Source: Ureibacillus acetophenoni (GTDB taxonomy: Bacteria; Bacillota; Bacilli; Bacillales_A; Planococcaceae). From it: a stretch of 64,000 nt of DNA. The position numbers and the translations under genes were made by a program. Under the pieces are notes generated by a model, which worked only from the letters and a program-made list of their open reading frames with translations, did not search any database and was not told where the DNA came from. Of the stretch, positions 1-64,000 are shown one piece after another. The first letter of the stretch is position 1. Each line of letters opens with the position of its first letter. The DNA lies in the NCBI RefSeq assembly GCF_900220965.1, contig NZ_OBQC01000007.1:62001-126000 (forward strand), read 5' to 3'.

Positions 1-82
1 GTTAATTTGCGTAATATTGCTGAAAATTATGAATCGTAACAATTTAATCATATATTATATTATTTCCATTTGAAAATATAAA

Positions 83-110
83 AAGCTATCCAAAGTAAAT
101 TGGATAGCTT
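83..110 (-). terminator. Intrinsic terminator of trpP
   Basis: Perfect 10-bp inverted repeat AAGCTATCCA / TGGATAGCTT with an 8-base loop, followed on the minus strand by a T-rich run. It lies 15 bases beyond the trpP stop. Confidence 0.8.
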
Positions 111-124
111 AAATGGTTTTATTA

Positions 125-652
125 TTATGCAGGTGTTACTGCTGTATGGAATTTTGAACGTTTTAAAATGTTTGTAATGATTGGGAAAATAATGATAAAT
201 GCGATAGCATTCATAGCAACTGCTGGTAGTACAACAATTGTGTATAATACACCAAACGCATCAGGTAATCCGCCAATTAGTAATGCAGATGTTAAGAAAA
301 TCGCACCTGATAGAAGTGTTCCTAAACCAACTAAAATTACTCCAACAGCGATATTTTTAGATAAGTGTTTTAAAGCAAGTACAACAGCTAAAAATACTAA
401 ACCAGTAATCGCTTTATCAATAATATTTGGTACTAATCCGCCAGGGAATGTTGTAAAAATACCAGATAATACACCAGTTACTAATGATATTGAAAATGCT
501 TCTTTAAATGTAGGGAATAGGAAGATCCCTATAAACATCATTGTTAGCATGAAGTCTGGCTTCATACCATTTCCGTAACCAGGAATTACAAAGTACAGTA
601 CCGTACCCACACCTACTAGAAGTGCCATTAAAACAAGATTTTTCGTATTCAA
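125..652 (-). CDS. trpP: Tryptophan transporter TrpP
   Basis: Tryptophan uptake protein of the TrpP/YhaG family in the cytoplasmic membrane. The 175 residues match the family length and are almost wholly hydrophobic, with about five or six membrane segments. Family signatures GMKPDF (29-34) and PNIIDK (75-80) are present. The start is TTG at 652-650, preceded by AGGAGA (666-661) with 8-base spacing; no in-frame ATG fits better. In B. subtilis trpP is translationally repressed by TRAP, and the leader here carries a matching row of NAG triplets. Its neighbour hit and the ecs genes are in the B. subtilis arrangement, although scoC is absent. Identification rests on remembered similarity to B. 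subtilis TrpP. Confidence 0.9.
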   Translation of the reverse strand: MNTKNLVLMALLVGVGTVLYFVIPGYGNGMKPDFMLTMMFIGIFLFPTFKEAFSISLVTGVLSGIFTTFPGGLVPNIIDKAITGLVFLAVVLALKHLSKNIAVGVILVGLGTLLSGAIFLTSALLIGGLPDAFGVLYTIVVLPAVAMNAIAFIIIFPIITNILKRSKFHTAVTPA

Positions 653-654
653 TT

Positions 655-689
655 CTCATCTCTCCTCATTCTTTTCTAAGCTCTCTCTC
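655..689 (-). promoter_or_regulatory. TRAP-like binding site in trpP leader
   Basis: On the minus strand there are seven NAG triplets, GAG-GAG-TAG-AAG-GAG-GAG-GAG, separated by 3, 2, 2, 3, 2 and 2 bases. They run through the Shine-Dalgarno sequence and end just before the TTG start. This is the format bound by tryptophan-activated TRAP (MtrB) at trpP, trpG and trpE leaders of B. subtilis. Whether this organism has mtrB cannot be seen here. Confidence 0.6.
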
Positions 690-802
690 ATTTCCTAACG
701 TGTTCTCATAACCGTCAGCGAAATATTATTATGATTTTATACTTAATAGAAATATTTTGCAACTACATTTAATAGAATAAGATAGATAGTATTTCTTACA
801 AC

Positions 803-1228
803 TTATAGATTTAGATTTTCTCTAATTTGTGCACCAAATGTTTGTAAAACTTCTTGTGTTAATTCGCTTTGTTTTGTTTCCCATTTAACTTTTAATCCAT
901 CAGTTTCGTCATAACGAGGGATAAAGTGAAGGTGATAGTGGAAAACGGTTTGTCCTGCGAAAGAGCCGTTATTGTTAATTGTATTCATCCCTTGAGGGTT
1001 AAATGCTGATTTAATTGCATTTGCAATTTTCGGAGCTGCTGCATATAGATTTCTAGCAACATCCTCAGGCATTTCAAAAAGATCGGCAACATGTTGTTTA
1101 GGAACGAGTAGTGTATGTCCCTTTGTTAAAGGTGCAACATCCATAAATGCATACACATGATCATCTTCGTAGACTTTTATACTTGGAATCGAGCCATCAA
1201 TGATTTTACAGAAAATACAATTAGACAT
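803..1228 (-). CDS. hit: HIT family protein Hit
   Basis: Histidine-triad nucleotide-binding hydrolase (141 residues). The triad HYHLHFIP is at 97-104, and Cys4/Cys7 (CIFC) probably belong to the structural zinc site of Hit/HINT proteins. The start is the ATG at 1228: AAAGG lies 9 bases upstream of it, whereas the in-frame ATG at 1237 touches the AAAGG. The gene is divergent from ecsA, as in B. subtilis, so the 106-base gap at 1229-1334 must hold both promoters. The in vivo substrate of Hit is not established; AMP-linked nucleotides are typical of the family. Confidence 0.93.
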   Translation of the reverse strand: MSNCIFCKIIDGSIPSIKVYEDDHVYAFMDVAPLTKGHTLLVPKQHVADLFEMPEDVARNLYAAAPKIANAIKSAFNPQGMNTINNNGSFAGQTVFHYHLHFIPRYDETDGLKVKWETKQSELTQEVLQTFGAQIRENLNL

Positions 1229-1334
1229 AAAAAACATCCTTTCATTACAAGTTTTGTATTCATTTTAGCATATTAAAACTGTTTCCATTCACAATTTTTG
1301 CTAAACTGTAAATTAGAATAGGAGTGACGTGTAA

Positions 1335-2075
1335 ATGGCAGTGTTAGAACTAATCAATGTAACTGGTGGCTATACTAGAAAACCAGTAATTAGAGATTTA
1401 AATTTCACCATTGGACAAGGAGAATTAGTCGGACTAATTGGTCTTAATGGGGCGGGGAAAAGTACAACGATTAAACATATCATCGGTACACTCATTCCTC
1501 AACAAGGAGAAATAAAAATTAATGGCATTACTTTAAAAGAAGATATCGATAACTACCGTTCTTCTTTTTCATATATTCCTGAAACACCTGTATTGTACGA
1601 TGAACTAACTTTAAAAGAGCATTTAGAATTGACTGGAATGGCTTATGGCCTTGATGAAAAGACGATGAAGGAAAGAGCTAGTCGATTACTAAGTGAGTTC
1701 CGTATGGAAAAAAGATTGAATTGGTTTCCTTCACACTTTTCAAAAGGAATGCGTCAGAAAGTAATGATTATGTGTGCCTTTTTAGTAAACCCGCATTTAT
1801 ATATCATTGACGAACCTTTTGTTGGGCTCGATCCATTAGGAATTCAATCGTTGCTAGACCAAATGGATGAAAAGAAGCGGGAAGGTGCTTCTGTATTAAT
1901 GTCAACGCATATTTTATCTACTGCTGAAAAACATTGTGATCGTATAATATTGCTTCATGATGGACGTGTACGAGCGCAAGGAACAATGAATGATTTACGA
2001 AGAGCCTTTAATATGCCAAATGCTACCCTTGACGATTTATACATTGCAATGACAAAGGAGCAGGACAATGAATAG
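1335..2075 (+). CDS. ecsA: ABC transporter ATP-binding protein EcsA
   Basis: ATPase subunit of the Ecs transporter, 246 residues. Walker A GLNGAGKS (36-43), ABC signature SKGMR near 138 and Walker B LYIIDEPF near 156 are visible. In B. subtilis, EcsAB is needed for normal exoprotein secretion, competence, sporulation and regulated intramembrane proteolysis by RasP. AGGAG lies 9-10 bases before the ATG. The end overlaps ecsB by 8 bases, which indicates translational coupling. The family's third gene, ecsC, is not present downstream. Confidence 0.92.
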   Translation: MAVLELINVTGGYTRKPVIRDLNFTIGQGELVGLIGLNGAGKSTTIKHIIGTLIPQQGEIKINGITLKEDIDNYRSSFSYIPETPVLYDELTLKEHLELTGMAYGLDEKTMKERASRLLSEFRMEKRLNWFPSHFSKGMRQKVMIMCAFLVNPHLYIIDEPFVGLDPLGIQSLLDQMDEKKREGASVLMSTHILSTAEKHCDRIILLHDGRVRAQGTMNDLRRAFNMPNATLDDLYIAMTKEQDNE

Positions 2076-3264
2076 TTTGTCGCAGATTTGGTCAAAAAGG
2101 TTTACTCACTATTTAACTGAAGTTCAAAAATATATGCGTTTTGTGTTCACGGGGCATTTAGCAATTGTTTTAGTCTTTGTATTTGGCGCTGTTGGTTACA
2201 ATTATAGCGAATGGTTGAAAGTAGTTGAATCTAGCTTTCCAGCAGAATGGCTAGTTGCGGTTATTATAGGAGCTATATTAGCTTTTAGTAGACCGATAAC
2301 TTTATTAAAAGAGCCTGATCAAGTGTATCTTTTACCTTTGGAAACAAAAATGGATTATTACTTTAAAAAGGCGCTGCAATGGACATTCTTTTCACAAATT
2401 GGTTTAGTAGCGGTGGCTTATATCGTTGGCATTCCGTTATTAAATGAAGTGACAGAACTTTCATCAGGACAAATATGGCTAGGGTTAGGGATTGTTGCAG
2501 TATTAAAATATTTGAATGTGCAAATTGAGTTTAACTTTAGATACGCTTTAAGAGGAAAATGGGTTCTCATTGATCGGTTAATCCGAATAGTTTTATCCAT
2601 TTTAGCTATTCAAACGGCATTAACAGAAAATCTTTTATTCACAGTTATCTATTTAGTCATTTTCATAGTGTATAACTTAATTTGGAAAAAAAGTGTGAAT
2701 GATCAACCGATTCCTTACGAACATTTCGTTAAATTAGAGCAAAACCGTATGATGGCGTTTTACCGATTTGCAAATTACTTTACAGATGTACCTCATTTAA
2801 GAGGGGCCATTCGTAGAAGAGCATGGCTCAATTTTATGTACTCACTAGTTCCATACACAAAAACAAATACCCAAGGTTATTTAGTATTCCATACATTTAT
2901 CCGTACAGATGATCACTTTTATTTATGGGTAAGGTTGACAGCTATTTCGGCACTTATTGCAGCCTTTGTTAACTTACCTGTTGTTATTTTAATTGTAGCG
3001 GCAGCGCTATCGTTTGCGACTACAATTCAATTAAAATATGCTCTTTTGTCCTCTAAAGAATTTCGTATGGACATGTTGTTCCCAGTAGATCCTAGTTTAC
3101 GAACGAAGGCAGTTCACAAATTAATTCGTACATTTGTATTCCTACAAGCAATTATTGTTTTAATTTGCTCAATTGGAGACTCATTATTTTACCTACCACC
3201 GTTATTAATCTTAATAGTAAGTGAACTAACATTTTATTTATCAAAAAATCCAAATAATCGATAA
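2068..3264 (+). CDS. ecsB: ABC transporter permease EcsB
   Basis: Membrane subunit paired with EcsA. 398 residues with three hydrophobic clusters (about 25-75, 105-215 and 285-390) that would give roughly 8-10 membrane segments, as in B. subtilis EcsB (408 residues). The segment around residues 225-270, rich in Arg and aromatic residues, should be cytoplasmic. The start overlaps the ecsA stop and a strong terminator follows at once, so ecsAB is a complete two-gene operon. Transport substrate unknown. Confidence 0.9.
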   Translation: MNSLSQIWSKRFTHYLTEVQKYMRFVFTGHLAIVLVFVFGAVGYNYSEWLKVVESSFPAEWLVAVIIGAILAFSRPITLLKEPDQVYLLPLETKMDYYFKKALQWTFFSQIGLVAVAYIVGIPLLNEVTELSSGQIWLGLGIVAVLKYLNVQIEFNFRYALRGKWVLIDRLIRIVLSILAIQTALTENLLFTVIYLVIFIVYNLIWKKSVNDQPIPYEHFVKLEQNRMMAFYRFANYFTDVPHLRGAIRRRAWLNFMYSLVPYTKTNTQGYLVFHTFIRTDDHFYLWVRLTAISALIAAFVNLPVVILIVAAALSFATTIQLKYALLSSKEFRMDMLFPVDPSLRTKAVHKLIRTFVFLQAIIVLICSIGDSLFYLPPLLILIVSELTFYLSKNPNNR

Positions 3265-3270
3265 TGATAG

Positions 3271-3316
3271 AAATCCTAATAGTAAGGATGAAACCTTATT
3301 ATTGGGATTTTATTTT
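3271..3316 (+). terminator. ecsAB terminator
   Basis: Stem AAATCCTAATAGTAAGG / CCTTATTATTGGGATTT (17 positions, two imperfect pairs) with a short loop, followed by TTATTTT. It lies 7 bases beyond the ecsB stop. Confidence 0.85.
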
Positions 3317-3383
3317 GCATTGTTGTGACTTTTGAGGTGTTGACCGAATATTCGGAAAAATGTAATAATTGGAAATGTAGACT

Positions 3384-3458
3384 AAGTGTTACTTCAAATT
3401 GTTGCAAGTGAAATTATCTTATTCTCATTCATTTAAGTAACACTTGAATTACTTACTT
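3384..3458. promoter_or_regulatory. Inverted repeats before the MHS transporter gene
   Basis: AAGTGTTACTT (3384-3394) is repeated as its exact reverse complement AAGTAACACTT (3435-3445). The second copy also forms a local palindrome TAAGTAA-8-TTACTTA (to 3458). A further 12-bp perfect palindrome, CCGAATATTCGG, lies at 3344-3355. These sit between the ecsB terminator and the next start codon, so an operator role is plausible; no regulator gene is adjacent. Confidence 0.4.
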
Positions 3459-3478
3459 AAATATAAGGGGGATGTTGG

Positions 3479-4822
3479 ATGAGCAAAAATCAAATGCGGA
3501 GAGTTTGGATTGCTAGTTTAGTAGGGAGTTCCATTGAATGGTTTGACTATTTTCTATATGGAACTGTAGCAGCATTAGTATTTAACCAAGCGTTCTTTGC
3601 TGCTGAAGATCCTACGGTAGGGTTAATGTTAGCATATGCATCATTTGCATTAGCTTTCTTCATTCGTCCGTTGGGTGGAGTAATTTTCGGTTACGTGGGA
3701 GATAGAATCGGTCGTAAAAAAACCCTTGTTATCACATTAACAATTATGGGAGTTGCAACCGTTTTAATGGGGTTACTTCCTACGTATCAAGCGATTGGTG
3801 TAGCTGCACCTATTATTTTAATTACATTACGTTTAATTCAAGGACTTGGAATTGGTGGAGAATGGGGCGGTGCAGTTTTACTTGCTGTTGAATATGCTCC
3901 GAAAAGTAAACGAGGATTTTATGGTGCTTTTCCACAAATGGGCGTCACTATTGGGATGTTCCTTGGATCGGGTGCATTAACATTTATTTCCTCAGTTGTT
4001 TCCCCGCAAGCCTTTATTGATTGGGGATGGCGAATACCGTTTATTGCAAGTGCACTATTGGTTGTATTCGGACTTTGGATTCGTAAAGGTATTGATGAAA
4101 CACCATCCTTTAAAAGGGTACAAGAGTCTGGTGAAACTGCTAGATTGCCTTTTGTAGATATATTTAGAACACAATGGAAAGAAGTATTAATTGCTGTAGG
4201 TGGTAAAGTAGTTGAGACAGCACCTTTCTATATTTTCGGTACATTCATCGTTTCTTATGGGACGAATCAATTAGGATTCACGAATACACAAGTTCTTGTG
4301 TCAGTTATGATAGCAACAATTATTACAACGATCCTTATGCCATTTATGGGGGGCTTATCAGATAAAATTGGTCGTAAAAAAGTGTATATTTACGGAACCG
4401 TTGCTATGTTGCTATACGCGTTTCCGTACTTCTGGTTATTGCAACAAAAAACATTTGCTACTTTATTAATTGCAACAGTTTTAGGTTTAGGAATTATATG
4501 GGCGCCAATTACTGCTGTTTTAGGGACAATGTTCTCTGAAATTTTTGATGCAAAAGTTCGTTATACTGGAGTGTCATTAGGGTATCAGATTGGGGCAGCA
4601 GTAGCGGGTGGTACAGCCCCATTAATAGCAACGGCTTTACTAGTTCAATTTAATAATTCTTACGTTCCTGTAGCGTTTTATATTATTTTAACTTCGGTTA
4701 TTTCTTTAATTGCAGTTTTCTCTGTCAAAGATAAGAGCAATCAGGAGTTAGATGAATTTACTGATTTAGAGACAAATTCAAACCAAGATGTGAAGGTGAG
4801 AGAAAAGACTACTACTATATAA
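3479..4822 (+). CDS. MFS transporter, metabolite:H+ symporter (MHS) family
   Basis: Twelve-segment major facilitator of the MHS group (ProP, ShiA, KgtP relatives), 447 residues. The family starts with SSIEWFDYFLYG near residue 17, as here, and carries the loop 2-3 motif GDRIGRKKT near 75 with a second copy, DKIGRKK, near 296. The last 30 residues are polar and cytoplasmic. AAGGGGG stands 7 bases before the ATG. The next gene, 40 bases on, encodes an ornithine cyclodeaminase-family enzyme, so the substrate is probably an amino or imino acid or betaine-like compound; that is inferred from context only. Confidence 0.85.
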   Translation: MSKNQMRRVWIASLVGSSIEWFDYFLYGTVAALVFNQAFFAAEDPTVGLMLAYASFALAFFIRPLGGVIFGYVGDRIGRKKTLVITLTIMGVATVLMGLLPTYQAIGVAAPIILITLRLIQGLGIGGEWGGAVLLAVEYAPKSKRGFYGAFPQMGVTIGMFLGSGALTFISSVVSPQAFIDWGWRIPFIASALLVVFGLWIRKGIDETPSFKRVQESGETARLPFVDIFRTQWKEVLIAVGGKVVETAPFYIFGTFIVSYGTNQLGFTNTQVLVSVMIATIITTILMPFMGGLSDKIGRKKVYIYGTVAMLLYAFPYFWLLQQKTFATLLIATVLGLGIIWAPITAVLGTMFSEIFDAKVRYTGVSLGYQIGAAVAGGTAPLIATALLVQFNNSYVPVAFYIILTSVISLIAVFSVKDKSNQELDEFTDLETNSNQDVKVREKTTTI

Positions 4823-4862
4823 ACAGGTTAGTAGCAAGTATAAACAACGGAGAGTGTAGCTA

Positions 4863-5846
4863 ATGATACTATTAAATCAAGAAGAAATTATGAAATTTTA
4901 TACGATGGACGATGCGATTAGCGATGTTCGCAATACTTTAATAGCAAAAGTAGAAGGAAAAGTTCAATCACCACATCGAACTGTATTAGAATTCCCAGAA
5001 CAGAGCGCATCTTCGATTTATATGCCTAGTAGTGATTTAGAAAGTAATGTTGCAGCAGTAAAGGTTGTAACGATTTTTCCAGACAATCCTTCAAAAGGAA
5101 TGCCAACGACGCAAGGGATTATTATTTTAACGAGTACGGAAAATGGAGAGCATTTGGCTGTTATGAATGCATCCTATTTAACGAGGTTACGTACAGGTGC
5201 GATGACGGCTTTAGCAACAGATGCGCTATCTCGAAAGAGTGCTTCTGTTTTAACTGTAGTTGGAACAGGTGGAATGGCGTTTGAACAAACAATAGGAATA
5301 TTAGCTGTTCGCCAGATTGAAAAGATTATTCTATATAATAGAACTATAGAAAAGGCACACAACTTTGCTGAAAAGCTAAAAGACTATGGGGTGGATGTGG
5401 AAATTGAGATTGCAAATGAAGTAAATGATGCCGTGAGTAAAGCAGATATCGTTTGTTGTGCCACAAAGTCACACACACCTGTATTTAATGGGGAATATTT
5501 AAAAGCTGGTACACACGTGATCGGTGTAGGTTCTTATTTACCACATATGCATGAAATCGATCAAACAACAATTACGAGAGCTTCGAAAATTGTAGTAGAT
5601 GATTTGCACGGCGCAAAAGATGAGGCAGGCGAACTGATTAACGCTGAGGAAAAAGGGATTTGGTCCTTTGACAATGTTTACGGTGAATTAGAATCTTTAG
5701 TAAGCGGGAAAATCAGTGGGCGTGAAAATGATGAAGAAATCACGTTTTTTAAATCGGTTGGAGCTTCTTATTATGACTTAGCTGTTGCTAAAGGAGTTTA
5801 TCAAAAAGCGATAAGTGATAGCATTGGATTGAGTATCAAAATCTAG
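4863..5846 (+). CDS. Ornithine cyclodeaminase / mu-crystallin family protein
   Basis: NAD(P)-dependent enzyme of the OCD/mu-crystallin family (327 residues, usual length). Visible features are the substrate-arginine region [15 protein letters not shown] near residue 105 and the Rossmann motif VVGTGGMA near 135. Members include ornithine cyclodeaminase, alanine dehydrogenase, ketimine reductase and pyrroline-2-carboxylate reductase, and sequence alone does not separate these. Pairing with the MHS transporter suggests uptake and conversion of one amino/imino acid. GGAG lies 10 bases upstream of the ATG. The pair ends at a shared bidirectional terminator. Confidence 0.85.
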
Positions 5847-5857
5847 AAATTAAAAAG

Positions 5858-5897
5858 ACGGGATGGATTGAAAGTCAACCTTTCAAATCCATCCCGT
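5858..5897. terminator. Bidirectional terminator between convergent genes
   Basis: ACGGGATGGATT-GAAAG pairs with CTTTC-AAATCCATCCCGT across a 5-base loop. T runs stand on the right of the plus strand and, as A runs, on the left, so it can serve both the OCD gene and hmoB. Confidence 0.85.
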
Positions 5898-5898
5898 T

Positions 5899-6411
5899 TT
5901 ATTTCTTTTCAGGGAGTTTTCCAGAATACGTAGAAATATAGCTTGCAGCATTGAATATATTTTGTTTTTTTACACCGAGTTCAGGTGTTGGTTTTGAGTG
6001 TGCTTTCGCAAAAGCGTTTGATTCTTTCCAGTTGTCAAAAGCTTGTTTACTTTCCCACTGAGTTAAAACGATATACATTTCAGATTTAATAGGTCTCAAT
6101 AATCGATATGCTACAAAACCAGGCATTTTTTCAATCTCTCGTGAGCGGCTTAAAAAACGTTGTTCAAATATTGGTCTTCCCTCATCATCAACGGGGATAT
6201 TGTTAAATACAAAAAAACCTTTTTGCTCAATTTGATTGACTGAATCAATAACTTCAAACTTACGTGGGGAAGCAAAAACCGTTTTTCGTTCTGTTTCGTG
6301 TAAAAGCACTGTACTATCTGTTCCATATAAAATAAACATATTTTCCTTATCGTGCTTCTTCAATACTTTCTCCATAAAATCAGGTGTACCAAAAGTTAAA
6401 TAAACATACAT
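5899..6411 (-). CDS. hmoB: Heme-degrading monooxygenase HmoB
   Basis: 170-residue antibiotic-biosynthesis-monooxygenase (ABM) fold protein resembling B. subtilis HmoB (YhgC). The N-terminal ~65 residues are a variable lead domain. The ABM domain follows at about 70-160, with EIEKMPGFVAYRLLRP and YIVLTQWESKQAFDNW being typical. HmoB binds and oxidatively opens heme to release iron. GGGGAGGG precedes the ATG by about 8 bases. It is divergent from hemE, as yhgC is in B. subtilis, so heme breakdown and heme synthesis share an intergenic region. Confidence 0.85.
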   Translation of the reverse strand: MYVYLTFGTPDFMEKVLKKHDKENMFILYGTDSTVLLHETERKTVFASPRKFEVIDSVNQIEQKGFFVFNNIPVDDEGRPIFEQRFLSRSREIEKMPGFVAYRLLRPIKSEMYIVLTQWESKQAFDNWKESNAFAKAHSKPTPELGVKKQNIFNAASYISTYSGKLPEKK

Positions 6412-6623
6412 AAAAACACCCTCCCCTTTTAAATTCTGTTAATTTCATTTAATGCAAAGAGATAGATTAATGTCAAAGAAAGTGATTGGGTAAACCGATG
6501 GAGGAGGACAAATTTATGACAATTGCTTGATTAAACTATACAATATAATAAGAAAAGTTTATATTTGAAAACGGATAGCATTAGTAAAGTTTATAGATTA
6601 AGTATTAATCGTATGTAAAAAAA

Positions 6624-6648
6624 TATTACAAAATCATATTTTGTAATA
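6624..6648. promoter_or_regulatory. 25-bp perfect palindrome upstream of hemE
   Basis: TATTACAAAAT-CAT-ATTTTGTAATA, 11-bp perfect arms with a 3-base centre, ending 38 bases before the hemE start. No T run follows, and it is too close to the gene to terminate anything upstream, so a dimeric repressor site is the better reading. It does not match the PerR or Fur box I know. Confidence 0.5.
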
Positions 6649-6686
6649 AAATTAACGAATAATTTGAGGGGCAGGTACAGATTAAA

Positions 6687-7739
6687 ATGAGAGTAATTAA
6701 TGATACACTACTGCGTGCTGCAAAAGGGGAAAGAACAGAGTATACACCGGTATGGTACATGAGACAAGCAGGTCGTTCGCAACCAGAATACAGAGCGATT
6801 AAAGAAAAGTATTCTTTAGAAGAAATTACTCAACAGCCTGAATTATGTGCATATGTAACTCGTTTACCAGTTGAAAACTATAATGTTGACGGAGCAATTT
6901 TATATAAAGATATTGTAACTCCACTACCGGGAATAGGTATTGATGTGAAAATTAAGGCTGGTGTTGGACCAGTTATTTCAAACCCAATTCGTACAGTAAG
7001 TGATATTGAAAAATTAGGTGAGTTTAATGCGAAAGCGCATACACCATTTGTATTAGAAACGATTAAATTGTTGACAGAGGAACAATTAAACGTACCACTA
7101 ATCGGTTTTGCTGGTGCACCATTTACATTAGCAAGTTATATGATTGAAGGGGGACCTTCGAAAAACTATGCGAAAACAAAATCATTAATGGTGTCTGAAC
7201 CAGTTGCATGGTTTGCATTAATGGACAAACTTGCGGATATGATCATCGCTGATATTTCTGCTCAAGTTGAAGCAGGTGCAAAAGCGGTACAAATTTTTGA
7301 TTCTTGGGTAGGAGCACTAAATATTGAGGATTACCGTGTATTTATCAAGCCGGTAATGACGAGAATTTTTGCAGAGCTTCAAAAAGAAAATGTACCCTTA
7401 ATTCTATTTGGCGTTGGAGCAAGTCATTTAGTAAATGAATGGAACGATTTAGATATAGATGTAGTTGGTTTAGATTGGCGTTTACCGATCAGAAGAGCAC
7501 GTGAACTTGGAGTAACTAAGGCAGTTCAAGGAAACCTTGATCCAACACTTTTACTAGCAAATTGGTCAGTAATTGAACAACGTGCAAAAGAGATTATCGA
7601 TCAAGGGATAGAAGTACCTGGACATATCTTTAACTTAGGACACGGTGTATTCCCAGAAGTGGACCCAGCAGTATTAAAACGATTAACAGCATTCATTCAT
7701 GACTATAGTAGAGAAAGAATTGCACAAATAGGGCAATAA
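6687..7739 (+). CDS. hemE: Uroporphyrinogen III decarboxylase
   Basis: Converts uroporphyrinogen III to coproporphyrinogen III by four decarboxylations. 350 residues, the normal length. The N-terminal signature [15 protein letters not shown] (near 21) carries the substrate-binding Arg residues. [16 protein letters not shown] (near 140) is the second family signature, with GNLDP near 285. The start codon ATG is preceded by a modest GAGGGG. It is the first gene of hemEHY, with hemH 19 bases on. The leader contains the palindrome described separately. Confidence 0.96.
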
Positions 7740-7758
7740 TTTAATAGAGGTGAAAATC

Positions 7759-8691
7759 ATGAAACCAATTCGTGGATTACTAGTAATGGCATATGGAACA
7801 CCATATAAAGAAGAAGATATTGAAAGATATTACACACATATCCGTCATGGACGAAAACCGTCTGAAGAGCATTTAGAAGATTTAAAAAGCAGATATAAGG
7901 CAATTGGTGGAATTTCACCTCTTGCAAAAATGACACAAAAACAAGCTGAAACACTAGTGAATCGTCTAAATGAAATTCAAGACGAAGTTGAATATAAATT
8001 ATTTATCGGTTTGAAACATATCGAGCCATTTATTGAAGATGCTGTAGAAGCAATGGTAAATGAAGGAATTGAAGAAGCTGTTTCAATCGTTCTTGCGCCA
8101 CACTTCTCTACGTTCTCGATTAAGACATACAACGGTCGTGCACAAGAAACAATCGAAAAATTAGGTAGTTCGTTAAAACTTACTTCAGTAGAAGCTTGGT
8201 ACGATGAGCCTAAATTTATCGAGTATTGGAAACAAGCGGTGAATGCAACGTTTGCTGAAATGGATGAGGAAGAACGTGAAAAAGCTTGCTTAATCGTTTC
8301 AAACCACTCACTACCAGAGAAAATTAAATTAGCTGGGGATCCATATGAAGATCAGTTAATCGAAACAGCTCGTTTAATCCAAGAAGCTACTGGTGTGAAA
8401 AATGTAGAAGTAGGCTGGCAATCAGCAGGTCAAACACCAGAACCATGGTTAGGACCAGATGTTCAAGATTTAACGCGTGAACTTTATGAAACAAAAGGAT
8501 ATCGTTCCTTTGTTTATATACCGGTTGGCTTTGTAACAGAACATTTAGAAGTTTTGTATGATAATGATTATGAATGTAAAGTGGTCTGTGATGAATTAGG
8601 TGCTAATTATCACCGTCCACCAATGCCAAATGTACATCCATTGTTCATTGATGCAATGGTCGATGCAATTTACAAGAGATTAGGTAACTAA
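7759..8691 (+). CDS. hemH: Coproporphyrin III ferrochelatase HemH
   Basis: Inserts Fe2+ into coproporphyrin III in the coproporphyrin-dependent heme route of Firmicutes. The ATG at 7759 is preferred over the in-frame GTG at 7750: AGAGGTGA stands 6-7 bases before the ATG, and the protein is then 310 residues, as in B. subtilis. N-terminal [25 protein letters not shown], with porphyrin-contacting residues, and the SNHSLPEK segment with the conserved His near 180 are visible. It is the middle gene of hemEHY. Confidence 0.95.
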
Positions 8692-8710
8692 TTCAGGAAG
8701 TGTGATAAAG

Positions 8711-10120
8711 GTGACTTTAAGGAGAAAAAAGGTTGCCATAATAGGCGGTGGAATCACTGGCTTAACGGCAGCGTTCTATATGCAAAAAATGGCTGATGAG
8801 CACAATCTCCCTCTTGATATTATTTTAATAGAATCATCTTTACGATTAGGTGGGAAAATTCAAACTTTAAGAAGAGATGGTTTTATCATTGAAAGAGGGC
8901 CAGAGTCTTTTATAGATCACTCAAACAGTGTGCGTAATTTAGCTCGTGATTTAAATATAGAAGATCAAATGGTATGTAACAACGAAGGAAAAACCTTCGT
9001 AGCAGTTGGTAATGAGTTATATCCAATTCCGACAAACTTTATGTTTGGTGGCCCGCTTGAAGTCTCCACCTTCATCACATCTGGAATCATTTCCCTTGCT
9101 GGTAAACTTCGTGCTGCAGGTGACATATTATTGCCGAAAAGTACGGAGGATGATGAACCAATTGGCGACTTCTTCCGTCGGCGGTTTGGTAAGGAAGTGG
9201 TAGAGAACCTTGTGGAGCCATTACTTGCAGGAACCTTTGCAGGTGATATTGACCACTTAAGTTTGCAGTCGATGTTTCCGCAATTTTCCCAACTTGAAAA
9301 AAAACATCGTAGTCTAATTTTAGGGATGCGAAAAGCAAAACCAACTATTAGTAATCAAATGGTTGGATCTTATCAATCATTCCATAATGGACTTGAAACG
9401 TTGATAGAGACTCTTGAGAAGAAACTAGAGTCAAAGAACGTACTAAAAGGTGTTAAAGTTGAGAAAATCGAAAAAGAAGAAGAAAAACTCAAGATTATAT
9501 TGAACAATATGTCACCTATTAAATGTGATTCAGTAATATTAACTACGCCGTTTAATGTAGCTAAAGATATTTTGAGCGAAGTACATCTAATGAATGAAAT
9601 GCCAAACATGAACTACGCAACAATTGCAACTGTTACAATGGCTTTCAAAAAGGATCAACAAAAGACAGATAAACATAACGCAATGACATTTTTCGTTTCT
9701 AGAAATAGTGATTATGCCATTACAACGTGTACTTGGTGTAACCATAAATGGAACAACGTTGTGCCTGAAGGTTATGATTTGTTCCGTGTCTATATTGGTC
9801 GCGTTGGCGATGAAGCAATTGTTGAATTATCCGACACAGCTATTGAAAATACTGTCCTAAATGATTTGAGAAAGTCGATTGGTATTGAAGGATCTCCTGA
9901 ATTTACGGTCGTGTCTCGTTGGAAGGAAGCAATGCCACAGTATACAGTTGGACATGATGAGCGCATGCAGCAAGTGAAAAATAGTCTATATGAACAATTT
10001 CCTAATATTCATCTCGTTGGAAGCTCTTACGAAGGCATTAGTATACCGGATTGTGTTTTCCAAGGAAAAAACGTTGCGCTTGAAATGTTAGAAAATATGT
10101 TTGAAAAACAGGTTCAATAA
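8711..10120 (+). CDS. hemY: Coproporphyrinogen III oxidase (FAD) HemY/CgoX
   Basis: Oxygen-dependent oxidase making coproporphyrin III for HemH. It has an N-terminal FAD-binding motif IIGGGITGLTAAFYM and a C-terminal FAD segment HLVGSSYEGISIPDCV. 469 residues from the GTG at 8711; a GTG at 8702 is also in frame, but AGGAAG ends only 1 base before it versus about 10 bases for 8711. Membrane or peripheral flavoprotein of the amine-oxidase-like superfamily. Third gene of hemEHY, followed by a terminator. Start choice moderately sure, identity very sure. Confidence 0.93.
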   Translation: MTLRRKKVAIIGGGITGLTAAFYMQKMADEHNLPLDIILIESSLRLGGKIQTLRRDGFIIERGPESFIDHSNSVRNLARDLNIEDQMVCNNEGKTFVAVGNELYPIPTNFMFGGPLEVSTFITSGIISLAGKLRAAGDILLPKSTEDDEPIGDFFRRRFGKEVVENLVEPLLAGTFAGDIDHLSLQSMFPQFSQLEKKHRSLILGMRKAKPTISNQMVGSYQSFHNGLETLIETLEKKLESKNVLKGVKVEKIEKEEEKLKIILNNMSPIKCDSVILTTPFNVAKDILSEVHLMNEMPNMNYATIATVTMAFKKDQQKTDKHNAMTFFVSRNSDYAITTCTWCNHKWNNVVPEGYDLFRVYIGRVGDEAIVELSDTAIENTVLNDLRKSIGIEGSPEFTVVSRWKEAMPQYTVGHDERMQQVKNSLYEQFPNIHLVGSSYEGISIPDCVFQGKNVALEMLENMFEKQVQ

Positions 10121-10132
10121 TTCTTGTTCAAT

Positions 10133-10176
10133 AAACGTAGACAAAGTTATATTGCTAACTTTGTTTACGTTTTTTT
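10133..10176 (+). terminator. hemEHY terminator
   Basis: AAACGTAGACAAAGTTA / TAACTTTGTTTACGTTT, 17 positions with one mismatch, then a run of T. From here to 10513 I see no gene or clear site, only short nested repeats around 10225-10268 (TTAACTTA / TAAGTTAA). Confidence 0.88.
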
Positions 10177-10513
10177 CAACTATTAAATAATTCATAGAAA
10201 CATTTTTGTAAAAAACTTGTCGATTTTACTTCATTTTAACTTACAAATTTGAAGTAAGATTAAGTTAAGAGATGTGGAACAAAGTGAAGTAATTGGATGA
10301 AATTTCAATCCGAAAATCTATCGAAAAGCATTTATGTGCGTACTAACAAGAGTGTTGTGAGGACAAGCTATTATTGGGATTATTAACAATGGAATCGGTA
10401 AAACCATAGCGCGGAGTCTTCTAGTTATCAACTGTACAAGATTTTGTTAATAGAGAACTCGATGGATATAAACAACTGTATCAATTAATATACCTTTACT
10501 GGAGGAACAATAA

Positions 10514-11053
10514 ATGAAAAAGTGGTTATTTAGTTTTGTAGCAGTACCATTATTATTGGTAGGATGTTCGGATGAACAAGCTGAACCAGTTACCGAACCA
10601 ATTGATATATCAGCATTAGAAGTAAAAGTTGATATATTAACACCAGAACAAGTAGATGTGAATGTACCTGTAGAACTAGCAGCACATGTTCACCAAAATA
10701 ATCAAAATTTAGATGATGCTTCGGTGAAATTTGAAGTTTGGGAATCTGGTTTACGTAATAGCGGGCAAATGATTGATGGTACATTAGAAGCTGAAGGTGT
10801 GTATAAAGCAGAAATTACTTTTGATCACGATGGTGTTTATTATATGTATGCACATACAACAGCTTCCAATGGAATGCATGTAATGCCAAAACAACAGATT
10901 GTAGCTGGGTATCCTGATATGGAAAATGTGTTACCTGATGATAGTACTGATTCAATGGATATGGAAGATCATGGTGACCATGGATCATCTGATACAGGTG
11001 AGGACCATGGTGAGCATGGTACAGATGATGACGAATCTGAACATGGACATTAA
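10514..11053 (+). CDS. YtkA-like domain lipoprotein with His-rich tail
   Basis: Exported lipoprotein of 179 residues. Signal peptide with lipobox LLVGC (Cys18); a YtkA/FixH-like beta domain at about 30-135 (VDVNVPVELAAHVHQN, GVYKAEITFDHDGVYYMYAHT); and a tail from about 150 rich in Asp, Glu and His, with repeated DHG(D/E)HG. FixH/YtkA-like proteins are linked to copper or cytochrome oxidase assembly in other bacteria. The His/acid tail suggests metal binding at the outer membrane face. GGAGGA stands before the ATG. Monocistronic by its flanking terminators. Exact function unknown. Confidence 0.75.
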   Translation: MKKWLFSFVAVPLLLVGCSDEQAEPVTEPIDISALEVKVDILTPEQVDVNVPVELAAHVHQNNQNLDDASVKFEVWESGLRNSGQMIDGTLEAEGVYKAEITFDHDGVYYMYAHTTASNGMHVMPKQQIVAGYPDMENVLPDDSTDSMDMEDHGDHGSSDTGEDHGEHGTDDDESEHGH

Positions 11054-11162
11054 TGAATAGGGTGTTTCGCCCGGACTTTTGGGTAGTTTTGTCCATAAGA
11101 GGCCAATGTTCATCAAAAATTACTAGATTTTAAGAAATCCAACCTTTTTTAAACCAAAAAGA

Positions 11163-11196
11163 AACCTCAAAGCTTGAGCGGGCTTTGAGGTTTTTT
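11163..11196 (+). terminator. Terminator of the YtkA-like lipoprotein gene
   Basis: Perfect 11-bp stem AACCTCAAAGC / GCTTTGAGGTT, 8-base loop, followed by six T. Confidence 0.9.
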
Positions 11197-11282
11197 GTGT
11201 TAAGAAATTTAATTATAGATTCATGGTTCATTTATTAGTGTAAGCAGCAAATTTATTCAAAATTTATATATTTCTATCCTAA

Positions 11283-11408
11283 TTAAAGGGAGTCACATTT
11301 TTCGCAAGTGTTATTGTAGCATTCACATTGCTCGTCAATTTTATCTCCACATTGAACACATACTTTGTCAGGTAAGTTTTTGAAAAACTCAACAACGTTT
11401 TCTAACAT
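11283..11408 (-). CDS. yhfH: YhfH family small zinc-ribbon-like protein
   Basis: A 41-residue ORF, too short for a length-filtered gene list. It starts with ATG at 11408 and has AAGGGGG about 10 bases upstream. It reads MLENVVEFFKNLPDKVC and then two Cys pairs, CVQC (17-20) and CEKC (35-38), with further Cys at 28 and 30. The EFFKNLP start and paired CxxC match what I remember of B. subtilis YhfH, encoded near hemEHY there too. A metal-binding knuckle is likely; function is unknown. Confidence 0.72.
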   Translation of the reverse strand: MLENVVEFFKNLPDKVCVQCGDKIDEQCECYNNTCEKCDSL

Positions 11409-11706
11409 TTGAAATGTACCCCCTTCCGCCTATCTGTTATATATAACCTCTTGTTGTTTCTTATTGTATTATAACAGATGCGATTCGTCAATAAGCAATT
11501 TAGGAAAATTTTAAATAATCTTTCAATTATTTTGACAAAAGTTTTAATGGGTTGAAGCCGTACAACAGGTGTATATTCAAGAAGGCAACTTCAGTATTCA
11601 TTTCGTAACAAAAACGTAAGGTATAAACGTTTGGAAACACTATAAATAACGTTTACAATAAAGTTGGATACAAAATCATTTAAATTGAGAAGGGGTACAT
11701 CAACGT

Positions 11707-12411
11707 ATGGAAAACCATCGTATTTTCATTGTTGAAGATGATATAAAAATTGCAACATTGCTTGCTGAAAAATTAATGAAATATCAATATCATGTAAAAA
11801 CCGTTGAAAATTTTGAGGAAATTATAGAAGAGTGTTTAGACTTTGCTCCGCACATTGTCTTATTAGATATAAATTTACCATCCTATGATGGGTATTATTG
11901 GTGCCGACAATTGAGACAGCATACAACATGCCCAATCATATTCATATCAGCAAGGTCAGGAGAAATGGACCAGATTTTTGCCCTTGAAAATGGCGGTGAT
12001 GATTTCATCACAAAACCATTTAACTATGAAATTGTACTTGCGAAAATTAAAAGTCACCTTAGAAGAACCTACGGGGAGTATTCGGCACGTTTGGAAGAGC
12101 GAACGATTAAATTAGGACAACTTACTCTATATCTTGAAAGAATGGAACTGAATATTAGAGAAGTAGACATACCGTTACAGAAAAAAGAGTGTATCATTTT
12201 AGAATTATTAATGAGTCAATCACCAAAAGTTGTTTCCCGTGAACATTTACTTGAGGAACTTTGGGACGATCAAGCATTTGTCGATGAAAACACGTTAAAT
12301 GTTAATATGACGCGGGTGCGTAAAAAACTATCTGAGTACGGTGTTACATCTGTTATAGAAACAGTCCGTGGTGCAGGCTACCGTTTTGTACTTAGTGCGG
12401 AGGAAATGTAA
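11707..12411 (+). CDS. OmpR-type response regulator, BceR-like
   Basis: 234-residue response regulator. Receiver domain at 1-120 with Asp54 in VLLDINLPSYDG as the phosphoacceptor and the conserved Lys in ITKPF near 103; winged-helix DNA-binding domain at about 135-230. It belongs to the BceR/YvcP/YxdJ group, which drives cognate ABC transporters against peptide antibiotics. AGAAGGGG precedes the ATG. The stop overlaps the start of the sensor kinase gene by one base. The 298 bases upstream (11409-11706) hold no gene and no site I can name. Confidence 0.88.
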   Translation: MENHRIFIVEDDIKIATLLAEKLMKYQYHVKTVENFEEIIEECLDFAPHIVLLDINLPSYDGYYWCRQLRQHTTCPIIFISARSGEMDQIFALENGGDDFITKPFNYEIVLAKIKSHLRRTYGEYSARLEERTIKLGQLTLYLERMELNIREVDIPLQKKECIILELLMSQSPKVVSREHLLEELWDDQAFVDENTLNVNMTRVRKKLSEYGVTSVIETVRGAGYRFVLSAEEM

Positions 12412-13388
12412 TGGGATTACGATTATTTATAAGGGAACACATCCCGTTTTTTGTTTTTGAGTTGTTAGTAGTTGTTTTTATTTTGTCATTATATTGGTTG
12501 GATGGCTTCCGAAATTTAAATACTGCCATTTATTCAATTATTATTAGTTTAATCTTATTGGTATCATTCCTATTAATTAGGTATTTTGCCAGAACAAGTT
12601 ATTTGAACAAAATTACTCAACTACCAAAAACGATGGAAGATGCACTCCAAAAAAATGCAAAAACACCAGAATACATCCAAACAGAGCAATATATGCACGA
12701 ACTGTATCACGTCTATCAAATGGAAGTACAAGCATTATATGAACAAAAAAGTCGACAAGAAAAGTTTCTAAATCAATGGATTCACCAAATGAAAACACCA
12801 ATATCTGTTCTGGAACTACTTCTTCAAAACGAAGGCCCACTTGATAAGAAAAATGTACAAGAGGAAGTAGACCGCCTTAGACGAGGATTAGAAATGGTCC
12901 TTGTGAACGCAAGAATTGAACGGTTTGAAGAAGATATGCAAATTGAACGTGTCAATTTAAAAGCAATTGTTACGGAAACGATTAATGAATTAAAACGTTT
13001 ATTTATTACGAATAAAGTATTTCCAGTCATTCATATTGATGAAGATTTAACGGTTGCAAGTGATTCAAAATGGTTAAAGTTTGCTATTAGTCAATTCATA
13101 ACAAATGCAGTCAAATATACATTTGAGCCGAATAAAAAAATTATTATTTCAACAGAAGCATCTGATGGAACGATACTGTTACATATTAAGGATGAAGGAA
13201 TTGGGATACCTAAATCAGATTTAACACGGGTTACAAAAGCCTTTTTCACAGGGGAAAATGGAAGAAAAACTGGAGAGTCAACAGGAATGGGGCTCTATTT
13301 AGCAAATGAAATCTGTATGAAGCTTGGTCATAAATTAACGATTGAATCGGGAGTAAATTCAGGTACGACAATTACATTAACGTTTTAA
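12411..13388 (+). CDS. Intramembrane-sensing histidine kinase, BceS-like
   Basis: 325-residue kinase. Two membrane helices near 10-30 and 38-58 are joined by a loop of only about 8 residues, which is the hallmark of BceS-type kinases that sense through their ABC transporter. The dimerisation and phosphoacceptor helix has His125 in NQWIHQMKTP. The HATPase domain shows ITNAVKY, DEGIGIP and a C-terminal GMGLYLA. Coupled to the regulator gene (1-base overlap) and followed 82 bases later by the transporter genes. Its partner should be the product at 14219-16150. Confidence 0.88.
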   Translation: MGLRLFIREHIPFFVFELLVVVFILSLYWLDGFRNLNTAIYSIIISLILLVSFLLIRYFARTSYLNKITQLPKTMEDALQKNAKTPEYIQTEQYMHELYHVYQMEVQALYEQKSRQEKFLNQWIHQMKTPISVLELLLQNEGPLDKKNVQEEVDRLRRGLEMVLVNARIERFEEDMQIERVNLKAIVTETINELKRLFITNKVFPVIHIDEDLTVASDSKWLKFAISQFITNAVKYTFEPNKKIIISTEASDGTILLHIKDEGIGIPKSDLTRVTKAFFTGENGRKTGESTGMGLYLANEICMKLGHKLTIESGVNSGTTITLTF

Positions 13389-13470
13389 CTTCATTCAGTA
13401 ATCGAATACGCTGGGGCAATTTTATCTAACTATGAAAATCAGACGAGCGTAAGAAGGAGCCAACTTTGCT

Positions 13471-14247
13471 ATGACTATTTTGCGAATTAAAGATGTAACA
13501 AAAGTATACGAAGGAAAAGTAACTCATCGTGCAATTAACCAACTAAGTTTTGAGGTTATGCGAGGCGAGTTTTTAGCGATTATGGGACCTTCGGGAAGTG
13601 GAAAAACTACATTACTAAATTTAATTTCGACGATTGATAAACCAACATCTGGAGAAATTATCGTCAACGAAATTATGCCGTCAAAACTAAATAAACATGA
13701 ACTTGCATTATTTAGAAGAAGAGAATTAGGTTTTGTGTTTCAGGATTTTAATTTGCTGCCAATGTTAACAGTCGAAGAAAACATTGTCCTTCCATTAACC
13801 TTAGATGGAAAACCAGTATCCCTTATGGAAGAACGACTTGCAGAATTAGCTGAAAAATTGGATTTAACTTCTTTTCTTCAGAAAAAACCAAATGAAATAT
13901 CAGGTGGACAAGCGCAACGTACAGCAATTGCTAGAGCTTTAATCCATGAGCCAACTGTTATATTAGCAGATGAACCTACTGGTAACTTGGATTCGAATAA
14001 CTCCCGTGAAGTATTAGAATTGTTAAGTTCGATTAATAGGGAAAAGTGCGCAACGATTATAATGGTAACTCATGACCCAATTGCTGCGAGCTACTGTAAC
14101 CGAGTTTTATTTATTAAGGACGGTGAATTTTTCAATGAAATTTATAAAGATGATCGCAGACAAACTTTCTTCCAACGAATATTAAATGTTCTAAGCTTAT
14201 TAGGAGGGGGAAATGTAGGTGACCTTTCATCAATTCGCTTACCATAA
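13471..14247 (+). CDS. Peptide-antibiotic ABC transporter ATPase, BceA-like
   Basis: 258-residue ATPase of the MacB/BceA type. Walker A GPSGSGKT near 39, Q-loop in VFQDFNLLPMLTVEENI, signature ISGGQ near 142 and Walker B VILADEPTGNLDS near 162. AAGGAG stands upstream of the ATG. The C-terminal ~30 residues extend past the normal ATPase core and overlap the permease start by 29 bases. In known Bce systems the transporter frees peptide antibiotics such as bacitracin from lipid targets and signals to BceS. Confidence 0.88.
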   Translation: MTILRIKDVTKVYEGKVTHRAINQLSFEVMRGEFLAIMGPSGSGKTTLLNLISTIDKPTSGEIIVNEIMPSKLNKHELALFRRRELGFVFQDFNLLPMLTVEENIVLPLTLDGKPVSLMEERLAELAEKLDLTSFLQKKPNEISGGQAQRTAIARALIHEPTVILADEPTGNLDSNNSREVLELLSSINREKCATIIMVTHDPIAASYCNRVLFIKDGEFFNEIYKDDRRQTFFQRILNVLSLLGGGNVGDLSSIRLP

Positions 14248-16150
14248 CGTCGTTCGAAATGCACGGATTTATGGCGCATTTTTCCTAGCTAGCTTATTTT
14301 CAGTTTTTGTCTTTTTCATCTATTCAATGTTAATGTTCCACCCTGATATTGAGAACGGTTTTTTAGGAAATGTCTCTATTCTTGGCATGATTGTAGCAGA
14401 AATAATATTAGTTTTGTTTTCTTGGTTTTTTATTTTTTATTCTATGAAAGCTTTTCTAGAAGCACGTTCTAAAGAGTTTGCGATTTTACTTCATTTAGGA
14501 ATGGAAAAGAAACAGTTAAGTAAACTGATTTTTTTAGAAACATTCCTAATTGGAACTGTTTCAATTGTCGTGGGGATTTTATTTGGCTTTGCCTTTTCTC
14601 GGTTCTTTTTCATGATCGTTAGAGAAATTCTTATGCTAGATGAATTACCCCTTTATATTTCTTGGGAACCGTTTGTATTAACGATTACTGTCTACTTAAG
14701 CGCATTTATTTTAATTTCAATATTAAGTGTTTATGCGACACCTGAGAAAAATCTAATCGACCTATTTAAAGGGTATTCTGATTTCAATACACATCACATT
14801 TATTCGTTACCTAAAGCACTTCTTGGCTTTGTTTTTATTGGTACTGGTTATATTTTAGCGTTACTAACTTCCCGAATGACGTTATATAGTTTTGGAATTA
14901 TCACCATTATTCTTATAACAATAGGAACCTATTTGTTTTTTACAGATACAACTCAATTCATATTAGAGAAAATTAGAAGTAAGAAGCATGTATATTGGAA
15001 AAAGTATCGCATGTTATCTATTGCTGAACAGTCAATGATTATGAAAAGTAATTCTAAAATGTTTTTTGTTGTAACGATGGTAACAGCCCTTGCCTTTTTA
15101 TGTGTCGGATTACTTGCGGCTCTGTCATCTTACACATCCCAGTATGATAAGATGAATCCCCTTGGCCTTATATATAAAGGCCATACAGATAATCCGTATG
15201 AATATAGTCATATTACTTCGATTATGAGAGAACTAGAAAATAAAGGACTTTCATATCATATGGCGAGTTTTGAAGTGAAGAAACAGACTTCATCCTACAC
15301 TCAATATGAAGTGGAAGTATTCAGCGAATCAGATATAAATAGTTTACTGTTTTCTTATGGGTATCCTTTTGTTAGATTGAGTCCCGGCGAGGCAATGTTT
15401 ATTCCTTATTCAGAAGAATCCATTAAACAACTCTCCAACTTATCAGTGAAAACTGTCTTGATGGAAAATGGTGTGGAAATTAAAATTGATAAAGTTTATC
15501 CAAAGCTAATTTTCCCAAGTTCAATTATTAGTTTAAACTCTATTATTGTTAGTGATGAGGATTTTATTCGCTTAACAAACCCATATCAAGCATCACCTGA
15601 TGTAGAGCCTGGGTATCATTTATTTACTTTTGATATCCCTCAATGGATTGAAACAAAAGATGTTGGTGTAGCAATTTATAACCGAGTTTCTCATGAATAT
15701 TTAAAAGATCATTATTCTTTACCATATTATTTTGAAAACACAGGTTTAAAGTATTCTTTTATACTGTCTACTTATTCACTGTTTACGCTTGTAGGGCTTT
15801 TAGTAGCTGCGGTATTTTTACTCGCGGCGGGTAGTTTTATTTACTTTAAATTGCATACAAGTCTGGAATTAGAAAAGAAGAAATTTGATGTTCTGAAAAG
15901 AATGGGGTTAACTGATAACGAATTGAAAAGGTTAGTGAATGCTTATTTAGTTCCTCAATTTTTCATACCTTTAGGAGTGGCACTACTCCATAGTTTCTTT
16001 GCCTTTTTAGCTTTGCAAAACTTATTAAGGCATTTTGCGAATATTTCAATCGTAAAAGAATTAGTATTTGCTTTTGTATTTTTAATGATTATCGAAGTAA
16101 TCTATTTCTATCTCATCAGATGGCGCTTTATCACACACGTAAGAGATTAG
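14219..16150 (+). CDS. Peptide-antibiotic ABC transporter permease, BceB-like
   Basis: 643-residue FtsX/BceB-type permease. About ten membrane segments: one near 17-40, pairs near 55-80, 105-130, 150-170 and 195-240, one near 280-305, and three at the C-terminus (about 525-635). A large extracellular domain lies at about 310-520, the region thought to recognise the peptide-lipid target. The start is GTG at 14219 with AGGAGGGGG about 8 bases before. Its size and layout match BceB rather than simple MacB permeases. The specific antibiotic cannot be told from sequence. Confidence 0.86.
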   Translation: MTFHQFAYHNVVRNARIYGAFFLASLFSVFVFFIYSMLMFHPDIENGFLGNVSILGMIVAEIILVLFSWFFIFYSMKAFLEARSKEFAILLHLGMEKKQLSKLIFLETFLIGTVSIVVGILFGFAFSRFFFMIVREILMLDELPLYISWEPFVLTITVYLSAFILISILSVYATPEKNLIDLFKGYSDFNTHHIYSLPKALLGFVFIGTGYILALLTSRMTLYSFGIITIILITIGTYLFFTDTTQFILEKIRSKKHVYWKKYRMLSIAEQSMIMKSNSKMFFVVTMVTALAFLCVGLLAALSSYTSQYDKMNPLGLIYKGHTDNPYEYSHITSIMRELENKGLSYHMASFEVKKQTSSYTQYEVEVFSESDINSLLFSYGYPFVRLSPGEAMFIPYSEESIKQLSNLSVKTVLMENGVEIKIDKVYPKLIFPSSIISLNSIIVSDEDFIRLTNPYQASPDVEPGYHLFTFDIPQWIETKDVGVAIYNRVSHEYLKDHYSLPYYFENTGLKYSFILSTYSLFTLVGLLVAAVFLLAAGSFIYFKLHTSLELEKKKFDVLKRMGLTDNELKRLVNAYLVPQFFIPLGVALLHSFFAFLALQNLLRHFANISIVKELVFAFVFLMIIEVIYFYLIRWRFITHVRD

Positions 16151-16174
16151 AAAGTTTGTAGGGGGATTTGAATT

Positions 16175-17716
16175 TTGAATTTAGTAGAACATGTACGAGA
16201 AATTGCAAAAAACGAACCAGAAAAAACGGCCTATCATTATTTAGGACAAGATACAAGCTATGCAGAGTTTGATGAAAAGGTAGGGAAACTTAGCTTTGCG
16301 TTGAAGGAAATGGGGATTGGGAAGGGCGATCATGTCGCCTTTTTATTAGGAAATTCACCAGAATTTTTACTATCCCTTTATGCTTGTATGCGAATTGGAG
16401 CAACTGCAGTTCCAGTAAATCCAATATTTTCTTTAGATGAAGTAGCTTATATTTTTAAAAATGGCGATGTGAACGTGGTCATTGCACTTGATTCGTTACT
16501 TCCTTTATTAGATGAAGGGAAATCGCTATTTCCCAAGGTCGACAAGTTTATCGTTTGTGAGACAGGGAATGGCAATGGTGCCTACGACTCCATTTCACAT
16601 GAATTGAAGAGTAAATTGAAGCTTTTCTCTACTTTGGTTGATGAAGCTGAACAACAAGTAGAACCTTTGGAGATAAATGTAGAAGATACGGCAATCATTT
16701 TATATACATCTGGAACGACAGGCCATCCAAAGGGGGCGGAATTGTCCTACAGTAATTTATATGCAAATGCGCGGGATGTTGCTTATTTTATGGGGTATAC
16801 AGCCGAAGACCGTGTAATTGCCACATTGCCATTATTCCATGTGTTTGCTCTTACAGTTGTTGCGAATGCACCATTGTTTGTTGGTTCTACAGTATTAATC
16901 GCACCTCGCTTTAGTCCGGGGGAGATATTAGAGTTGGCGAGAGAGCAGAGGGCAAGTGTTTTTGCTGGAGTGCCTACCATGTACAATTTCTTATATCAAT
17001 ACGAGTCAGGAGTAGCTGAAGATTTTGCAACATTGCGACTAGCCATTTCAGGCGGGGCACCACTACCTGCACAAGTTCTACATAATTTTGAAGGAAAGTT
17101 TGGAGTGCCGATTTCAGAGGGCTATGGTTTGTCTGAAGCATCACCGGTAACTTGTTTTAATCCCCAAGATAGGGATAGAAAAGTCGGTTCCATCGGTATG
17201 TCCATTACAAATGTTGAAAATAAAGTCGTCGATGATCAAGGTAATGAACTGCCTCCAAATGAAGTTGGGGAGCTAATTATTCGTGGACCGAATGTGATGA
17301 AGGGCTACTATAAAAACAGTGAAGCGACAAAGGATGCGCTACGTGATGGGTGGTTGTATACTGGCGATTTAGCGAAGAGGGATGAAGAAGGTTATTTTTA
17401 CATCGTGGATCGGAAGAAAGACATGATTATTGTCGGCGGCTATAAAGTATATCCACGGGAAGTAGAGGAAGTACTCTACCAACATCCGTCTGTTAAAGAA
17501 GCCGTAGTAGTTGGCATACCTGATGAGAACTTCGGTGAAGCAGTTTGTGCGTTTGTTGTATTGAATGATCGTGAGGCAAGTGAAGATGAGCTAGTACAGT
17601 TTTGTTCAGGGCATCTGGCTAAGTACAAAGCTCCATCTGAATTTAGAATTGTGGATAGTTTACCGAAAAATTCAACGGGGAAAGTGTTGCGTCGAAATCT
17701 ACAAGTGAATAAGTAA
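16175..17716 (+). CDS. lcfB: Long-chain fatty acid-CoA ligase LcfB
   Basis: AMP-forming acyl-CoA synthetase of 513 residues, very close in pattern to B. subtilis LcfB/YhfL. P-loop-like motif YTSGTTGHPKGA near 178; GYGLSEASPVTCFNP near 320; hinge GDLAKRDEEGYFYIVDRKKDMI near 400; catalytic Lys in KNSTGKVLRR near the C-terminus. The start is TTG at 16175 with AGGGGG about 10 bases upstream. Activates fatty acids for beta-oxidation or lipid recycling. In B. subtilis yhfL also lies near the hem/yhf region. Downstream is a tandem-repeat array instead of a terminator. Confidence 0.9.
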   Translation: MNLVEHVREIAKNEPEKTAYHYLGQDTSYAEFDEKVGKLSFALKEMGIGKGDHVAFLLGNSPEFLLSLYACMRIGATAVPVNPIFSLDEVAYIFKNGDVNVVIALDSLLPLLDEGKSLFPKVDKFIVCETGNGNGAYDSISHELKSKLKLFSTLVDEAEQQVEPLEINVEDTAIILYTSGTTGHPKGAELSYSNLYANARDVAYFMGYTAEDRVIATLPLFHVFALTVVANAPLFVGSTVLIAPRFSPGEILELAREQRASVFAGVPTMYNFLYQYESGVAEDFATLRLAISGGAPLPAQVLHNFEGKFGVPISEGYGLSEASPVTCFNPQDRDRKVGSIGMSITNVENKVVDDQGNELPPNEVGELIIRGPNVMKGYYKNSEATKDALRDGWLYTGDLAKRDEEGYFYIVDRKKDMIIVGGYKVYPREVEEVLYQHPSVKEAVVVGIPDENFGEAVCAFVVLNDREASEDELVQFCSGHLAKYKAPSEFRIVDSLPKNSTGKVLRRNLQVNK

Positions 17717-17804
17717 TCAAGAATGGTTTTTGGAGAAGTTCCTCAGCATTTTATGATAGATATTGCATAGTGATTCAAAAGGGTTTTACATTAATTACTA
17801 TATT

Positions 17805-18358
17805 ATTATGGCTTTAAAAGACTTATAAAGGAAATTTTAAGAAGAATTCTTTTTCAAATTGTCCTTGAAAGGCTTTATATAAGACATTTAAAGGGGATAT
17901 TTTATTCATTTGTCCTTTAGAAGCCAGATAAAAGACGTTTCTGATAGATTAGATTATTGTTTTGTCTTTTAGAGGTGTTATAAAAGACATTTCACTTGGA
18001 TTTCTTAATTCATTTGTCCTTTAGAAGCCAGATAAAAGACGTTTCTGATAGATTAGATTATTGTTTTGTCTTTTAGAGGTGTTATAAAAGACATTTCCCT
18101 TGGATTTCTTAATTCATTTGTCCTTTAGAAGCCAGATAAAAGACGTTTCTGATAGATTAGATGATCGTTTTGTCCTTTAGAGGTGTTATAAAAGACATTT
18201 CCCTTGGATTTCTTAATTCATTTGTCCTTTAGAAGCCAGATAAAAGACATTTCTGATAGATTAGATTATCGTTTTGTCCTTTAGAGGTGTTATAAAGGAC
18301 ATTTCACTTGGATTTCTTAATTCATTTGTCCTTTAGAAGCCAGATAAAAGACGTTTCA
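17805..18358. repeat. Tandem array A: 52-bp palindromic units, 104-bp higher-order period
   Basis: Eleven units begin with TGTC (or a decayed form) at 17809, 17860, 17911, 17963, 18015, 18067, 18119, 18171, 18223, 18275 and 18327, that is every 51-52 bp. Each has an inverted repeat of about 25 bp, for example GTCTTTTA-9-TAAAAGAC, then about 25 bp of spacer. Two unit versions alternate strictly (TTTAGAAGCCAG and TTTAGAGGTGTT), giving a 104-bp period. The first two units are decayed. The rest of the gap 17717-18588 shows nothing else. Confidence 0.92.
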
Positions 18359-18588
18359 CGAAAAATTCCTGTCTCAACAGTTCCTTTATTGCTATATATT
18401 AGAGCCATATTTTAATAAAAATTGATGCAGGAAATAGATATTGTTAGATATTAGATCGTCAATGTATACCTTCTACCAAGGACAACACTATTGCCAGCTT
18501 TAATTATTCATTTTTTCTAACTTTTACTAAAAAACAATTTAATAGAATGATAAAATATTAGTATTAACTGACAAAGGTGGTATGGTGG

Positions 18589-20571
18589 ATGAAAAGAAAG
18601 TTAGGCGCAGAAGATTTATTTAAAATCAATTCAGTTTCAAATCCTCAAATTTCTCCAAACGGGGAAGAGGCTGTATTTATTCGAACAGAAATAGACGAGA
18701 AAGATAATAAATATTACGCTCATTTATTTCATATACAATTAGCGACTGGTACCATATCACAATGGACTTACGGAAAAGAAAGAATTTCTTCTCCGAACTG
18801 GTCTCCAGATGGACAATCAGTGGCATTTCTTTCAAATCGTGACGAAAAAAATCAATTATACATCATCAATAAAAATGGTGGGGAAGCAAAAAAAGTTACG
18901 ACTTTGGATTCCGGAGTTAATTCATTTTTATGGGATCCATCAAACGGAAAAATTTGGATCTCAAGTAAAATTAAGAGTGGTAAAACTTTCACAGATAAAG
19001 TTGAAAAAGAAGACAAGCCATTGCCAAAAGCATATGTAGTTGATGGAATGAAATACAAAATGGATGGCATTGATGGGGCAGGGTTAGTTCCACAAGACTC
19101 TTATTCTCAAATTGCTGTACTAAACTTAAACGATGAATCAATTGACCAATTTACAACGGGTGAATACCAGCATTCATTACAAGCTATCTCACCGGATGGC
19201 AAAAAGTTAGTTGTTGGGGTAAATCGTGCTGACAATTTAGATTATGTTTTCAAATCTCCGTTACTATTAATAGACGTAGAAACAAAAGAAGAGACTACGA
19301 TTGTCGACCAAAATGGATATTATGGTGGAGCGGCATTTTCGTTTGATGGCAAATACATAGCGTATGCTGGAAGCGACCATAGCTATAAAAATGCGACTCA
19401 TGGGAATATTTACATTTATGATGTTGAAGGGAAAACGACAGTTTCATTAACTGATGGTATTGATAGTCCTGTTGGGGATTATGCAGTAGCTGATACGCAA
19501 CAAGGAATTTCTTCTCCAGCTGTCGTTTGGACTGCAGCAAATGAATTATACTTCCAGCTTTCTACAATGGGTGATGTTCGTTTGTATTATGCGACTTTAG
19601 ATGGTGCGATCTATCCTGCTTCACCAGAAGGGGAACATATTTATGATTATGCCGTTACTAAAGATGGGAAGTTTGCACTGATTGCAGTTTCTAATCCTAC
19701 GTTCCCTGGTGAATTATTCAATTATGAAATTGCTGCTGGTGAAAGAAAGCAACTAACTCATTTTAATGAAGAGTTCTTAAAAGAAGTTGAGCTTGTTCAA
19801 CCATCAGATATTTCTTATGAAGTTTCAGACGGTAACACTGTCTATGGTTGGTTAATGAAGCCAGCTGGGTTCGAAGAAGGGAAGAAATATCCTTTAATCG
19901 TTGAAATACATGGTGGCCCGCATACGATGTATGCAAATTCATTCTTCCATGAGTTACAATTACTAGCTGCAAAAGGCTATGGGGTACTTTATGTAAATCC
20001 ACGTGGTAGCCATGGTTATAGTCAAGCCTTTGTTGATGCAGTGCGCGGTGATTATGGTGGTGGCGATTATACAGATATTATGGCTGGATTAGATTATGCA
20101 ATTAGCCAGAATGATTGGATTGATACGGAACGCTTAGGTGTTACTGGTGGTAGTTATGGTGGATTTATGACGAACTGGATTGTTGGTCATACAAATCGCT
20201 TTAAAGCTGCTGTGACACAACGTAGTATTTCAAACTGGATTAGTTTCTTCGGTGTTTCAGATATTGGCTATTACTTTACTGACTGGCAAATTGGAGCTGA
20301 CATGCAAGACCCTGAAAAACTTTGGAACCATTCGCCATTAAAATATGCAAAAAACATTGAAACACCGCTATTAATTTTACACAGTGAGAAAGACTTCCGC
20401 TGTCCTATTGAACAAGCTGAACAACTTTATATCACTTTAAAATCAATGAATAAACAAGTAGAGTTTGTTCGTTTCCCTGATAATAATCATAATTTATCAC
20501 GAACTGGTACACCAAACTTACGAATTGAACGTTTAAATCAAATTGTTCAATGGTTTGAGAAATATATTTAA
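18589..20571 (+). CDS. S9 family peptidase (acylaminoacyl/prolyl oligopeptidase type)
   Basis: Serine peptidase of 660 residues, similar in layout to B. subtilis YuxL. N-terminal seven-bladed beta-propeller (about 1-390), with repeated SPDG/SFDG-type blade motifs, and a C-terminal alpha/beta hydrolase. Catalytic triad: Ser522 in GGSYGG, Asp602 in HSEKDF and His634 in NNHNLS. The ATG at 18589 is chosen because AAAGGTGG lies 8 bases upstream; the in-frame GTG at 18577 has no such site. Likely cytoplasmic, cutting short peptides or acyl-peptides. Confidence 0.9.
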   Translation: MKRKLGAEDLFKINSVSNPQISPNGEEAVFIRTEIDEKDNKYYAHLFHIQLATGTISQWTYGKERISSPNWSPDGQSVAFLSNRDEKNQLYIINKNGGEAKKVTTLDSGVNSFLWDPSNGKIWISSKIKSGKTFTDKVEKEDKPLPKAYVVDGMKYKMDGIDGAGLVPQDSYSQIAVLNLNDESIDQFTTGEYQHSLQAISPDGKKLVVGVNRADNLDYVFKSPLLLIDVETKEETTIVDQNGYYGGAAFSFDGKYIAYAGSDHSYKNATHGNIYIYDVEGKTTVSLTDGIDSPVGDYAVADTQQGISSPAVVWTAANELYFQLSTMGDVRLYYATLDGAIYPASPEGEHIYDYAVTKDGKFALIAVSNPTFPGELFNYEIAAGERKQLTHFNEEFLKEVELVQPSDISYEVSDGNTVYGWLMKPAGFEEGKKYPLIVEIHGGPHTMYANSFFHELQLLAAKGYGVLYVNPRGSHGYSQAFVDAVRGDYGGGDYTDIMAGLDYAISQNDWIDTERLGVTGGSYGGFMTNWIVGHTNRFKAAVTQRSISNWISFFGVSDIGYYFTDWQIGADMQDPEKLWNHSPLKYAKNIETPLLILHSEKDFRCPIEQAEQLYITLKSMNKQVEFVRFPDNNHNLSRTGTPNLRIERLNQIVQWFEKYI

Positions 20572-20646
20572 TTTATTGAGCAATCGACAAGTCGAAATTG
20601 ATTGCAATAAATTAATAGAGAAAATTTACTGAAAGAGAGTTTAGTT

Positions 20647-21285
20647 ATGTCATTAATTCAAGGGTTGATTGACTTTATTCTACATATTGACGAACATCTT
20701 GTTGAGATTATTCAACAATTTGGAGGATGGGCCTATGGTATTATATTCTCGATCGTCTTTGTAGAGACAGGGGTCGTCATTATGCCGTTTCTGCCTGGGG
20801 ATTCACTTCTTTTCGCAAGTGGTACGCTTGCAGCATTAGGTGCCTTTAGTTTACCTGTTTTACTTGTTGGGTTTATAGCTGCAGCTATTCTTGGAGACAC
20901 TGTCAATTACCATATTGGACAAAAGGTTGGCTTAGCGATTAAACCAAATACATTAATTGGTCGCTTTATCAATGAAGAAAAAATGATTGCTGCACAACGC
21001 TTCTTTAATAAACACGGTGGAAAGACGATTGTCATCGCTAGATTCATGCCCTTTATTCGAACGTTTATCCCGTTTGTGGCGGGTGCTAGTCGGATGAATT
21101 ATAAATATTTCCTTATTTATAATGTAATCGGTGCAGTAATATGGGTAATGATTTGTACTTTAGCCGGCTATTTCTTTGGTAATATTCCGATTATTAAAGA
21201 GAATTTCTCTGTTGTTATATTATTAATTATCTTCATCTCCGTTATACCAGCAATATTCAGTGCGTTAAAGGTACGAAAAGGTTAA
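20647..21285 (+). CDS. DedA family membrane protein
   Basis: 212 residues with about five membrane segments. The DedA signatures are clear: FVETGVVIMPFLPGDSLLFASGTLA near 38-62, and the amphipathic RFMPFIRTFIPFVAGASRMNY near 135-155. DedA proteins are undecaprenyl-phosphate or phospholipid flippases or scramblases needed for envelope homeostasis. GAAAGAGAG precedes the ATG. It has its own terminator and so is monocistronic. Confidence 0.9.
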   Translation: MSLIQGLIDFILHIDEHLVEIIQQFGGWAYGIIFSIVFVETGVVIMPFLPGDSLLFASGTLAALGAFSLPVLLVGFIAAAILGDTVNYHIGQKVGLAIKPNTLIGRFINEEKMIAAQRFFNKHGGKTIVIARFMPFIRTFIPFVAGASRMNYKYFLIYNVIGAVIWVMICTLAGYFFGNIPIIKENFSVVILLIIFISVIPAIFSALKVRKG

Positions 21286-21319
21286 CTTAATCAGCAATAA
21301 ATTGCTATTGGGCAATTAA

Positions 21320-21357
21320 AACGGCACTTCGCTAACTTTAGTGAGGTGCTGTTTTTT
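21320..21357 (+). terminator. dedA terminator
   Basis: ACGGCACTTCGCTAA pairs imperfectly with TTAGTGAGGTGCTGT, followed by a T run. Between here and 21697 I see only a weak minus-strand ORF (21363-21560) without similarity or a good ribosome site, and otherwise nothing. Confidence 0.8.
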
Positions 21358-21697
21358 GGGGTTTATTCGCCTTTAACTTGGCCTTTCGTTTTTTTCGTAA
21401 TGGATTGCAACGATACTTTGTTTAAATTTGTATTTAATTGTGTATAAATATTATTGTTGAGAAAACAATTTTTTATGAATAAATAGTTCATTTTCAACGA
21501 AAAATAAAGTAACTCACTACGGATGTATTCCTTACTTATCCCTTTAATTCCTTTGTTCATTTATCTTTATGAAAACTTTGTCTAAGTTTTGTCAGAATTA
21601 GTAAAGATTTATGAAATGGGAGAAAACGGTTACATTAAGGAAAAAATCTACCTTATAATGGTTTAGTAGGAAAAAAATATAATTGGAGGGAAATCTA

Positions 21698-22135
21698 ATG
21701 AAAAAAGCATTGCTTGCCTTAATATTTGGTTCAGCGATTTTCTTAGCTGCATGTGGGGGCGGAGATGAAGCAACAACTGACAATAATGCAACTGATAACC
21801 AGGGTGCAACAGAAAATACTGAAGGCGACAACAACGGTGATGCAGGTACAACTGATGAAACAACAACAAATGACGAAGCTGCAACAGATACTGAAACTGC
21901 AAACGAAGGTGCTGTAGCTCATGGTCAAGAAGTTGTTCAAAAAGCTTGTATTTCCTGCCATGGTCAAAACTTAGAAGGTATGGGTAATTTCCCAGCGTTA
22001 AATAATGTTGGATCTCGTTTATCACAAGATGAAATTCTTAATGTTATATTAAATGGACAAGGCGGAATGCCAGCAGGAATTGTTAAAGGTGAAGAAGCTG
22101 AAGCAGCTGCTGCATACTTAGCAACACTTAAATAA
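21698..22135 (+). CDS. Membrane-anchored lipoprotein cytochrome c (c551 type)
   Basis: 145-residue lipoprotein. Signal peptide with lipobox LAAC (Cys19), a linker at about 20-70 made almost only of Asp, Asn, Glu, Thr, Ala and Gly, then a small class I cytochrome domain. The heme motif CISCH is at 84-88 and the Met ligand lies in QGGMPAG near 122. It resembles CccB of B. subtilis, an electron carrier on the outer membrane face. GGAGGG precedes the ATG; an in-frame TTG 15 bases earlier overlaps that site and is rejected. Confidence 0.9.
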   Translation: MKKALLALIFGSAIFLAACGGGDEATTDNNATDNQGATENTEGDNNGDAGTTDETTTNDEAATDTETANEGAVAHGQEVVQKACISCHGQNLEGMGNFPALNNVGSRLSQDEILNVILNGQGGMPAGIVKGEEAEAAAAYLATLK

Positions 22136-22147
22136 TTAAGACTAAAC

Positions 22148-22188
22148 AGGACTATTTAGAAATTCGATTTTCTAAATAGTCCTTTTAT
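22148..22188 (+). terminator. Terminator of the cytochrome c gene
   Basis: Fifteen-bp perfect stem AGGACTATTTAGAAA / TTTCTAAATAGTCCT, 6-base loop, then TTTT. Confidence 0.92.
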
Positions 22189-22278
22189 TATGTCGAATCT
22201 AGTTTGAATTGATTTCATTTCTCACATAACATGCTAAAATAAAAACAGAATGCTAAATAAGGTAAAGGGTGTAAAATT

Positions 22279-23220
22279 ATGATATCAGTTACAACAAAAG
22301 ATGTTATAGAAAAATTTAACTTAACATTAGTAAGTGGTAATGAGGGTATAGGTCGTTATATTAGAACGAGTGATATTTCACGCCCTGGATTAGAGATGGC
22401 AGGTTATTTTACTCATTATCCAGCCAATCGTGTACAGTTAATTGGTAAAACGGAACATTCCTTTTTAGAGATGCTTCCTTCCAATATAAAAAAAGAACGT
22501 ATGCTACGATTATGCTCACATGAAACACCTGCAATTATTATCTCTCGTGGAAATGAAGCACCAGAAGAATTGATTCAAGCTTCAAATGAAAATAATGTAC
22601 CAGTTCTTTTAACAACGATGAAAACAACAAGATTTTCAAGTAGGTTAACGAATTACTTAGAAAGCAAACTTGCACCCTATGTAGCAATGCATGGAGTACT
22701 TGTAGATGTCTATGGAATCGGTGTTTTAATCATTGGAAAAAGTGGAGTAGGTAAAAGTGAAACTGCTCTAGAACTTATTAAAAAAGGGCATCGTTTAGTT
22801 GCAGATGATTGCGTTGAAATTCGTCAAGAAGCTGAAGATTTGTTGATGGGTACACCGCCACCATTGTTGGAGCATCTGTTAGAAATACGTGGAATTGGTA
22901 TTATTGATATTATGACCCTTTTCGGTGCAAGTGCGGTCAGATCACAAAAACGAATTACACTTATTGTTGAACTTGAAAACTGGGACCCAGAAAAGGTTTA
23001 TGACCGTCTAGGATTAGATGAAGAAAAGATGAAAATTATTGATACAGAAATTACTAAGTTAACAATTCCTGTACAACCTGGACGAAACGTTTCAGTTATT
23101 ATTGAAGTGGCCGCAATGAATTATCGTTTGAAAAGATTAGGCGTTAATGCGGCACAAGAATTTTCTCGTCGCTTAGAAGAAGTAATTTCAGTTCAGGATG
23201 AGTTAGAAGAGGATTATTGA
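22279..23220 (+). CDS. hprK: HPr kinase/phosphorylase
   Basis: Bifunctional sensor that phosphorylates and dephosphorylates Ser46 of HPr and Crh, controlling carbon catabolite repression through CcpA. 313 residues, normal. Walker A GKSGVGKS at 153-160 and the family motif [10 protein letters not shown] near 208 are present. It is the first gene of hprK-lgt-ppaX-acyltransferase, as in B. subtilis. Its substrate Crh is encoded about 15 kb downstream at 38602. Confidence 0.96.
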
Positions 23221-23299
23221 TTTCCTAATTACTAAGGACAGTCCAAAATACACCTAGATAATTTAATAGTTGAGCGCTTTAATTGAAAGGAGAAATAGG

Positions 23300-24127
23300 A
23301 TGGATTTTTTATTATTAGACATTAACCCGATTGCATTCCATATCGGAAGTATTCCAGTTCGTTGGTATGGAATTTTAATCGCACTGGGGATTGTTTTAGC
23401 TTACATAGTTGGTCAACATGAAGGAAATAAACGAGGGTTACCTAAGGATTTCTTTGCTGACCTACTCATTTGGGCAATTCCAATTTCCATTGTTTGTGCA
23501 CGTATTTACTACGTCGTTATGGAATGGGATTATTATGGCGCAAATCCCGATAAAATCATTCAAATCTGGAATGGTGGGATTGCAATTCATGGTGCGCTAA
23601 TTGGAGCAATCGCTACAGCATATGTATTTTGTCGTTTTAAAGGCATTAATTTCCTTAAAGTAGCGGACATTGCCATTCCAAGTGTGTTAATTGGACAAAT
23701 TGTAGGACGCTGGGGTAATTTTATGAACCAAGAAGCTTATGGCGGACCGGTTTCTGAAGAGTTTTTACGAAATTTAATGATTCCAGAATGGATTATTAAT
23801 CAAATGTATATAAATGATCCGGTCTATGGACTATCTTATTTCCATCCTACATTTTTATATGAATCATTATGGAATATTTTAGGGTTAATTCTTTTATTAA
23901 TTCTTAGAAAGGTAAATCTTCACCGTGGTGAAATCTTCTTTACTTATTTAATTTGGTATGGAATTGGAAGATTCTTTATTGAAGGAATGAGAACGGATAG
24001 TTTATATCTATTTGGTGAGTTACGAGCTGCACAAGTAGTTTCGATTTTAGGAATTATTATCGGAGTTGTTTTCATTATTTATCGTCGAGTAAAAGTACGC
24101 CCTGTCGTTAGATATAAAGATAAATAG
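23300..24127 (+). CDS. lgt: Prolipoprotein diacylglyceryl transferase
   Basis: Transfers diacylglycerol to the lipobox Cys of prolipoproteins in the membrane. 275 residues and about seven membrane helices. The Lgt signature [15 protein letters not shown] near 139 and the C-terminal [16 protein letters not shown] near 225 are intact. The ATG at 23300 has AAAGGAG 8 bases upstream; an upstream TTG in frame lacks one. Client lipoproteins in this window are encoded at 10514, 21698, 42126 and 56530. Confidence 0.95.
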
Positions 24128-24176
24128 ACAGAACAGCTTTGTATAAGTGTTCGGTTCAAGTGAAGGAGTAATAAAT

Positions 24177-24815
24177 ATGTTAAAAGCTTTATTATTCGAT
24201 TTTGATGGTACTTTATTAAATACAAATGACTTAATCATTCAATCTTTTATGCATGTCCTGGAGGAAAAGTTTCCTGGGCAATATAAACCTGAGGATTGTT
24301 TGCGCTTTATGGGCCCTTCATTAACTGAAACATTTGAAGAATTAACGCCGAATGAAGTAGAAGAGATGACATTGAAATATCGAAAGTGGAACATAGAACA
24401 CCACGATGAGCTAGTAAAAGAATTTGATGGCGTCATGGAAACTTTAGAAGAGCTTCGTGCTTTAGGGATTCGTTTAGCGATAGTTTCCACAAAAAGACGT
24501 GACATGATTGAGCGCGGATTAAATTTGATGGGGGCAAGTCACTTTTTTGAATTGATTGTCGGTATTGAAGATGTGAAAAATGTGAAGCCTGATCCAGAGC
24601 CTGTATTACTTGCGATTGAAAAGCTTGGTGTTGGCAAAGAAGATGTCATCATGATCGGTGACAATTCTCATGATATTGAATCTGGTAAAAATGCAGGTGT
24701 GAAAACAGCCGGTGTAGCTTGGTCGCTAAAAGGGGAAGAATTTTTAAATCAATTTAATCCGGATTATATGCTTCAACATATATCAGATATTTTGTCGATT
24801 GTTAAGGAGTCTTAA
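24177..24815 (+). CDS. ppaX: Pyrophosphatase PpaX
   Basis: HAD-superfamily hydrolase that removes the pyrophosphate made when HprK dephosphorylates Ser46 with inorganic phosphate. 212 residues from the ATG at 24177, with GAAGGAG upstream. HAD motif I FDFDGTLLNT at the N-terminus, motif II VSTKRR near 105, and motifs III/IV around KPDPEPVLLA and IGDNSHDI. Cotranscribed with hprK, its functional partner. Confidence 0.92.
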   Translation: MLKALLFDFDGTLLNTNDLIIQSFMHVLEEKFPGQYKPEDCLRFMGPSLTETFEELTPNEVEEMTLKYRKWNIEHHDELVKEFDGVMETLEELRALGIRLAIVSTKRRDMIERGLNLMGASHFFELIVGIEDVKNVKPDPEPVLLAIEKLGVGKEDVIMIGDNSHDIESGKNAGVKTAGVAWSLKGEEFLNQFNPDYMLQHISDILSIVKES

Positions 24816-24818
24816 GCG

Positions 24819-25352
24819 ATGAGAAGGACAGAACGATATAAGGTAGAAGGATCAAATTCTTTATGGCAAATTTATAAAACCGTATCTTTTTGGAAGGTTG
24901 TTAAATGCTTTATTTTTGGTCAAATCGGTCGTATAACTCCTTTTATGAGCTGGAAAAATTGGATTTATCGTACGTTTTTAGGAATGAAAATTGGGGACAA
25001 AACTTCCTTGGCGTTGATGGTGATGCCGGACACAATGTTTCCTGAGCGTATTTCAATTGGTGACAACACAATCATCGGTTTTAATACGACGATTTTAGCC
25101 CATGAATATTTAATAGATGAATATCGATTAGGTGATGTGAAAATAGGAAGTAACGTCATGATCGGAGCGAATTCTACAATATTACCTGGTGTTGAAATTG
25201 GTGACGGGGCTATTGTGTCAGCTGCCACATTAGTACATAAAGATGTACCTGCCGGATCGATGTGCGGTGGCAACCCCATGCAAATTATTTTCACCGCAGA
25301 GCAAATGGCAGAAAGAAAAAAGAGAGACGTGCCCCAGTGGCATAATGCGTAA
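24819..25352 (+). CDS. Left-handed beta-helix acyltransferase (YvoF-like)
   Basis: 177-residue hexapeptide-repeat acyltransferase. The C-terminal half (about 70-160) shows the repeats ISIGDNTIIG, VKIGSNVMIGANSTILPGVEIGDGAIV and a typical VPAGSMCGGNP end loop. The N-terminal ~50 residues are basic and aromatic. It sits where yvoF lies in B. subtilis, 3 bases after ppaX, with GGAG overlapping the ppaX end. Acceptor and acyl donor are unknown; the family uses acetyl-CoA most often. Confidence 0.82.
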   Translation: MRRTERYKVEGSNSLWQIYKTVSFWKVVKCFIFGQIGRITPFMSWKNWIYRTFLGMKIGDKTSLALMVMPDTMFPERISIGDNTIIGFNTTILAHEYLIDEYRLGDVKIGSNVMIGANSTILPGVEIGDGAIVSAATLVHKDVPAGSMCGGNPMQIIFTAEQMAERKKRDVPQWHNA

Positions 25353-25361
25353 GAACGATGA

Positions 25362-25394
25362 ACTCACTATTGATGATAATAGTGGGTTTTTTTC
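25362..25394 (+). terminator. Terminator of the hprK operon
   Basis: ACTCACTATT / AATAGTGGGT with one wobble pair, a 6-base loop and a T run (TTTTTTT). It separates the hprK operon from the his operon. Confidence 0.85.
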
Positions 25395-25433
25395 TTAAGT
25401 AGAGAAGGTGTTTGATTAACACTGGTGTTGCTG

Positions 25434-25930
25434 GTAGTGGAAAAGGTGAATTAATGGACAAATGAGGATGGGCAAAGGTGAGAATTGTCCATTATTGGTG
25501 AGTTAATGGACAAAACGGGTTGAAGAATTGGTTGAACTGTCTATTATAGATGAGTTAATGGACAGAAAAGGATGGAAAAAGGTGAGAATTGTCCATTATA
25601 AGTGAGTTAATGGACAAAACGAGATGGAAAAGTGGTTGAACTGTCCAATAGAATCGTTCTATGAGACAAAACAGGTTGAAAATTTGGATGAACTGTCCAA
25701 TATAGGTGTTCTATGGGACAAAACCGGTTGAAAATTTGGGTAAACTGTCCAATAGAAGCGTTCTACGGGACAAAACGAGTTGAGAACTTGGGTAAACTGT
25801 CCAGTAGAAGCGTTCTATGAGACAAAACCTGTTGAAAACTTAGGTAAACTGTCCAATAGAAGCGTTCTATGGGACAAAAACGGTTGAAAACTTGGGAGAA
25901 CCGTCCAATAGAAATATTCTATTCGACAAT
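25434..25930. repeat. Tandem array B: strict 52-bp palindromic units
   Basis: Nine units start at 25486, 25538, 25590, 25642, 25694, 25746, 25798, 25850 and 25902, exactly 52 bp apart, plus a leading half unit. Each has a 27-bp inverted repeat, TGTCCATTA-9-TAATGGACA in early copies and TGTCCAATAGA-5-TCTATGGGACA in later ones. AAAAC and a spacer with GGTTGAAAA...GG follow. Base changes in one arm are often matched in the other. No coding sense. Confidence 0.93.
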
Positions 25931-26091
25931 ACATGACGGGAATGATAATAAAAGGTAACATAGAAACCCTCTCAGTGACCGAATGAATAATAACTAGAAC
26001 TAGAACGAATAGGTAGCATAGAATCCCCTTCAGTGACCATTTGCATCAAAGACTGCATTATCAGGTAGGTGAAAAGCCATATACACATCAA

Positions 26092-26155
26092 ATCCCAAGA
26101 CTACCAACAATCCCAAGACTACCAATAATCCCAAGACTACCAACAATCCCAAGAC
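26092..26155. repeat. 18-bp direct tandem repeat
   Basis: ATCCCAAGACTACCAACA repeated about 3.6 times with one base change (AATA for AACA). Just upstream, a 58-bp-spaced imperfect pair (CATAGAA...CAGTGACC at about 25958 and 26018) forms another short repeat. The remaining gap up to hisZ holds no gene and no T-box features that I can find. Confidence 0.85.
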
Positions 26156-26286
26156 ACTACTGAATCCAACTTTTATTCAACACCAACAATTCATTGACTT
26201 ACATAAAATAATTAGATAAAATACTTTCATATACTAGTTCTCTAACACTCTAATACACTAAAGTGAAAATGACAGGAAGTGGAAAT

Positions 26287-27447
26287 ATGACAACGATTAA
26301 AAAGTTTGAAAAGCCAATCGGGATGCGTGATACTTTCCCAGTCACATTCGAAAAAACAGAAGCAATCCGCAATTCAGGAAGAACGTTTCTTCGCGGGCGT
26401 GGATTCGAATTTGTAAATACACCATCATTGGAATATTACGATACAGTGGGTAAAGCTTCTGCAATCTATGACGCTTCCCTATTTAAATTAGTAGATAGCC
26501 AAGGAAACACACTTGTTCTTAGACCGGATATGACGACACCTATTACCCGTCTAGCAACATCAAAGTTATTAAAAGAGAAGATTCCATTACGTTTAGCATA
26601 TTTTGCGAATGTTTTCAGAGCGCAACAATTAGAAGGTGGCCGCCCTGCAGAATTTGAACAAATGGGCATTGAAGTAATTGGGGATAAAACGGTGTACGCA
26701 GATGCGGAAGTCATCATTACTGCAATTCAGCTCGTTCAAGATTATGGTATTCAATCCTTTAAGGTGACAATTGGTCACGCAGGCATTTTAAATTGCATTT
26801 TAAACGACTATACAGAAAATGAAACTCAAGCGAACAAACTGCGCTCCCTTTTAATCGAACGTAACTATGTTGGATTTGAAGAAGCCGTTCATTCCTTTGA
26901 TTTACCGAAAACGAAATCAGATGCATTGCTCCAATTTATTAATGAAGCTGCGAACATTGAATCAATTGAGCAAATTGAAAAATATGTTTCTAAAAATGAA
27001 TCACTACTATACATGCGTCAATTAGCTGAAATTATAAACTTAGCAAACTTATCTAAGTATGTTTCTTTTGATTTCACGCTATCTAGTCATATGAATTACT
27101 ATACTGGTATGCTTTTCGAAATCTTTGCTGAAGGTAGTGGATTCCCTCTAGGAAACGGGGGACGTTATGACGGACTACTTCATCATTTCGGAAGTGATGT
27201 AGGAGCAACAGGTTTTGGCATTCGTGTCGATCGTTTATTGGAAATCATACCCAACCAAAAGACGGAAGAAAAAACGGTTGCCATTATTTTTGAAGACGAA
27301 GAATTCATTAAAGCACTTGATTTGTCTATTACTTTAAGAACTGAAGGAAACCATGTTACATTGCAGTCGAGAAATGGTCTAGTGAACGAGGAAGCATTTA
27401 TTAAAGTTTTTGATGAAGTGCTTTACGTAACCCAGGAGGATAAATAG
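26287..27447 (+). CDS. hisZ: ATP phosphoribosyltransferase regulatory subunit HisZ
   Basis: HisRS-like paralogue without tRNA charging that activates short-form HisG. 386 residues from the ATG at 26287, with AGGAAG before it; an upstream GTG at 26263 is in frame but unsupported. Class II synthetase-like motifs: [10 protein letters not shown] near 87, [18 protein letters not shown] near 114 and [10 protein letters not shown] near 295. First gene of hisZGDB-HFI. No histidine T-box is visible in the leader. Confidence 0.93.
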
Positions 27448-27449
27448 CA

Positions 27450-28073
27450 ATGACAGAACTAACAATTGCCATGCCAAAAGGGCGTATTTTTGAAGAAGCG
27501 TATCAAATGTTAATTGATGCGGGATTTAACCTACCAGAAGAAGTAGAGATGTCACGAAAATTAATGATCGAAATACCGGAAGAAAAAATTCGATTCATTT
27601 TAGCAAAACCGATGGACGTTCCTGTCTATGTAGAACATGGCGTAGCGGATATCGGGATTGCAGGGAAAGACACATTACTTGAACTTAAAAGAAATGTTCA
27701 CGAATTACTAGATTTAAAAATTAGCCAATGTTATATCGCATCAGCAGGCTTACCAAATACAAAAATGAATGAAATCGCGCCACGCATCGCTACTAAATAT
27801 CCGAACGTTGCAATGGACTACTATAAAGAAATTGGTGAACAAGTCGAAATCATTGAATTAAATGGCTCCATTGAACTTGCTCCAATGATTGGCTTAGCTG
27901 ACCGAATTGTTGATATTGTTTCCACTGGGAGAACGTTAAAAGAAAACGGACTTGTAGAATATGAACGTATAACTGATGTCTCATCCCGACTCATCGCAAA
28001 CCCTGTAAGTTATCGAATGAAGAGTGCTCGCATTCAAGATATCGTGACACGTTTGAAAAAAATCGTTAATTAG
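27450..28073 (+). CDS. hisG: ATP phosphoribosyltransferase, short form
   Basis: Catalyses the first step of histidine synthesis (ATP + PRPP to phosphoribosyl-ATP). 207 residues, the short form lacking the C-terminal ACT-like domain, hence dependent on HisZ. AMPKGRI at the start, GIAGKDTL near 71 and the PRPP loop [14 protein letters not shown] near 152 are present. GGAGG stands before the ATG, inside the hisZ end, which is 2 bases away. Confidence 0.95.
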
Positions 28074-28087
28074 AGAGAAGGGCTACC

Positions 28088-29365
28088 ATGAAAATTACAC
28101 AACTAACTAACTCTATTTCGCTAAAAAGACAATTAGAAGGCGGCAATGAAGAGCAACTAAAAACAGTACGACAAGTACTTCAAGATGTTCGTGAAAATGG
28201 CGATAAGGCAATTAGAAAATATAGTGAGATGTGGGATGGAATTTCTTTAGATGATTTTCGTGTTTCCCAAGAAGAGATTAACGAAGCATTAGCAAATTTT
28301 GATCCTCAACTGAAAAAGGATTTGGAAGAAGCAGCAGAAAATATTCGCTACTATCACGAGGCGCAGAAGAGAAAGGATTACAAGCTACCTCTAGCAGATG
28401 GATCATGGCTAGCACAACGAATTATTCCACTGGATGCAGTAGGGTTGTATGTCCCAGGTGGATCTGCTGCTTATCCTTCATCAGTACTTATGAATGTGAT
28501 TCCTGCTCAAGTTGCAGGAGTAAAACGAATTGTCATCACTTCACCAACAGGAAAAGATGGTAAGTTACCGCCAGCGGTACTTGTAGCTGCTCACATTCTT
28601 GGCGTTACTGAAATCTATAAAGTCGGTGGTGCCCAAGCTATTGCAGCGCTTGCTTACGGAACAGAAACAATTGCCCCAGTTGATAAAATAACTGGACCAG
28701 GGAATATTTATGTCGCTTTAGCAAAACGTGAAGTATTTGGTGAAGTAGCCATAGATATGATTGCAGGACCAAGTGAAATTTGTGTACTAGCAGATGATAC
28801 TGCATATGCTGATGAAGTAGCGGCTGACTTACTATCTCAGGCTGAACATGATGCTCTTGCTTGTGCAGTGCTAATTACTACAAGTGAAAGCTTGGCAGAA
28901 GAAGTTTCTGAGCAAGTCGAAGAACAATTAAGCAAACTACCTCGAGAAGCGATTGCACGCCAATCGATTGAAAACTTTGGTCAAATTTATATTGCAGAAA
29001 CGATGGAAGAAGCAATCCGTGCTGTTAACTCCCTTGCACCAGAACATTTAGAAATCGTCACTGAAAAGGCAGAAGCAGTATCTGAACAAATTCGCCATGC
29101 CGGGGCTATTTTCATAGGAAGATATAGTTCAGAACCTGTTGGGGATTACTTTGCTGGAACAAATCACGTCCTACCTACTAACAGTACGGCAAGATTTGCT
29201 AGCGGATTAAACGTAGATGATTTTATTAAAAAATCGAGTGTTGTTTACTATAGTGAAAAAACATGGAAAGAAAATGCACCGAAAATAGCGAGACTTGCTC
29301 GAATGGAAGGGCTTGAAGGGCATGCCCGTGCAGTTGAATCTCGCGGATGGTCTAAAGGAGAATAA
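28088..29365 (+). CDS. hisD: Histidinol dehydrogenase
   Basis: Zinc- and NAD-dependent enzyme for the last two oxidation steps, L-histidinol to L-histidine. 425 residues. The family signature region around DMIAGPSEICVLAD near 225 and the SQAEHD zinc-binding segment near 252 are intact, with the later His residues in LAPEHLEI and GTNHVLPT. GAGAAGGG precedes the ATG. Confidence 0.96.
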   Translation: MKITQLTNSISLKRQLEGGNEEQLKTVRQVLQDVRENGDKAIRKYSEMWDGISLDDFRVSQEEINEALANFDPQLKKDLEEAAENIRYYHEAQKRKDYKLPLADGSWLAQRIIPLDAVGLYVPGGSAAYPSSVLMNVIPAQVAGVKRIVITSPTGKDGKLPPAVLVAAHILGVTEIYKVGGAQAIAALAYGTETIAPVDKITGPGNIYVALAKREVFGEVAIDMIAGPSEICVLADDTAYADEVAADLLSQAEHDALACAVLITTSESLAEEVSEQVEEQLSKLPREAIARQSIENFGQIYIAETMEEAIRAVNSLAPEHLEIVTEKAEAVSEQIRHAGAIFIGRYSSEPVGDYFAGTNHVLPTNSTARFASGLNVDDFIKKSSVVYYSEKTWKENAPKIARLARMEGLEGHARAVESRGWSKGE

Positions 29366-29368
29366 AAA

Positions 29369-29974
29369 ATGTCTGAACTAAAAAGAAGATATGCAAAAAT
29401 TGATCGTAATACTAATGAAACTAAAATAAGCGTAGAATTAGATTTAGACGGCGAAGGAAAAGCTGAAATTAATACGGGAGTTCCATTTATGGACCATATG
29501 CTCGACCTTTTCGTGAAGCACGGTCTTTTTGATAGTAAAATCATCGCTAATGGTGATACGCACATTGATGACCACCACACAACTGAAGACCTTGGTATCG
29601 TATTAGGGCAAGTTATACGCGAAGCATTAGGTGATAAAAAAGGAATTAAACGCTACGGAAATGCGTTTGTACCGATGGATGATGCGTTAGCACAAGTAGT
29701 TGTTGATTGTTCAAATCGACCACACCTTGAATACGGTGTAGAACCACAACTAACTCAAAAAGTCGGAACATTTGATACAGAATTAGTCCACGAATTTTTA
29801 TGGAAATTTGCTTTGGAAGCCCGTATGAATGTACACGTAATTGTTCCTTATGGCCATAATACACATCATATCATTGAGGCGATTTTTAAAGCACTTGCTC
29901 GTGCGATTGATGATGCAGTTCAGATAGATCCACGTGTAAAAGGTGTACCTTCAACGAAAGGACTATTGACATAA
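29369..29974 (+). CDS. hisB: Imidazoleglycerol-phosphate dehydratase
   Basis: 201-residue IGPD, the monofunctional form without a histidinol-phosphatase domain, so a separate phosphatase must exist elsewhere. Metal-binding signatures: FMDHMLDLFVKHG near 40, HIDDHHTTED near 66 and its second-half repeat HNTHHIIEAIFKALARA near 162. AAGGAG lies at the end of hisD, 3 bases away. Confidence 0.96.
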   Translation: MSELKRRYAKIDRNTNETKISVELDLDGEGKAEINTGVPFMDHMLDLFVKHGLFDSKIIANGDTHIDDHHTTEDLGIVLGQVIREALGDKKGIKRYGNAFVPMDDALAQVVVDCSNRPHLEYGVEPQLTQKVGTFDTELVHEFLWKFALEARMNVHVIVPYGHNTHHIIEAIFKALARAIDDAVQIDPRVKGVPSTKGLLT

Positions 29975-29975
29975 T

Positions 29976-30596
29976 ATGAAGATTGGCGTAATAGATTATG
30001 GAATGGGCAATTTATTTAGCGTTGAACAAGCGCTAAAACTATTAAATTGTGAACCAATCATTTCATCAAACATCGAAGAACTTAATAGCTGTGACGCCCT
30101 AATTTTACCTGGTGTTGGAGCATTTCCTGATGCGATGAAACGACTAGCTGAAACAGAATTAGATACTTTTATTAAAAGTCAAACGAAACCTTTACTTGGG
30201 ATATGTCTAGGTATGCAGTTAATGTTTGAAAAAAGTGACGAAGTAGAGTTAACAGAGGGACTTGGAATCTTTAAAGGTCGCGTAAAACGATTCGAAGGAG
30301 TTCCTAGAATTCCGCATATGGGTTGGAATAACTTACAATTTTCACAATTCCCAGAATGGTTAAAGGAAACTAAATTGCCCGATGATCGCTTTGTATATTT
30401 CGTCCACTCTTACTATGCGACTGAACTGGCAAATAAAGAACTAGTTGCTTATGCAGATTATGAAGGTGTAAAAGTGCCTGGTGTCGTGAAAAACGGTAGC
30501 TTCACAGGGATGCAGTTCCATCCAGAAAAATCCGGAGCATTCGGTGTGTTTTTACTGAACCAGTGGCTTAAAGGATTGGAGAGAAACGAATGTTAA
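29976..30596 (+). CDS. hisH: Imidazole glycerol phosphate synthase, glutaminase subunit
   Basis: Class I glutamine amidotransferase, 206 residues. The oxyanion strand [12 protein letters not shown] and nucleophile Cys in [11 protein letters not shown] near 78 are visible, as are the His and Glu of MQFHPEKSG near 181. It supplies ammonia to HisF. The stop overlaps the hisF start by 7 bases. In B. subtilis hisA lies between hisH and hisF; here it is missing. Confidence 0.95.
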
Positions 30597-31348
30597 CAAA
30601 ACGAATTATTCCATGTCTTGACGTAAAAGAAGGAAGAGTTGTTAAAGGTGTACAGTTTGTTGAACTACGTGACGCTGGAGACCCTGTAGAACTTGCCAAA
30701 TTTTACGATGAACAAGGTGCAGATGAATTAGTATTTTTAGATATTTCCGCTTCTAATGAAGGTCGAGAAACGATGATTGACGTTGTGCGAAAAACAGCAG
30801 CAACATTAGCTATTCCATTTACTGTTGGTGGAGGAATTCGTACATTAGAGGATATGAAGGGAATTTTACGTGCTGGTGCGGATAAAGTATCAGTAAATAC
30901 AGCCGCTTTAGTACGTCCTGAACTGATTAAAGAAGGTTCCGATTTCTTTGGTGCTCAATGTATCGTAGTTGCAATTGATGCTCGTTACAGCGAAGAAGAT
31001 GGTACATGGATGGTTTATACTCATGGTGGACGTAACAAAACTGAATGGACAGCTGTTGAATGGGCAAAAGAAGCGGTTCGTTTAGGTGCAGGTGAAATTT
31101 TACTAACGAGTATGAATCAAGACGGCGAAAAAAGTGGTTTTGATTTAGAATTAACAAGAGCAGTTCGAGAAGCGGTAACTGTTCCAGTTATTGCGAGTGG
31201 TGGCGCAGGTAATGCACAACACTTCTTAGAAGTTTTACAAGATGTTGACGCGGACGCGGCATTAGCAGCATCAATTTTCCACTATAAAGAAACGAGCGTA
31301 GCAGAAGTGAAAGCATTTTTACGCGAAAAAGGAGTACGTGTCAGATAA
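30590..31348 (+). CDS. hisF: Imidazole glycerol phosphate synthase, cyclase subunit
   Basis: 252-residue TIM barrel. It is HisF, not HisA: the start is [19 protein letters not shown], with catalytic Asp11 in CLDV, and [14 protein letters not shown] near 171 is diagnostic. It uses PRFAR and ammonia from HisH. The start lies inside hisH and the stop shares bases with the hisI start (TAATG), so the three are translationally coupled. The HisA product that should feed it is not encoded here. Confidence 0.96.
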
Positions 31349-31992
31349 TGATTGCTATAGATAATCTAAAGTTCGATGAAAAAGGGTTAATAACAGCTGT
31401 TGTGCAAGATGCTCAATCAAAAGAAGTATTAACCGTTGCATATATGAATAAAGAATCGTTACAAAAAACAATTGAAACTGGTGAAACTTGGTTTTACTCT
31501 CGTTCAAGACAAGAATTGTGGCATAAAGGTGCAACAAGTGGAAACACACAAAAAGTCATTTCAATAAAAACAGATTGCGATCAAGATGCACTTGTTGTGG
31601 AAGTGTTACCAGCTGGCCCAGCTTGCCATAACGGTACGACTTCATGCTTCACTGAAGAACTACTTAAAAATGATCAAGTGGGTACAGTAGGAATTATTCC
31701 TTATTTAGCAGAAGTAATTCGCACACGTGAAAGCGAAATGCCAGAAGGTGCTTATACTACATACTTATTTACAGAAGGAATCGATAAGATTTGTAAAAAG
31801 GTTGGCGAAGAAGCAACCGAGGTTGTAATTGGTGCGAAAAATCGTGATAAAAAAGAAGTAACATGGGAAGCAGCAGACCTTATTTATCACTTACTTGTTT
31901 TACTACAAGAACAAAAAATTAGTGTTTATGATGTGCTTGAAGTTCTTGTTGATCGTCATCAACAAAAAAGAGCTAGTACAAAGGGTAATTAA
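31348..31992 (+). CDS. hisI: Bifunctional PRA-CH / PRA-PH enzyme HisIE
   Basis: Phosphoribosyl-AMP cyclohydrolase (N-terminal ~1-110) fused to phosphoribosyl-ATP pyrophosphatase (C-terminal ~115-205), steps 2 and 3 of histidine synthesis. 214 residues. HisI motifs [14 protein letters not shown] near 47 and the Cys ligands in TDCDQDA and GPACHNG are visible, as is the HisE helix [15 protein letters not shown] near 148. Last gene of the his operon, with a putative terminator 60 bases on. Confidence 0.95.
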
Positions 31993-32051
31993 CAATTCGA
32001 AATGAATGACGTATATAATATATGTGTTATAATAGGGAAGTGTTTTATTAG

Positions 32052-32080
32052 GGAACGTTGTCGAAACGTTCCTTCTTTCG
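32052..32080 (+). terminator. Putative his operon terminator
   Basis: Perfect 8-bp stem GGAACGTT / AACGTTCC with loop GTCGA, followed by TTCTTTC, which is a weak T run. The rest of the gap to 32262 holds a GATGCACAT direct repeat (32143 and 32180) and nothing else that I recognise. Confidence 0.6.
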
Positions 32081-32262
32081 TGTATACGGCGAATTTTACA
32101 GATAATTTTTTGGTAACTATTTGAGGTTTACGAAAAATCTAGATGCACATATTTGACTGCTTTTTGCAGAAAAGTGATCGATGCACATGTCTTAGACAGT
32201 AACGGAATGAAAGCTGTCAAAAATACGCCAACGCGAAATTGAATCATTTCGGAGGATTTAAC

Positions 32263-33789
32263 TTGGAAAATCAACGTAGAAAAGAGCAAAAGAATAATAT
32301 TGTGTCCTTTGTTCCTAATGGTGATTATTATTTTAAAAAAGCATTAAAAGCAATAGACCATGACCAAATGGATAAAGCTTATAAATATATGAAACGTGCA
32401 GCAGAACTGAGTCCATCAAATGCACATATCTTAATGCAATTTGGCATTATGGAAATGGATGCGGGGAACTTTGAAAGTGCCTATGAATGTATCCACACAG
32501 CCTATAGTTTAGAGCCTAGTGAATCGGAGTACGTATTCTTCTTAGCGGATGTGTCAGGATGCCTTGGTATTGTCCATGATGCTAAAAAATATGCAGAACA
32601 GTATTTAGAAATGGACCCTGAAGGTGTTTATTCTTTTGAAGCAAGTGAAATATTAGAGTTTATCGAATTTGAAGATGAATTTGAATCATTTGATGAAGAA
32701 GATGGCGAAAAGATTATCGCTCAAGAAAAAGCTCGCCGACTAATGGAGAATGGACGTTTTCCTGAAGCGATTGAGGTGCTTGAGGATTTAATTGAAACGT
32801 TTCCTGACTTATGGCCAGCCTTTAACAATTTAGCATTGGCTTATTTTTATACAGGTGAAATTGAAGATGCTAAAGCATTGCTAAACCATGTTTTACGTGA
32901 AAATCATGGCAATCTTCATGCAATTTGCAATTTAACAGTTATTGCCTACTATGAAAAGAAAGATAAAGAATTAGCGGAATTAGTAGAAATCTTAAAGAAA
33001 ATTAATCCCTTTGATTGGGAAAATCGTTATAAGTTAGGTGCGACATTATCGTTAATTGGTGAGCATGAGTTAGCATTTAAATGGTTACGTAGTATGAGTA
33101 AACGTGGTTATGAAGGCGATAGTGGTTTTTATTTCTGGTTAGCCCAATCTGCTTACTTTTGTGGCCATGTAGACATAGCTGAGAGTGCATGGAAAACATT
33201 AGTTGAAATAGATCCATCTAAAAAGGGATTAGAGCCTTGGCAACATATTAAAACGAACGTAGGAAGTAACGCATTAGAGCAAAATCGTGAGAAAATCGTT
33301 GAAAAAATTACGAGTAAATATAGTGCTCATAGAATGTTTGGTTTTTTCTTATTAAGTAAATCTGCATATAAACAAGAGATTATTGCTCACCCAACTTGGA
33401 TTGACTTAACAAAATATTCTGGTCTTGAAAAGTTATCTTTAGCCTATGCATTGAATCATCAATTTAATAGAAACAACAAAATTGAAAAATATTTTGAAAG
33501 AGCTATGGAAGTTGCTGAACAACTATATGAAAAAAGTGGAAGTGTTACTGTTGAAGAACAGTATTTATTCCAAATGTGGTTTGTTTTATGTGAAAAAGCA
33601 TTGCAAGACTCATATGAATTTAAAAATGTAAAAGCATTGGCAGCGGCTGTAGACTTTATGTTTCATTCAACTATTAATAGTACCCGCGTAACGAAAAAAG
33701 AATATGCCGAGAAATATAATATTTCTGTCTCTACTTTAACAAAATATGTAGAAGACCTTATTAACTATTTGCCTTTTGAATCGAAGTAA
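32263..33789 (+). CDS. TPR-repeat protein with C-terminal helix-turn-helix-like end (YvcD position)
   Basis: 508 residues. TPR-like repeats in the N-terminal half (YYFKKALKAIDHDQMDKAYKYMKRAAELSPSN, then AHILMQFGIMEMDAGNFESAYECI and others to about 280), an acidic stretch EFEDEFESFDEEDGE near 140, a helical middle, and a C-terminal EYAEKYNISVSTLTKYVEDL resembling a DNA-binding helix-turn-helix. Start TTG at 32263 with GGAGG 7 bases upstream. It occupies the place of the TPR gene between his and trxB in B. subtilis. Function unknown. Confidence 0.8.
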   Translation: MENQRRKEQKNNIVSFVPNGDYYFKKALKAIDHDQMDKAYKYMKRAAELSPSNAHILMQFGIMEMDAGNFESAYECIHTAYSLEPSESEYVFFLADVSGCLGIVHDAKKYAEQYLEMDPEGVYSFEASEILEFIEFEDEFESFDEEDGEKIIAQEKARRLMENGRFPEAIEVLEDLIETFPDLWPAFNNLALAYFYTGEIEDAKALLNHVLRENHGNLHAICNLTVIAYYEKKDKELAELVEILKKINPFDWENRYKLGATLSLIGEHELAFKWLRSMSKRGYEGDSGFYFWLAQSAYFCGHVDIAESAWKTLVEIDPSKKGLEPWQHIKTNVGSNALEQNREKIVEKITSKYSAHRMFGFFLLSKSAYKQEIIAHPTWIDLTKYSGLEKLSLAYALNHQFNRNNKIEKYFERAMEVAEQLYEKSGSVTVEEQYLFQMWFVLCEKALQDSYEFKNVKALAAAVDFMFHSTINSTRVTKKEYAEKYNISVSTLTKYVEDLINYLPFESK

Positions 33790-33858
33790 GCTTAAGCATT
33801 TCATTTGAAGAAGTTCGCGTGATGCACTACGATGAAATTAAGCATTTTGCTTTATTAG

Positions 33859-34818
<960 letters not shown>

Positions 34819-34919
34819 AATCTTAATAATGTCTTAATTTACGTGTAACTTATTTGAAACACAGAAGGGGTATACTATAAATATGAACGCGTTATCCCCC
34901 TTTTTGTGTATCATTTTTT

Positions 34920-34956
34920 AGTTGTTTCCATTTTACGTGGGAACAACTTTTTTTTG
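34920..34956 (+). terminator. trxB terminator
   Basis: AGTTGTTTCC / GGGAACAACT, 10 positions with one wobble pair, then a run of T. Confidence 0.88.
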
Positions 34957-34995
34957 AGAAAAAGAGAGTTTATACATAGCTTTAAAGTAAGATGC

Positions 34996-35030
34996 CAACT
35001 CGACCTAGTTCTGGGTCGAGTTGTGTTATT
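34996..35030 (+). terminator. Second terminator-like hairpin after trxB
   Basis: Perfect 10-bp stem CAACTCGACC / GGTCGAGTTG with an 8-base loop and TGTTATTTT behind it. It lies 40 bases after the first terminator; the gap 34819-35150 holds nothing else evident. Confidence 0.7.
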
Positions 35031-35150
35031 TTCCTGTAAATAATGTTAATGATTGTTTAAATTCATTGGTGTAGACATATTATTTTGTAACCAACCTAAT
35101 TTAACAGTTATAATAGAAATAAGAAGCTAGAAAAGATTTGGGGTGTAGTC

Positions 35151-35621
35151 ATGCAAAGGATTGCTAATTTATTAGCCGTACAAGATGGAAAAGTTCTACT
35201 TATGCAAAAGCCTAGAAGAGGTTGGTATGTGGCTCCTGGTGGAAAAATGGAAAGTGGCGAATCAATAATAGAAGCTGCAATTCGTGAGTTTCAAGAGGAG
35301 ACAAGTGCTACACCGAAAGATGTTCATTTAAAAGGTGTCTTTACGATTGTTATTAAAGAGGATGGACTCGTTGTTGATGAGTGGATGCTATTTACATTTG
35401 TCTCAAATGGAATTATCGGAACTCCTGTTAAAGAAAATCGGGAAGGGAAGCTGGACTGGCACCCTATTGAAAGTCTACATCATTTACCAATGGCTGAAGG
35501 AGATCGTGATAATCTTTTATTTGTATGTACAAAAGAGGGGATTCAATATGGAACGTTTGAATATACAAAGGATTATGAATTGTTAAGTTCAACATTACAA
35601 TCATCGACGGAACAACAATAA
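35151..35621 (+). CDS. NUDIX hydrolase (YvcI-like)
   Basis: 156-residue NUDIX hydrolase, likely an 8-oxo-dGTP or NTP pyrophosphohydrolase of the MutT type. The Nudix box runs from GGKMESGESIIEAAIREFQ into EETSA near 27-50: the REFQEE catalytic core is intact, but the usual final Gly is Ser. TTTGGGG precedes the ATG. It begins the nudix-rapZ-yvcK-whiA-crh operon, the B. subtilis yvcIJKL-crh order. Confidence 0.87.
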   Translation: MQRIANLLAVQDGKVLLMQKPRRGWYVAPGGKMESGESIIEAAIREFQEETSATPKDVHLKGVFTIVIKEDGLVVDEWMLFTFVSNGIIGTPVKENREGKLDWHPIESLHHLPMAEGDRDNLLFVCTKEGIQYGTFEYTKDYELLSSTLQSSTEQQ

Positions 35622-35636
35622 GGGGAGTGTATTTCC

Positions 35637-36521
35637 ATGGCGAGCAATAACTTATATAACCATGAGATTGTCATTATAACTGGGATGAGTGGTGCAGGTA
35701 AAACAGTAGCGGTACAAAGTTTTGAAGATTTAGGCTACTACTGTATTGATAATTTACCTCCTGCTTTATTAACGACGTTTTTAGCACTGATGAAAGAATC
35801 TGAACGAAATATAACTCGTGTTGCCGCAGTAATGGATATGAGAGGCGGAGAATTTTTTGATTCGCTAGTTGATGCATTAGATAAGTTAGAAAAGGTTGAA
35901 GATCTTCAAACGCGTGTTTTATTTTTGGACGCAGATGATGAGACACTTGTTCGTCGTTATAAAGAAACGAGAAGATCGCACCCACTTGACCCTCAAGGGC
36001 TGCCCCTTAATGGAATAAAAAAAGAACGAGCATTACTTTCTGAGCTTAAAGGACGAGCTACTTATGTTTACAACACTTCGACAATGAAACCACGAGAACT
36101 AAGGGAAAAAATAGCCTACGAATTTGCTACAGCATCTGGTCCGACTTTCTCAGTGAATGTGATGTCTTTTGGTTTTAAAAATGGAATTCCAATTGATGCA
36201 GATTTAGTATTTGATGTTCGATTCCTAAAAAATCCATATTATGTCGAAGAACTACGACATAAAACAGGATTACAAACAGAAGTTTCTTCATATGTTTTAG
36301 CTAATGAAGATACACAAGAATTAATTAATAAATTATCAGATCTATTCACATTTATGGTTCCACAATATAAAAATGAAGGTAAAACTCAATTAGTCATCGC
36401 TTTTGGGTGTACCGGTGGGCAACATCGTTCTGTAACCTTAGCAGAATACTTCGGTAAAGTATTCAAAGAAAGCTATCAAACTGTCATTACGCATCGAGAT
36501 GTTATCCAAAGGAAGGATTGA
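35637..36521 (+). CDS. rapZ: RNase adapter / nucleotide-binding protein RapZ (YvcJ)
   Basis: 294-residue P-loop protein with Walker A GMSGAGKT near 16 and the [18 protein letters not shown] segment near 100. The C-terminal domain carries [10 protein letters not shown] near 258. E. coli RapZ guides RNase E to GlmZ and senses glucosamine-6-phosphate; B. subtilis YvcJ binds and hydrolyses nucleotides and affects competence. The Bacillus role in RNA decay is not established. GGGGAG stands before the ATG. Confidence 0.93.
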
Positions 36522-36525
36522 AAAA

Positions 36526-37488
36526 ATGCCAAGGAAAAAAACGAACGTCGTAGTAATAGGAGGTGGAACAGGTCTATCCACATTATTACGCGGATTGAAA
36601 AGATATCCTTTTGAAATTACAGCAATTGTAACAGTCGCCGATGATGGTGGATCCTCAGGACGTTTACGAGATGACTATGATATTCCACCACCTGGCGATA
36701 TTCGAAATGTCATTGCTGCATTATCCGAAGCAGAACCATTAGTTGAACAAATGTTTCAATATCGATTCTCTCACTCAGTGGACTTAGGTGGCCATTCCTT
36801 AGGGAATTTAATGTTAACTGCTTTAACGGATATTACAGGTGATTTTAGTCATGCCATTGCAGAAATGAGTAAAGTATTAAATGTTCACGGAAAGGTACTC
36901 CCAGCAGCAAATAAAAAAATTACATTGCATGCGGAGTTAGTTGATGGATCGGTTATCGTTGGGGAATCAAAAATCCCAAATTCAACGCGCCCAATTCGGA
37001 AGGTTTTTTTAGAGCCAAATCATGTAAAACCACTACCGGAAGCAGTACGTGCTATTCATTCAGCGGATGTTATACTAGTTGGTCCAGGAAGTTTATACAC
37101 GAGCATTATTCCGAATCTATTGGTAGAAGATATAGGAGAGGCTTTAGTAGAAGCGAAGGGGCGTAAAATTTATATTTGTAATTTGATGACGCAAAAAGGT
37201 GAGACAATTAACTATAAAGCATCAGATCATGTTCAAGCAATTTTTGATCATGTTGGAAAACCGTGCTTAGATTCCATTCTTGTTAATAATTTTGATCTAC
37301 CTTTACCTATTAAAGCAAACTATAAAGAAGAAAATGCTGAACCAGTACCTGTTGATGTGGAAAATTTGGAAAAGCTAGGATTAGAAGTGATTAAAAAGGA
37401 TATTGCAACAATACAATCTGGTGTAGTGCGTCATGAATCTACCCACATTGCGCATTGGTTAGACCAATTATGTTCCGAAATTTTATAG
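36526..37488 (+). CDS. yvcK: Gluconeogenesis factor YvcK (CofD-like)
   Basis: 320 residues of the CofD/YvcK family, starting at the ATG at 36526 with AAAGGAAGG upstream. VVVIGGGTGLSTLLRGLK at the N-terminus, TVADDGGSSGRLRDDYDIPPPGD near 42 and GPGSLYTSIIPNLLV near 186 are the family signatures. YvcK binds UDP-sugars and is needed for growth and cell shape on gluconeogenic carbon sources. It lies 4 bases after rapZ. Confidence 0.94.
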   Translation: MPRKKTNVVVIGGGTGLSTLLRGLKRYPFEITAIVTVADDGGSSGRLRDDYDIPPPGDIRNVIAALSEAEPLVEQMFQYRFSHSVDLGGHSLGNLMLTALTDITGDFSHAIAEMSKVLNVHGKVLPAANKKITLHAELVDGSVIVGESKIPNSTRPIRKVFLEPNHVKPLPEAVRAIHSADVILVGPGSLYTSIIPNLLVEDIGEALVEAKGRKIYICNLMTQKGETINYKASDHVQAIFDHVGKPCLDSILVNNFDLPLPIKANYKEENAEPVPVDVENLEKLGLEVIKKDIATIQSGVVRHESTHIAHWLDQLCSEIL

Positions 37489-37561
37489 TATTCCTATTCC
37501 TCGGATCGATTAGTATATGATATGATATTCCACATACATAATTTGAAAGGGGGTTATGAAA

Positions 37562-38503
37562 GTGTCATTTGCTTCGGAAACGAAAAAAGAACTGACGCAA
37601 GTTGAAGCGAATGATAGCTGTTTAAAGGCAGAGTTATCAGCACTTATTCGTATGAATGGTGTTGTATCATTTACAAATAAACAACTTAGCCTAGATGTTC
37701 AAACAGAGAATGCTGCAATTGCGCGAAGAATATATACGATTATTAAAAAGCTCTTTTCATTAAACGTTGAGTTACTCGTTCGTAAAAAAATGCGTCTTAA
37801 AAAGAATAATGTGTATATTTGTCGAATTCGAGATGGTGCAAAAGATTTACTATCAGACCTCGAGATTATTTCAAATGAATTTCAGTTCAATCATTCGATT
37901 TCTAATTCGTTACTTGAAGAAACAGATGAAAGACGTGCCTATTTACGTGGTGCATTTTTAGCAGGTGGCTCTGTTAATAACCCAGAGACGTCTTCATATC
38001 ATTTAGAAATCTATTCTTTATATAAAGAACATGGTGAAGCATTAACAGAGTTATTAAATACTTTTCAATTAAATGCAAAAACTATTGAACGTAAAAAAGG
38101 ATTTATCACTTATTTAAAAGAAGCAGAGAAAATCTCAGATTTCTTAGGGTTAGTTGGTGCTTTCCAAGCGATGTTGAAATTTGAGGATGTCCGAATTGTT
38201 CGAGATATGAGAAATAGCGTAAATCGTATAGTCAATTGTGAAACAGCGAACTTAAATAAAACGATCGGTGCAGCTATTCGTCAAGTGGATAATATTAAGT
38301 TTATTGAAAATGCCATTGGATTAGATCAACTTCCTGAGAAACTACGAGAAATCGCCAGGTTACGTGTCGAATACCAAGATGTTACATTAAAAGAATTAGG
38401 TGAAATGGTATCGACAGGACCAGTAAGTAAATCAGGTGTAAATCATAGATTAAGAAAAATTGACGAAATCGCTGATGCTCTTCGCAGAGGAGAACAATTA
38501 TAG
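37562..38503 (+). CDS. whiA: Sporulation/cell division regulator WhiA
   Basis: LAGLIDADG-homing-endonuclease-like N-terminal domain (about 1-215) plus C-terminal helix-turn-helix (about 220-313). 313 residues. The GTG at 37562 is preferred over the ATG at 37556: GGGGG lies 8 bases before the GTG but 2 before the ATG, and [12 protein letters not shown] matches the known N-terminus. [15 protein letters not shown] near 127 and [19 protein letters not shown] near 262 are typical. WhiA affects FtsZ ring assembly and chromosome segregation in Bacillus. Confidence 0.94.
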
Positions 38504-38601
38504 TTCGATGGAAATAGGCAAAAACAAACATTGTTCTTTTTTGGTAATTCCGATAAGATAAATATATATTGATGAACGGTTTGAAAGAGGGAGATTATTA
38601 G

Positions 38602-38859
38602 ATGGTTGAAACCAATTTAGAAGTGAAGTTGAAATCGGGTTTACAAGCTAGACAAGCCGCTTTATTTGTCCAAGAGGCAAACCGTTATAAGGCCGAAGTG
38701 TATTTACAAAAAGACCATAAAAAAGTAAATGCAAAGTCCATTATGGGGATCATGAGCCTTGCTATCGCAAGAGGTACAACAGTAACTTTAATTGCAGATG
38801 GCAACGACGAAAACGAAGCAATCGCTGGTCTTTCTAAATTCATTGAAAAAGAAGATTAA
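38602..38859 (+). CDS. crh: HPr-like catabolite repression protein Crh
   Basis: 85 residues. HPr fold, but position 15 is Gln (GLQARQAA) instead of the phosphorylatable His, so it cannot act in PTS phosphotransfer. Ser46 in AKSIMGIMSL is retained for HprK. That is the definition of Crh, which as P-Ser-Crh binds CcpA and, unphosphorylated, methylglyoxal synthase in B. subtilis. GAAAGAGGGAG precedes the ATG. It ends the nudix-to-crh operon. Confidence 0.95.
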   Translation: MVETNLEVKLKSGLQARQAALFVQEANRYKAEVYLQKDHKKVNAKSIMGIMSLAIARGTTVTLIADGNDENEAIAGLSKFIEKED

Positions 38860-38878
38860 TGAATATTATTATGAAAAC

Positions 38879-38934
38879 GCTCGCATAAGATTCACTTAGC
38901 ATTTTTTAAGTGGAGATGCGGGCTTGTTTTTTGT
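38879..38934 (+). terminator. crh terminator
   Basis: GCTCGCAT / ATGCGGGC outer arms and CACTTA / TAAGTG inner arms around an A/T loop, followed by TTGTTTTTT. A sequence one base off the CcpA cre consensus (TGAAAACGCTCGCA, 38872-38885) overlaps its left arm, probably by chance. Confidence 0.78.
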
Positions 38935-38956
38935 GGGTGGGGGTTACGGTGGGGAA

Positions 38957-39590
38957 GGTGTCCCGGCTGGCTTCTCAAGGGCGGAAAAGGTGTGTTTTTC
39001 GGTAAAGTGTCTTCGAGAGTGCATCTCGAGGAAAAAAAAGAAGAGAATTTCAGAAAAAAGTCTTCAAGGTATCTAGTTTCTGACAAAAAACGAAGAAACA
39101 GTGGAAAAGTGTCTAGAAAAGCATAGTATTTGACAAAAAAATTATTCATTCATAAAATCTTGTCTAGAAAACTCCAGTTATTAGACAAAAAAGGTCTACT
39201 TCATAGAATATTGTCTTGAAAAACCAAAGTTACGAGACAAAAAATCACGGATCAATAGGAAAGTGTCTCGTAAAACCGAGTTATGAGACAAAAAATTGTG
39301 AATCAACATGAAAGTGTCTCGTAAAACCGAGTTACGAGACAAAAAATTGTGAATCAACATGAAAGTGTCTCGTAAAACCGAGTTACGAGACAAAAAATTG
39401 TGAATCAACATGAAAGTGTCTCGTAAAACCGAGTTACGAGACAAAAAATTGTGAATCAACATGAAAGTGTCTCGTAAAACCGAGTTACGAGACAAAAAAT
39501 TGTGAATCAACATGAAAGTGTCTCGTAAAACCAAGTTACGAGACAAAAAATCAAGTTTCTCCAGAAAACTGTCTCAATCAATATTCAACC
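38957..39590. repeat. Tandem array C: 51-bp palindromic units
   Basis: Units begin with TGTC at 38959, 39008, 39059, 39110, 39161, 39212, 39264, 39315, 39366, 39417, 39468, 39519 and 39570. Spacing is 51 bp almost throughout (49 and 52 at three edges). Core copies carry a perfect palindrome TGTCTCGTAA-7-TTACGAGACA, then AAAAAA and a spacer. Copies from 39264 on are nearly identical; earlier ones are progressively decayed. Because 51 is divisible by 3, a spurious repeated ORF exists on the minus strand. The rest of the gap to 39750 is empty. Confidence 0.93.
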
Positions 39591-39750
39591 ATCCAGTAAT
39601 CGCACAAGCATAAGTAACCGCATTCCTAAAGAAGTCCTATCTATCAAGATAAACTTAATAAAATATCCTAGATCTCTCGATAATGAAAATATAATCCCAT
39701 AAACAATCACAAACTATATTCACAACACATAAAAACCGAGGTGTAATTAA

Positions 39751-40377
39751 TTGAATACAAATCTTGTTTATACATTAAGTAAACCAACAAATACAGACAA
39801 AGCAAAGCACCCTGCAATCTTTCTAATGCACGGTATGGGAAGTAACGAAAGTGATTTACCGAGTATCGTTCAAGAATTAAGAAATGACTATTATATCTTT
39901 AGTTTAAGAGGACCGCTTTCTCAGCCGCCTGGCTACTCATTTTTCACAATTGAACGTATTGGACTTCCGCACGAGGAACCATTTAAACATATTTTAAATG
40001 AAATCCAACAATTTATAGAAGAAGCGAAAAGTCAGTATGATATTGATGAGAATGGAATTTATTTAATGGGCTTTAGCCAAGGTGGGATATTAAGCCAATC
40101 TCTCGCAAGTATCATGGGGAACAAGTTAGCTGGAATAGTATCGTTAAGTGGGTACCTACCAGAAATCGTAGATACGATGGAGAAATCACCAATGGACGGA
40201 TTGCGAGTGTTCCTTGCTCATGGAGAACAAGATCAGATCATTCCTTTTACTTGGAGTGAGAAGAGTAAACAATACTTCGAGGGAAATCACGCAGAAGTGT
40301 CTTATCACCCTTACACAGGCGGACACTTCCTAACACAAGAAGTCGTAAACAAAATTCTAACCTATTTTAAAGGCTAA
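39751..40377 (+). CDS. Alpha/beta hydrolase, carboxylesterase/phospholipase type
   Basis: 208-residue hydrolase of the esterase/phospholipase Abhydrolase_2 group. LMHGMGSNESDLPSI near 26 is the oxyanion loop, the nucleophile Ser lies in GFSQGGILS near 108, Asp in HGEQDQIIP near 160 and His in GGHFLT near 191. Start TTG at 39751, with GAGGTG about 8-10 bases before. Cytoplasmic, substrate unknown. It sits between crh and clpP and is convergent with clpP across a shared terminator. Confidence 0.85.
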   Translation: MNTNLVYTLSKPTNTDKAKHPAIFLMHGMGSNESDLPSIVQELRNDYYIFSLRGPLSQPPGYSFFTIERIGLPHEEPFKHILNEIQQFIEEAKSQYDIDENGIYLMGFSQGGILSQSLASIMGNKLAGIVSLSGYLPEIVDTMEKSPMDGLRVFLAHGEQDQIIPFTWSEKSKQYFEGNHAEVSYHPYTGGHFLTQEVVNKILTYFKG

Positions 40378-40384
40378 TAAAAAA

Positions 40385-40416
40385 TCTCCCTTTACACGTA
40401 AAATGTAAAGGGAGAC
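40385..40416. terminator. Bidirectional terminator, hydrolase and clpP
   Basis: Perfect 12-bp stem TCTCCCTTTACA / TGTAAAGGGAGA with a 7-base loop; A run on the left and T-containing sequence on the right serve convergent genes. Confidence 0.88.
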
Positions 40417-40427
40417 TTACTTGTTAC

Positions 40428-41027
40428 TTATTTTTTTGCATCATCGCTATTTGTAATGATGTGGTCGATTAGACCGTATTCTTTTGCTTGTTCAGCTGTC
40501 ATGAAGTTGTCGCGGTCTGTATCTTGAGCGATTCTTTCGATTGGTTGACCTGAACGATCAGCTAAAATTTTGTTTAATTTGTCGCGTAAGAATAAAATAC
40601 GTTTTGCAGCAATTTCGATTTCAGTTGCTTGCCCTTGAGCGCCACCAAGTGGTTGGTGAATCATTACTTCTGCATTTGGTAATGCGAAACGTTTACCTGG
40701 TTCACCAGCTGTAAGTAAGAAAGCACCCATAGAAGCTGCCATACCGATACAAATTGTTTGAACTTTTGGTTTAATGTATTGCATTGTATCGTAGATTGCC
40801 ATACCTGCAGTAATTGAACCACCAGGTGAGTTGATGTATAAAGAAATATCTTTATCTGGATCTTCTGCAGCTAAGAATAATAACTGTGCAACGATTGAGT
40901 TGGCAACATTATCATCAATTGCGCTACCTAACATGATAATACGGTCTTTTAATAGGCGTGAATAAATGTCATATGCACGTTCTCCACGGTTTGTTTGTTC
41001 AATAACTGTTGGGACTAAAATTGTCAT
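40428..41027 (-). CDS. clpP: ATP-dependent Clp protease proteolytic subunit
   Basis: Serine protease that forms the tetradecameric chamber used with ClpC, ClpX and ClpE. 199 residues. Triad Ser99 (GMAASMGA), His124 (MIHQPLGG) and Asp173 (TDRDNF), one residue shifted relative to B. subtilis because the N-terminus is one longer. AAGGAGG precedes the ATG. A CtsR operator lies about 80 bases upstream in the promoter, predicting heat and stress induction. Confidence 0.97.
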
Positions 41028-41109
41028 AATTTAAAATCCTCCTTAAAATGAATTAAATCGAAACATACGCTGAATTGTTCATCAGCTGTATCATTATAAT
41101 ACACAGAAT

Positions 41110-41126
41110 GGTCAAGAAAGGTCAAA
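41110..41126 (-). promoter_or_regulatory. CtsR operator in the clpP promoter
   Basis: On the plus strand GGTCAAG-AAA-GGTCAAA, matching the CtsR consensus (A/G)GTCAAA-NAN-(A/G)GTCAAA with one mismatch. Read on the minus strand it overlaps a TTGACC -35 and lies just before a TATTAT/TATAAT -10 of clpP. CtsR repression of clpP is established in Bacillus. Confidence 0.85.
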
Positions 41127-41315
41127 TATAAACTCTTCATATAGTTAGCGATTTTTACTGAATATAATAGTATCATATGTAAGGAAATAAATATAAAATT
41201 AAGAGTTACAAAGATGTCGATAAAAAAATTAGCATTTGATTAAAAAGTTGAATTATTACCATGAAATTCTGTATAATAGTTTAAGTCGCCACTAATTTAT
41301 ATTTTCTCTCGAATT

Positions 41316-41390
41316 GCCCTCGTGGTGTAATGGATAACACGTAAGATTCCGGTTCTTGCACTGGGGGTTCGATTCCCTCCGAGGGCGCCA
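41316..41390 (+). tRNA. tRNA-Arg (anticodon CCG)
   Basis: 75-nt cloverleaf. Acceptor GCCCTCG / CGAGGGC, D stem GTGT/ACAC, anticodon stem TAAGA/TCTTG with loop TTCCGGT (anticodon CCG, reading CGG), T arm GGGGG-TTCGATT-CCCTC, discriminator G and an encoded CCA. The stop of clpP transcription is on the other side, so this tRNA must have its own promoter. Confidence 0.93.
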
Positions 41391-41908
41391 TTACCATTTA
41401 TTTCTTCACTTAATCAATCTTTACCTATAAAATGGAAAAATATACTTACTTTAACTGGCATAAAATATTAAATATTTGACAAAATTGTGATATTTTATTA
41501 AAAAGGTTGATTAATTGCCCGAAAATTAGTAAATTAATTTAGGTTCCTTATGATTAATGATGAATATAGTACTACTTAGACTACCAAGCTGCATTTCAAA
41601 CAACCTGTATGATTTGTAGCTATTTTTCATTAATCAGATAACAATATGCCCGAAAAGGGCGCCATTTTACTGTTTTTTATATAATATTATAGCAATACCT
41701 ACTGTAAATATTAGTTTAGCAGCCTAATCATTTACAGAGGGAATGGAAATAAAGGGGTAGAATGTTAATTACTGTACCAATTCATTTTACCCCTTCTTCA
41801 TTCTCTTTAAACTAGTTATGATCAAATATCTTTTCATATAAATTTAGAACAAAGCGATGTTTATACGTTAAGGATAGAGTAATATAGTTTGAAGGTTTAA
41901 CATAAAAA
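41391..41908. other. Gene-free stretch after tRNA-Arg
   Basis: About 520 bases without a credible ORF. A second copy of the tRNA 3' end GGGCGCCATT (41383-41392) occurs at 41657-41666, preceded by GCCCGAAAA so that it forms a small hairpin. At about 41744-41800 AAGGGGTA...TACCCCTT forms a long imperfect stem extended by GAATG / CATTC. Neither can be assigned. Confidence 0.4.
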
Positions 41909-41947
41909 TCCACCTTATTCATATTTATGAGTAGGGTGGTTTTTTTA
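41909..41947 (+). terminator. Strong terminator without an obvious upstream gene
   Basis: CCACCTTATTCAT pairs with ATGAGTAGGGTGG (two wobble pairs), followed by seven or more T. The nearest upstream transcription unit on this strand is the tRNA, 520 bases away, so it may end an unannotated small RNA or simply insulate the importer operon. Confidence 0.75.
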
Positions 41948-42125
41948 TTTCTATGAAAAAAATGTCGAAAAACCTAAGTAAAATTGGGTTTTTAATATAT
42001 TTCAGAAAATATAGTATTGTATTAAAATTGTATAATAATTATAATACTATTTATAATTACACAGTTTTAAATAATCATAGAACTGATTTATTAAGAAACA
42101 ACTATTTTGAATTGGGGGTATTTAC

Positions 42126-42911
42126 ATGAAGAAAAAGAGTTTAATGTTAATATTTACGATTTTAGCTGCAGTTTCTGTCATTCTAGCAGCATGTGGAGCA
42201 GGTGGGGATTCAGGTTCATCTGATTCAGGTAAAAAGAAATATCTCGGTGGTACAGAAGCATCATTTGCTCCATTTATTTATTTAGATGAAAAAGGTAAGG
42301 TTTCAGGGATTGACCCAGATATCGTACAAGCAATTGCTGAAGAAATGGATGTCGAATTAGAATTACAAAACGTTGGTTGGGAGCCAGTATTCTCAAAATT
42401 AACAAATGGAGAAATTGATTTCGGTGCTGCTGGTATTACAATTACTGAAGAACGTAAAGAAACATACGATTTCACAGAGCCTTATTGGGAATCTACATTA
42501 CTACTAATTGTCCCAGAAGATAATACAGAAATTAAATCAGTTGATGATATTAAAGATAAAAAAGTTGCTGTTCAGATTAATACTACATCTCACGTAGCTG
42601 CTCAAAAAATTCTAGGTAATACGAATCCAAATATTATGGCCTATGAAAATCAACCACTTGCTTATCAAGAAGTAATCAATGGAACAGCTGATGTAGCAAT
42701 CGGTGATAATGCCGTTATTTTAGAGTATTTAAAAAATAATCCGGATGCACCAATTAAAACGATCGAAGACGATAGCTTCGAAAAAGAATACTATGCTTTA
42801 ATGGTGAAAAAAGGGAATACGGAACTATTAAATCTATTAAACGAAGGTCTTAAAAAGATCAAAGAAAATGGTAAATTAAAAGAAATTACAGGGCAAGATG
42901 CTGATTTTTAA
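42126..42911 (+). CDS. Amino acid ABC transporter substrate-binding lipoprotein
   Basis: Polar amino acid-binding protein (SBP_bac_3), 261 residues. Signal peptide with lipobox ILAAC (Cys22), then a Gly/Ser/Asp linker and a two-lobed domain. GGTEASFAPFIYLDEKG, SGIDPDIVQAIAEEMD and GAAGITITEERKETYDFTEPYW are typical of the GlnH/ArtP/TcyA group. GGGGG stands before the ATG. First gene of a complete three-gene importer. The substrate (Gln, Arg, cystine or similar) cannot be fixed from sequence. Confidence 0.9.
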   Translation: MKKKSLMLIFTILAAVSVILAACGAGGDSGSSDSGKKKYLGGTEASFAPFIYLDEKGKVSGIDPDIVQAIAEEMDVELELQNVGWEPVFSKLTNGEIDFGAAGITITEERKETYDFTEPYWESTLLLIVPEDNTEIKSVDDIKDKKVAVQINTTSHVAAQKILGNTNPNIMAYENQPLAYQEVINGTADVAIGDNAVILEYLKNNPDAPIKTIEDDSFEKEYYALMVKKGNTELLNLLNEGLKKIKENGKLKEITGQDADF

Positions 42912-42934
42912 TTTTATAAATGGAGGAGTTTCAG

Positions 42935-43645
42935 ATGGACTTTTTGTTTAACTTACGCTGGGATATAATCTGGAACTACCGTGATTTATTTTTACAGGGT
43001 ATCTGGATAACAATTGTATTAACGGTTTGTGGTTATATTGGTGGTGTCATTTTTGGTGTTTTCTTAGGTCTAGGAAAAACGTCCAAAAGAAAATGGATAT
43101 ATTGGCCATGTAAATTATATGTGGATCTATTCCGTGGAACACCACTGTTAGTGCAAATTTTAATTATCCACTTAGCATTGATTCCATCGATTTTCGGTCA
43201 ATCATTAGGAGTTATGTTTTCTGGGATCGCTGCGCTTATTTTAAATAGCGCAGCGTATAACGCAGAAATTTTCCGAGCTGGTATCGAATCAATCGATAAA
43301 GGTCAAACAGAAGCTGCTCGCTCGTTAGGGCTAACACAAGGTCAAGCGATGCGAAAAGTTATCTTACCACAAGCATTTCGTCGTATGGTACCGCCATTAG
43401 GTAATGAATTTATCGCATTGTTAAAAGATTCTTCATTAGTAATGGTTATTGCAGTAAATGATATTTTATATGCTGCAAAAGTAGTGGCAGGAGCTTACCA
43501 AAGATTCTGGGAACCATACTTAACGGCTGCAGTATTATACTTAGTATTAACATATGTTGTAACAAAACTAGTTGCATATGTTGAAAGACGTTTTAGTATT
43601 GATTACAATCCGCGTAAAAATAAGGAAGGGCGGGTTGCAAGATGA
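42935..43645 (+). CDS. Amino acid ABC transporter permease
   Basis: 236-residue HisM/GlnP-type permease with about five membrane segments. The EAA loop [25 protein letters not shown] near 130 contacts the ATPase, and [12 protein letters not shown] near 67 is the family N-terminal motif. The ATG at 42935 has GGAGGAG 7-8 bases before it; the in-frame ATG at 42920 overlaps that site and is rejected. The end overlaps the ATPase gene by 4 bases. Confidence 0.92.
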
Positions 43646-44364
43646 TTAAAATCGAAAATCTACACAAAACTTTTGGTAAACTTGAAGTTTTAAAAGGGAT
43701 CGACTGCGAAATAAAAGAAAAAGAAGTGGTTTGTGTTATTGGCCCTTCTGGTTCAGGGAAAAGTACATTTTTAAGATGTATTAATTTACTTGAAGAAATT
43801 ACTGATGGAGCAGTTTATATTGGTGGGGCACAGGTAAATGATTTGAAAACGAATATTAATGATATTCGTACTGAAGTAGGAATGGTATTCCAACAATTTA
43901 ATTTATTCCCTCATATGTCGGTAATCGATAATGTGACAATGGCTCCAATGTTAATACGTAAAATCAATAAAAAAGCTGCAGAGGAACAAGCTTTAGAACT
44001 ACTTGCTAAAGTTGGTCTTAAAGAGAAAGCTTACAATTATCCGCAACAGCTTTCAGGTGGTCAGCAACAACGTGTTGCCATTGCACGAGCTCTTGCGATG
44101 AAGCCGAAAGTGATGCTTTTTGATGAACCAACATCAGCTCTTGACCCAGAAATGGTTCAAGAAGTGCTAGATGTTATGAAACAACTAGCAAAAGAAGGGA
44201 TGACGATGGTTGTTGTAACGCATGAAATGGGATTTGCTCGTGAAGTTGCAGATCGAGTTATTTTCATGGACGGCGGGTACATAGTGGAACAAGGTCTTCC
44301 AAGTGAGATCTTTAGTAATCCACAAAACGATCGTACAAAAGCGTTTTTAGGGAAAATTTTATAA
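43642..44364 (+). CDS. Amino acid ABC transporter ATP-binding protein
   Basis: 240-residue GlnQ/ArtM-type ATPase. Walker [10 protein letters not shown] near 34, Q-loop [12 protein letters not shown] near 81, signature [15 protein letters not shown] near 133 and Walker [15 protein letters not shown] near 156. AAGGAAGGGCGGG lies upstream inside the permease gene. Completes the importer; a terminator follows 9 bases later. Confidence 0.93.
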
Positions 44365-44373
44365 GTAGTTTAG

Positions 44374-44411
44374 AATCCATTCAGTGCGCAGGCATTGAAT
44401 GGATTTTTTTA
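44374..44411 (+). terminator. Terminator of the amino acid importer operon
   Basis: AATCCATTCA / TGAATGGATT, a perfect 10-bp stem with a 12-base loop, followed by seven T. Confidence 0.9.
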
Positions 44412-44429
44412 TTTAGAGTATTTGATACT

Positions 44430-44830
44430 GCGAGGCGGATTTCGCCAAAATGAATGAAATATTCGTCAAAATGCAGGAGTTATTCGCCAAAATACAAAGG
44501 ATATTCGCTAGAATGCCAAACCCGTGCTTCTACGCTGCAGATAATCGCCAAAATGAATAAAGTATTAGCCAAATTGAGAGAGTTATTCGCCAAAATACAA
44601 AGGGTATACGCCAGAATGCCAATCTTTAGCTTTTATGCTTTAGAAAATCGCCAAAATGAATAAAGTATTAGCCAAAGTGCCAGAGTTATTCGCCAAAATA
44701 CAAAGGATATTCGCTAGAAAGCCGAACTCGTGCTTCTACGCTGCAGATAATCGCCAAAATGCATAAAGTATTAGCCAAATTGAGAGAGTTATTCGCCAAA
44801 ATACAAAGGATATTCGCCAGAAGGCCAAAC
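44430..44830. repeat. Tandem array D: 103-bp units of 21-bp sub-repeats
   Basis: About 3.9 units with anchor points at about 44440, 44543, 44646 and 44749, all 103 bp apart. Each unit holds four 21-bp sub-repeats of the form TATT(C/A)GCCAAAATRNAAAG plus a ~19-bp tail (CCCGTGCTTCTACGCTGCAG in two copies). The sub-repeat length makes one plus-strand frame read as coiled-coil-like heptads, but the 103-bp period breaks any long frame. It abuts the stop codon of the YetF-like gene. Confidence 0.92.
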
Positions 44831-44838
44831 GCCCCATT

Positions 44839-45537
44839 TCAATACATCCCTAAACTCTGTATATACAACTGCCCGTCAGATTGAATTTCCGCATAAAGAA
44901 CTTCCTTAGTTGAATACACACCAGCATTTTCTAACTGTTTATTTAGCCAATCGTTACTTAGACCTAGCTCTTTTAGGTTATCCGCTATTATTTTTCCATC
45001 AACAATTATTTCTGTAGGTATGTAAGTCGGCATAATTAAATCTATATTTAAATCTTTCTTCTGTACGTTTTGGGATTGTTGTTTTTTCAAAACACTCAAT
45101 GTCCCGTTAGGTTCTAATATTGCATAATCAACTTCCGTAATTGAAAAAACATCTTTTTGTCGTAGTAACATTGTTAAATCATCAATATTTAACTTTGTGC
45201 TTGATAAGGATTTTTTATCGATGACTCCTTTTTTAATTAAAATAGTAGGTTCCCCATCAAGGACGACTCTTGCTTTCCCTGACTTTAATCCGATATAGGC
45301 AATAATCATTGACAGTAAACACCAAATAATTAGTGTCGTCAGTTCTTTAAAGAAATCCCTAGTACTAATTAACACCATATTTGCAGCAAGTGAACCTATT
45401 GTAATGCCTGTTATATAATTAAAAAAAGTTAAATGACTTAATTGTTTCTTACCTAATAGTCTTGTCATTATTAACAGGACAAAAAATGTAGAAACTGTTT
45501 CAATTATTATCTGGAAGTAGCTTATATTTTCTTTCAT
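44839..45537 (-). CDS. DUF421 / YetF-like membrane protein
   Basis: 232 residues of the YetF/YrbG (DUF421) family. Three membrane helices in the first ~85 residues, with the family motif RLLGKKQLSHLTFFNYITGITIGSLAA (about 24-50), then a cytoplasmic alpha/beta part with GEPTILIKKGVIDKKSL near 97 and the C-terminal repeat. The family is linked to spore germination in some Bacillus members, but the biochemical role is unknown. GAGGTG precedes the ATG at 45537; the TTG one codon earlier is not needed. Array D touches its 3' end. Confidence 0.85.
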   Translation of the reverse strand: MKENISYFQIIIETVSTFFVLLIMTRLLGKKQLSHLTFFNYITGITIGSLAANMVLISTRDFFKELTTLIIWCLLSMIIAYIGLKSGKARVVLDGEPTILIKKGVIDKKSLSSTKLNIDDLTMLLRQKDVFSITEVDYAILEPNGTLSVLKKQQSQNVQKKDLNIDLIMPTYIPTEIIVDGKIIADNLKELGLSNDWLNKQLENAGVYSTKEVLYAEIQSDGQLYIQSLGMY

Positions 45538-45590
45538 CAATTACACCTCTATTCGTATTTTGTGTTGTCATGAATAATTAATACAAAACA

Positions 45591-45630
45591 AAAAAATCAC
45601 CTTTCACAGAGTGTGAAAAGTGATTTTTTA
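45591..45630 (-). terminator. Terminator of the coat protein gene
   Basis: AAAAAATCACCTTTCACA / TGTGAAAAGTGATTTTTT, 18 positions with one mismatch and a GAG loop; symmetric A/T flanks. It lies just past the stop at 45643 on the minus strand. Confidence 0.88.
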
Positions 45631-45642
45631 TTTAATCCAATG

Positions 45643-46269
45643 TTAGCTCGGCATTCCTGGTGCTTTATCAGCCTGACCATACATATTTAACATTGCTTGC
45701 ATGTCTGCTTGTGATAATTGAGGAATTTGGTAATAGCCTTTTTGGTTTTGATAAAGTGACAATTCGTATGCCATTTCAATACAGTTAGGAATGGAGTCTT
45801 GTAACACACGGCGTACAACTGGGTTTGTTGCTTCAAGGGCTGCTGTCGTTTTACCAGTTGCGCCCATTTTATGACAGCTTAAAAGGAATCCTGAAATAAT
45901 TCCGTCATTAATTTCAGTTGGTGACTGCATAGGTTTTTTCGGTTCACCTGGTGTTAAACCGTATTTAGAGTCGTTACCCATTTGCATTTTGTATGAACGA
46001 GTCGGGTGACTAGGATCTTGACCCGTTTTGAAACATTCTGCAGTAATATTGTACTCATCAAGCATAAATGCATATTGTCTATCCAAAATATTAAGAAGCT
46101 CTTGGTCTTGTACATGTTGACGGAAGAAAATAAATGTATTTAATGCACCAATTGAAGCACTTAACACTTCATGAACGTCTAATACTTCGTGAGCACCGTG
46201 ATTCATAGAAAGTGGCATATTCGTTGATTGTTGCATTGATTGGTTTTGATCCATGAAATTGTTTGTCAT
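45643..46269 (-). CDS. Spore coat protein, CotF family
   Basis: 208 residues with a Coat F domain at about 28-185: helical EVLSASIGALNTFIFFRQHVQDQELLNILDRQ and, later, FLLSCHKMGATGKTTAALEATNPVVRRVLQDSIPNCIEMAYELS. The N- and C-terminal tails are rich in Met, Gln, Asn and Pro, as in coat proteins. AAGGAGG stands before the ATG. The family is deposited on the forespore under late mother-cell control. Supports a spore-forming host. No sigma-K promoter was identified with confidence. Confidence 0.88.
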   Translation of the reverse strand: MTNNFMDQNQSMQQSTNMPLSMNHGAHEVLDVHEVLSASIGALNTFIFFRQHVQDQELLNILDRQYAFMLDEYNITAECFKTGQDPSHPTRSYKMQMGNDSKYGLTPGEPKKPMQSPTEINDGIISGFLLSCHKMGATGKTTAALEATNPVVRRVLQDSIPNCIEMAYELSLYQNQKGYYQIPQLSQADMQAMLNMYGQADKAPGMPS

Positions 46270-46390
46270 ATTGTTCCTCCTTAAGTGTTTAAAGGTCGTA
46301 CGAAATTAGTGTGTGTAGGTTGTTTTTGATTATTCATCTTTTCTGATACAATAATTGGTAAAGTAGTTGGTTGTTATTGGAGGTTAATTG

Positions 46391-46621
46391 ATGATTGTTA
46401 AATTTTATAGTCGACCTGATTGTCCGCTTTGCGAAGAAGGTTTAATTACCTTGAAATTAGTCCAAGAAGATATCCCATTTACAATTGAACATATTAATAT
46501 TGAGGAGTTTGATGACATTCACGAAAAATATATGCTCATGATTCCTGTAGTGGAAAAGGATGACAAAGTAATCCAATATGGGCAACTAGATTATGCGACA
46601 TTGTTGGAACACCTAAGTTAA
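46391..46621 (+). CDS. Glutaredoxin/thioredoxin-fold protein
   Basis: 76-residue thioredoxin-fold protein of the glutaredoxin-like (DUF836) type. Redox pair CPLC near residues 10-13 and the cis-Pro in MIPVVEK near 50. GGAGG precedes the ATG at 46391 by 8 bases; an overlapping TTG is rejected. It lies 93 bases upstream of gap in the same direction, where the cggR repressor gene would be expected in the Bacillus glycolytic operon. Partner unknown. Confidence 0.83.
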   Translation: MIVKFYSRPDCPLCEEGLITLKLVQEDIPFTIEHINIEEFDDIHEKYMLMIPVVEKDDKVIQYGQLDYATLLEHLS

Positions 46622-46678
46622 TCATCAAATCCAATGAGGGAGGTTAATATTTCTCTCAAAGGGTAAAAATAATAAAGG

Positions 46679-46697
46679 TACAATTATAAAAATTGTA
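46679..46697. promoter_or_regulatory. Inverted repeat before gap
   Basis: TACAATTATAAAAATTGTA, 7-bp perfect arms with a 5-base centre, ending 3 bases before the GGAGG of gap. It could be an operator or an mRNA hairpin masking translation. No CggR-type operator (CGGGAC/TGTC repeats) is present in the 93-base gap. Confidence 0.4.
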
Positions 46698-46714
46698 ATA
46701 TTGGAGGAAAAATT

Positions 46715-47725
46715 ATGCCCTTAAAAATTGCGATTAATGGTTTTGGACGAATTGGTAGATTAGTGTTTCGAGAAGCGATGAAAAGTGAACAATTAGAAGT
46801 GGTTGCTGTAAATGATTTAACGGATGCTCATCAATTAGCTCATTTAATGAAATACGACTCTATCCATGGAATATATGATGCGAAGGTTGAATCTGAAGAT
46901 GATGCATTTATTGTAAACGGCAAAAGAGTGCGTGTTTTATCTGAAAAAGACCCTTCAAAACTTCCTTGGGGTGAACTAGATGTTGATGTTGTTATCGAAG
47001 CAACTGGTAGATTCCGTTCCATGGAAGAAGTATCTCAACACGTGCAAGCGGGTGCGAAAAAAGCAATTCTTTCTGCACCATCAAAAGGTGAAATGCCTAC
47101 TTATGTAATGGGAGTTAACCATACAAACTATAAAAATACAGAAGATGTGATTTCGAATGCTTCATGTACGACAAACTGTTTAGCTCCAGTAGCAAAAATA
47201 CTTGATGAAAAGTTCGGTATTAAACGTGGATTAATGACAACAGTCCATTCTTATACAAATGACCAACGAATTTTAGATTTCCCACATAGCGATCCAAGAA
47301 GAGCTCGAGCTGGTGCGGTTTCTATGATTCCAACTTCCACTGGTGCAGCGATTGCTGTAGCGAAAGTGCTGCCGCAGTTAAAAGGTAAATTAGATGGATT
47401 TGCGATTCGTGTTCCAACACCAAACGTGTCATGTGTTGACTTTGTAGCTGAATTAAACACTAAGGTTACTGTTGAACAAGTAAATGATGCACTAAAAGAG
47501 GCTGCAAACGGAGAATTGCAAGGAATCTTAGGCTACAACGAACTACCGCTCGTATCAATTGACTATAACGGAAATTCAAATTCCTCTACAGTTGATGGTC
47601 TTTCTACTATGGTATTAGAAGATAATATGATTAAAGTTTTATCTTGGTATGATAATGAAATCGGCTATTCAAGTCGTTTGATTGATCTAGCTCTTTATAT
47701 AGCTGAACAAGGCTTAAACAAATAA
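46715..47725 (+). CDS. gap: Glyceraldehyde-3-phosphate dehydrogenase
   Basis: 336 residues. NAD-binding NGFGRIGRLVFREA, with Asp near 33 in AVNDLTD favouring NAD; catalytic Cys151 in SNASCTTNC; and catalytic His in TTVHSYTNDQ near 178. It heads the pgk-tpiA-gpmI-eno series, so it should be the glycolytic GapA-type enzyme rather than gluconeogenic GapB, though sequence alone is not fully decisive. GGAGG precedes the ATG. No terminator follows; a structured 250-base gap leads to pgk. Confidence 0.95.
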   Translation: MPLKIAINGFGRIGRLVFREAMKSEQLEVVAVNDLTDAHQLAHLMKYDSIHGIYDAKVESEDDAFIVNGKRVRVLSEKDPSKLPWGELDVDVVIEATGRFRSMEEVSQHVQAGAKKAILSAPSKGEMPTYVMGVNHTNYKNTEDVISNASCTTNCLAPVAKILDEKFGIKRGLMTTVHSYTNDQRILDFPHSDPRRARAGAVSMIPTSTGAAIAVAKVLPQLKGKLDGFAIRVPTPNVSCVDFVAELNTKVTVEQVNDALKEAANGELQGILGYNELPLVSIDYNGNSNSSTVDGLSTMVLEDNMIKVLSWYDNEIGYSSRLIDLALYIAEQGLNK

Positions 47726-47825
47726 ATGTGCTATACTATTTGATTTGGTTCGAAAAAGTGTAACATAATTATCCTTAGTTTCTATATTAAGTATAGCCTT
47801 AAAAATGATTTCCATTTATAATGAT

Positions 47826-47891
47826 GATGGGTAATAAGAGCGGTGGCGTGTCGGTGGCTCTCTTGGCCGCTGAGAAGGACCCATCGCTCTT
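47826..47891 (+). ncRNA. Candidate structured RNA with alternative folds between gap and pgk
   Basis: A locally G/C-rich block in an AT-rich gap. One fold pairs GATGGGT (47826-47832) with ACCCATC (47879-47885) and, inside it, AGCGG (47839-47843) with CCGCT (47867-47871). A second, exclusive fold pairs AAGAGCG (47836-47842) with CGCTCTT (47885-47891), followed by a weak T run. Such a switch is typical of attenuators. A possible promoter (TTGATT, 18 bases, CATAAT) precedes it. No known riboswitch class recognised. Confidence 0.4.
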
Positions 47892-47977
47892 TCTTAATTT
47901 TAAAAATGTATATAAAAAAGATGAAAATGGTTGTGAAATGATGATCAACCTTATGTAATTCAAGGAGGATTTTCTTC

Positions 47978-49162
47978 ATGTTTTCAAAGAAGACGATGAA
48001 TGATATTGATGTAAAAGGAAAACGTGTCTTTGTTCGCGTTGATTTTAATGTACCGATGGAAGATGGAAAAATTACAGACGAAACGAGAATTCGTGCTGCG
48101 CTTTCAACAATTGAACAATTGACTAATAATGGTGCAAAGGTTATTTTAGCTTCTCATTTAGGAAGACCAAAAGGTGAAGTAAACGAGGAAATGCGCCTTA
48201 CAGCAGTTGGAGTACGTTTAGCCGAACTTTTAGGAACAGCTGTTACAAAATTAGATCAATCAATTGGTAGTCAAGTTGAAGAAATGATTGCGAACATGCA
48301 AGACGGAGAGATTGTTCTTCTTGAAAATGTGCGTTTCCATAAAGGTGAAGAAAAAAATGATGAGGAACTTGCAAAACAATTTGCGAGTTTAGCTGATATA
48401 TATGTAAATGATGCATTTGGTGCTGCTCACCGTGCTCATGCTTCTACTGAAGGAATTGCAAAACATATTCCTGCGGTTTCTGGTTTATTAATGGAAAAAG
48501 AATTGGACGTTCTTGGTAAAGCATTATCGAATCCAGAAAGACCTTTTACTGCCATCATTGGTGGATCAAAAGTAAAAGACAAAATTGGTGTAATTGAAAA
48601 TCTACTTGATAAAGTAGACCATTTATTAATCGGTGGAGGACTTTCTTACACATTTAGTAAAGCTCAAGGGTATTCAGTTGGTAAGTCATTATTAGAAGAA
48701 GATAAAATCGAGCTTGCAAAAGGTTTTATTGAAAAAGCAAAAGAAAAAGGTGTCGAGCTTCATTTACCAGTGGATGCTGTTGTGGCAAATGAATTCTCTA
48801 AAGATGCTGAAACAAAAGTTGTGGATATTAATGAAATTCCAGAAGACTGGATGGGACTTGATATCGGGCCTAAAACTGCAAGTAAGTACGCTGAAATTAT
48901 TAAAAACTCTAAGTTAATTATTTGGAATGGCCCAATGGGTGTATTCGAAATGGAACCATTCGCAAATGGAACGAAATCTGTTGCAGATGCAATGGCAGAA
49001 ACTGCTGGTTACACGATTATTGGTGGTGGTGATTCAGCTGCAGCTGTTGAAAAATTTAATGTTGCTGAAAAAATGGACCACATCTCTACAGGTGGCGGAG
49101 CTAGCCTAGAACTTTTAGAAGGTAAAGCACTACCTGGCATCGTTGCTTTAAATGACAAATAA
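47978..49162 (+). CDS. pgk: Phosphoglycerate kinase
   Basis: 394 residues, normal for bacterial [25 protein letters not shown] near 20 (substrate binding), SHLGRPKG near 59, the N-domain signature [13 protein letters not shown] near 148, and the nucleotide-binding [18 protein letters not shown] and [12 protein letters not shown] near 310 and 350. AAGGAGG precedes the ATG. Produces ATP and 3-phosphoglycerate in glycolysis. tpiA follows 12 bases later. Confidence 0.97.
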
Positions 49163-49174
49163 GGAGGTAGGCCT

Positions 49175-49933
49175 ATGCGTAAACCAATCATTGCAGGAAA
49201 CTGGAAGATGTATAAAACATTTGATGAAGCAACTCAGTTTTTAGAAGCTGTACGAGATCAAATTCCTACTGAAGATAAGGTAGATGCTGTTATTTGTGCA
49301 CCAGCTTTATATTTGCCAACATTGGTAGGTATCGCTGCTGATTTTGATTTAGCGATTGGTGCTCAAAATATGCACTATGAAAATGAAGGTGCATTTACAG
49401 GTGAAATCAGTCCAGCTCAACTTTCTTCCATAAATGTTGATTATGTTATTCTTGGTCATTCAGAACGCCGTGAATACTTTAATGAGACGGATGAAACGGT
49501 GAATAAAAAGGTGGCTGCTGCCCTAACAGCTGGCATTGTTCCTATTATTTGTTGTGGTGAAACATTAGAAGAACGAGAATCAGGTAAGACGGAACAAAAA
49601 GTGAGCGGCCAAATAAAAGCAGCATTGAACGGCTTTACTGCTGAACAAGTGGAACATATGGTCATTGCTTACGAACCGATTTGGGCAATTGGCACAGGTA
49701 AAACTGCAACAGCAGATGATGCCAATCAGGTGTGCGGTGCCATTAGAAATGTTGTTGAACAATTATTTAACAAAGACTGTGCCGAAAAAGTTCGTATTCA
49801 ATATGGAGGCAGTGTGAAGCCGGAAAATATTGAAGAGTTATTATCAAAAGAACATATTGATGGCGCTCTAGTAGGTGGGGCTAGTCTACAAGTGGATTCA
49901 TTCCTTGCTTTAGTGAATAAGGCAATTAGTTAA
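49175..49933 (+). CDS. tpiA: Triosephosphate isomerase
   Basis: 252-residue TIM barrel. AGNWKMYKT with catalytic Lys at the N-terminus, catalytic His in ILGHSERRE near 95, catalytic Glu in [15 protein letters not shown] near 167, and the phosphate loop YGGSVKPEN near 210. AAGGAGG precedes the ATG. Interconverts DHAP and GAP for the gap reaction encoded in the same series. Confidence 0.97.
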
Positions 49934-50013
49934 GTTTTTCTAAATAGCAGGAGCTCAAAATTAATTTTTAACTTAAAGACGTAGTTTATTTCACAAATTG
50001 GAGGCGAGAGCAT

Positions 50014-51552
50014 TTGCCTAAACAACCCGTAGCATTAATTATACTCGATGGCTTTGCTTTCCGTGACGAAGTGTATGGAAATGCAGTAGCACAAGCAAAG
50101 AAACCGAACTTTGATCGATATTGGAACCAATTTCCTCACTCAACGTTAACAGCAAGTGGTGAGGCAGTGGGGTTACCTGATGGTCAAATGGGTAATTCTG
50201 AAGTGGGACACTTAAATATTGGTGCAGGAAGAATCGTGTACCAAAGTCTTACTCGAATTCATAAATCCATTCGTGAAGGTGACTTCTTTGAAAATGAAAA
50301 GTTATTACAAGCGATTGAGCATGTAAAGTCTAATAATTCAAAGCTCCATCTGATGGGCTTACTATCAGATGGCGGTGTACATAGTCATTACGAACATCTT
50401 TTTGCAATGTTAAAACTTGCAAAACAAAAAGGCATCGATGAAGTCTATGTACATGGTTTTTTAGATGGACGTGATGTTGGTCCAACAACAGCACTTGGTT
50501 ATATAGAAGAAACTGAAAAACAGATGAATGAAATCGGTGTAGGTAAATTTGCAACAATCCACGGTCGTTATTATGCAATGGATCGGGATAAGCGTTGGGA
50601 AAGGGTTCAATTATCCTATAATGCCCTCGTAGATGGAATTGGTCAAACGGCCCCTAGTGCAAAAATCGGGGTTGAAAACTCTTATGGAAGAGAAGTTCAT
50701 GATGAATTTGTTATTCCATTTGTGATCACACAAGAGGGCAAACCTGTAGCAACAATTGATACGAATGATGCGGTTGTATTCTTCAATTTCCGTCCAGATC
50801 GTGCAATTCAGTTGTCGACGGCTTTCACAAACGATCAATTTATTGGTTTTAAATTATCTGAGAAACATCCTAAAAATCTTTCATTTGTTTCATTTACACA
50901 TTATAGTGCAGAGGTTAATGCACAAGTCGTGTTTGAAAATATTGATTTAGTAAATACTGTCGGTGAAGTTATTGCTAGAAGTGGAAAAACTCAACTTCGT
51001 ATTGCAGAAACTGAAAAATATCCGCACGTTACTTTCTTTATGAGTGGAGGAAGTGAGCAAACCTTCCCAGGCGAGGAGCGAATATTAATTCCTTCACCTA
51101 AAGTTCCTACATATGATTTGAAGCCTGAAATGAGTGCATACGAAGTAACAGAAGCACTGTTACAAGCAATTGAAGAAGATAAATTCGATGCGATCATATT
51201 GAACTTTGCAAATCCGGATATGGTTGGTCATAGTGGAATGCTTGAGCCAACGATTAAAGCGATTGAAACAGTCGATGAATGTTTAGGAAAAATTGTGGAT
51301 GCCATTATAGAAAAAGGTGGCGCTGCAATTATTACAGCAGATCACGGAAATTCTGATGAAGTAGTTACAATTAAGGGTGAACCGATGACTGCCCATACGA
51401 CAAATCCAGTTCCTGTCATTGTGACTAAATCGGATGTTGTCGTTCGTGATGGTGGAATTTTAGCTGACCTTGCACCTACAATGTTAAAATTGTTAGGACT
51501 AAAGCAACCAGAAGAAATGACAGGTAAACCGCTTATCGAAGAGGTTAAGTAG
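50014..51552 (+). CDS. gpmI: 2,3-bisphosphoglycerate-independent phosphoglycerate mutase
   Basis: 512-residue Mn-dependent mutase of the alkaline-phosphatase superfamily. Metal site [12 protein letters not shown] at the N-terminus (a normally GxG-containing loop is FAF here), phosphoacceptor Ser in [15 protein letters not shown] near 61, and later metal ligands in [12 protein letters not shown] and ADHGNSDE. Start TTG at 50014 with GGAGGCGAG upstream. In Bacillus it is strongly pH- and Mn-dependent and is shut down in maturing spores. Confidence 0.95.
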
Positions 51553-51624
51553 TAATTTAGGTTTTTGGGCTTCATGCCATTAAAAATAAATGCAATTTTG
51601 CTAAAGACTAAATTGATTCATTAA

Positions 51625-52935
<1,311 letters not shown>

Positions 52936-52944
52936 ATATTTATG

Positions 52945-52973
52945 GACCTCTTTCTTAGGAAAGGGGTTTTTTT
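52945..52973 (+). terminator. Glycolytic operon terminator
   Basis: ACCTCTTTC / GAAAGGGGT with one wobble pair and a short TTAG loop, then seven T. Confidence 0.9.
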
Positions 52974-53030
52974 GCGGATGAGAACTATACAAATTAATAA
53001 GTAACCTAGATTTTTGATGTCTGCGAAAAA

Positions 53031-53411
53031 GATATTAGAAGAAATTGATGAGATATTAGACAAAATGCCTGAGTTATTAGCCAAAATTGAGGCATTATTA
53101 GACAATAACTATAAAGTCAAAGTCTTCGTTAAAGATATTAGAAGAAATCGATGAGATATTAGACAAAATGCATGAGTTATTAGCCAAAATCAAGGCATTA
53201 TTAGACAATAACTATAAAGTCAAAGTCTTCGTTAAAGATATTAGAAGAAATTGATGAGATATTAGACAAAATGCACTAGTTATTAGCCAAAATCAAGGCA
53301 TTATTAGACAATAACTATAAAGTCAGAGCCTTCGTTGAAAATATTAGAAGAAATCGATGAGATATTAGACAAAATGCACTAGTTATTAGCCAAAATCGAG
53401 GCATTATTAGA
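53031..53411. repeat. Tandem array E: 103-bp units of 21-bp sub-repeats, cut by the IS
   Basis: Units begin at about 53031, 53134, 53237 and 53340, each 103 bp apart. Sub-repeats of 21 bp carry ATTAGACAAAATG, ATTAGCCAAAATC and ATTAGACAATAAC. The fourth unit is incomplete; the IS256-type element sits 9 bases beyond the last array-like bases. One frame from an ATG at 53017 reads 45 codons of Leu/Ile/Glu/Lys heptads but has no ribosome site, so I do not call it a gene. Confidence 0.92.
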
Positions 53412-53520
53412 AAATAACAGATTAAGTCCATATAATTGTGTAAAAACAAAAGAGTCATTTTGATTCCTCTTGGTTAGAATGTTTTCAGCTACGACAAACA
53501 TTAGAAAAGAGGATATTAAA

Positions 53521-54690
53521 ATGACCCAAATTCAGTTTAACCTAAATATGGATCTTTTAAAAGATTCTGTTATAAATTCAAACATTGATACTGTTGTTAA
53601 ATCAGCTATCGTTCTTGTTTTAAATGAGTTCATGGAAAAAGAACGTGATGAATATTTACAAGCAGCTGCTTATGAGCGCTCTTCTGAGCGTCGTGATTAT
53701 CGTAACGGTTATTATGAACGTGACTTTACATTAAGCATAGGCAAAATAACACTGAAAGTACCTAGAACACGTAACGGTGAATTTTCACCTTCAGTATTCG
53801 AAAAATATGCTCGTTGCGATCAGGCATTGATTGTATCTATGACAGAGATGGTTATAAATGGAGTCTCTACAAGAAAAGTCACTCATATTGTTGAACAACT
53901 ATGTGGTAAAAGTGTTTCAAAATCATTTGTTTCAACGCTTACTCAAAAGTTAGATCCAGTTATCAATGAATGGGCCAGCAGGCCTTTGAATACGACTTAT
54001 TATCCATATATGTTTGTTGATGCTATGTATACTAAAGTTCGTGAGCACCATAAAGTCGTTTCTAAGGCTATTTATATAGCGACTGCGATTAATGAGCAAA
54101 CGGATAAAAGAGAAATACTCGGATTAAGTGTTGATCATGTCGAAAGTTATGAGAGCTGGACTCGTTTTTTTCAATCTTTAAAATCTCGTGGGCTCCAATC
54201 TCCAAAACTTATAATTTCTGATGCACATCAGGGGTTACAGAAAGCTATACAACGTGAATTTATCGGTACAGCTTGGCAAAGATGTAATGTTCATTTTAAG
54301 CGTAATATCATGGATAAACTACCAAAAAAGGATTCTTCTGAAATACGTACTATGATTAAGCGTGTTTTTGAAGCCATTACAATTGAAGATATTCGTAAAT
54401 TTAAGGATGAACTACTGGAACAATTCAGTGATAACCCAAGATATGAAAAAGCTCTTACGACCTTTGATGAAGGTTTCGAAGATACCATTCAATATATGAA
54501 TTTTCCTGAAAAAATTCGAAAACATATCCGAAGTACTAACTCTCTTGAACGCTTAAATCAGGAAGTAAGAAGACGTGAAACTGTCTTACGTATATTCCCG
54601 AATACACAATCAGCTTTCCGTTTAGTAGGAGCAGTGTTAATGGAATATCAAGAAAAAAATTATGACCGAAGGAAATCTCTAGCTAAATAA
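53521..54690 (+). CDS. IS256-family transposase
   Basis: 389-residue DDE transposase (Transposase_mut). ERRDYRNGYYERDFTL near 57 is the family N-terminal signature. The catalytic residues are Asp in PYMFVDAMYTKV, Asp in LIISDAHQGL and Glu in STNSLERLNQEVRRR near 349. AAGAGGA precedes the ATG at 53521; the longer frame from 53470 adds 17 residues with no support. Length and motifs are complete, with no frameshift. Confidence 0.95.
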   Translation: MTQIQFNLNMDLLKDSVINSNIDTVVKSAIVLVLNEFMEKERDEYLQAAAYERSSERRDYRNGYYERDFTLSIGKITLKVPRTRNGEFSPSVFEKYARCDQALIVSMTEMVINGVSTRKVTHIVEQLCGKSVSKSFVSTLTQKLDPVINEWASRPLNTTYYPYMFVDAMYTKVREHHKVVSKAIYIATAINEQTDKREILGLSVDHVESYESWTRFFQSLKSRGLQSPKLIISDAHQGLQKAIQREFIGTAWQRCNVHFKRNIMDKLPKKDSSEIRTMIKRVFEAITIEDIRKFKDELLEQFSDNPRYEKALTTFDEGFEDTIQYMNFPEKIRKHIRSTNSLERLNQEVRRRETVLRIFPNTQSAFRLVGAVLMEYQEKNYDRRKSLAK

Positions 54691-54708
54691 GACTTTGAAT
54701 TTTTCGTT

Positions 54709-54817
54709 CTTAACTTCTATTCCTGGGAGTATTCCATATCCAATAAAGGCTATCAAAGTGAAAAGAGCCTTTGACAGCCTTTATTGGATATGGAGACTTT
54801 TGCCCACGGAAGTTAAG
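54709..54817. repeat. Long interrupted hairpin inside the IS, downstream of the transposase
   Basis: Outer arms CTTAACTTC / GAAGTTAAG and inner arms CCATATCCAATAAAGGCT / AGCCTTTATTGGATATGG, continued by TCAAA / TTTGA after one mismatch, around a 12-base loop. No T run follows, so it is not a standard terminator. Such a structure is not a usual part of IS256 elements as I know them. Confidence 0.75.
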
Positions 54818-54987
54818 GCCGAAAAAATGTTAGGGATAGTTATACTCGAGCCCAAATGGGTACGTAAAATTTAAGTTGAAAACATTCGATATAGAATTTA
54901 CACAAGATTAAGGACTTGACTAAATAACATGAACGTAGACGCCTCCTTTAATTAAAATGAGGGCTTATTAGAAATTATATTGAATAT

Positions 54988-55031
54988 GGATTATCCAAAA
55001 GTTTAAATAACTTTAGGATAATCCTTTTTTT
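54988..55031 (+). terminator. Terminator-like hairpin right of the IS
   Basis: Perfect 9-bp stem GGATTATCC / GGATAATCC with inner AAAGTT / AACTTT pairing, then seven T. No gene lies between the IS and this hairpin. The rest of the gap to 55295 holds the palindrome at 55141 and is otherwise without recognisable content. Confidence 0.75.
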
Positions 55032-55140
55032 ATTTTTAAAACGTAATTACTGATTATGAGAATTATTAATTCAAAATTGTTTAGGTATAAATGTATCAAA
55101 ACTCAATTCTACTCCATAAAAATTCTAAAAAAATCATTAA

Positions 55141-55157
55141 ATTTCATAATATGAAAT
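55141..55157. promoter_or_regulatory. Candidate IclR-type operator 1 (before the M20 gene)
   Basis: ATTTCATAATATGAAAT, perfect 6-bp arms, 139 bases before the M20 start. With the following C, 16 of 18 bases equal the palindrome at 58307-58324 before the flavin reductase gene. Confidence 0.55.
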
Positions 55158-55295
55158 CAAAGGTCAACCTTTCTTGAAATCTATGTTATCATGTTAAATA
55201 GTCATAATTTTCTAATAATAGTAGCCCCCCACAATAATATTAACTTCAGGAAAAATTATTATTAGGAAAACAAATTAGAAAAGGGAGTGGGAATT

Positions 55296-56486
55296 TTGAT
55301 TACAAAAGATATCCTTAGTGAGAAATTAATAATTCAACAAGCAGTTGATAACAGAGATAGTGAAATAAGAGACCTTGCATTAAAAATCCATGCAAATCCG
55401 GAACTTGGATTTAAGGAGTATAAAGCAGCTGAATGGATTACAAATACATTGGAAAAAGCCGGTTTTAAGGTGGAAAAAGGTGTTGCAAATATTGAAACTG
55501 CCTTTGTAGCAACATGGGAAGGATCATCTGAAGGACCGACCATTGCCTTTATAGCAGAGTATGATGCATTACCAGAGTTAGGGCATGGATGTGGTCATAA
55601 CATTATTGCATCTTCTTCAGTAGGTGCAGCTCTTGCAATAAAAGACGCATTTCCTAATTTCCCAGGAACAATAAAAGTAATCGGAACACCAGCTGAAGAA
55701 GGCGGTGGTGGAAAAATCATTATGTGTGAACATGGGGTATTCGATGATCTTGATGCTGCAATGATGTGTCATCCACTACGTGATTCTTTAGCCTACTTAG
55801 GTGGACTAGCGGCAGTAAATACGACATTTAAATTTTATGGAAAAGAATCTCATGCAGCTTTTGCCCCTGAAGATGGAATCAGTGCTTTAGATGCTGTCAT
55901 TAATAGCTTTAATGCAATAAATAGTTTAAGACAATTTTTCACAGATGATGTGAGAATTCACGGAATTATTACAAAAGGTGGAGATGCTTCTAATGTTGTC
56001 CCAGCCTATTGTGAAGCAAAATTTGGAATTAGAGCTTCTACTAGAAAACGATTAGAACTAGTAAAAGAAAAAGTATACAATGCGGTACGTCATTCTACTG
56101 CTGCTGTAGGTGCTAAATGTGAAATAGAAGAAGGTTTAGTATATGCAGAACGTAACGATAATCTAACGATGGCAGATTTATTTAAAGATAATTTGGAGTC
56201 AATGGGAGTTCAAGTAAAAGAGCGACCTAAACAAGGTGGAATTGCATCCTCAGATATTGGGAATGTGAGTCAGATCGTTCCTACAGTTCAGTCTTATATC
56301 AAAATTGGAGACGCCCCAAATCATACACCTGAATTTACAAGGGATTCAGGATCAGAGCGAGGAATGGTTGGTTTAAATCAAGCAGCAAAGGCGTTAGCGA
56401 TGACTGCTTATGATTTAGCAGTGGATCCTGAAATCTTAAAAAATGTAAAAGAAGAATTTGAGAACTCGAAGAAAGTTAATAACTAA
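55296..56486 (+). CDS. M20 family amidohydrolase
   Basis: 396-residue zinc aminoacylase/carboxypeptidase of the M20 family (ACY1L2/AbgB-like). Metal-site motifs EYDALPELGHGCGHNI near 87, the catalytic Glu pair in TPAEEGGGG near 130, and the dimerisation lid domain at about 175-285 starting TTFKFYGKESHAAF. Start TTG at 55296 with AAGGGAG 8 bases upstream; a GTG at 55287 overlaps that site. The family cleaves N-acyl or aminobenzoyl amino acids. Next to an anthranilate pathway, an aminobenzoyl or N-acylanthranilate amide is a plausible, unproven substrate. Confidence 0.85.
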   Translation: MITKDILSEKLIIQQAVDNRDSEIRDLALKIHANPELGFKEYKAAEWITNTLEKAGFKVEKGVANIETAFVATWEGSSEGPTIAFIAEYDALPELGHGCGHNIIASSSVGAALAIKDAFPNFPGTIKVIGTPAEEGGGGKIIMCEHGVFDDLDAAMMCHPLRDSLAYLGGLAAVNTTFKFYGKESHAAFAPEDGISALDAVINSFNAINSLRQFFTDDVRIHGIITKGGDASNVVPAYCEAKFGIRASTRKRLELVKEKVYNAVRHSTAAVGAKCEIEEGLVYAERNDNLTMADLFKDNLESMGVQVKERPKQGGIASSDIGNVSQIVPTVQSYIKIGDAPNHTPEFTRDSGSERGMVGLNQAAKALAMTAYDLAVDPEILKNVKEEFENSKKVNN

Positions 56487-56529
56487 ATTGTTACTAGTAG
56501 TAATTTAATAGATTTAGGGGGATGGGTGT

Positions 56530-58053
56530 ATGAAAATTTCTAAAAAGCTATTTTGGATTACAATAGGTGTTTTAACTTTAATATTAGTTGGGTGTGGCAG
56601 TAATAATAGTGGGGTAACAGCGGATGAAAAGGTTTTAACAATTGGACGAGGAGAAGATATTATAACTTTTGATCCGCATAATCATACACAAACAAATACA
56701 AAAGCTCTTACTGTAAATATTTACAATTCTCTTGTAAGAGATAATGATGGCGAAATTGAACCGATTATTGCAGAGTCGTGGGAAATTATTGAGCCAGATT
56801 TATGGGAATTTAAACTTCATGAAAATATAACATTCCATAACGGTGATAAATTAACAGCAGAAGATGTGAAATTTTCATTAGAACGAATTGCTCTTGATGA
56901 AACTTTATTAGGTCATGACTTCTCAAAGATTCAAGAAGTAATCGTTGTCGATGAATATAAAGTTCAAATTAAAACAGATGGCCCTGCACCATCATTATTA
57001 CAACTATTAACTATGCCTGGTGGAGATATTCTTCCTAAAAAATATATAGAGGAAAATGGAATTGATCATTTCATTCAAAATCCAATCGGTAGTGGTCCAT
57101 ATAAATTCGTGGAATGGAAGAAAGATGATCGTGTAGTGCTTGAGAAAAATCCAGATTACTTTTTATATGAACCAAAATGGGATAAGTTAGTTTTCCGAGT
57201 GATTCCTGAATCTTCAACACGTTTAGGGGAATTGTTAACGGGCGGAGTTGATATGATTACGAATGTTCCACCATCAGATTGGGAAAGGATTAAAAATAAC
57301 GATGAAACAGAACTTGTTCAAGGTCCAGTTCCTCGAGTTTTCCAACTAGTTACTCGAATGACTGAAGGGACGGTAACTGCGGATCCAAGAGTACGTGAAG
57401 CAATTGAACTTGCAATTGATAGTGAAGCAATTACTAAAAATATTCTTATGGGAGCAGCCACTCCTACAAGAACGCAAACAACACCTACATTCTTTGGTGC
57501 AAATAAAGATCTACATGGTAAAAATCTATATGATCCGGAACGTGCAAAACAACTATTAAAAGAAGCTGGATATGAAAATGGCGTAGAAATAAATATAGGT
57601 GTTCCAAATGGGCGTTATATAATGGATAAAGAAATTGGAGAAGCGATCCAAGCAATGCTTACGGAAGTTGGTTTCAAAGTTAACATGGAATTACTTGAAA
57701 GTAGTAGATGGAATGATAAATATAGAGCGAAATCCTTTGATGAACTTTATGTACTTGCATACTCTAATGCAATCGATGCAGGGTATTCATTATCATTAAA
57801 TCTATCTGAACGTGCTAAAGGTGAAACAGATTTTAATAATGCTGAATTTGATGAATTATTGGAAGCGGCATCTGTAAATATGGATCCTGTAGAACGTGAA
57901 AAACAATACCAAAGAGCACAAGAAATTTTAGCTGAAGAACGACCACGTATTTTCTTGTTCCAATACGATCAAACATTAGCTATTTCTGACACACTTCTGT
58001 TTACACCACGATTAGATGAGTCACTATACGCTGATGAGATTATACTAAAGTAA
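56530..58053 (+). CDS. Peptide/opine-type ABC substrate-binding lipoprotein (SBP_bac_5)
   Basis: 507-residue extracytoplasmic binding protein. Lipobox ILVGC (Cys22). Family motifs DPHNHTQTNTKALTVNIYNSLVRDNDGEIEPIIAESWEI (about 46-85, unusually clear), FHNGDKLTAEDVKFSLERI near 101 and NPIGSGPYKF near 185. AGGGGGATGGG stands before the ATG. It has no permease or ATPase partner here, so it must share a transporter encoded elsewhere. Cotranscription with the M20 gene (43-base gap) suggests that it captures the amide the hydrolase cleaves. Confidence 0.87.
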   Translation: MKISKKLFWITIGVLTLILVGCGSNNSGVTADEKVLTIGRGEDIITFDPHNHTQTNTKALTVNIYNSLVRDNDGEIEPIIAESWEIIEPDLWEFKLHENITFHNGDKLTAEDVKFSLERIALDETLLGHDFSKIQEVIVVDEYKVQIKTDGPAPSLLQLLTMPGGDILPKKYIEENGIDHFIQNPIGSGPYKFVEWKKDDRVVLEKNPDYFLYEPKWDKLVFRVIPESSTRLGELLTGGVDMITNVPPSDWERIKNNDETELVQGPVPRVFQLVTRMTEGTVTADPRVREAIELAIDSEAITKNILMGAATPTRTQTTPTFFGANKDLHGKNLYDPERAKQLLKEAGYENGVEINIGVPNGRYIMDKEIGEAIQAMLTEVGFKVNMELLESSRWNDKYRAKSFDELYVLAYSNAIDAGYSLSLNLSERAKGETDFNNAEFDELLEAASVNMDPVEREKQYQRAQEILAEERPRIFLFQYDQTLAISDTLLFTPRLDESLYADEIILK

Positions 58054-58096
58054 AAAAATAGATAAAGAATACTAGTTTCTAGTTACTCACAAAGTT

Positions 58097-58130
58097 AAAC
58101 CCCTACCAAAAATTTGGTAGGGGTTTATTT
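58097..58130 (+). terminator. Terminator of the M20-SBP operon
   Basis: Perfect 14-bp stem AAACCCCTACCAAA / TTTGGTAGGGGTTT with a 2-base centre, then ATTTTC. Confidence 0.9.
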
Positions 58131-58304
58131 TCATTTGAATAGTATTAGTGTATTATAGTTTGTATATTCTGAAAATTGGACAAAGTTTTATAGAAACCCT
58201 CATTTTAGTCTACTTTAATCTATTAATTAAAATAGATTAGTTAATAAAATCTAGCATAAAAATGCATTTAATAGAATATATAAGCTTTAGAAAAAAATTT
58301 TATG

Positions 58305-58325
58305 AGATTTCATATAGTGAAATCT
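58305..58325. promoter_or_regulatory. Candidate IclR-type operator 2 (before the flavin reductase gene)
   Basis: A 21-bp palindrome: core GATTTCATATAGTGAAATC flanked by A and T, with 8-bp perfect arms. It lies 63 bases before the flavin reductase start and is nearly identical to the palindrome before the M20 gene. The rest of the 58131-58388 gap shows no other element. Confidence 0.6.
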
Positions 58326-58388
58326 TAAGCTCTCCATTAATTTTAAAAATTGTTAATATTTAGACAAATGATGTTGAGGAGGGGTTGT

Positions 58389-58853
58389 ATGGATACTAAA
58401 TTATTACGTCAAACTTTCGGCAAATTCCCAACAGGGGTGACGGTAGTCACTTGGTTTGATGATGAAGGTATTAATGGAATAACGGTCAATTCATTTACAT
58501 CTGTTTCGTTAGACCCTGCTTTAGCTCTCGTTTCTATTGATAAGCGAGCTAAATCACTAGATCAAATGAAAGGCAGACCATTTACTATTAATATTCTTTC
58601 AGATTCACAGGAAGCAACTGCTTGGCAGTTTGCTGGTCGCCAACAAGAAGATTTACAAATTGAATGGGATGAAACTGGTGATTCACCTTCATTAGTTGGA
58701 TCTGCTGCAACAATTTACTGCAAACCATGGAAAGAAGTAGATGCAGGAGATCATGTTTTATACATTGGGGAAATTACTAACTTTAATAGAACTGATAAGC
58801 AAGCGCTAACATTTTATGAAGGTAAAATGGGCTCAGTTGCTAAATATGTTTGA
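58389..58853 (+). CDS. Flavin reductase of a two-component monooxygenase
   Basis: 154-residue flavin reductase-like domain protein (HpaC type). FGKFPTGVTVVTWFDDEG near 8, VNSFTSVSLDPALALVSIDKRAKS near 30 and the C-terminal GDHVLYIGEI are typical. It makes reduced flavin for the oxygenase encoded 26 bases downstream. The ATG at 58389 has GAGGAGGGG upstream; the longer frame adds an unsupported 13 residues. In the characterised Geobacillus thermodenitrificans anthranilate hydroxylase system a comparable FAD reductase accompanies the monooxygenase. Confidence 0.88.
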   Translation: MDTKLLRQTFGKFPTGVTVVTWFDDEGINGITVNSFTSVSLDPALALVSIDKRAKSLDQMKGRPFTINILSDSQEATAWQFAGRQQEDLQIEWDETGDSPSLVGSAATIYCKPWKEVDAGDHVLYIGEITNFNRTDKQALTFYEGKMGSVAKYV

Positions 58854-58879
58854 AAAGATGCCAATAGGAGGGATAAATA

Positions 58880-60358
58880 ATGGGAATTAGAACAGGTGAA
58901 CAATATATCGAAGCATTAAAAGCAAGAAAACCAGAAGTTTGGTTAAATGGACGTTTAGTAGAAAATGTGTTTGATGAGCCTTATTTCAAACAACCAATAT
59001 TGGAAATTGCAAAACTTTTCGATTTACAACATGATCCAGCATATCAAGATGATTTAACACATATTTGCGAGGAAACTGGTGAGCGAGTTGCCAATTCATT
59101 TTTATTCCCTCGTTCCTATGAAGATATTATGAAACGAAGTAAAGCCTTTGAAGTTGTAGCACGTCAAACATACGGTTTAATGGGACGTACTCCAGACTTC
59201 TTAAACTCAGTTGTTACATCATTAGCACAAAACTCTTGGTTCTTAAAAAAATACAACGAAGATTGGGCAAAAAATATTGAAAATTACTATCGTCATTTAC
59301 GTGATAATGACTTGTTCTTAACTCACGCGATTGTAAATCCACAAAACGACCGCAGTAAAAATTCACACCAGCAATCAGACACGTTTACACATCTTGGAGT
59401 TGTTGAAGAACGAAAAGATGGAATCGTCGTTCGTGGAGCTAAAATGCTTGCAACGCTAGCTGCAATTACAGATGAAGTGATCATCTATTCGTTCCCAGGG
59501 TTTGCACCTGGAGATGAGCGTTATGCATTAGCATTTGCTCTACCAATCGATACAAAAGGATTGAAAATTATTTGCCGTGAACCAGCTCAAGATGGCACAC
59601 GTTCAACTTTCGATCACCCACTTGCATCAAGATATGAGGAAATGGATGCACTTCTTATTTTTGAAGATGTATTTGTACCTTGGGATAAAGTATTCCTATA
59701 CAACAACGTTGAGGCGGCAAACTTACTATACCCAATGACAGGAATTGCTGAACAACCAGCACATCAATCAGGCGTGCGCGGTTATATTAAACTAGCATTT
59801 GCTGTTGAAGTAGCTTGTAAAGTAGCAGATTCAATTGGTGTAGACCAATATTTGAATGTATCGCGTGATTTAGGTGAGCTTGTTCAATCTGTTGAAGTAA
59901 TTCGCGCATTATTACGTACAGCGGAGCGTGAATATACAATTACAGAACATGGGGAAGCACGTTTAAATCCTGATACGCTCGAAACGATTCGGGGTATGAT
60001 GCCAGAAATGTACCCACGTGCAATTGAAGTGTTGCAAACAATTGGTGCTGGTGGATTACTCATGATGCCAACTGAAGCAGACTTCTTAAATGAAGAACTT
60101 CGACCAAGTATAGATCGCCACTATGGAGGTCGCGAGGGTGTTGATGCTGAGCTTCGTATAAAAATTTTCAAATTAGCATGGGATTTATGTGGAGAAGCGT
60201 TCGGAATGAGGGCTCTTCAATATGAGCGCTACTACACTGGAGATCCAATTCGTAAGCGCAGTATTTTCTATAACAAATTTAAAAAGAATCATTCCTTTGA
60301 CTTAGTAGAATCTATTTTATCGAAGGAAGACAAAGGGGTTAAAGAAACAGTGAAGTAA
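58880..60358 (+). CDS. FADH2-dependent monooxygenase, HpaB family; likely anthranilate 3-monooxygenase
   Basis: 492-residue HpaB-family oxygenase with the acyl-CoA dehydrogenase-like fold. [28 protein letters not shown] at the N-terminus, [13 protein letters not shown] near 155 and [28 protein letters not shown] near 244 are family signatures. HpaB itself hydroxylates 4-hydroxyphenylacetate, but here the next genes encode 3-hydroxyanthranilate ring cleavage. The likely reaction is therefore anthranilate to 3-hydroxyanthranilate, as shown for the Geobacillus NG80-2 enzyme. AGGAGG precedes the ATG. Confidence 0.85.
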
Positions 60359-60379
60359 CGAATGTAGGAGGGGAGTAAG

Positions 60380-61135
60380 CTGATATCATCAGTTAAAAAG
60401 TTTGTTAGTATCATAGATTTATTTGCAGATGGTGACCCTTCGTTAAGTAATAAAGAAATCGCAGACAGACTTAATTTACCACCAAGTTCTGTACACCATT
60501 TCTTAAAAACGATGACGGATGAACATATTTTAGTGCAGGGTAGTGACAAACGTTACCGACTAGGGTGGAAAATACTCGAGTGGGGTAACAAAGTGATGTA
60601 TTACCAAGACATTAGTTTGGAAGCTAGTCCAATTATAAGTCAACTTGTTTCGCGTTTTAAAGGAACATCACACATAGGGATGTTTGACGATGGAGAAGTA
60701 CGTTTCGTATTTAAAGCAATGTCACCCCATGCTGATGTTGTACCAACATTAGTAGGAATGACACGTTTTCCAGCATACGCAACAAGTATTGGTAAAGTTC
60801 TACTCGCTTACAATAAGAGCTTTTTACAGCCGATGTTGGCAAAAGGTATGTTTAAACAATCGAAAAACACGATCACAAGTATGGAAGTTTTGGAAAAAGA
60901 ACTCGCTGAAATTCGTAAACGGGGATATTCCATTAGCGATAATGAAAATGAAACAGACACTTATGGTATCGCTGCACCCATTAAATCCTACAGCGGACAG
61001 GTAGTTGCGGCGTTAAATTTAGTTGGGGAAAGAAATTATATGACAGGGAAAGAACATCATCTAATTGTTCGCGAAGTTGTTCACTCTGCTCAAATGATTT
61101 CGAAACAACTTGGTTATATGACTATTAATTATTAA
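60380..61135 (+). CDS. IclR family transcriptional regulator, CTG start
   Basis: 251-residue IclR regulator. An N-terminal winged helix (about 4-60) reads SVKKFVSIIDLFADG, then SNKEIADRLNLPPSSVHHFL. The C-terminal effector-binding domain (about 75-250) includes GMTRFPAYATSIGKVLLAY and the NETDTYGIAAPIKSYSGQVVAALNL end motif. The frame is closed by TAG at 60365-60367 and has no ATG, GTG or TTG before 60512, which would cut off the DNA-binding domain. CTG at 60380 stands 6 bases after AGGAGGGG and fits the family N-terminus. Expected to sense a pathway aromatic. Confidence 0.85.
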   Translation: MISSVKKFVSIIDLFADGDPSLSNKEIADRLNLPPSSVHHFLKTMTDEHILVQGSDKRYRLGWKILEWGNKVMYYQDISLEASPIISQLVSRFKGTSHIGMFDDGEVRFVFKAMSPHADVVPTLVGMTRFPAYATSIGKVLLAYNKSFLQPMLAKGMFKQSKNTITSMEVLEKELAEIRKRGYSISDNENETDTYGIAAPIKSYSGQVVAALNLVGERNYMTGKEHHLIVREVVHSAQMISKQLGYMTINY

Positions 61136-61154
61136 AAACAAAGGGGAAATGATT

Positions 61155-61715
61155 ATGTCAAACCAAACAAGTGTAAGTAAAATGCAAGCTCGTTCACTAA
61201 ATATTTTACAAGTGATTGAGGACAATAAAGATTTACTAAAGCCACCTGTAAATAACAAAGAATTATGGAATGATTCAGAGTTTCTTATTATGTTACTAGG
61301 TGGTCCAAACGCACGTCGTGATTTCCACGTAGATCCATCAGATGAGATCTTCTATCAAATTAAAGGTTCATGCTATGTAGAAATTATTAATGATGAAGGA
61401 AAACGTGAAGTAATCGAGGTAAAAGAAGGTGAAATGTTCACATTACCAGCGAATGTTCCACATTCACCACATCGTGTTGCAGATACGTACGGAATTGTTA
61501 TTGAGCGTAAACGTAAACAAGGTGAGTTGGAAGATGTAGCTTGGTTCTGCGATAAGTGTGATCATGAATTACACCGTGTTAGAACGCAGATTACTGACAT
61601 TGGAAAACAACTAGGAGAAGCAATTGCTCATTTTAATAATTCTTTAGAGCTTCGTACATGTGATAATTGTGGGCATGTGATGCCAGAAAAGGTGAAAGAA
61701 TGGCAAAGCGAATAG
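61155..61715 (+). CDS. nbaC: 3-hydroxyanthranilate 3,4-dioxygenase
   Basis: Extradiol-type dioxygenase with a cupin fold. It opens 3-hydroxyanthranilate to 2-amino-3-carboxymuconate 6-semialdehyde (ACMS). 186 residues. Iron ligands in FHVDPSDEIFYQIKG (about 50-60) and VPHSPHR near 97; two CxxC pairs (CDKC near 136, CDNC near 174) form the rubredoxin-like second iron site of bacterial enzymes. The ATG at 61155 has AAGGGG 8 bases upstream, better than 61149. The end overlaps the ACMSD gene by 16 bases. Confidence 0.95.
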   Translation: MSNQTSVSKMQARSLNILQVIEDNKDLLKPPVNNKELWNDSEFLIMLLGGPNARRDFHVDPSDEIFYQIKGSCYVEIINDEGKREVIEVKEGEMFTLPANVPHSPHRVADTYGIVIERKRKQGELEDVAWFCDKCDHELHRVRTQITDIGKQLGEAIAHFNNSLELRTCDNCGHVMPEKVKEWQSE

Positions 61716-62734
61716 ATTTTCATACTCATATAATGCCGCTTGATCTACCAAATTTTGAGGAAAAATATGGTGGAGGTAGATGGCCTGTCTTAGAACAAAA
61801 ATGTTCGTGTGGGGCAGATATAATGGTTGCTGGCAAACTGTTTCGTGAAGTAACAGATCAGGTTTGGGATGTAAAAAAACGTATTGAAGATATGGATCGA
61901 GAAAATGTTGATATGCAAGTGATTTCTCCAGTCCCAGTCACGTTTTCATACTGGGCACCAATCGAGCAAGCACTTGAATTGTCAATATACCAAAACGATT
62001 TTATCGCAAATATTGTGAAAGAAAATCCTGATAGATTCATAGGGTTAGGGACTATTCCTTTACAAAATCCGGAAGTTGCAATTCAAGAAATGCGTCGTTG
62101 TAAAGAAATTGGGTTAGTGGGAATCGAAATCGGTACAAATGTTAACGGCGAAAATTTAGATTCTGATGAATTACTTCCAGTATTCAAAGCAGCAGAAGAA
62201 CTAGAAATGCCGTTATTCATTCACCCTTGGGAGACACTAGCTCAAAATCGTACACCAAGACACAATTTCCTATACACAGTAGGAATGCCTAGTGAGACTG
62301 CATTAGCAGCTGCTAGTTTAGTATGGAGTGGCGTAATGGAAAAATGTCCGAACTTAAAAATCTGTTTCGCCCATGGTGGAGGATCGTTCCCGTATATTTT
62401 ACCTCGTTTAGATCAAGGCTGGAATGTTTGGCCAGACAAACGTAAAACAGAACATCCACCAAGCTATTATACGAAGAATTTCTACTTTGACTCTCTTGTA
62501 TATGACCCACAAAATATTAACTATTTAATCGAAAGATTCGGTCATGACAAAATCATTATGGGATCAGACTATCCATTTTTACTAAGAGAAATTAATCCAG
62601 GGAAAGTACTCGATGAAATGGATACGTTAACGGATGAAGTGAAAGATGCAATATTCGGTGAAAACGCATTAAATTTTTTGAATATTAAAAAAGAGGATGT
62701 TGTAGCAAATGGTCAATCAAACGCAAAGGCCTGA
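61700..62734 (+). CDS. nbaD: 2-amino-3-carboxymuconate-6-semialdehyde decarboxylase (ACMSD)
   Basis: Zinc amidohydrolase-superfamily decarboxylase that turns ACMS into 2-aminomuconate 6-semialdehyde. 344 residues. IDFHTHIMP at the N-terminus gives two His ligands, FIHPWE near 174 and FAHGGGSFPYILPR near 225 the next His residues, and GSDYPFLLRE near 291 the catalytic Asp. The ATG at 61700, inside the dioxygenase gene, has AAAGGTGAAAG upstream; the longer frame has none. Translational coupling to nbaC keeps the unstable intermediate moving forward. Confidence 0.95.
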   Translation: MAKRIDFHTHIMPLDLPNFEEKYGGGRWPVLEQKCSCGADIMVAGKLFREVTDQVWDVKKRIEDMDRENVDMQVISPVPVTFSYWAPIEQALELSIYQNDFIANIVKENPDRFIGLGTIPLQNPEVAIQEMRRCKEIGLVGIEIGTNVNGENLDSDELLPVFKAAEELEMPLFIHPWETLAQNRTPRHNFLYTVGMPSETALAAASLVWSGVMEKCPNLKICFAHGGGSFPYILPRLDQGWNVWPDKRKTEHPPSYYTKNFYFDSLVYDPQNINYLIERFGHDKIIMGSDYPFLLREINPGKVLDEMDTLTDEVKDAIFGENALNFLNIKKEDVVANGQSNAKA

Positions 62735-63170
62735 AGAACGTTTACAGGAAATAGGAATTGAGTTATTGCCTCCACGCCAAGCAGTAGGGAATTACGTTAG
62801 CTGTGTTCGAACAGGTAATTTAATCTTCACATCTGGGCAAGGTGTAGACCAATTCCACGGAAAATTAGGAAAAGATTTAACGATTGAAGAAGGTTATGCA
62901 GCTGCTCGTCAATCAGTGATTAACTTACTTTCTGTTTTGAAGCATGAACTTGGTGAATTGTCCAAAGTAAAACGAGTAGTGAAAATTTTAGGAATGGTAA
63001 ATTCCGCTGAAGATTTTACTGGGCAACCGAAAGTAATGAACGGTGCTTCGGATTTACTAGTAGAAGTTTTTGGAGAGCGCGGACGTCATGCACGATCAGC
63101 AGTAGGTATGGCACAACTTCCTAATAATACTGCGATTGAAATTGAAATGATTGTTGAAGTTGAAGAATAA
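62709..63170 (+). CDS. RidA-family 2-aminomuconate deaminase
   Basis: 153-residue RidA/YjgF-family protein. RTGNLIFTSGQGVDQFHGKLGKDLTIEEGYAAARQSVINLL near 35-75 and the C-terminal GERGRHARSAVGMAQLPNNTAIEIEMIVEVEE hold the substrate-binding Arg of the family. It overlaps the ACMSD gene by 26 bases. In nitrobenzoate and aminophenol pathways a RidA-like deaminase converts 2-aminomuconate to 4-oxalocrotonate, the role expected here (nbaF-type). A generic enamine deaminase is the alternative. Confidence 0.85.
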   Translation: MVNQTQRPEERLQEIGIELLPPRQAVGNYVSCVRTGNLIFTSGQGVDQFHGKLGKDLTIEEGYAAARQSVINLLSVLKHELGELSKVKRVVKILGMVNSAEDFTGQPKVMNGASDLLVEVFGERGRHARSAVGMAQLPNNTAIEIEMIVEVEE

Positions 63171-63175
63171 AAAAG

Positions 63176-63213
63176 GTTTAAGCGACTTTCTAGTAATGTA
63201 AAGTCGCTTAAAC
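63176..63213 (+). other. Strong intra-operon hairpin without a T run
   Basis: Perfect 14-bp stem GTTTAAGCGACTTT / AAAGTCGCTTAAAC with a 10-base loop, directly after the deaminase stop and just before the GGAAGGAG of the dehydrogenase gene. Lacking a T tract, it looks like an RNA stability or processing element rather than a terminator. Confidence 0.7.
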
Positions 63214-63235
63214 TCTAAGGAAGGAGTTTAAGCAA

Positions 63236-64000
63236 ATGCCATCATTGTCTTCAAAAGTAAAAAGTATTAACTGCAGAAACTTTATTAATGGAGAATTTAT
63301 AGAACCTAATCATACGAATACCTTTGAAAATGTGAACCCTGCAACTGAAGAGGTAATTGGATGGGTTGCAGAAGCAACGAAAGAAGAAGTAGATTTAGCG
63401 GTTCAATCTGCGAAAAAGGCTTTAAAAGGACCGTGGAAAAATTTCACTGTGAAAGAGCGTTCTTCTATTATTCGTAAAATAGGGGATTTAATTTTAGAAA
63501 ATGTTGAAGAGTTAGCAGTTCTTGAAGCTACTGACACGGGTAAACCTTATAGTTTAGCTTTAGAAATGGACATAAAACGTTCTGCTCATAACTTCCACTT
63601 CTTTGCAGATTACGTAACAAGTCTTGGCAATGAATCCTATAACCAAGATAACATTGCACTTCATTATTCTGTTACTCGCCCTGTTGGTGTAGTAGGAATG
63701 ATTAACCCGTGGAATTTACCTTTACTTCTATTAACGTGGAAATTAGCTCCATGTCTAGCATCTGGAAGTACTGCGGTTATGAAGCCTGCTGAATTAACAC
63801 CAATGACAGCAACACGTCTTGTTGAGCTTTGTAAAGAAGCAGGTGTGCCAGACGGTGTGGTTAACTTAGTCCACGGTTTTGGTAGTAATTCAGCAGGTGC
63901 ATTTATATCCGAACACCCAGATGTAGATGCAATAACATTTACAGGGGAAACAAGTACTGGAACAGTCATTATGAAAGCTGCAGCACCTACATTGAAAAAA
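63236..64000 (+). CDS. nbaE: 2-aminomuconate-6-semialdehyde dehydrogenase (partial, runs off the window)
   Basis: The first 255 residues of an aldehyde dehydrogenase; the frame is still open at the window end, roughly half of a ~490-residue enzyme. FINGEFIEPNHTNTFENVNPATEEVIG near the start, PVGVVGMINPWNLPLLLLTWKLAPCLASGSTAVMKPAE (about 149-186) with the conserved Asn, and ITFTGETSTG near 235 with the NAD-loop Gly are present; the catalytic Cys lies beyond the window. GGAAGGAG precedes the ATG. By position it oxidises 2-aminomuconate semialdehyde to 2-aminomuconate. Confidence 0.9.
   Translation, partial: MPSLSSKVKSINCRNFINGEFIEPNHTNTFENVNPATEEVIGWVAEATKEEVDLAVQSAKKALKGPWKNFTVKERSSIIRKIGDLILENVEELAVLEATDTGKPYSLALEMDIKRSAHNFHFFADYVTSLGNESYNQDNIALHYSVTRPVGVVGMINPWNLPLLLLTWKLAPCLASGSTAVMKPAELTPMTATRLVELCKEAGVPDGVVNLVHGFGSNSAGAFISEHPDVDAITFTGETSTGTVIMKAAAPTLKK

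Follow-up and report, generated by a model that had tools for sequence, protein, structure and literature searches.

Intergenic tandem arrays of Ureibacillus acetophenoni: sequence comparison suggests a fixed 27-bp palindromic frame whose chromosomal place is heritable while most letters are replaced

What do five intergenic tandem arrays with differing letters have in common, and can length and layout be kept at a chromosomal site when the sequence is not? The question is raised by the window analyzed here, 64,000 nucleotides of contig NZ_OBQC01000007.1 of Ureibacillus acetophenoni. A first-pass annotation had assigned all five arrays units of 51/52 or 103/104 bp, and TRF recovered every one of them across the window. 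The arrays and their landmarks are as follows.

17859..18357, minus strand: array A, 52-class, periods 104 and 52 bp (TRF)
18275..18301, no strand assigned: perfect 27-bp TGTC-N19-GACA palindrome of array A (sequence, fold)
25360..25389, plus strand: intrinsic-terminator-like hairpin that separates the upstream gene from array B
25447..25965, plus strand: array B, 52-class, periods 52, 104 and 156 bp (TRF)
25746..25772, no strand assigned: 27-bp TGTC-N19-GACA palindrome of array B, imperfect stem, then AAAA (sequence, fold)
39110..39553, plus strand: array C, 52-class, period 51 bp (first units 52; also 153) (TRF)
39315..39341, no strand assigned: 27-bp TGTC-N19-GACA palindrome of array C, 10-bp perfect stem (sequence, fold)
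44372..44407, plus strand: intrinsic-terminator-like hairpin that separates the ABC-ATPase gene from array D
44441..44830, plus strand: array D, 21-class in a 103/206-bp higher-order unit (TRF)
53028..53418, plus strand: array E, 21-class in a 103-bp higher-order unit (TRF)

Array A (8.7 copies at 52 bp) is flanked by genes for an AMP-binding enzyme (16175-17716) and an S9 peptidase (18577-20571), with its A-tailed TGTC-N19-GACA units in minus-strand orientation; the start first given for it, 17805, lies about 55 bp ahead of the first recognisable unit. Array B (6.2 copies at 52 bp) has a hexapeptide transferase gene on one side and a hisZ-like gene on the other, and three terminator-like sites were counted in its region against 0.7 expected from shuffles. 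Array C (6.6 copies at 51 bp) lies between genes for an HPr-family protein of crh type (38602-38859) and for an alpha/beta hydrolase (39751-40377). The neighbours of array D, whose region has one terminator-like site against 0.6 expected from shuffles, are the ABC-ATPase gene and a convergent YetF-family gene, and array E lies downstream of eno, with a transposase ORF after it. A, B and C are intergenic and non-coding; the 51-bp unit of C is divisible by 3, and 88% of that array falls within an ORF called mechanically on the minus strand. A stricter coding test did not class the array as coding. In the Rfam scan no array matched at gathering score, the sole match in the window being a tRNA at 41316-41387.

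The single format proposed for all five arrays resolves into two classes, A-C (52) and D-E (21). D and E are indeed built of 21-bp blocks, as had been noted: TRF reports 21-bp rows (66-81% matches) within the 103-bp unit, and the block spacing is 21, 21, 21 and 40 bp in both. With units of 51-53 nt in at least four copies, arrays A, B and C are 52-nt non-coding satellites of the kind described in Bacillus and other Firmicutes by Subirana and Messeguer (PMC8161180); D and E, which show the repeat length, the non-coding position and the common short signal, are the 20-21-nt satellites of the same paper. Since both classes are published for Bacillus, the statement that no described feature class covers these arrays was wrong. 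The likeness of the 52-class, as the accessible text and tables of PMC8161180 present its relatives, extends to several families per genome of constant size and different letters, a feature also found here, and to short signals that occur with their reverse in one unit; AARGACA is among the B. coagulans signals of Table 2. D and E resemble the 20-21-nt repeats there as 21-bp intergenic blocks and add the 103-bp higher-order unit to them; the legend of Figure 2 there names relatives of 40-41 nt and groups all lengths above 60 together. The words "Intergenic" and "Lysinibacillus" are absent from the accessible text of PMC8161180, as is "52 nt" from that of PMC6749651.

The constant length and layout with differing letters stressed by the first-pass annotation also appears across the genome sample and in related genomes. 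The sample covers 1.03 Mb (26% of the genome) and holds, among arrays of at least 80 bp flanked by a gene on either side, 39 that belong to the two classes, 25 to the 52 and 14 to the 21; arrays below 80 bp and duplicates were removed ahead of the period and ortholog-gap counts, and the context counts omit two own arrays at contig ends that are gene-less on one side (C12:1 and C15:16101). One 21-class row (C11:47140, period 42) is probably part of another palindromic element. Counting any period, 93 of 101 arrays were judged non-coding. Higher-order units of the 21-class often measure 102-103 bp, and also 82, 92-93 and 113, with spacings of 21 and 40. Across 89 non-coding arrays the best-fitting periods are coherent at 10.28 bp (R = 0.80), which gives limited support to the earlier idea of five helical turns per unit; the idea fared less well with the periods off the 52 and 21 ladders, a set that includes unrelated repeats (44, 45, 127, 133, 180 and 298 bp) and where helical quantisation is not significant (n = 18, p = 0.08), and with A-tract phasing in the 52-class, where it failed.

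The TGTC..GACA palindrome seen earlier in A, B and C measures 27 bp. In the frame-bearing 52-class arrays of this lineage the unit is a dyad, TGTC-NNNN-A-N-A-loop(5)-T-N-T-NNNN-GACA, with A-rich flanks and about 24-25 bp of freer spacer beside it, repeated every 51 or 52 bp. The consensus TGTC-N19-GACA occurs in 26 of 45 52-class arrays (22 from the U. acetophenoni genome and four from two congeners), where 0.045 would be expected, and is absent from the consensus of the other 19; when gaps of 5-44 between TGTC and GACA were scanned, N19 was the sole gap to occur. The letters do differ between arrays, but "unrelated", as they had been called, goes too far: one unit each of A, B, C and the U. 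manganicus C array have 14 columns in common (TGTC, A9, A11, T19 and GACAAAA). Motif and context counts were based on exact matches and ORF-based gene calls. The double motif has 460 copies in the U. acetophenoni genome and is present in 13 of 25 congeners, in none of 236 other-genus genomes of the family and order, and in six of 271 genomes of other families within the class; the reversed-motif control was 0 in every row of these counts. Five of the 27 consensus units in Table 1 of PMC8161180 carry TGTC-N19-GACA (0.006 expected), one of them also at N5, and one more unit carries the pair at N17. Our literature search found no earlier description of this frame, and in the accessible text and tables of PMC8161180 we noticed neither a fixed TGTC-N19-GACA frame nor a covariation test of the arms, nor any bias towards 3' ends; that text calls the 52-nt sequences species-specific and not conserved, whereas the frame recurs across families.

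The palindromes hold up against shuffled units, a score of at least 6 being reached in 23 of 26 own consensus units versus 18.5% of shuffled ones, and the consensus-unit shuffle test gives p ≤ 0.05 in 15 of 27 own arrays. For B and C, none of 60 shuffles was as good; the consensus of A fails (p = 0.55) because its arms hold a mismatch, and single units of A, such as 18275-18301, are perfect. Compared with shuffles, an in-register unit of A folds at z -2.61 on the plus and -4.64 on the minus strand, the B unit at -2.97, and the C unit (39315-39341) at -4.24 (plus) and -2.86 (minus), and D and E give no hairpin signal (z 0.18, -1.10, -0.13 and 0.99). Compensatory arm changes, which the first-pass annotation proposed to look for, are found between arrays: 119 of 156 inner arm pairs are Watson-Crick against 67.8 in shuffles (best of 2000 shuffles, 91), and mean inner pairing is 0.65 within an array versus 0.39 for the arms of different arrays (n = 47). 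Pairs 9-19, 11-17 and 12-16 show no significant covariation, and pairing is poor in some lineages (two of seven inner pairs in the G493 and G388 arrays). Within single arrays they are seldom significant, covariation among units reaching p ≤ 0.01 in only four of the 18 arrays kept (IR score at least 6, at least four units); the arms of B do covary within the array (p = 0.003). Among arrays with at least five exact units (27 kept, 25 used), arms are less variable than the loop in 19 of 25 (p = 6e-4) and than the spacer in 20 of 25 (p = 1.4e-4), at about half the variability of either, with units chosen by exact TGTC and GACA and those eight bases thus fixed by construction. Conservation at flank positions 28-31 and in the final five bases matches that of the arms; an A-tail rule oriented the arrays, so that flank A-richness is partly built in, but low flank variability is not.

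Arrays also have preferred neighbourhoods. In 22 tandem-gene gaps, 18 arrays lie closer to the upstream 3' end (median 88 vs 184 bp, p = 0.001), and convergent gaps are enriched for the 52-class (10/25 vs 92/606 gaps, p = 0.003); arrays show no avoidance of divergent gaps (5/39 vs 106/606, p = 0.66). Among 56 gaps comparable by ortholog genes between U. manganicus and our genome, which take in 7 of our 11 arrays and 10 of the 18 in U. manganicus (G010) and leave array E outside, six hold an array in both, one in our genome only, three in U. manganicus only and 46 in neither (p = 1.7e-5). Class is kept at five of the six shared sites and a unit of 51 or 52 bp at all four shared 52-class sites, where identity is 0.47, 0.56 and 0.43 against a background of 0.49 ± 0.07, and 0.71 for B; at the C site U. 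manganicus has a 51-bp array with other arms. A DNA-anchor comparison with G010, whose anchors overran arrays and missed C, found arrays at two of six alignable sites, one of the same class. Congener loci carry an array of either ladder at 1 of 21 (A), 2 of 24 (C) and 2 of 21 (D), so that addresses are common mainly to the nearest relative. Positions were likewise conserved only in part in the strain comparison in the text of PMC8161180, and eno is followed by arrays of either class in many Bacillales. As read from sequence, these results suggest that the 52-class is built on a fixed 27-bp palindromic frame and that its chromosomal place is heritable while most letters are replaced.

Could such arrays arise without any function? 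Slippage and unequal recombination might build and homogenise them in tolerated spaces, with template-switch correction of quasi-palindromes keeping the arms alike, a scenario that we consider doubtful. Template switching at quasi-palindromes is a known mutation route, according to the accessible text of PMC3820800, and would also yield arm covariation; three of the four shared 52-class pairs are no more alike than background, the A, C and D sites are array-less in most congeners, and the arrays are overwhelmingly non-coding. What it does not readily explain is TGTC/GACA at N19 across families, the arm-like conservation of flanks 28-31 and the last five bases, and the dominance of two unit-length ladders, and the use of divergent gaps also speaks against it. 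Subirana and Messeguer proposed an RNA role for such repeats: read-through or antisense transcripts would fold into strings of hairpins serving as small RNAs, sponges or 3'-end stabilisers. RNA-seq reads from the 52-nt repeats of B. coagulans, the only species with published transcription of these repeats (PMC8625621), argue for it, as do the better-than-shuffled folds of A, B and C. G-U pairs outnumber A-C mismatches on the A-tailed strand, with 192 versus 55 when all 11 pairs are counted (0.098 vs 0.027 for inner pairs; 0.12 vs 0.069 for random arms), but the ratio is weak when counted per array (16 to 7, and 11 to 8 in gene-strand sense) and was 19 to 20 in the first set. The A-tailed strand is the gene strand in eight of nine tandem arrays (p = 0.04), and on the gene strand the tandem arrays of the 52-class are rich in purines (0.578 vs 0.523, p = 0.009; 21-class, p = 0.07). 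Folding is seen on both strands, D and E have no fold, no array reached any Rfam gathering score, and an RNA would not require an exact 51/52 period; we judge this role unlikely.

Two further readings appear very improbable. Phased A-tracts might bend the DNA, with the period holding the bends in plane, and both the A-rich flanks and the coherence of periods would fit such curvature. Tested at period 10.3, however, phasing in the 52-class is not above dinucleotide shuffles (z 0.20 ± 0.16; p ≤ 0.05 in 1 of 37 arrays), which leaves this explanation unsupported for that class, and in the 21-class it is only slightly up (z 0.62 ± 0.18; p ≤ 0.05 in 5 of 30). Spread as REP-like miniature elements by a RAYT (Y1/HUH) transposase reading the hairpin would account for palindromes that are short, intergenic and marked by a constant tetranucleotide at the foot of the stem, for their high copy number and for the occupation of unidirectional and convergent gaps. 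Such a system is disfavoured by the distribution of Y1_Tnp (PF01797), matched once in the U. acetophenoni genome and unmatched in 7 of 13 congeners with the double motif, including the two motif-richest after our own genome, G022 (403) and G010 (273); moreover, the copies stand as tandem arrays. CRISPR arrays likewise have regular repeats with partial palindromes, but they need unique spacers, whereas the spacers of A-C repeat with the unit, and dozens of arrays occur in the U. acetophenoni genome.

A functional parallel may be the REP/BIME elements of Gram-negative bacteria, which the accessible text of PMC3733652 describes as intergenic palindromes (20-40 bp) with a fixed tetranucleotide tag, a preference for unidirectional and convergent gaps, and proposed gyrase and RNA roles. 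The likeness has limits: the REP tag is GTAG or CGTC, whereas the stem foot in A-C is TGTC/GACA; the GTAG type has a RAYT, an association that the PF01797 matches do not bear out for the TGTC-N19-GACA arrays; and REP elements are mostly dispersed, whereas the 52-class forms long tandem arrays of constant 51/52-bp period. From the fixed motif, the arms, the addresses and the nearness to 3' ends, with this analogy in mind and at rather less than even confidence, we favour the reading of the 52-class as dyads under structural constraint that are kept in helical phase and act multivalently close to the 3' ends of genes. Counting against it are the arrays that lack the consensus frame, the poor pairing in some lineages, the pairs and single arrays without significant covariation, the sparse sharing of addresses beyond the nearest relative and the use of divergent gaps. 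The array would present many sites at once on the 3' flank of transcription units, where five-turn spacing would turn all dyads to the same side of the helix and so make possible cooperative binding by a putative factor that reads the TGTC/GACA ends and the stem-like dyad. Gyrase, as proposed for E. coli REP elements, offers a model for such binding, and the tasks might include handling transcription-generated supercoils or nucleoid organisation. With tandem copies and a relaxed inner sequence, recombination could homogenise and rewrite arrays while function is retained.

The function of satellites with constant length and variable sequence was left open in the text of PMC8161180. The cross-family signature (TGTC-N19-GACA at a 51/52 period), the covarying arms and the common addresses make that question testable: a defined probe is now available for pull-down of a reader, the congener panel, 13 with and 12 without the double motif, suits correlation with gene presence, and swap experiments can draw on matched arrays at orthologous sites that differ in their letters. 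More speculatively, and with considerable doubt on our part, many 52-nt satellites of distant Bacilli may be one system, a TGTC-N19-GACA dyad every five turns with a conserved putative reader. If that reader requires only ends, stem and geometry, chromosomes would inherit addresses and format as the letters turn over. Were this true, these satellites would constitute a code that organises the chromosome or insulates 3' ends and needs no conserved sequence to do so.

All five arrays of the window were recovered by Tandem Repeats Finder at the positions and unit lengths first noted, and they fall into two classes.

Arrays of the window, their flanking genes (gene calls here and throughout are ORF-based), and the congener loci with an array on either unit-length ladder within 1500 bp past the ortholog, some stretches being shortened by contig ends
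A, 17859..18357 (-): 52-class; AMP-binding enzyme and S9 peptidase; 1/21
B, 25447..25965 (+): 52-class; hexapeptide transferase and hisZ-like; 8/23
C, 39110..39553 (+): 52-class; HPr family (crh-type) and hydrolase; 2/24
D, 44441..44830 (+): 21-class; ABC ATPase and YetF; 2/21
E, 53028..53418 (+): 21-class; eno and Mutator-type transposase; 12/24

Inspection of the sequence shows that A, B and C carry 27-bp TGTC..GACA palindromes and that D and E are built of 21-bp G(C/A)CAAAAT blocks. The first-pass annotation had placed all five in one shared format belonging to no described feature class. The former lumps two classes and the latter is wrong: A–C match the 52-nt and D–E the 20–21-nt class of non-coding repeats that PMC8161180, in the portion available, describes for Bacillus, constant in length and variable in sequence, one unit often holding short signals together with their reverse. 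The same portion proposes nucleoid proteins or small RNA as their role, and the accessible text of PMC8625621 reports transcription for B. coagulans.

The window sits in contig 19 of a 3.98-Mb genome of 39 contigs. Its eno product shares 98% identity with the counterpart in U. manganicus, 97% with that in a Ureibacillus MAG and 96% with that in Lysinibacillus yapensis. The genes beside the arrays are ordinary. A Mutator-type (PF00872) transposase ORF (53470-54690, +) begins 52 bp past array E; because arrays are also present at half of the congener loci examined for this site, the element may have landed beside an existing array. The stretch separating array B from the hisZ-like gene holds an 18-bp tandem repeat of neither satellite class (AATCCCAAGACTACCAAC, 26091-26155, 3.6 copies, 95% matches). 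Arrays B and D are each preceded by a terminator-like hairpin, in regions whose shuffles yield 0.7 and 0.6 of them, respectively. Scans of the regions of A and E reported no hairpin of this kind ahead of the array, and the region of C held only the minus-strand hairpins of the array itself.

Among 45 52-class arrays from U. acetophenoni and its relatives, 19 was the only gap found between TGTC and GACA out of 5–44 tried, and TGTC-N19-GACA stands in the consensus of 26 (22 from U. acetophenoni, four from two congeners). Shuffled units give 0.045 expected, although p-values from shuffles overstate certainty because the arrays are related to each other. As an independent check, five of 27 published consensus units hold this frame where 0.006 would be expected (two from B. 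coagulans and one each from B. litoralis, B. thermoamylovorans and B. alkalitelluris); the only other gaps from 5 to 44 were 17 in one unit and 5 in one of the same five. The palindromes did not vanish against shuffled units: scores of at least 6 were reached by 23/26 U. acetophenoni units (18.5% of shuffles), 12/16 other Bacillales units (18.1%) and 17/27 published units (5.4%), with a 27- or 29-bp span from one of two centres in 17/23, 6/12 and 8/16 of those tested, respectively.

Compensatory change from arm to arm, raised in the first-pass annotation, is evident between arrays. Inner arm positions hold up to four pair types across arrays, and 119/156 are Watson-Crick; swapping arms among the arrays gives 67.8, with 91 the highest of 2000 such trials. 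Mean inner pairing over 47 arrays is 0.65 versus 0.39. Tested singly, pairs 9-19, 11-17 and 12-16 did not covary significantly. Three results were counted against a fixed-frame reading: covariation among the units of a single array was significant in only 4/18 arrays, the pair was restored in 13/26 double changes, and two distant lineages, G388 and G493, pair poorly (2/7 inner pairs). In 25 arrays, heterozygosity of the arms (0.130, 0.120) is about half that of loop and spacer (0.229, 0.229), the arms being less variable than the loop in 19 (p=6e-4), and both dyad flanks are as invariant as the arms (0.116, 0.128).

U. manganicus, the nearest relative, carries a same-class array at all five places orthologous to A–E. 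Contig 19 offers 56 comparable gaps: both genomes have an array in 6 of them, U. acetophenoni alone in 1, U. manganicus alone in 3 and neither in 46 (p=1.7e-5), with class kept at 5/6 common sites. At the four common 52-class sites, unit identity is 0.47, 0.56, 0.71 and 0.43, where the background level is 0.49 ± 0.07. At site C both genomes have 51-bp units, with stem TGTCTCGTAA/TTACGAGACA in U. acetophenoni versus TGTCCTCGAGA/TCTCGAGGACA in U. manganicus. The latter is nearly identical to the stem of U. acetophenoni arrays elsewhere, C15:16101 and C20:37775, with different spacers, as if stems and spacers were swapped independently. Site sharing declines in more distant congeners. On the 3' side of eno, 22/80 Bacillales loci in the TRF list have an array, 20 on the 20–21/40–42/51–52/102–104 ladders, and its class varies inside the genus. 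At the C-site orthologs of two congeners (L245, L246), the whiA-like gene is followed by repeats of 127 and 152 bp that contain CGAAAGCCTGCGACAG-type segments and resemble neither satellite class.

Two exact frames at a period of 50–53 occur 460 times in the whole U. acetophenoni genome, in 13/25 genomes of the genus, in 0/236 genomes of other genera, all of which the order-level search drew from the same family, and in 6/271 genomes from other families of the class (at most 515 copies, in G350); a reversed control pattern gave 0 in every genome searched. RAYT is not required, a PF01797 match being absent in 7/13 motif-bearing congeners.

In contrast to these whole-genome motif counts, arrays were surveyed in a 1,029,735-base sample of U. 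acetophenoni, which held 39 of at least 80 bp with flanking genes on both sides (25 52-class, 14 21-class). In same-direction gaps, 18/22 lie closer to the 3' end of the gene upstream (median distance 88 versus 184 bp, p=0.001). Convergent gaps are enriched for the 52 class (10/25 versus 92/606 gaps, p=0.003) and for both classes pooled (12/39, p=0.02); avoidance of divergent gaps was not found (5/39 versus 106/606, p=0.66). Arrays at or near contig ends (C12:1-529, C15:16101-16200 and, in another genome, G007:C2:52) probably break assemblies, so counts may be low. Outside called genes of U. acetophenoni, 15–45-bp tandem repeats with related GTACC-GGTAC-type segments (C11:47140, C11:53089, C11:90791, C12:99089, C9:37549) look like a further dispersed palindromic element.

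The earlier suggestion that 52 bp reflects whole helical turns finds limited support. For 89 non-coding arrays at least 40 bp long, the best periods show coherence at 10.28 bp (R=0.80), a signal that comes mainly from the 51/52 and 102–104 groups; off-ladder periods alone do not reach significance (p=0.08). In the 21-class, spacings of 21 and 40 dominate, yielding 61, 82, 103 and 124 alongside 42 and 63, and in D and E the unit of 103 bp reads as 21+21+21+40. A-tract curvature fails as an explanation for the 52 class.

Neutral turnover with quasi-palindrome correction (PMC3820800) is a rather unlikely account of the arrays, and a role as RNA hairpins is somewhat less likely again. Strand evidence for the latter is mixed: counted by unit, G-U exceeds A-C 192 to 55, a lead that shrinks to 16 to 7 or 11 to 8 when arrays are counted, and the purine richness of the gene strand in 52-class tandem arrays (0.578 versus 0.523, p=0.009) could also be explained by leading-strand skew. 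The 51/52-bp period retained at common sites argues that the double helix itself would be what is read, and the TGTC/GACA feet and covarying arms argue for contact with a dyad or stem-like form over plain sequence recognition. The location near 3' ends appears similar to that of REP elements, for which the accessible part of PMC3733652 names two proposed roles, removal by gyrase of the supercoils that transcription generates and functions as RNA. Given the 51/52-bp period, the feet with their covarying arms and this REP-like position, we tentatively favour, ahead of neutral turnover and an RNA hairpin role, a reading in which the arrays would serve as a multivalent DNA platform at the 3' ends of genes.
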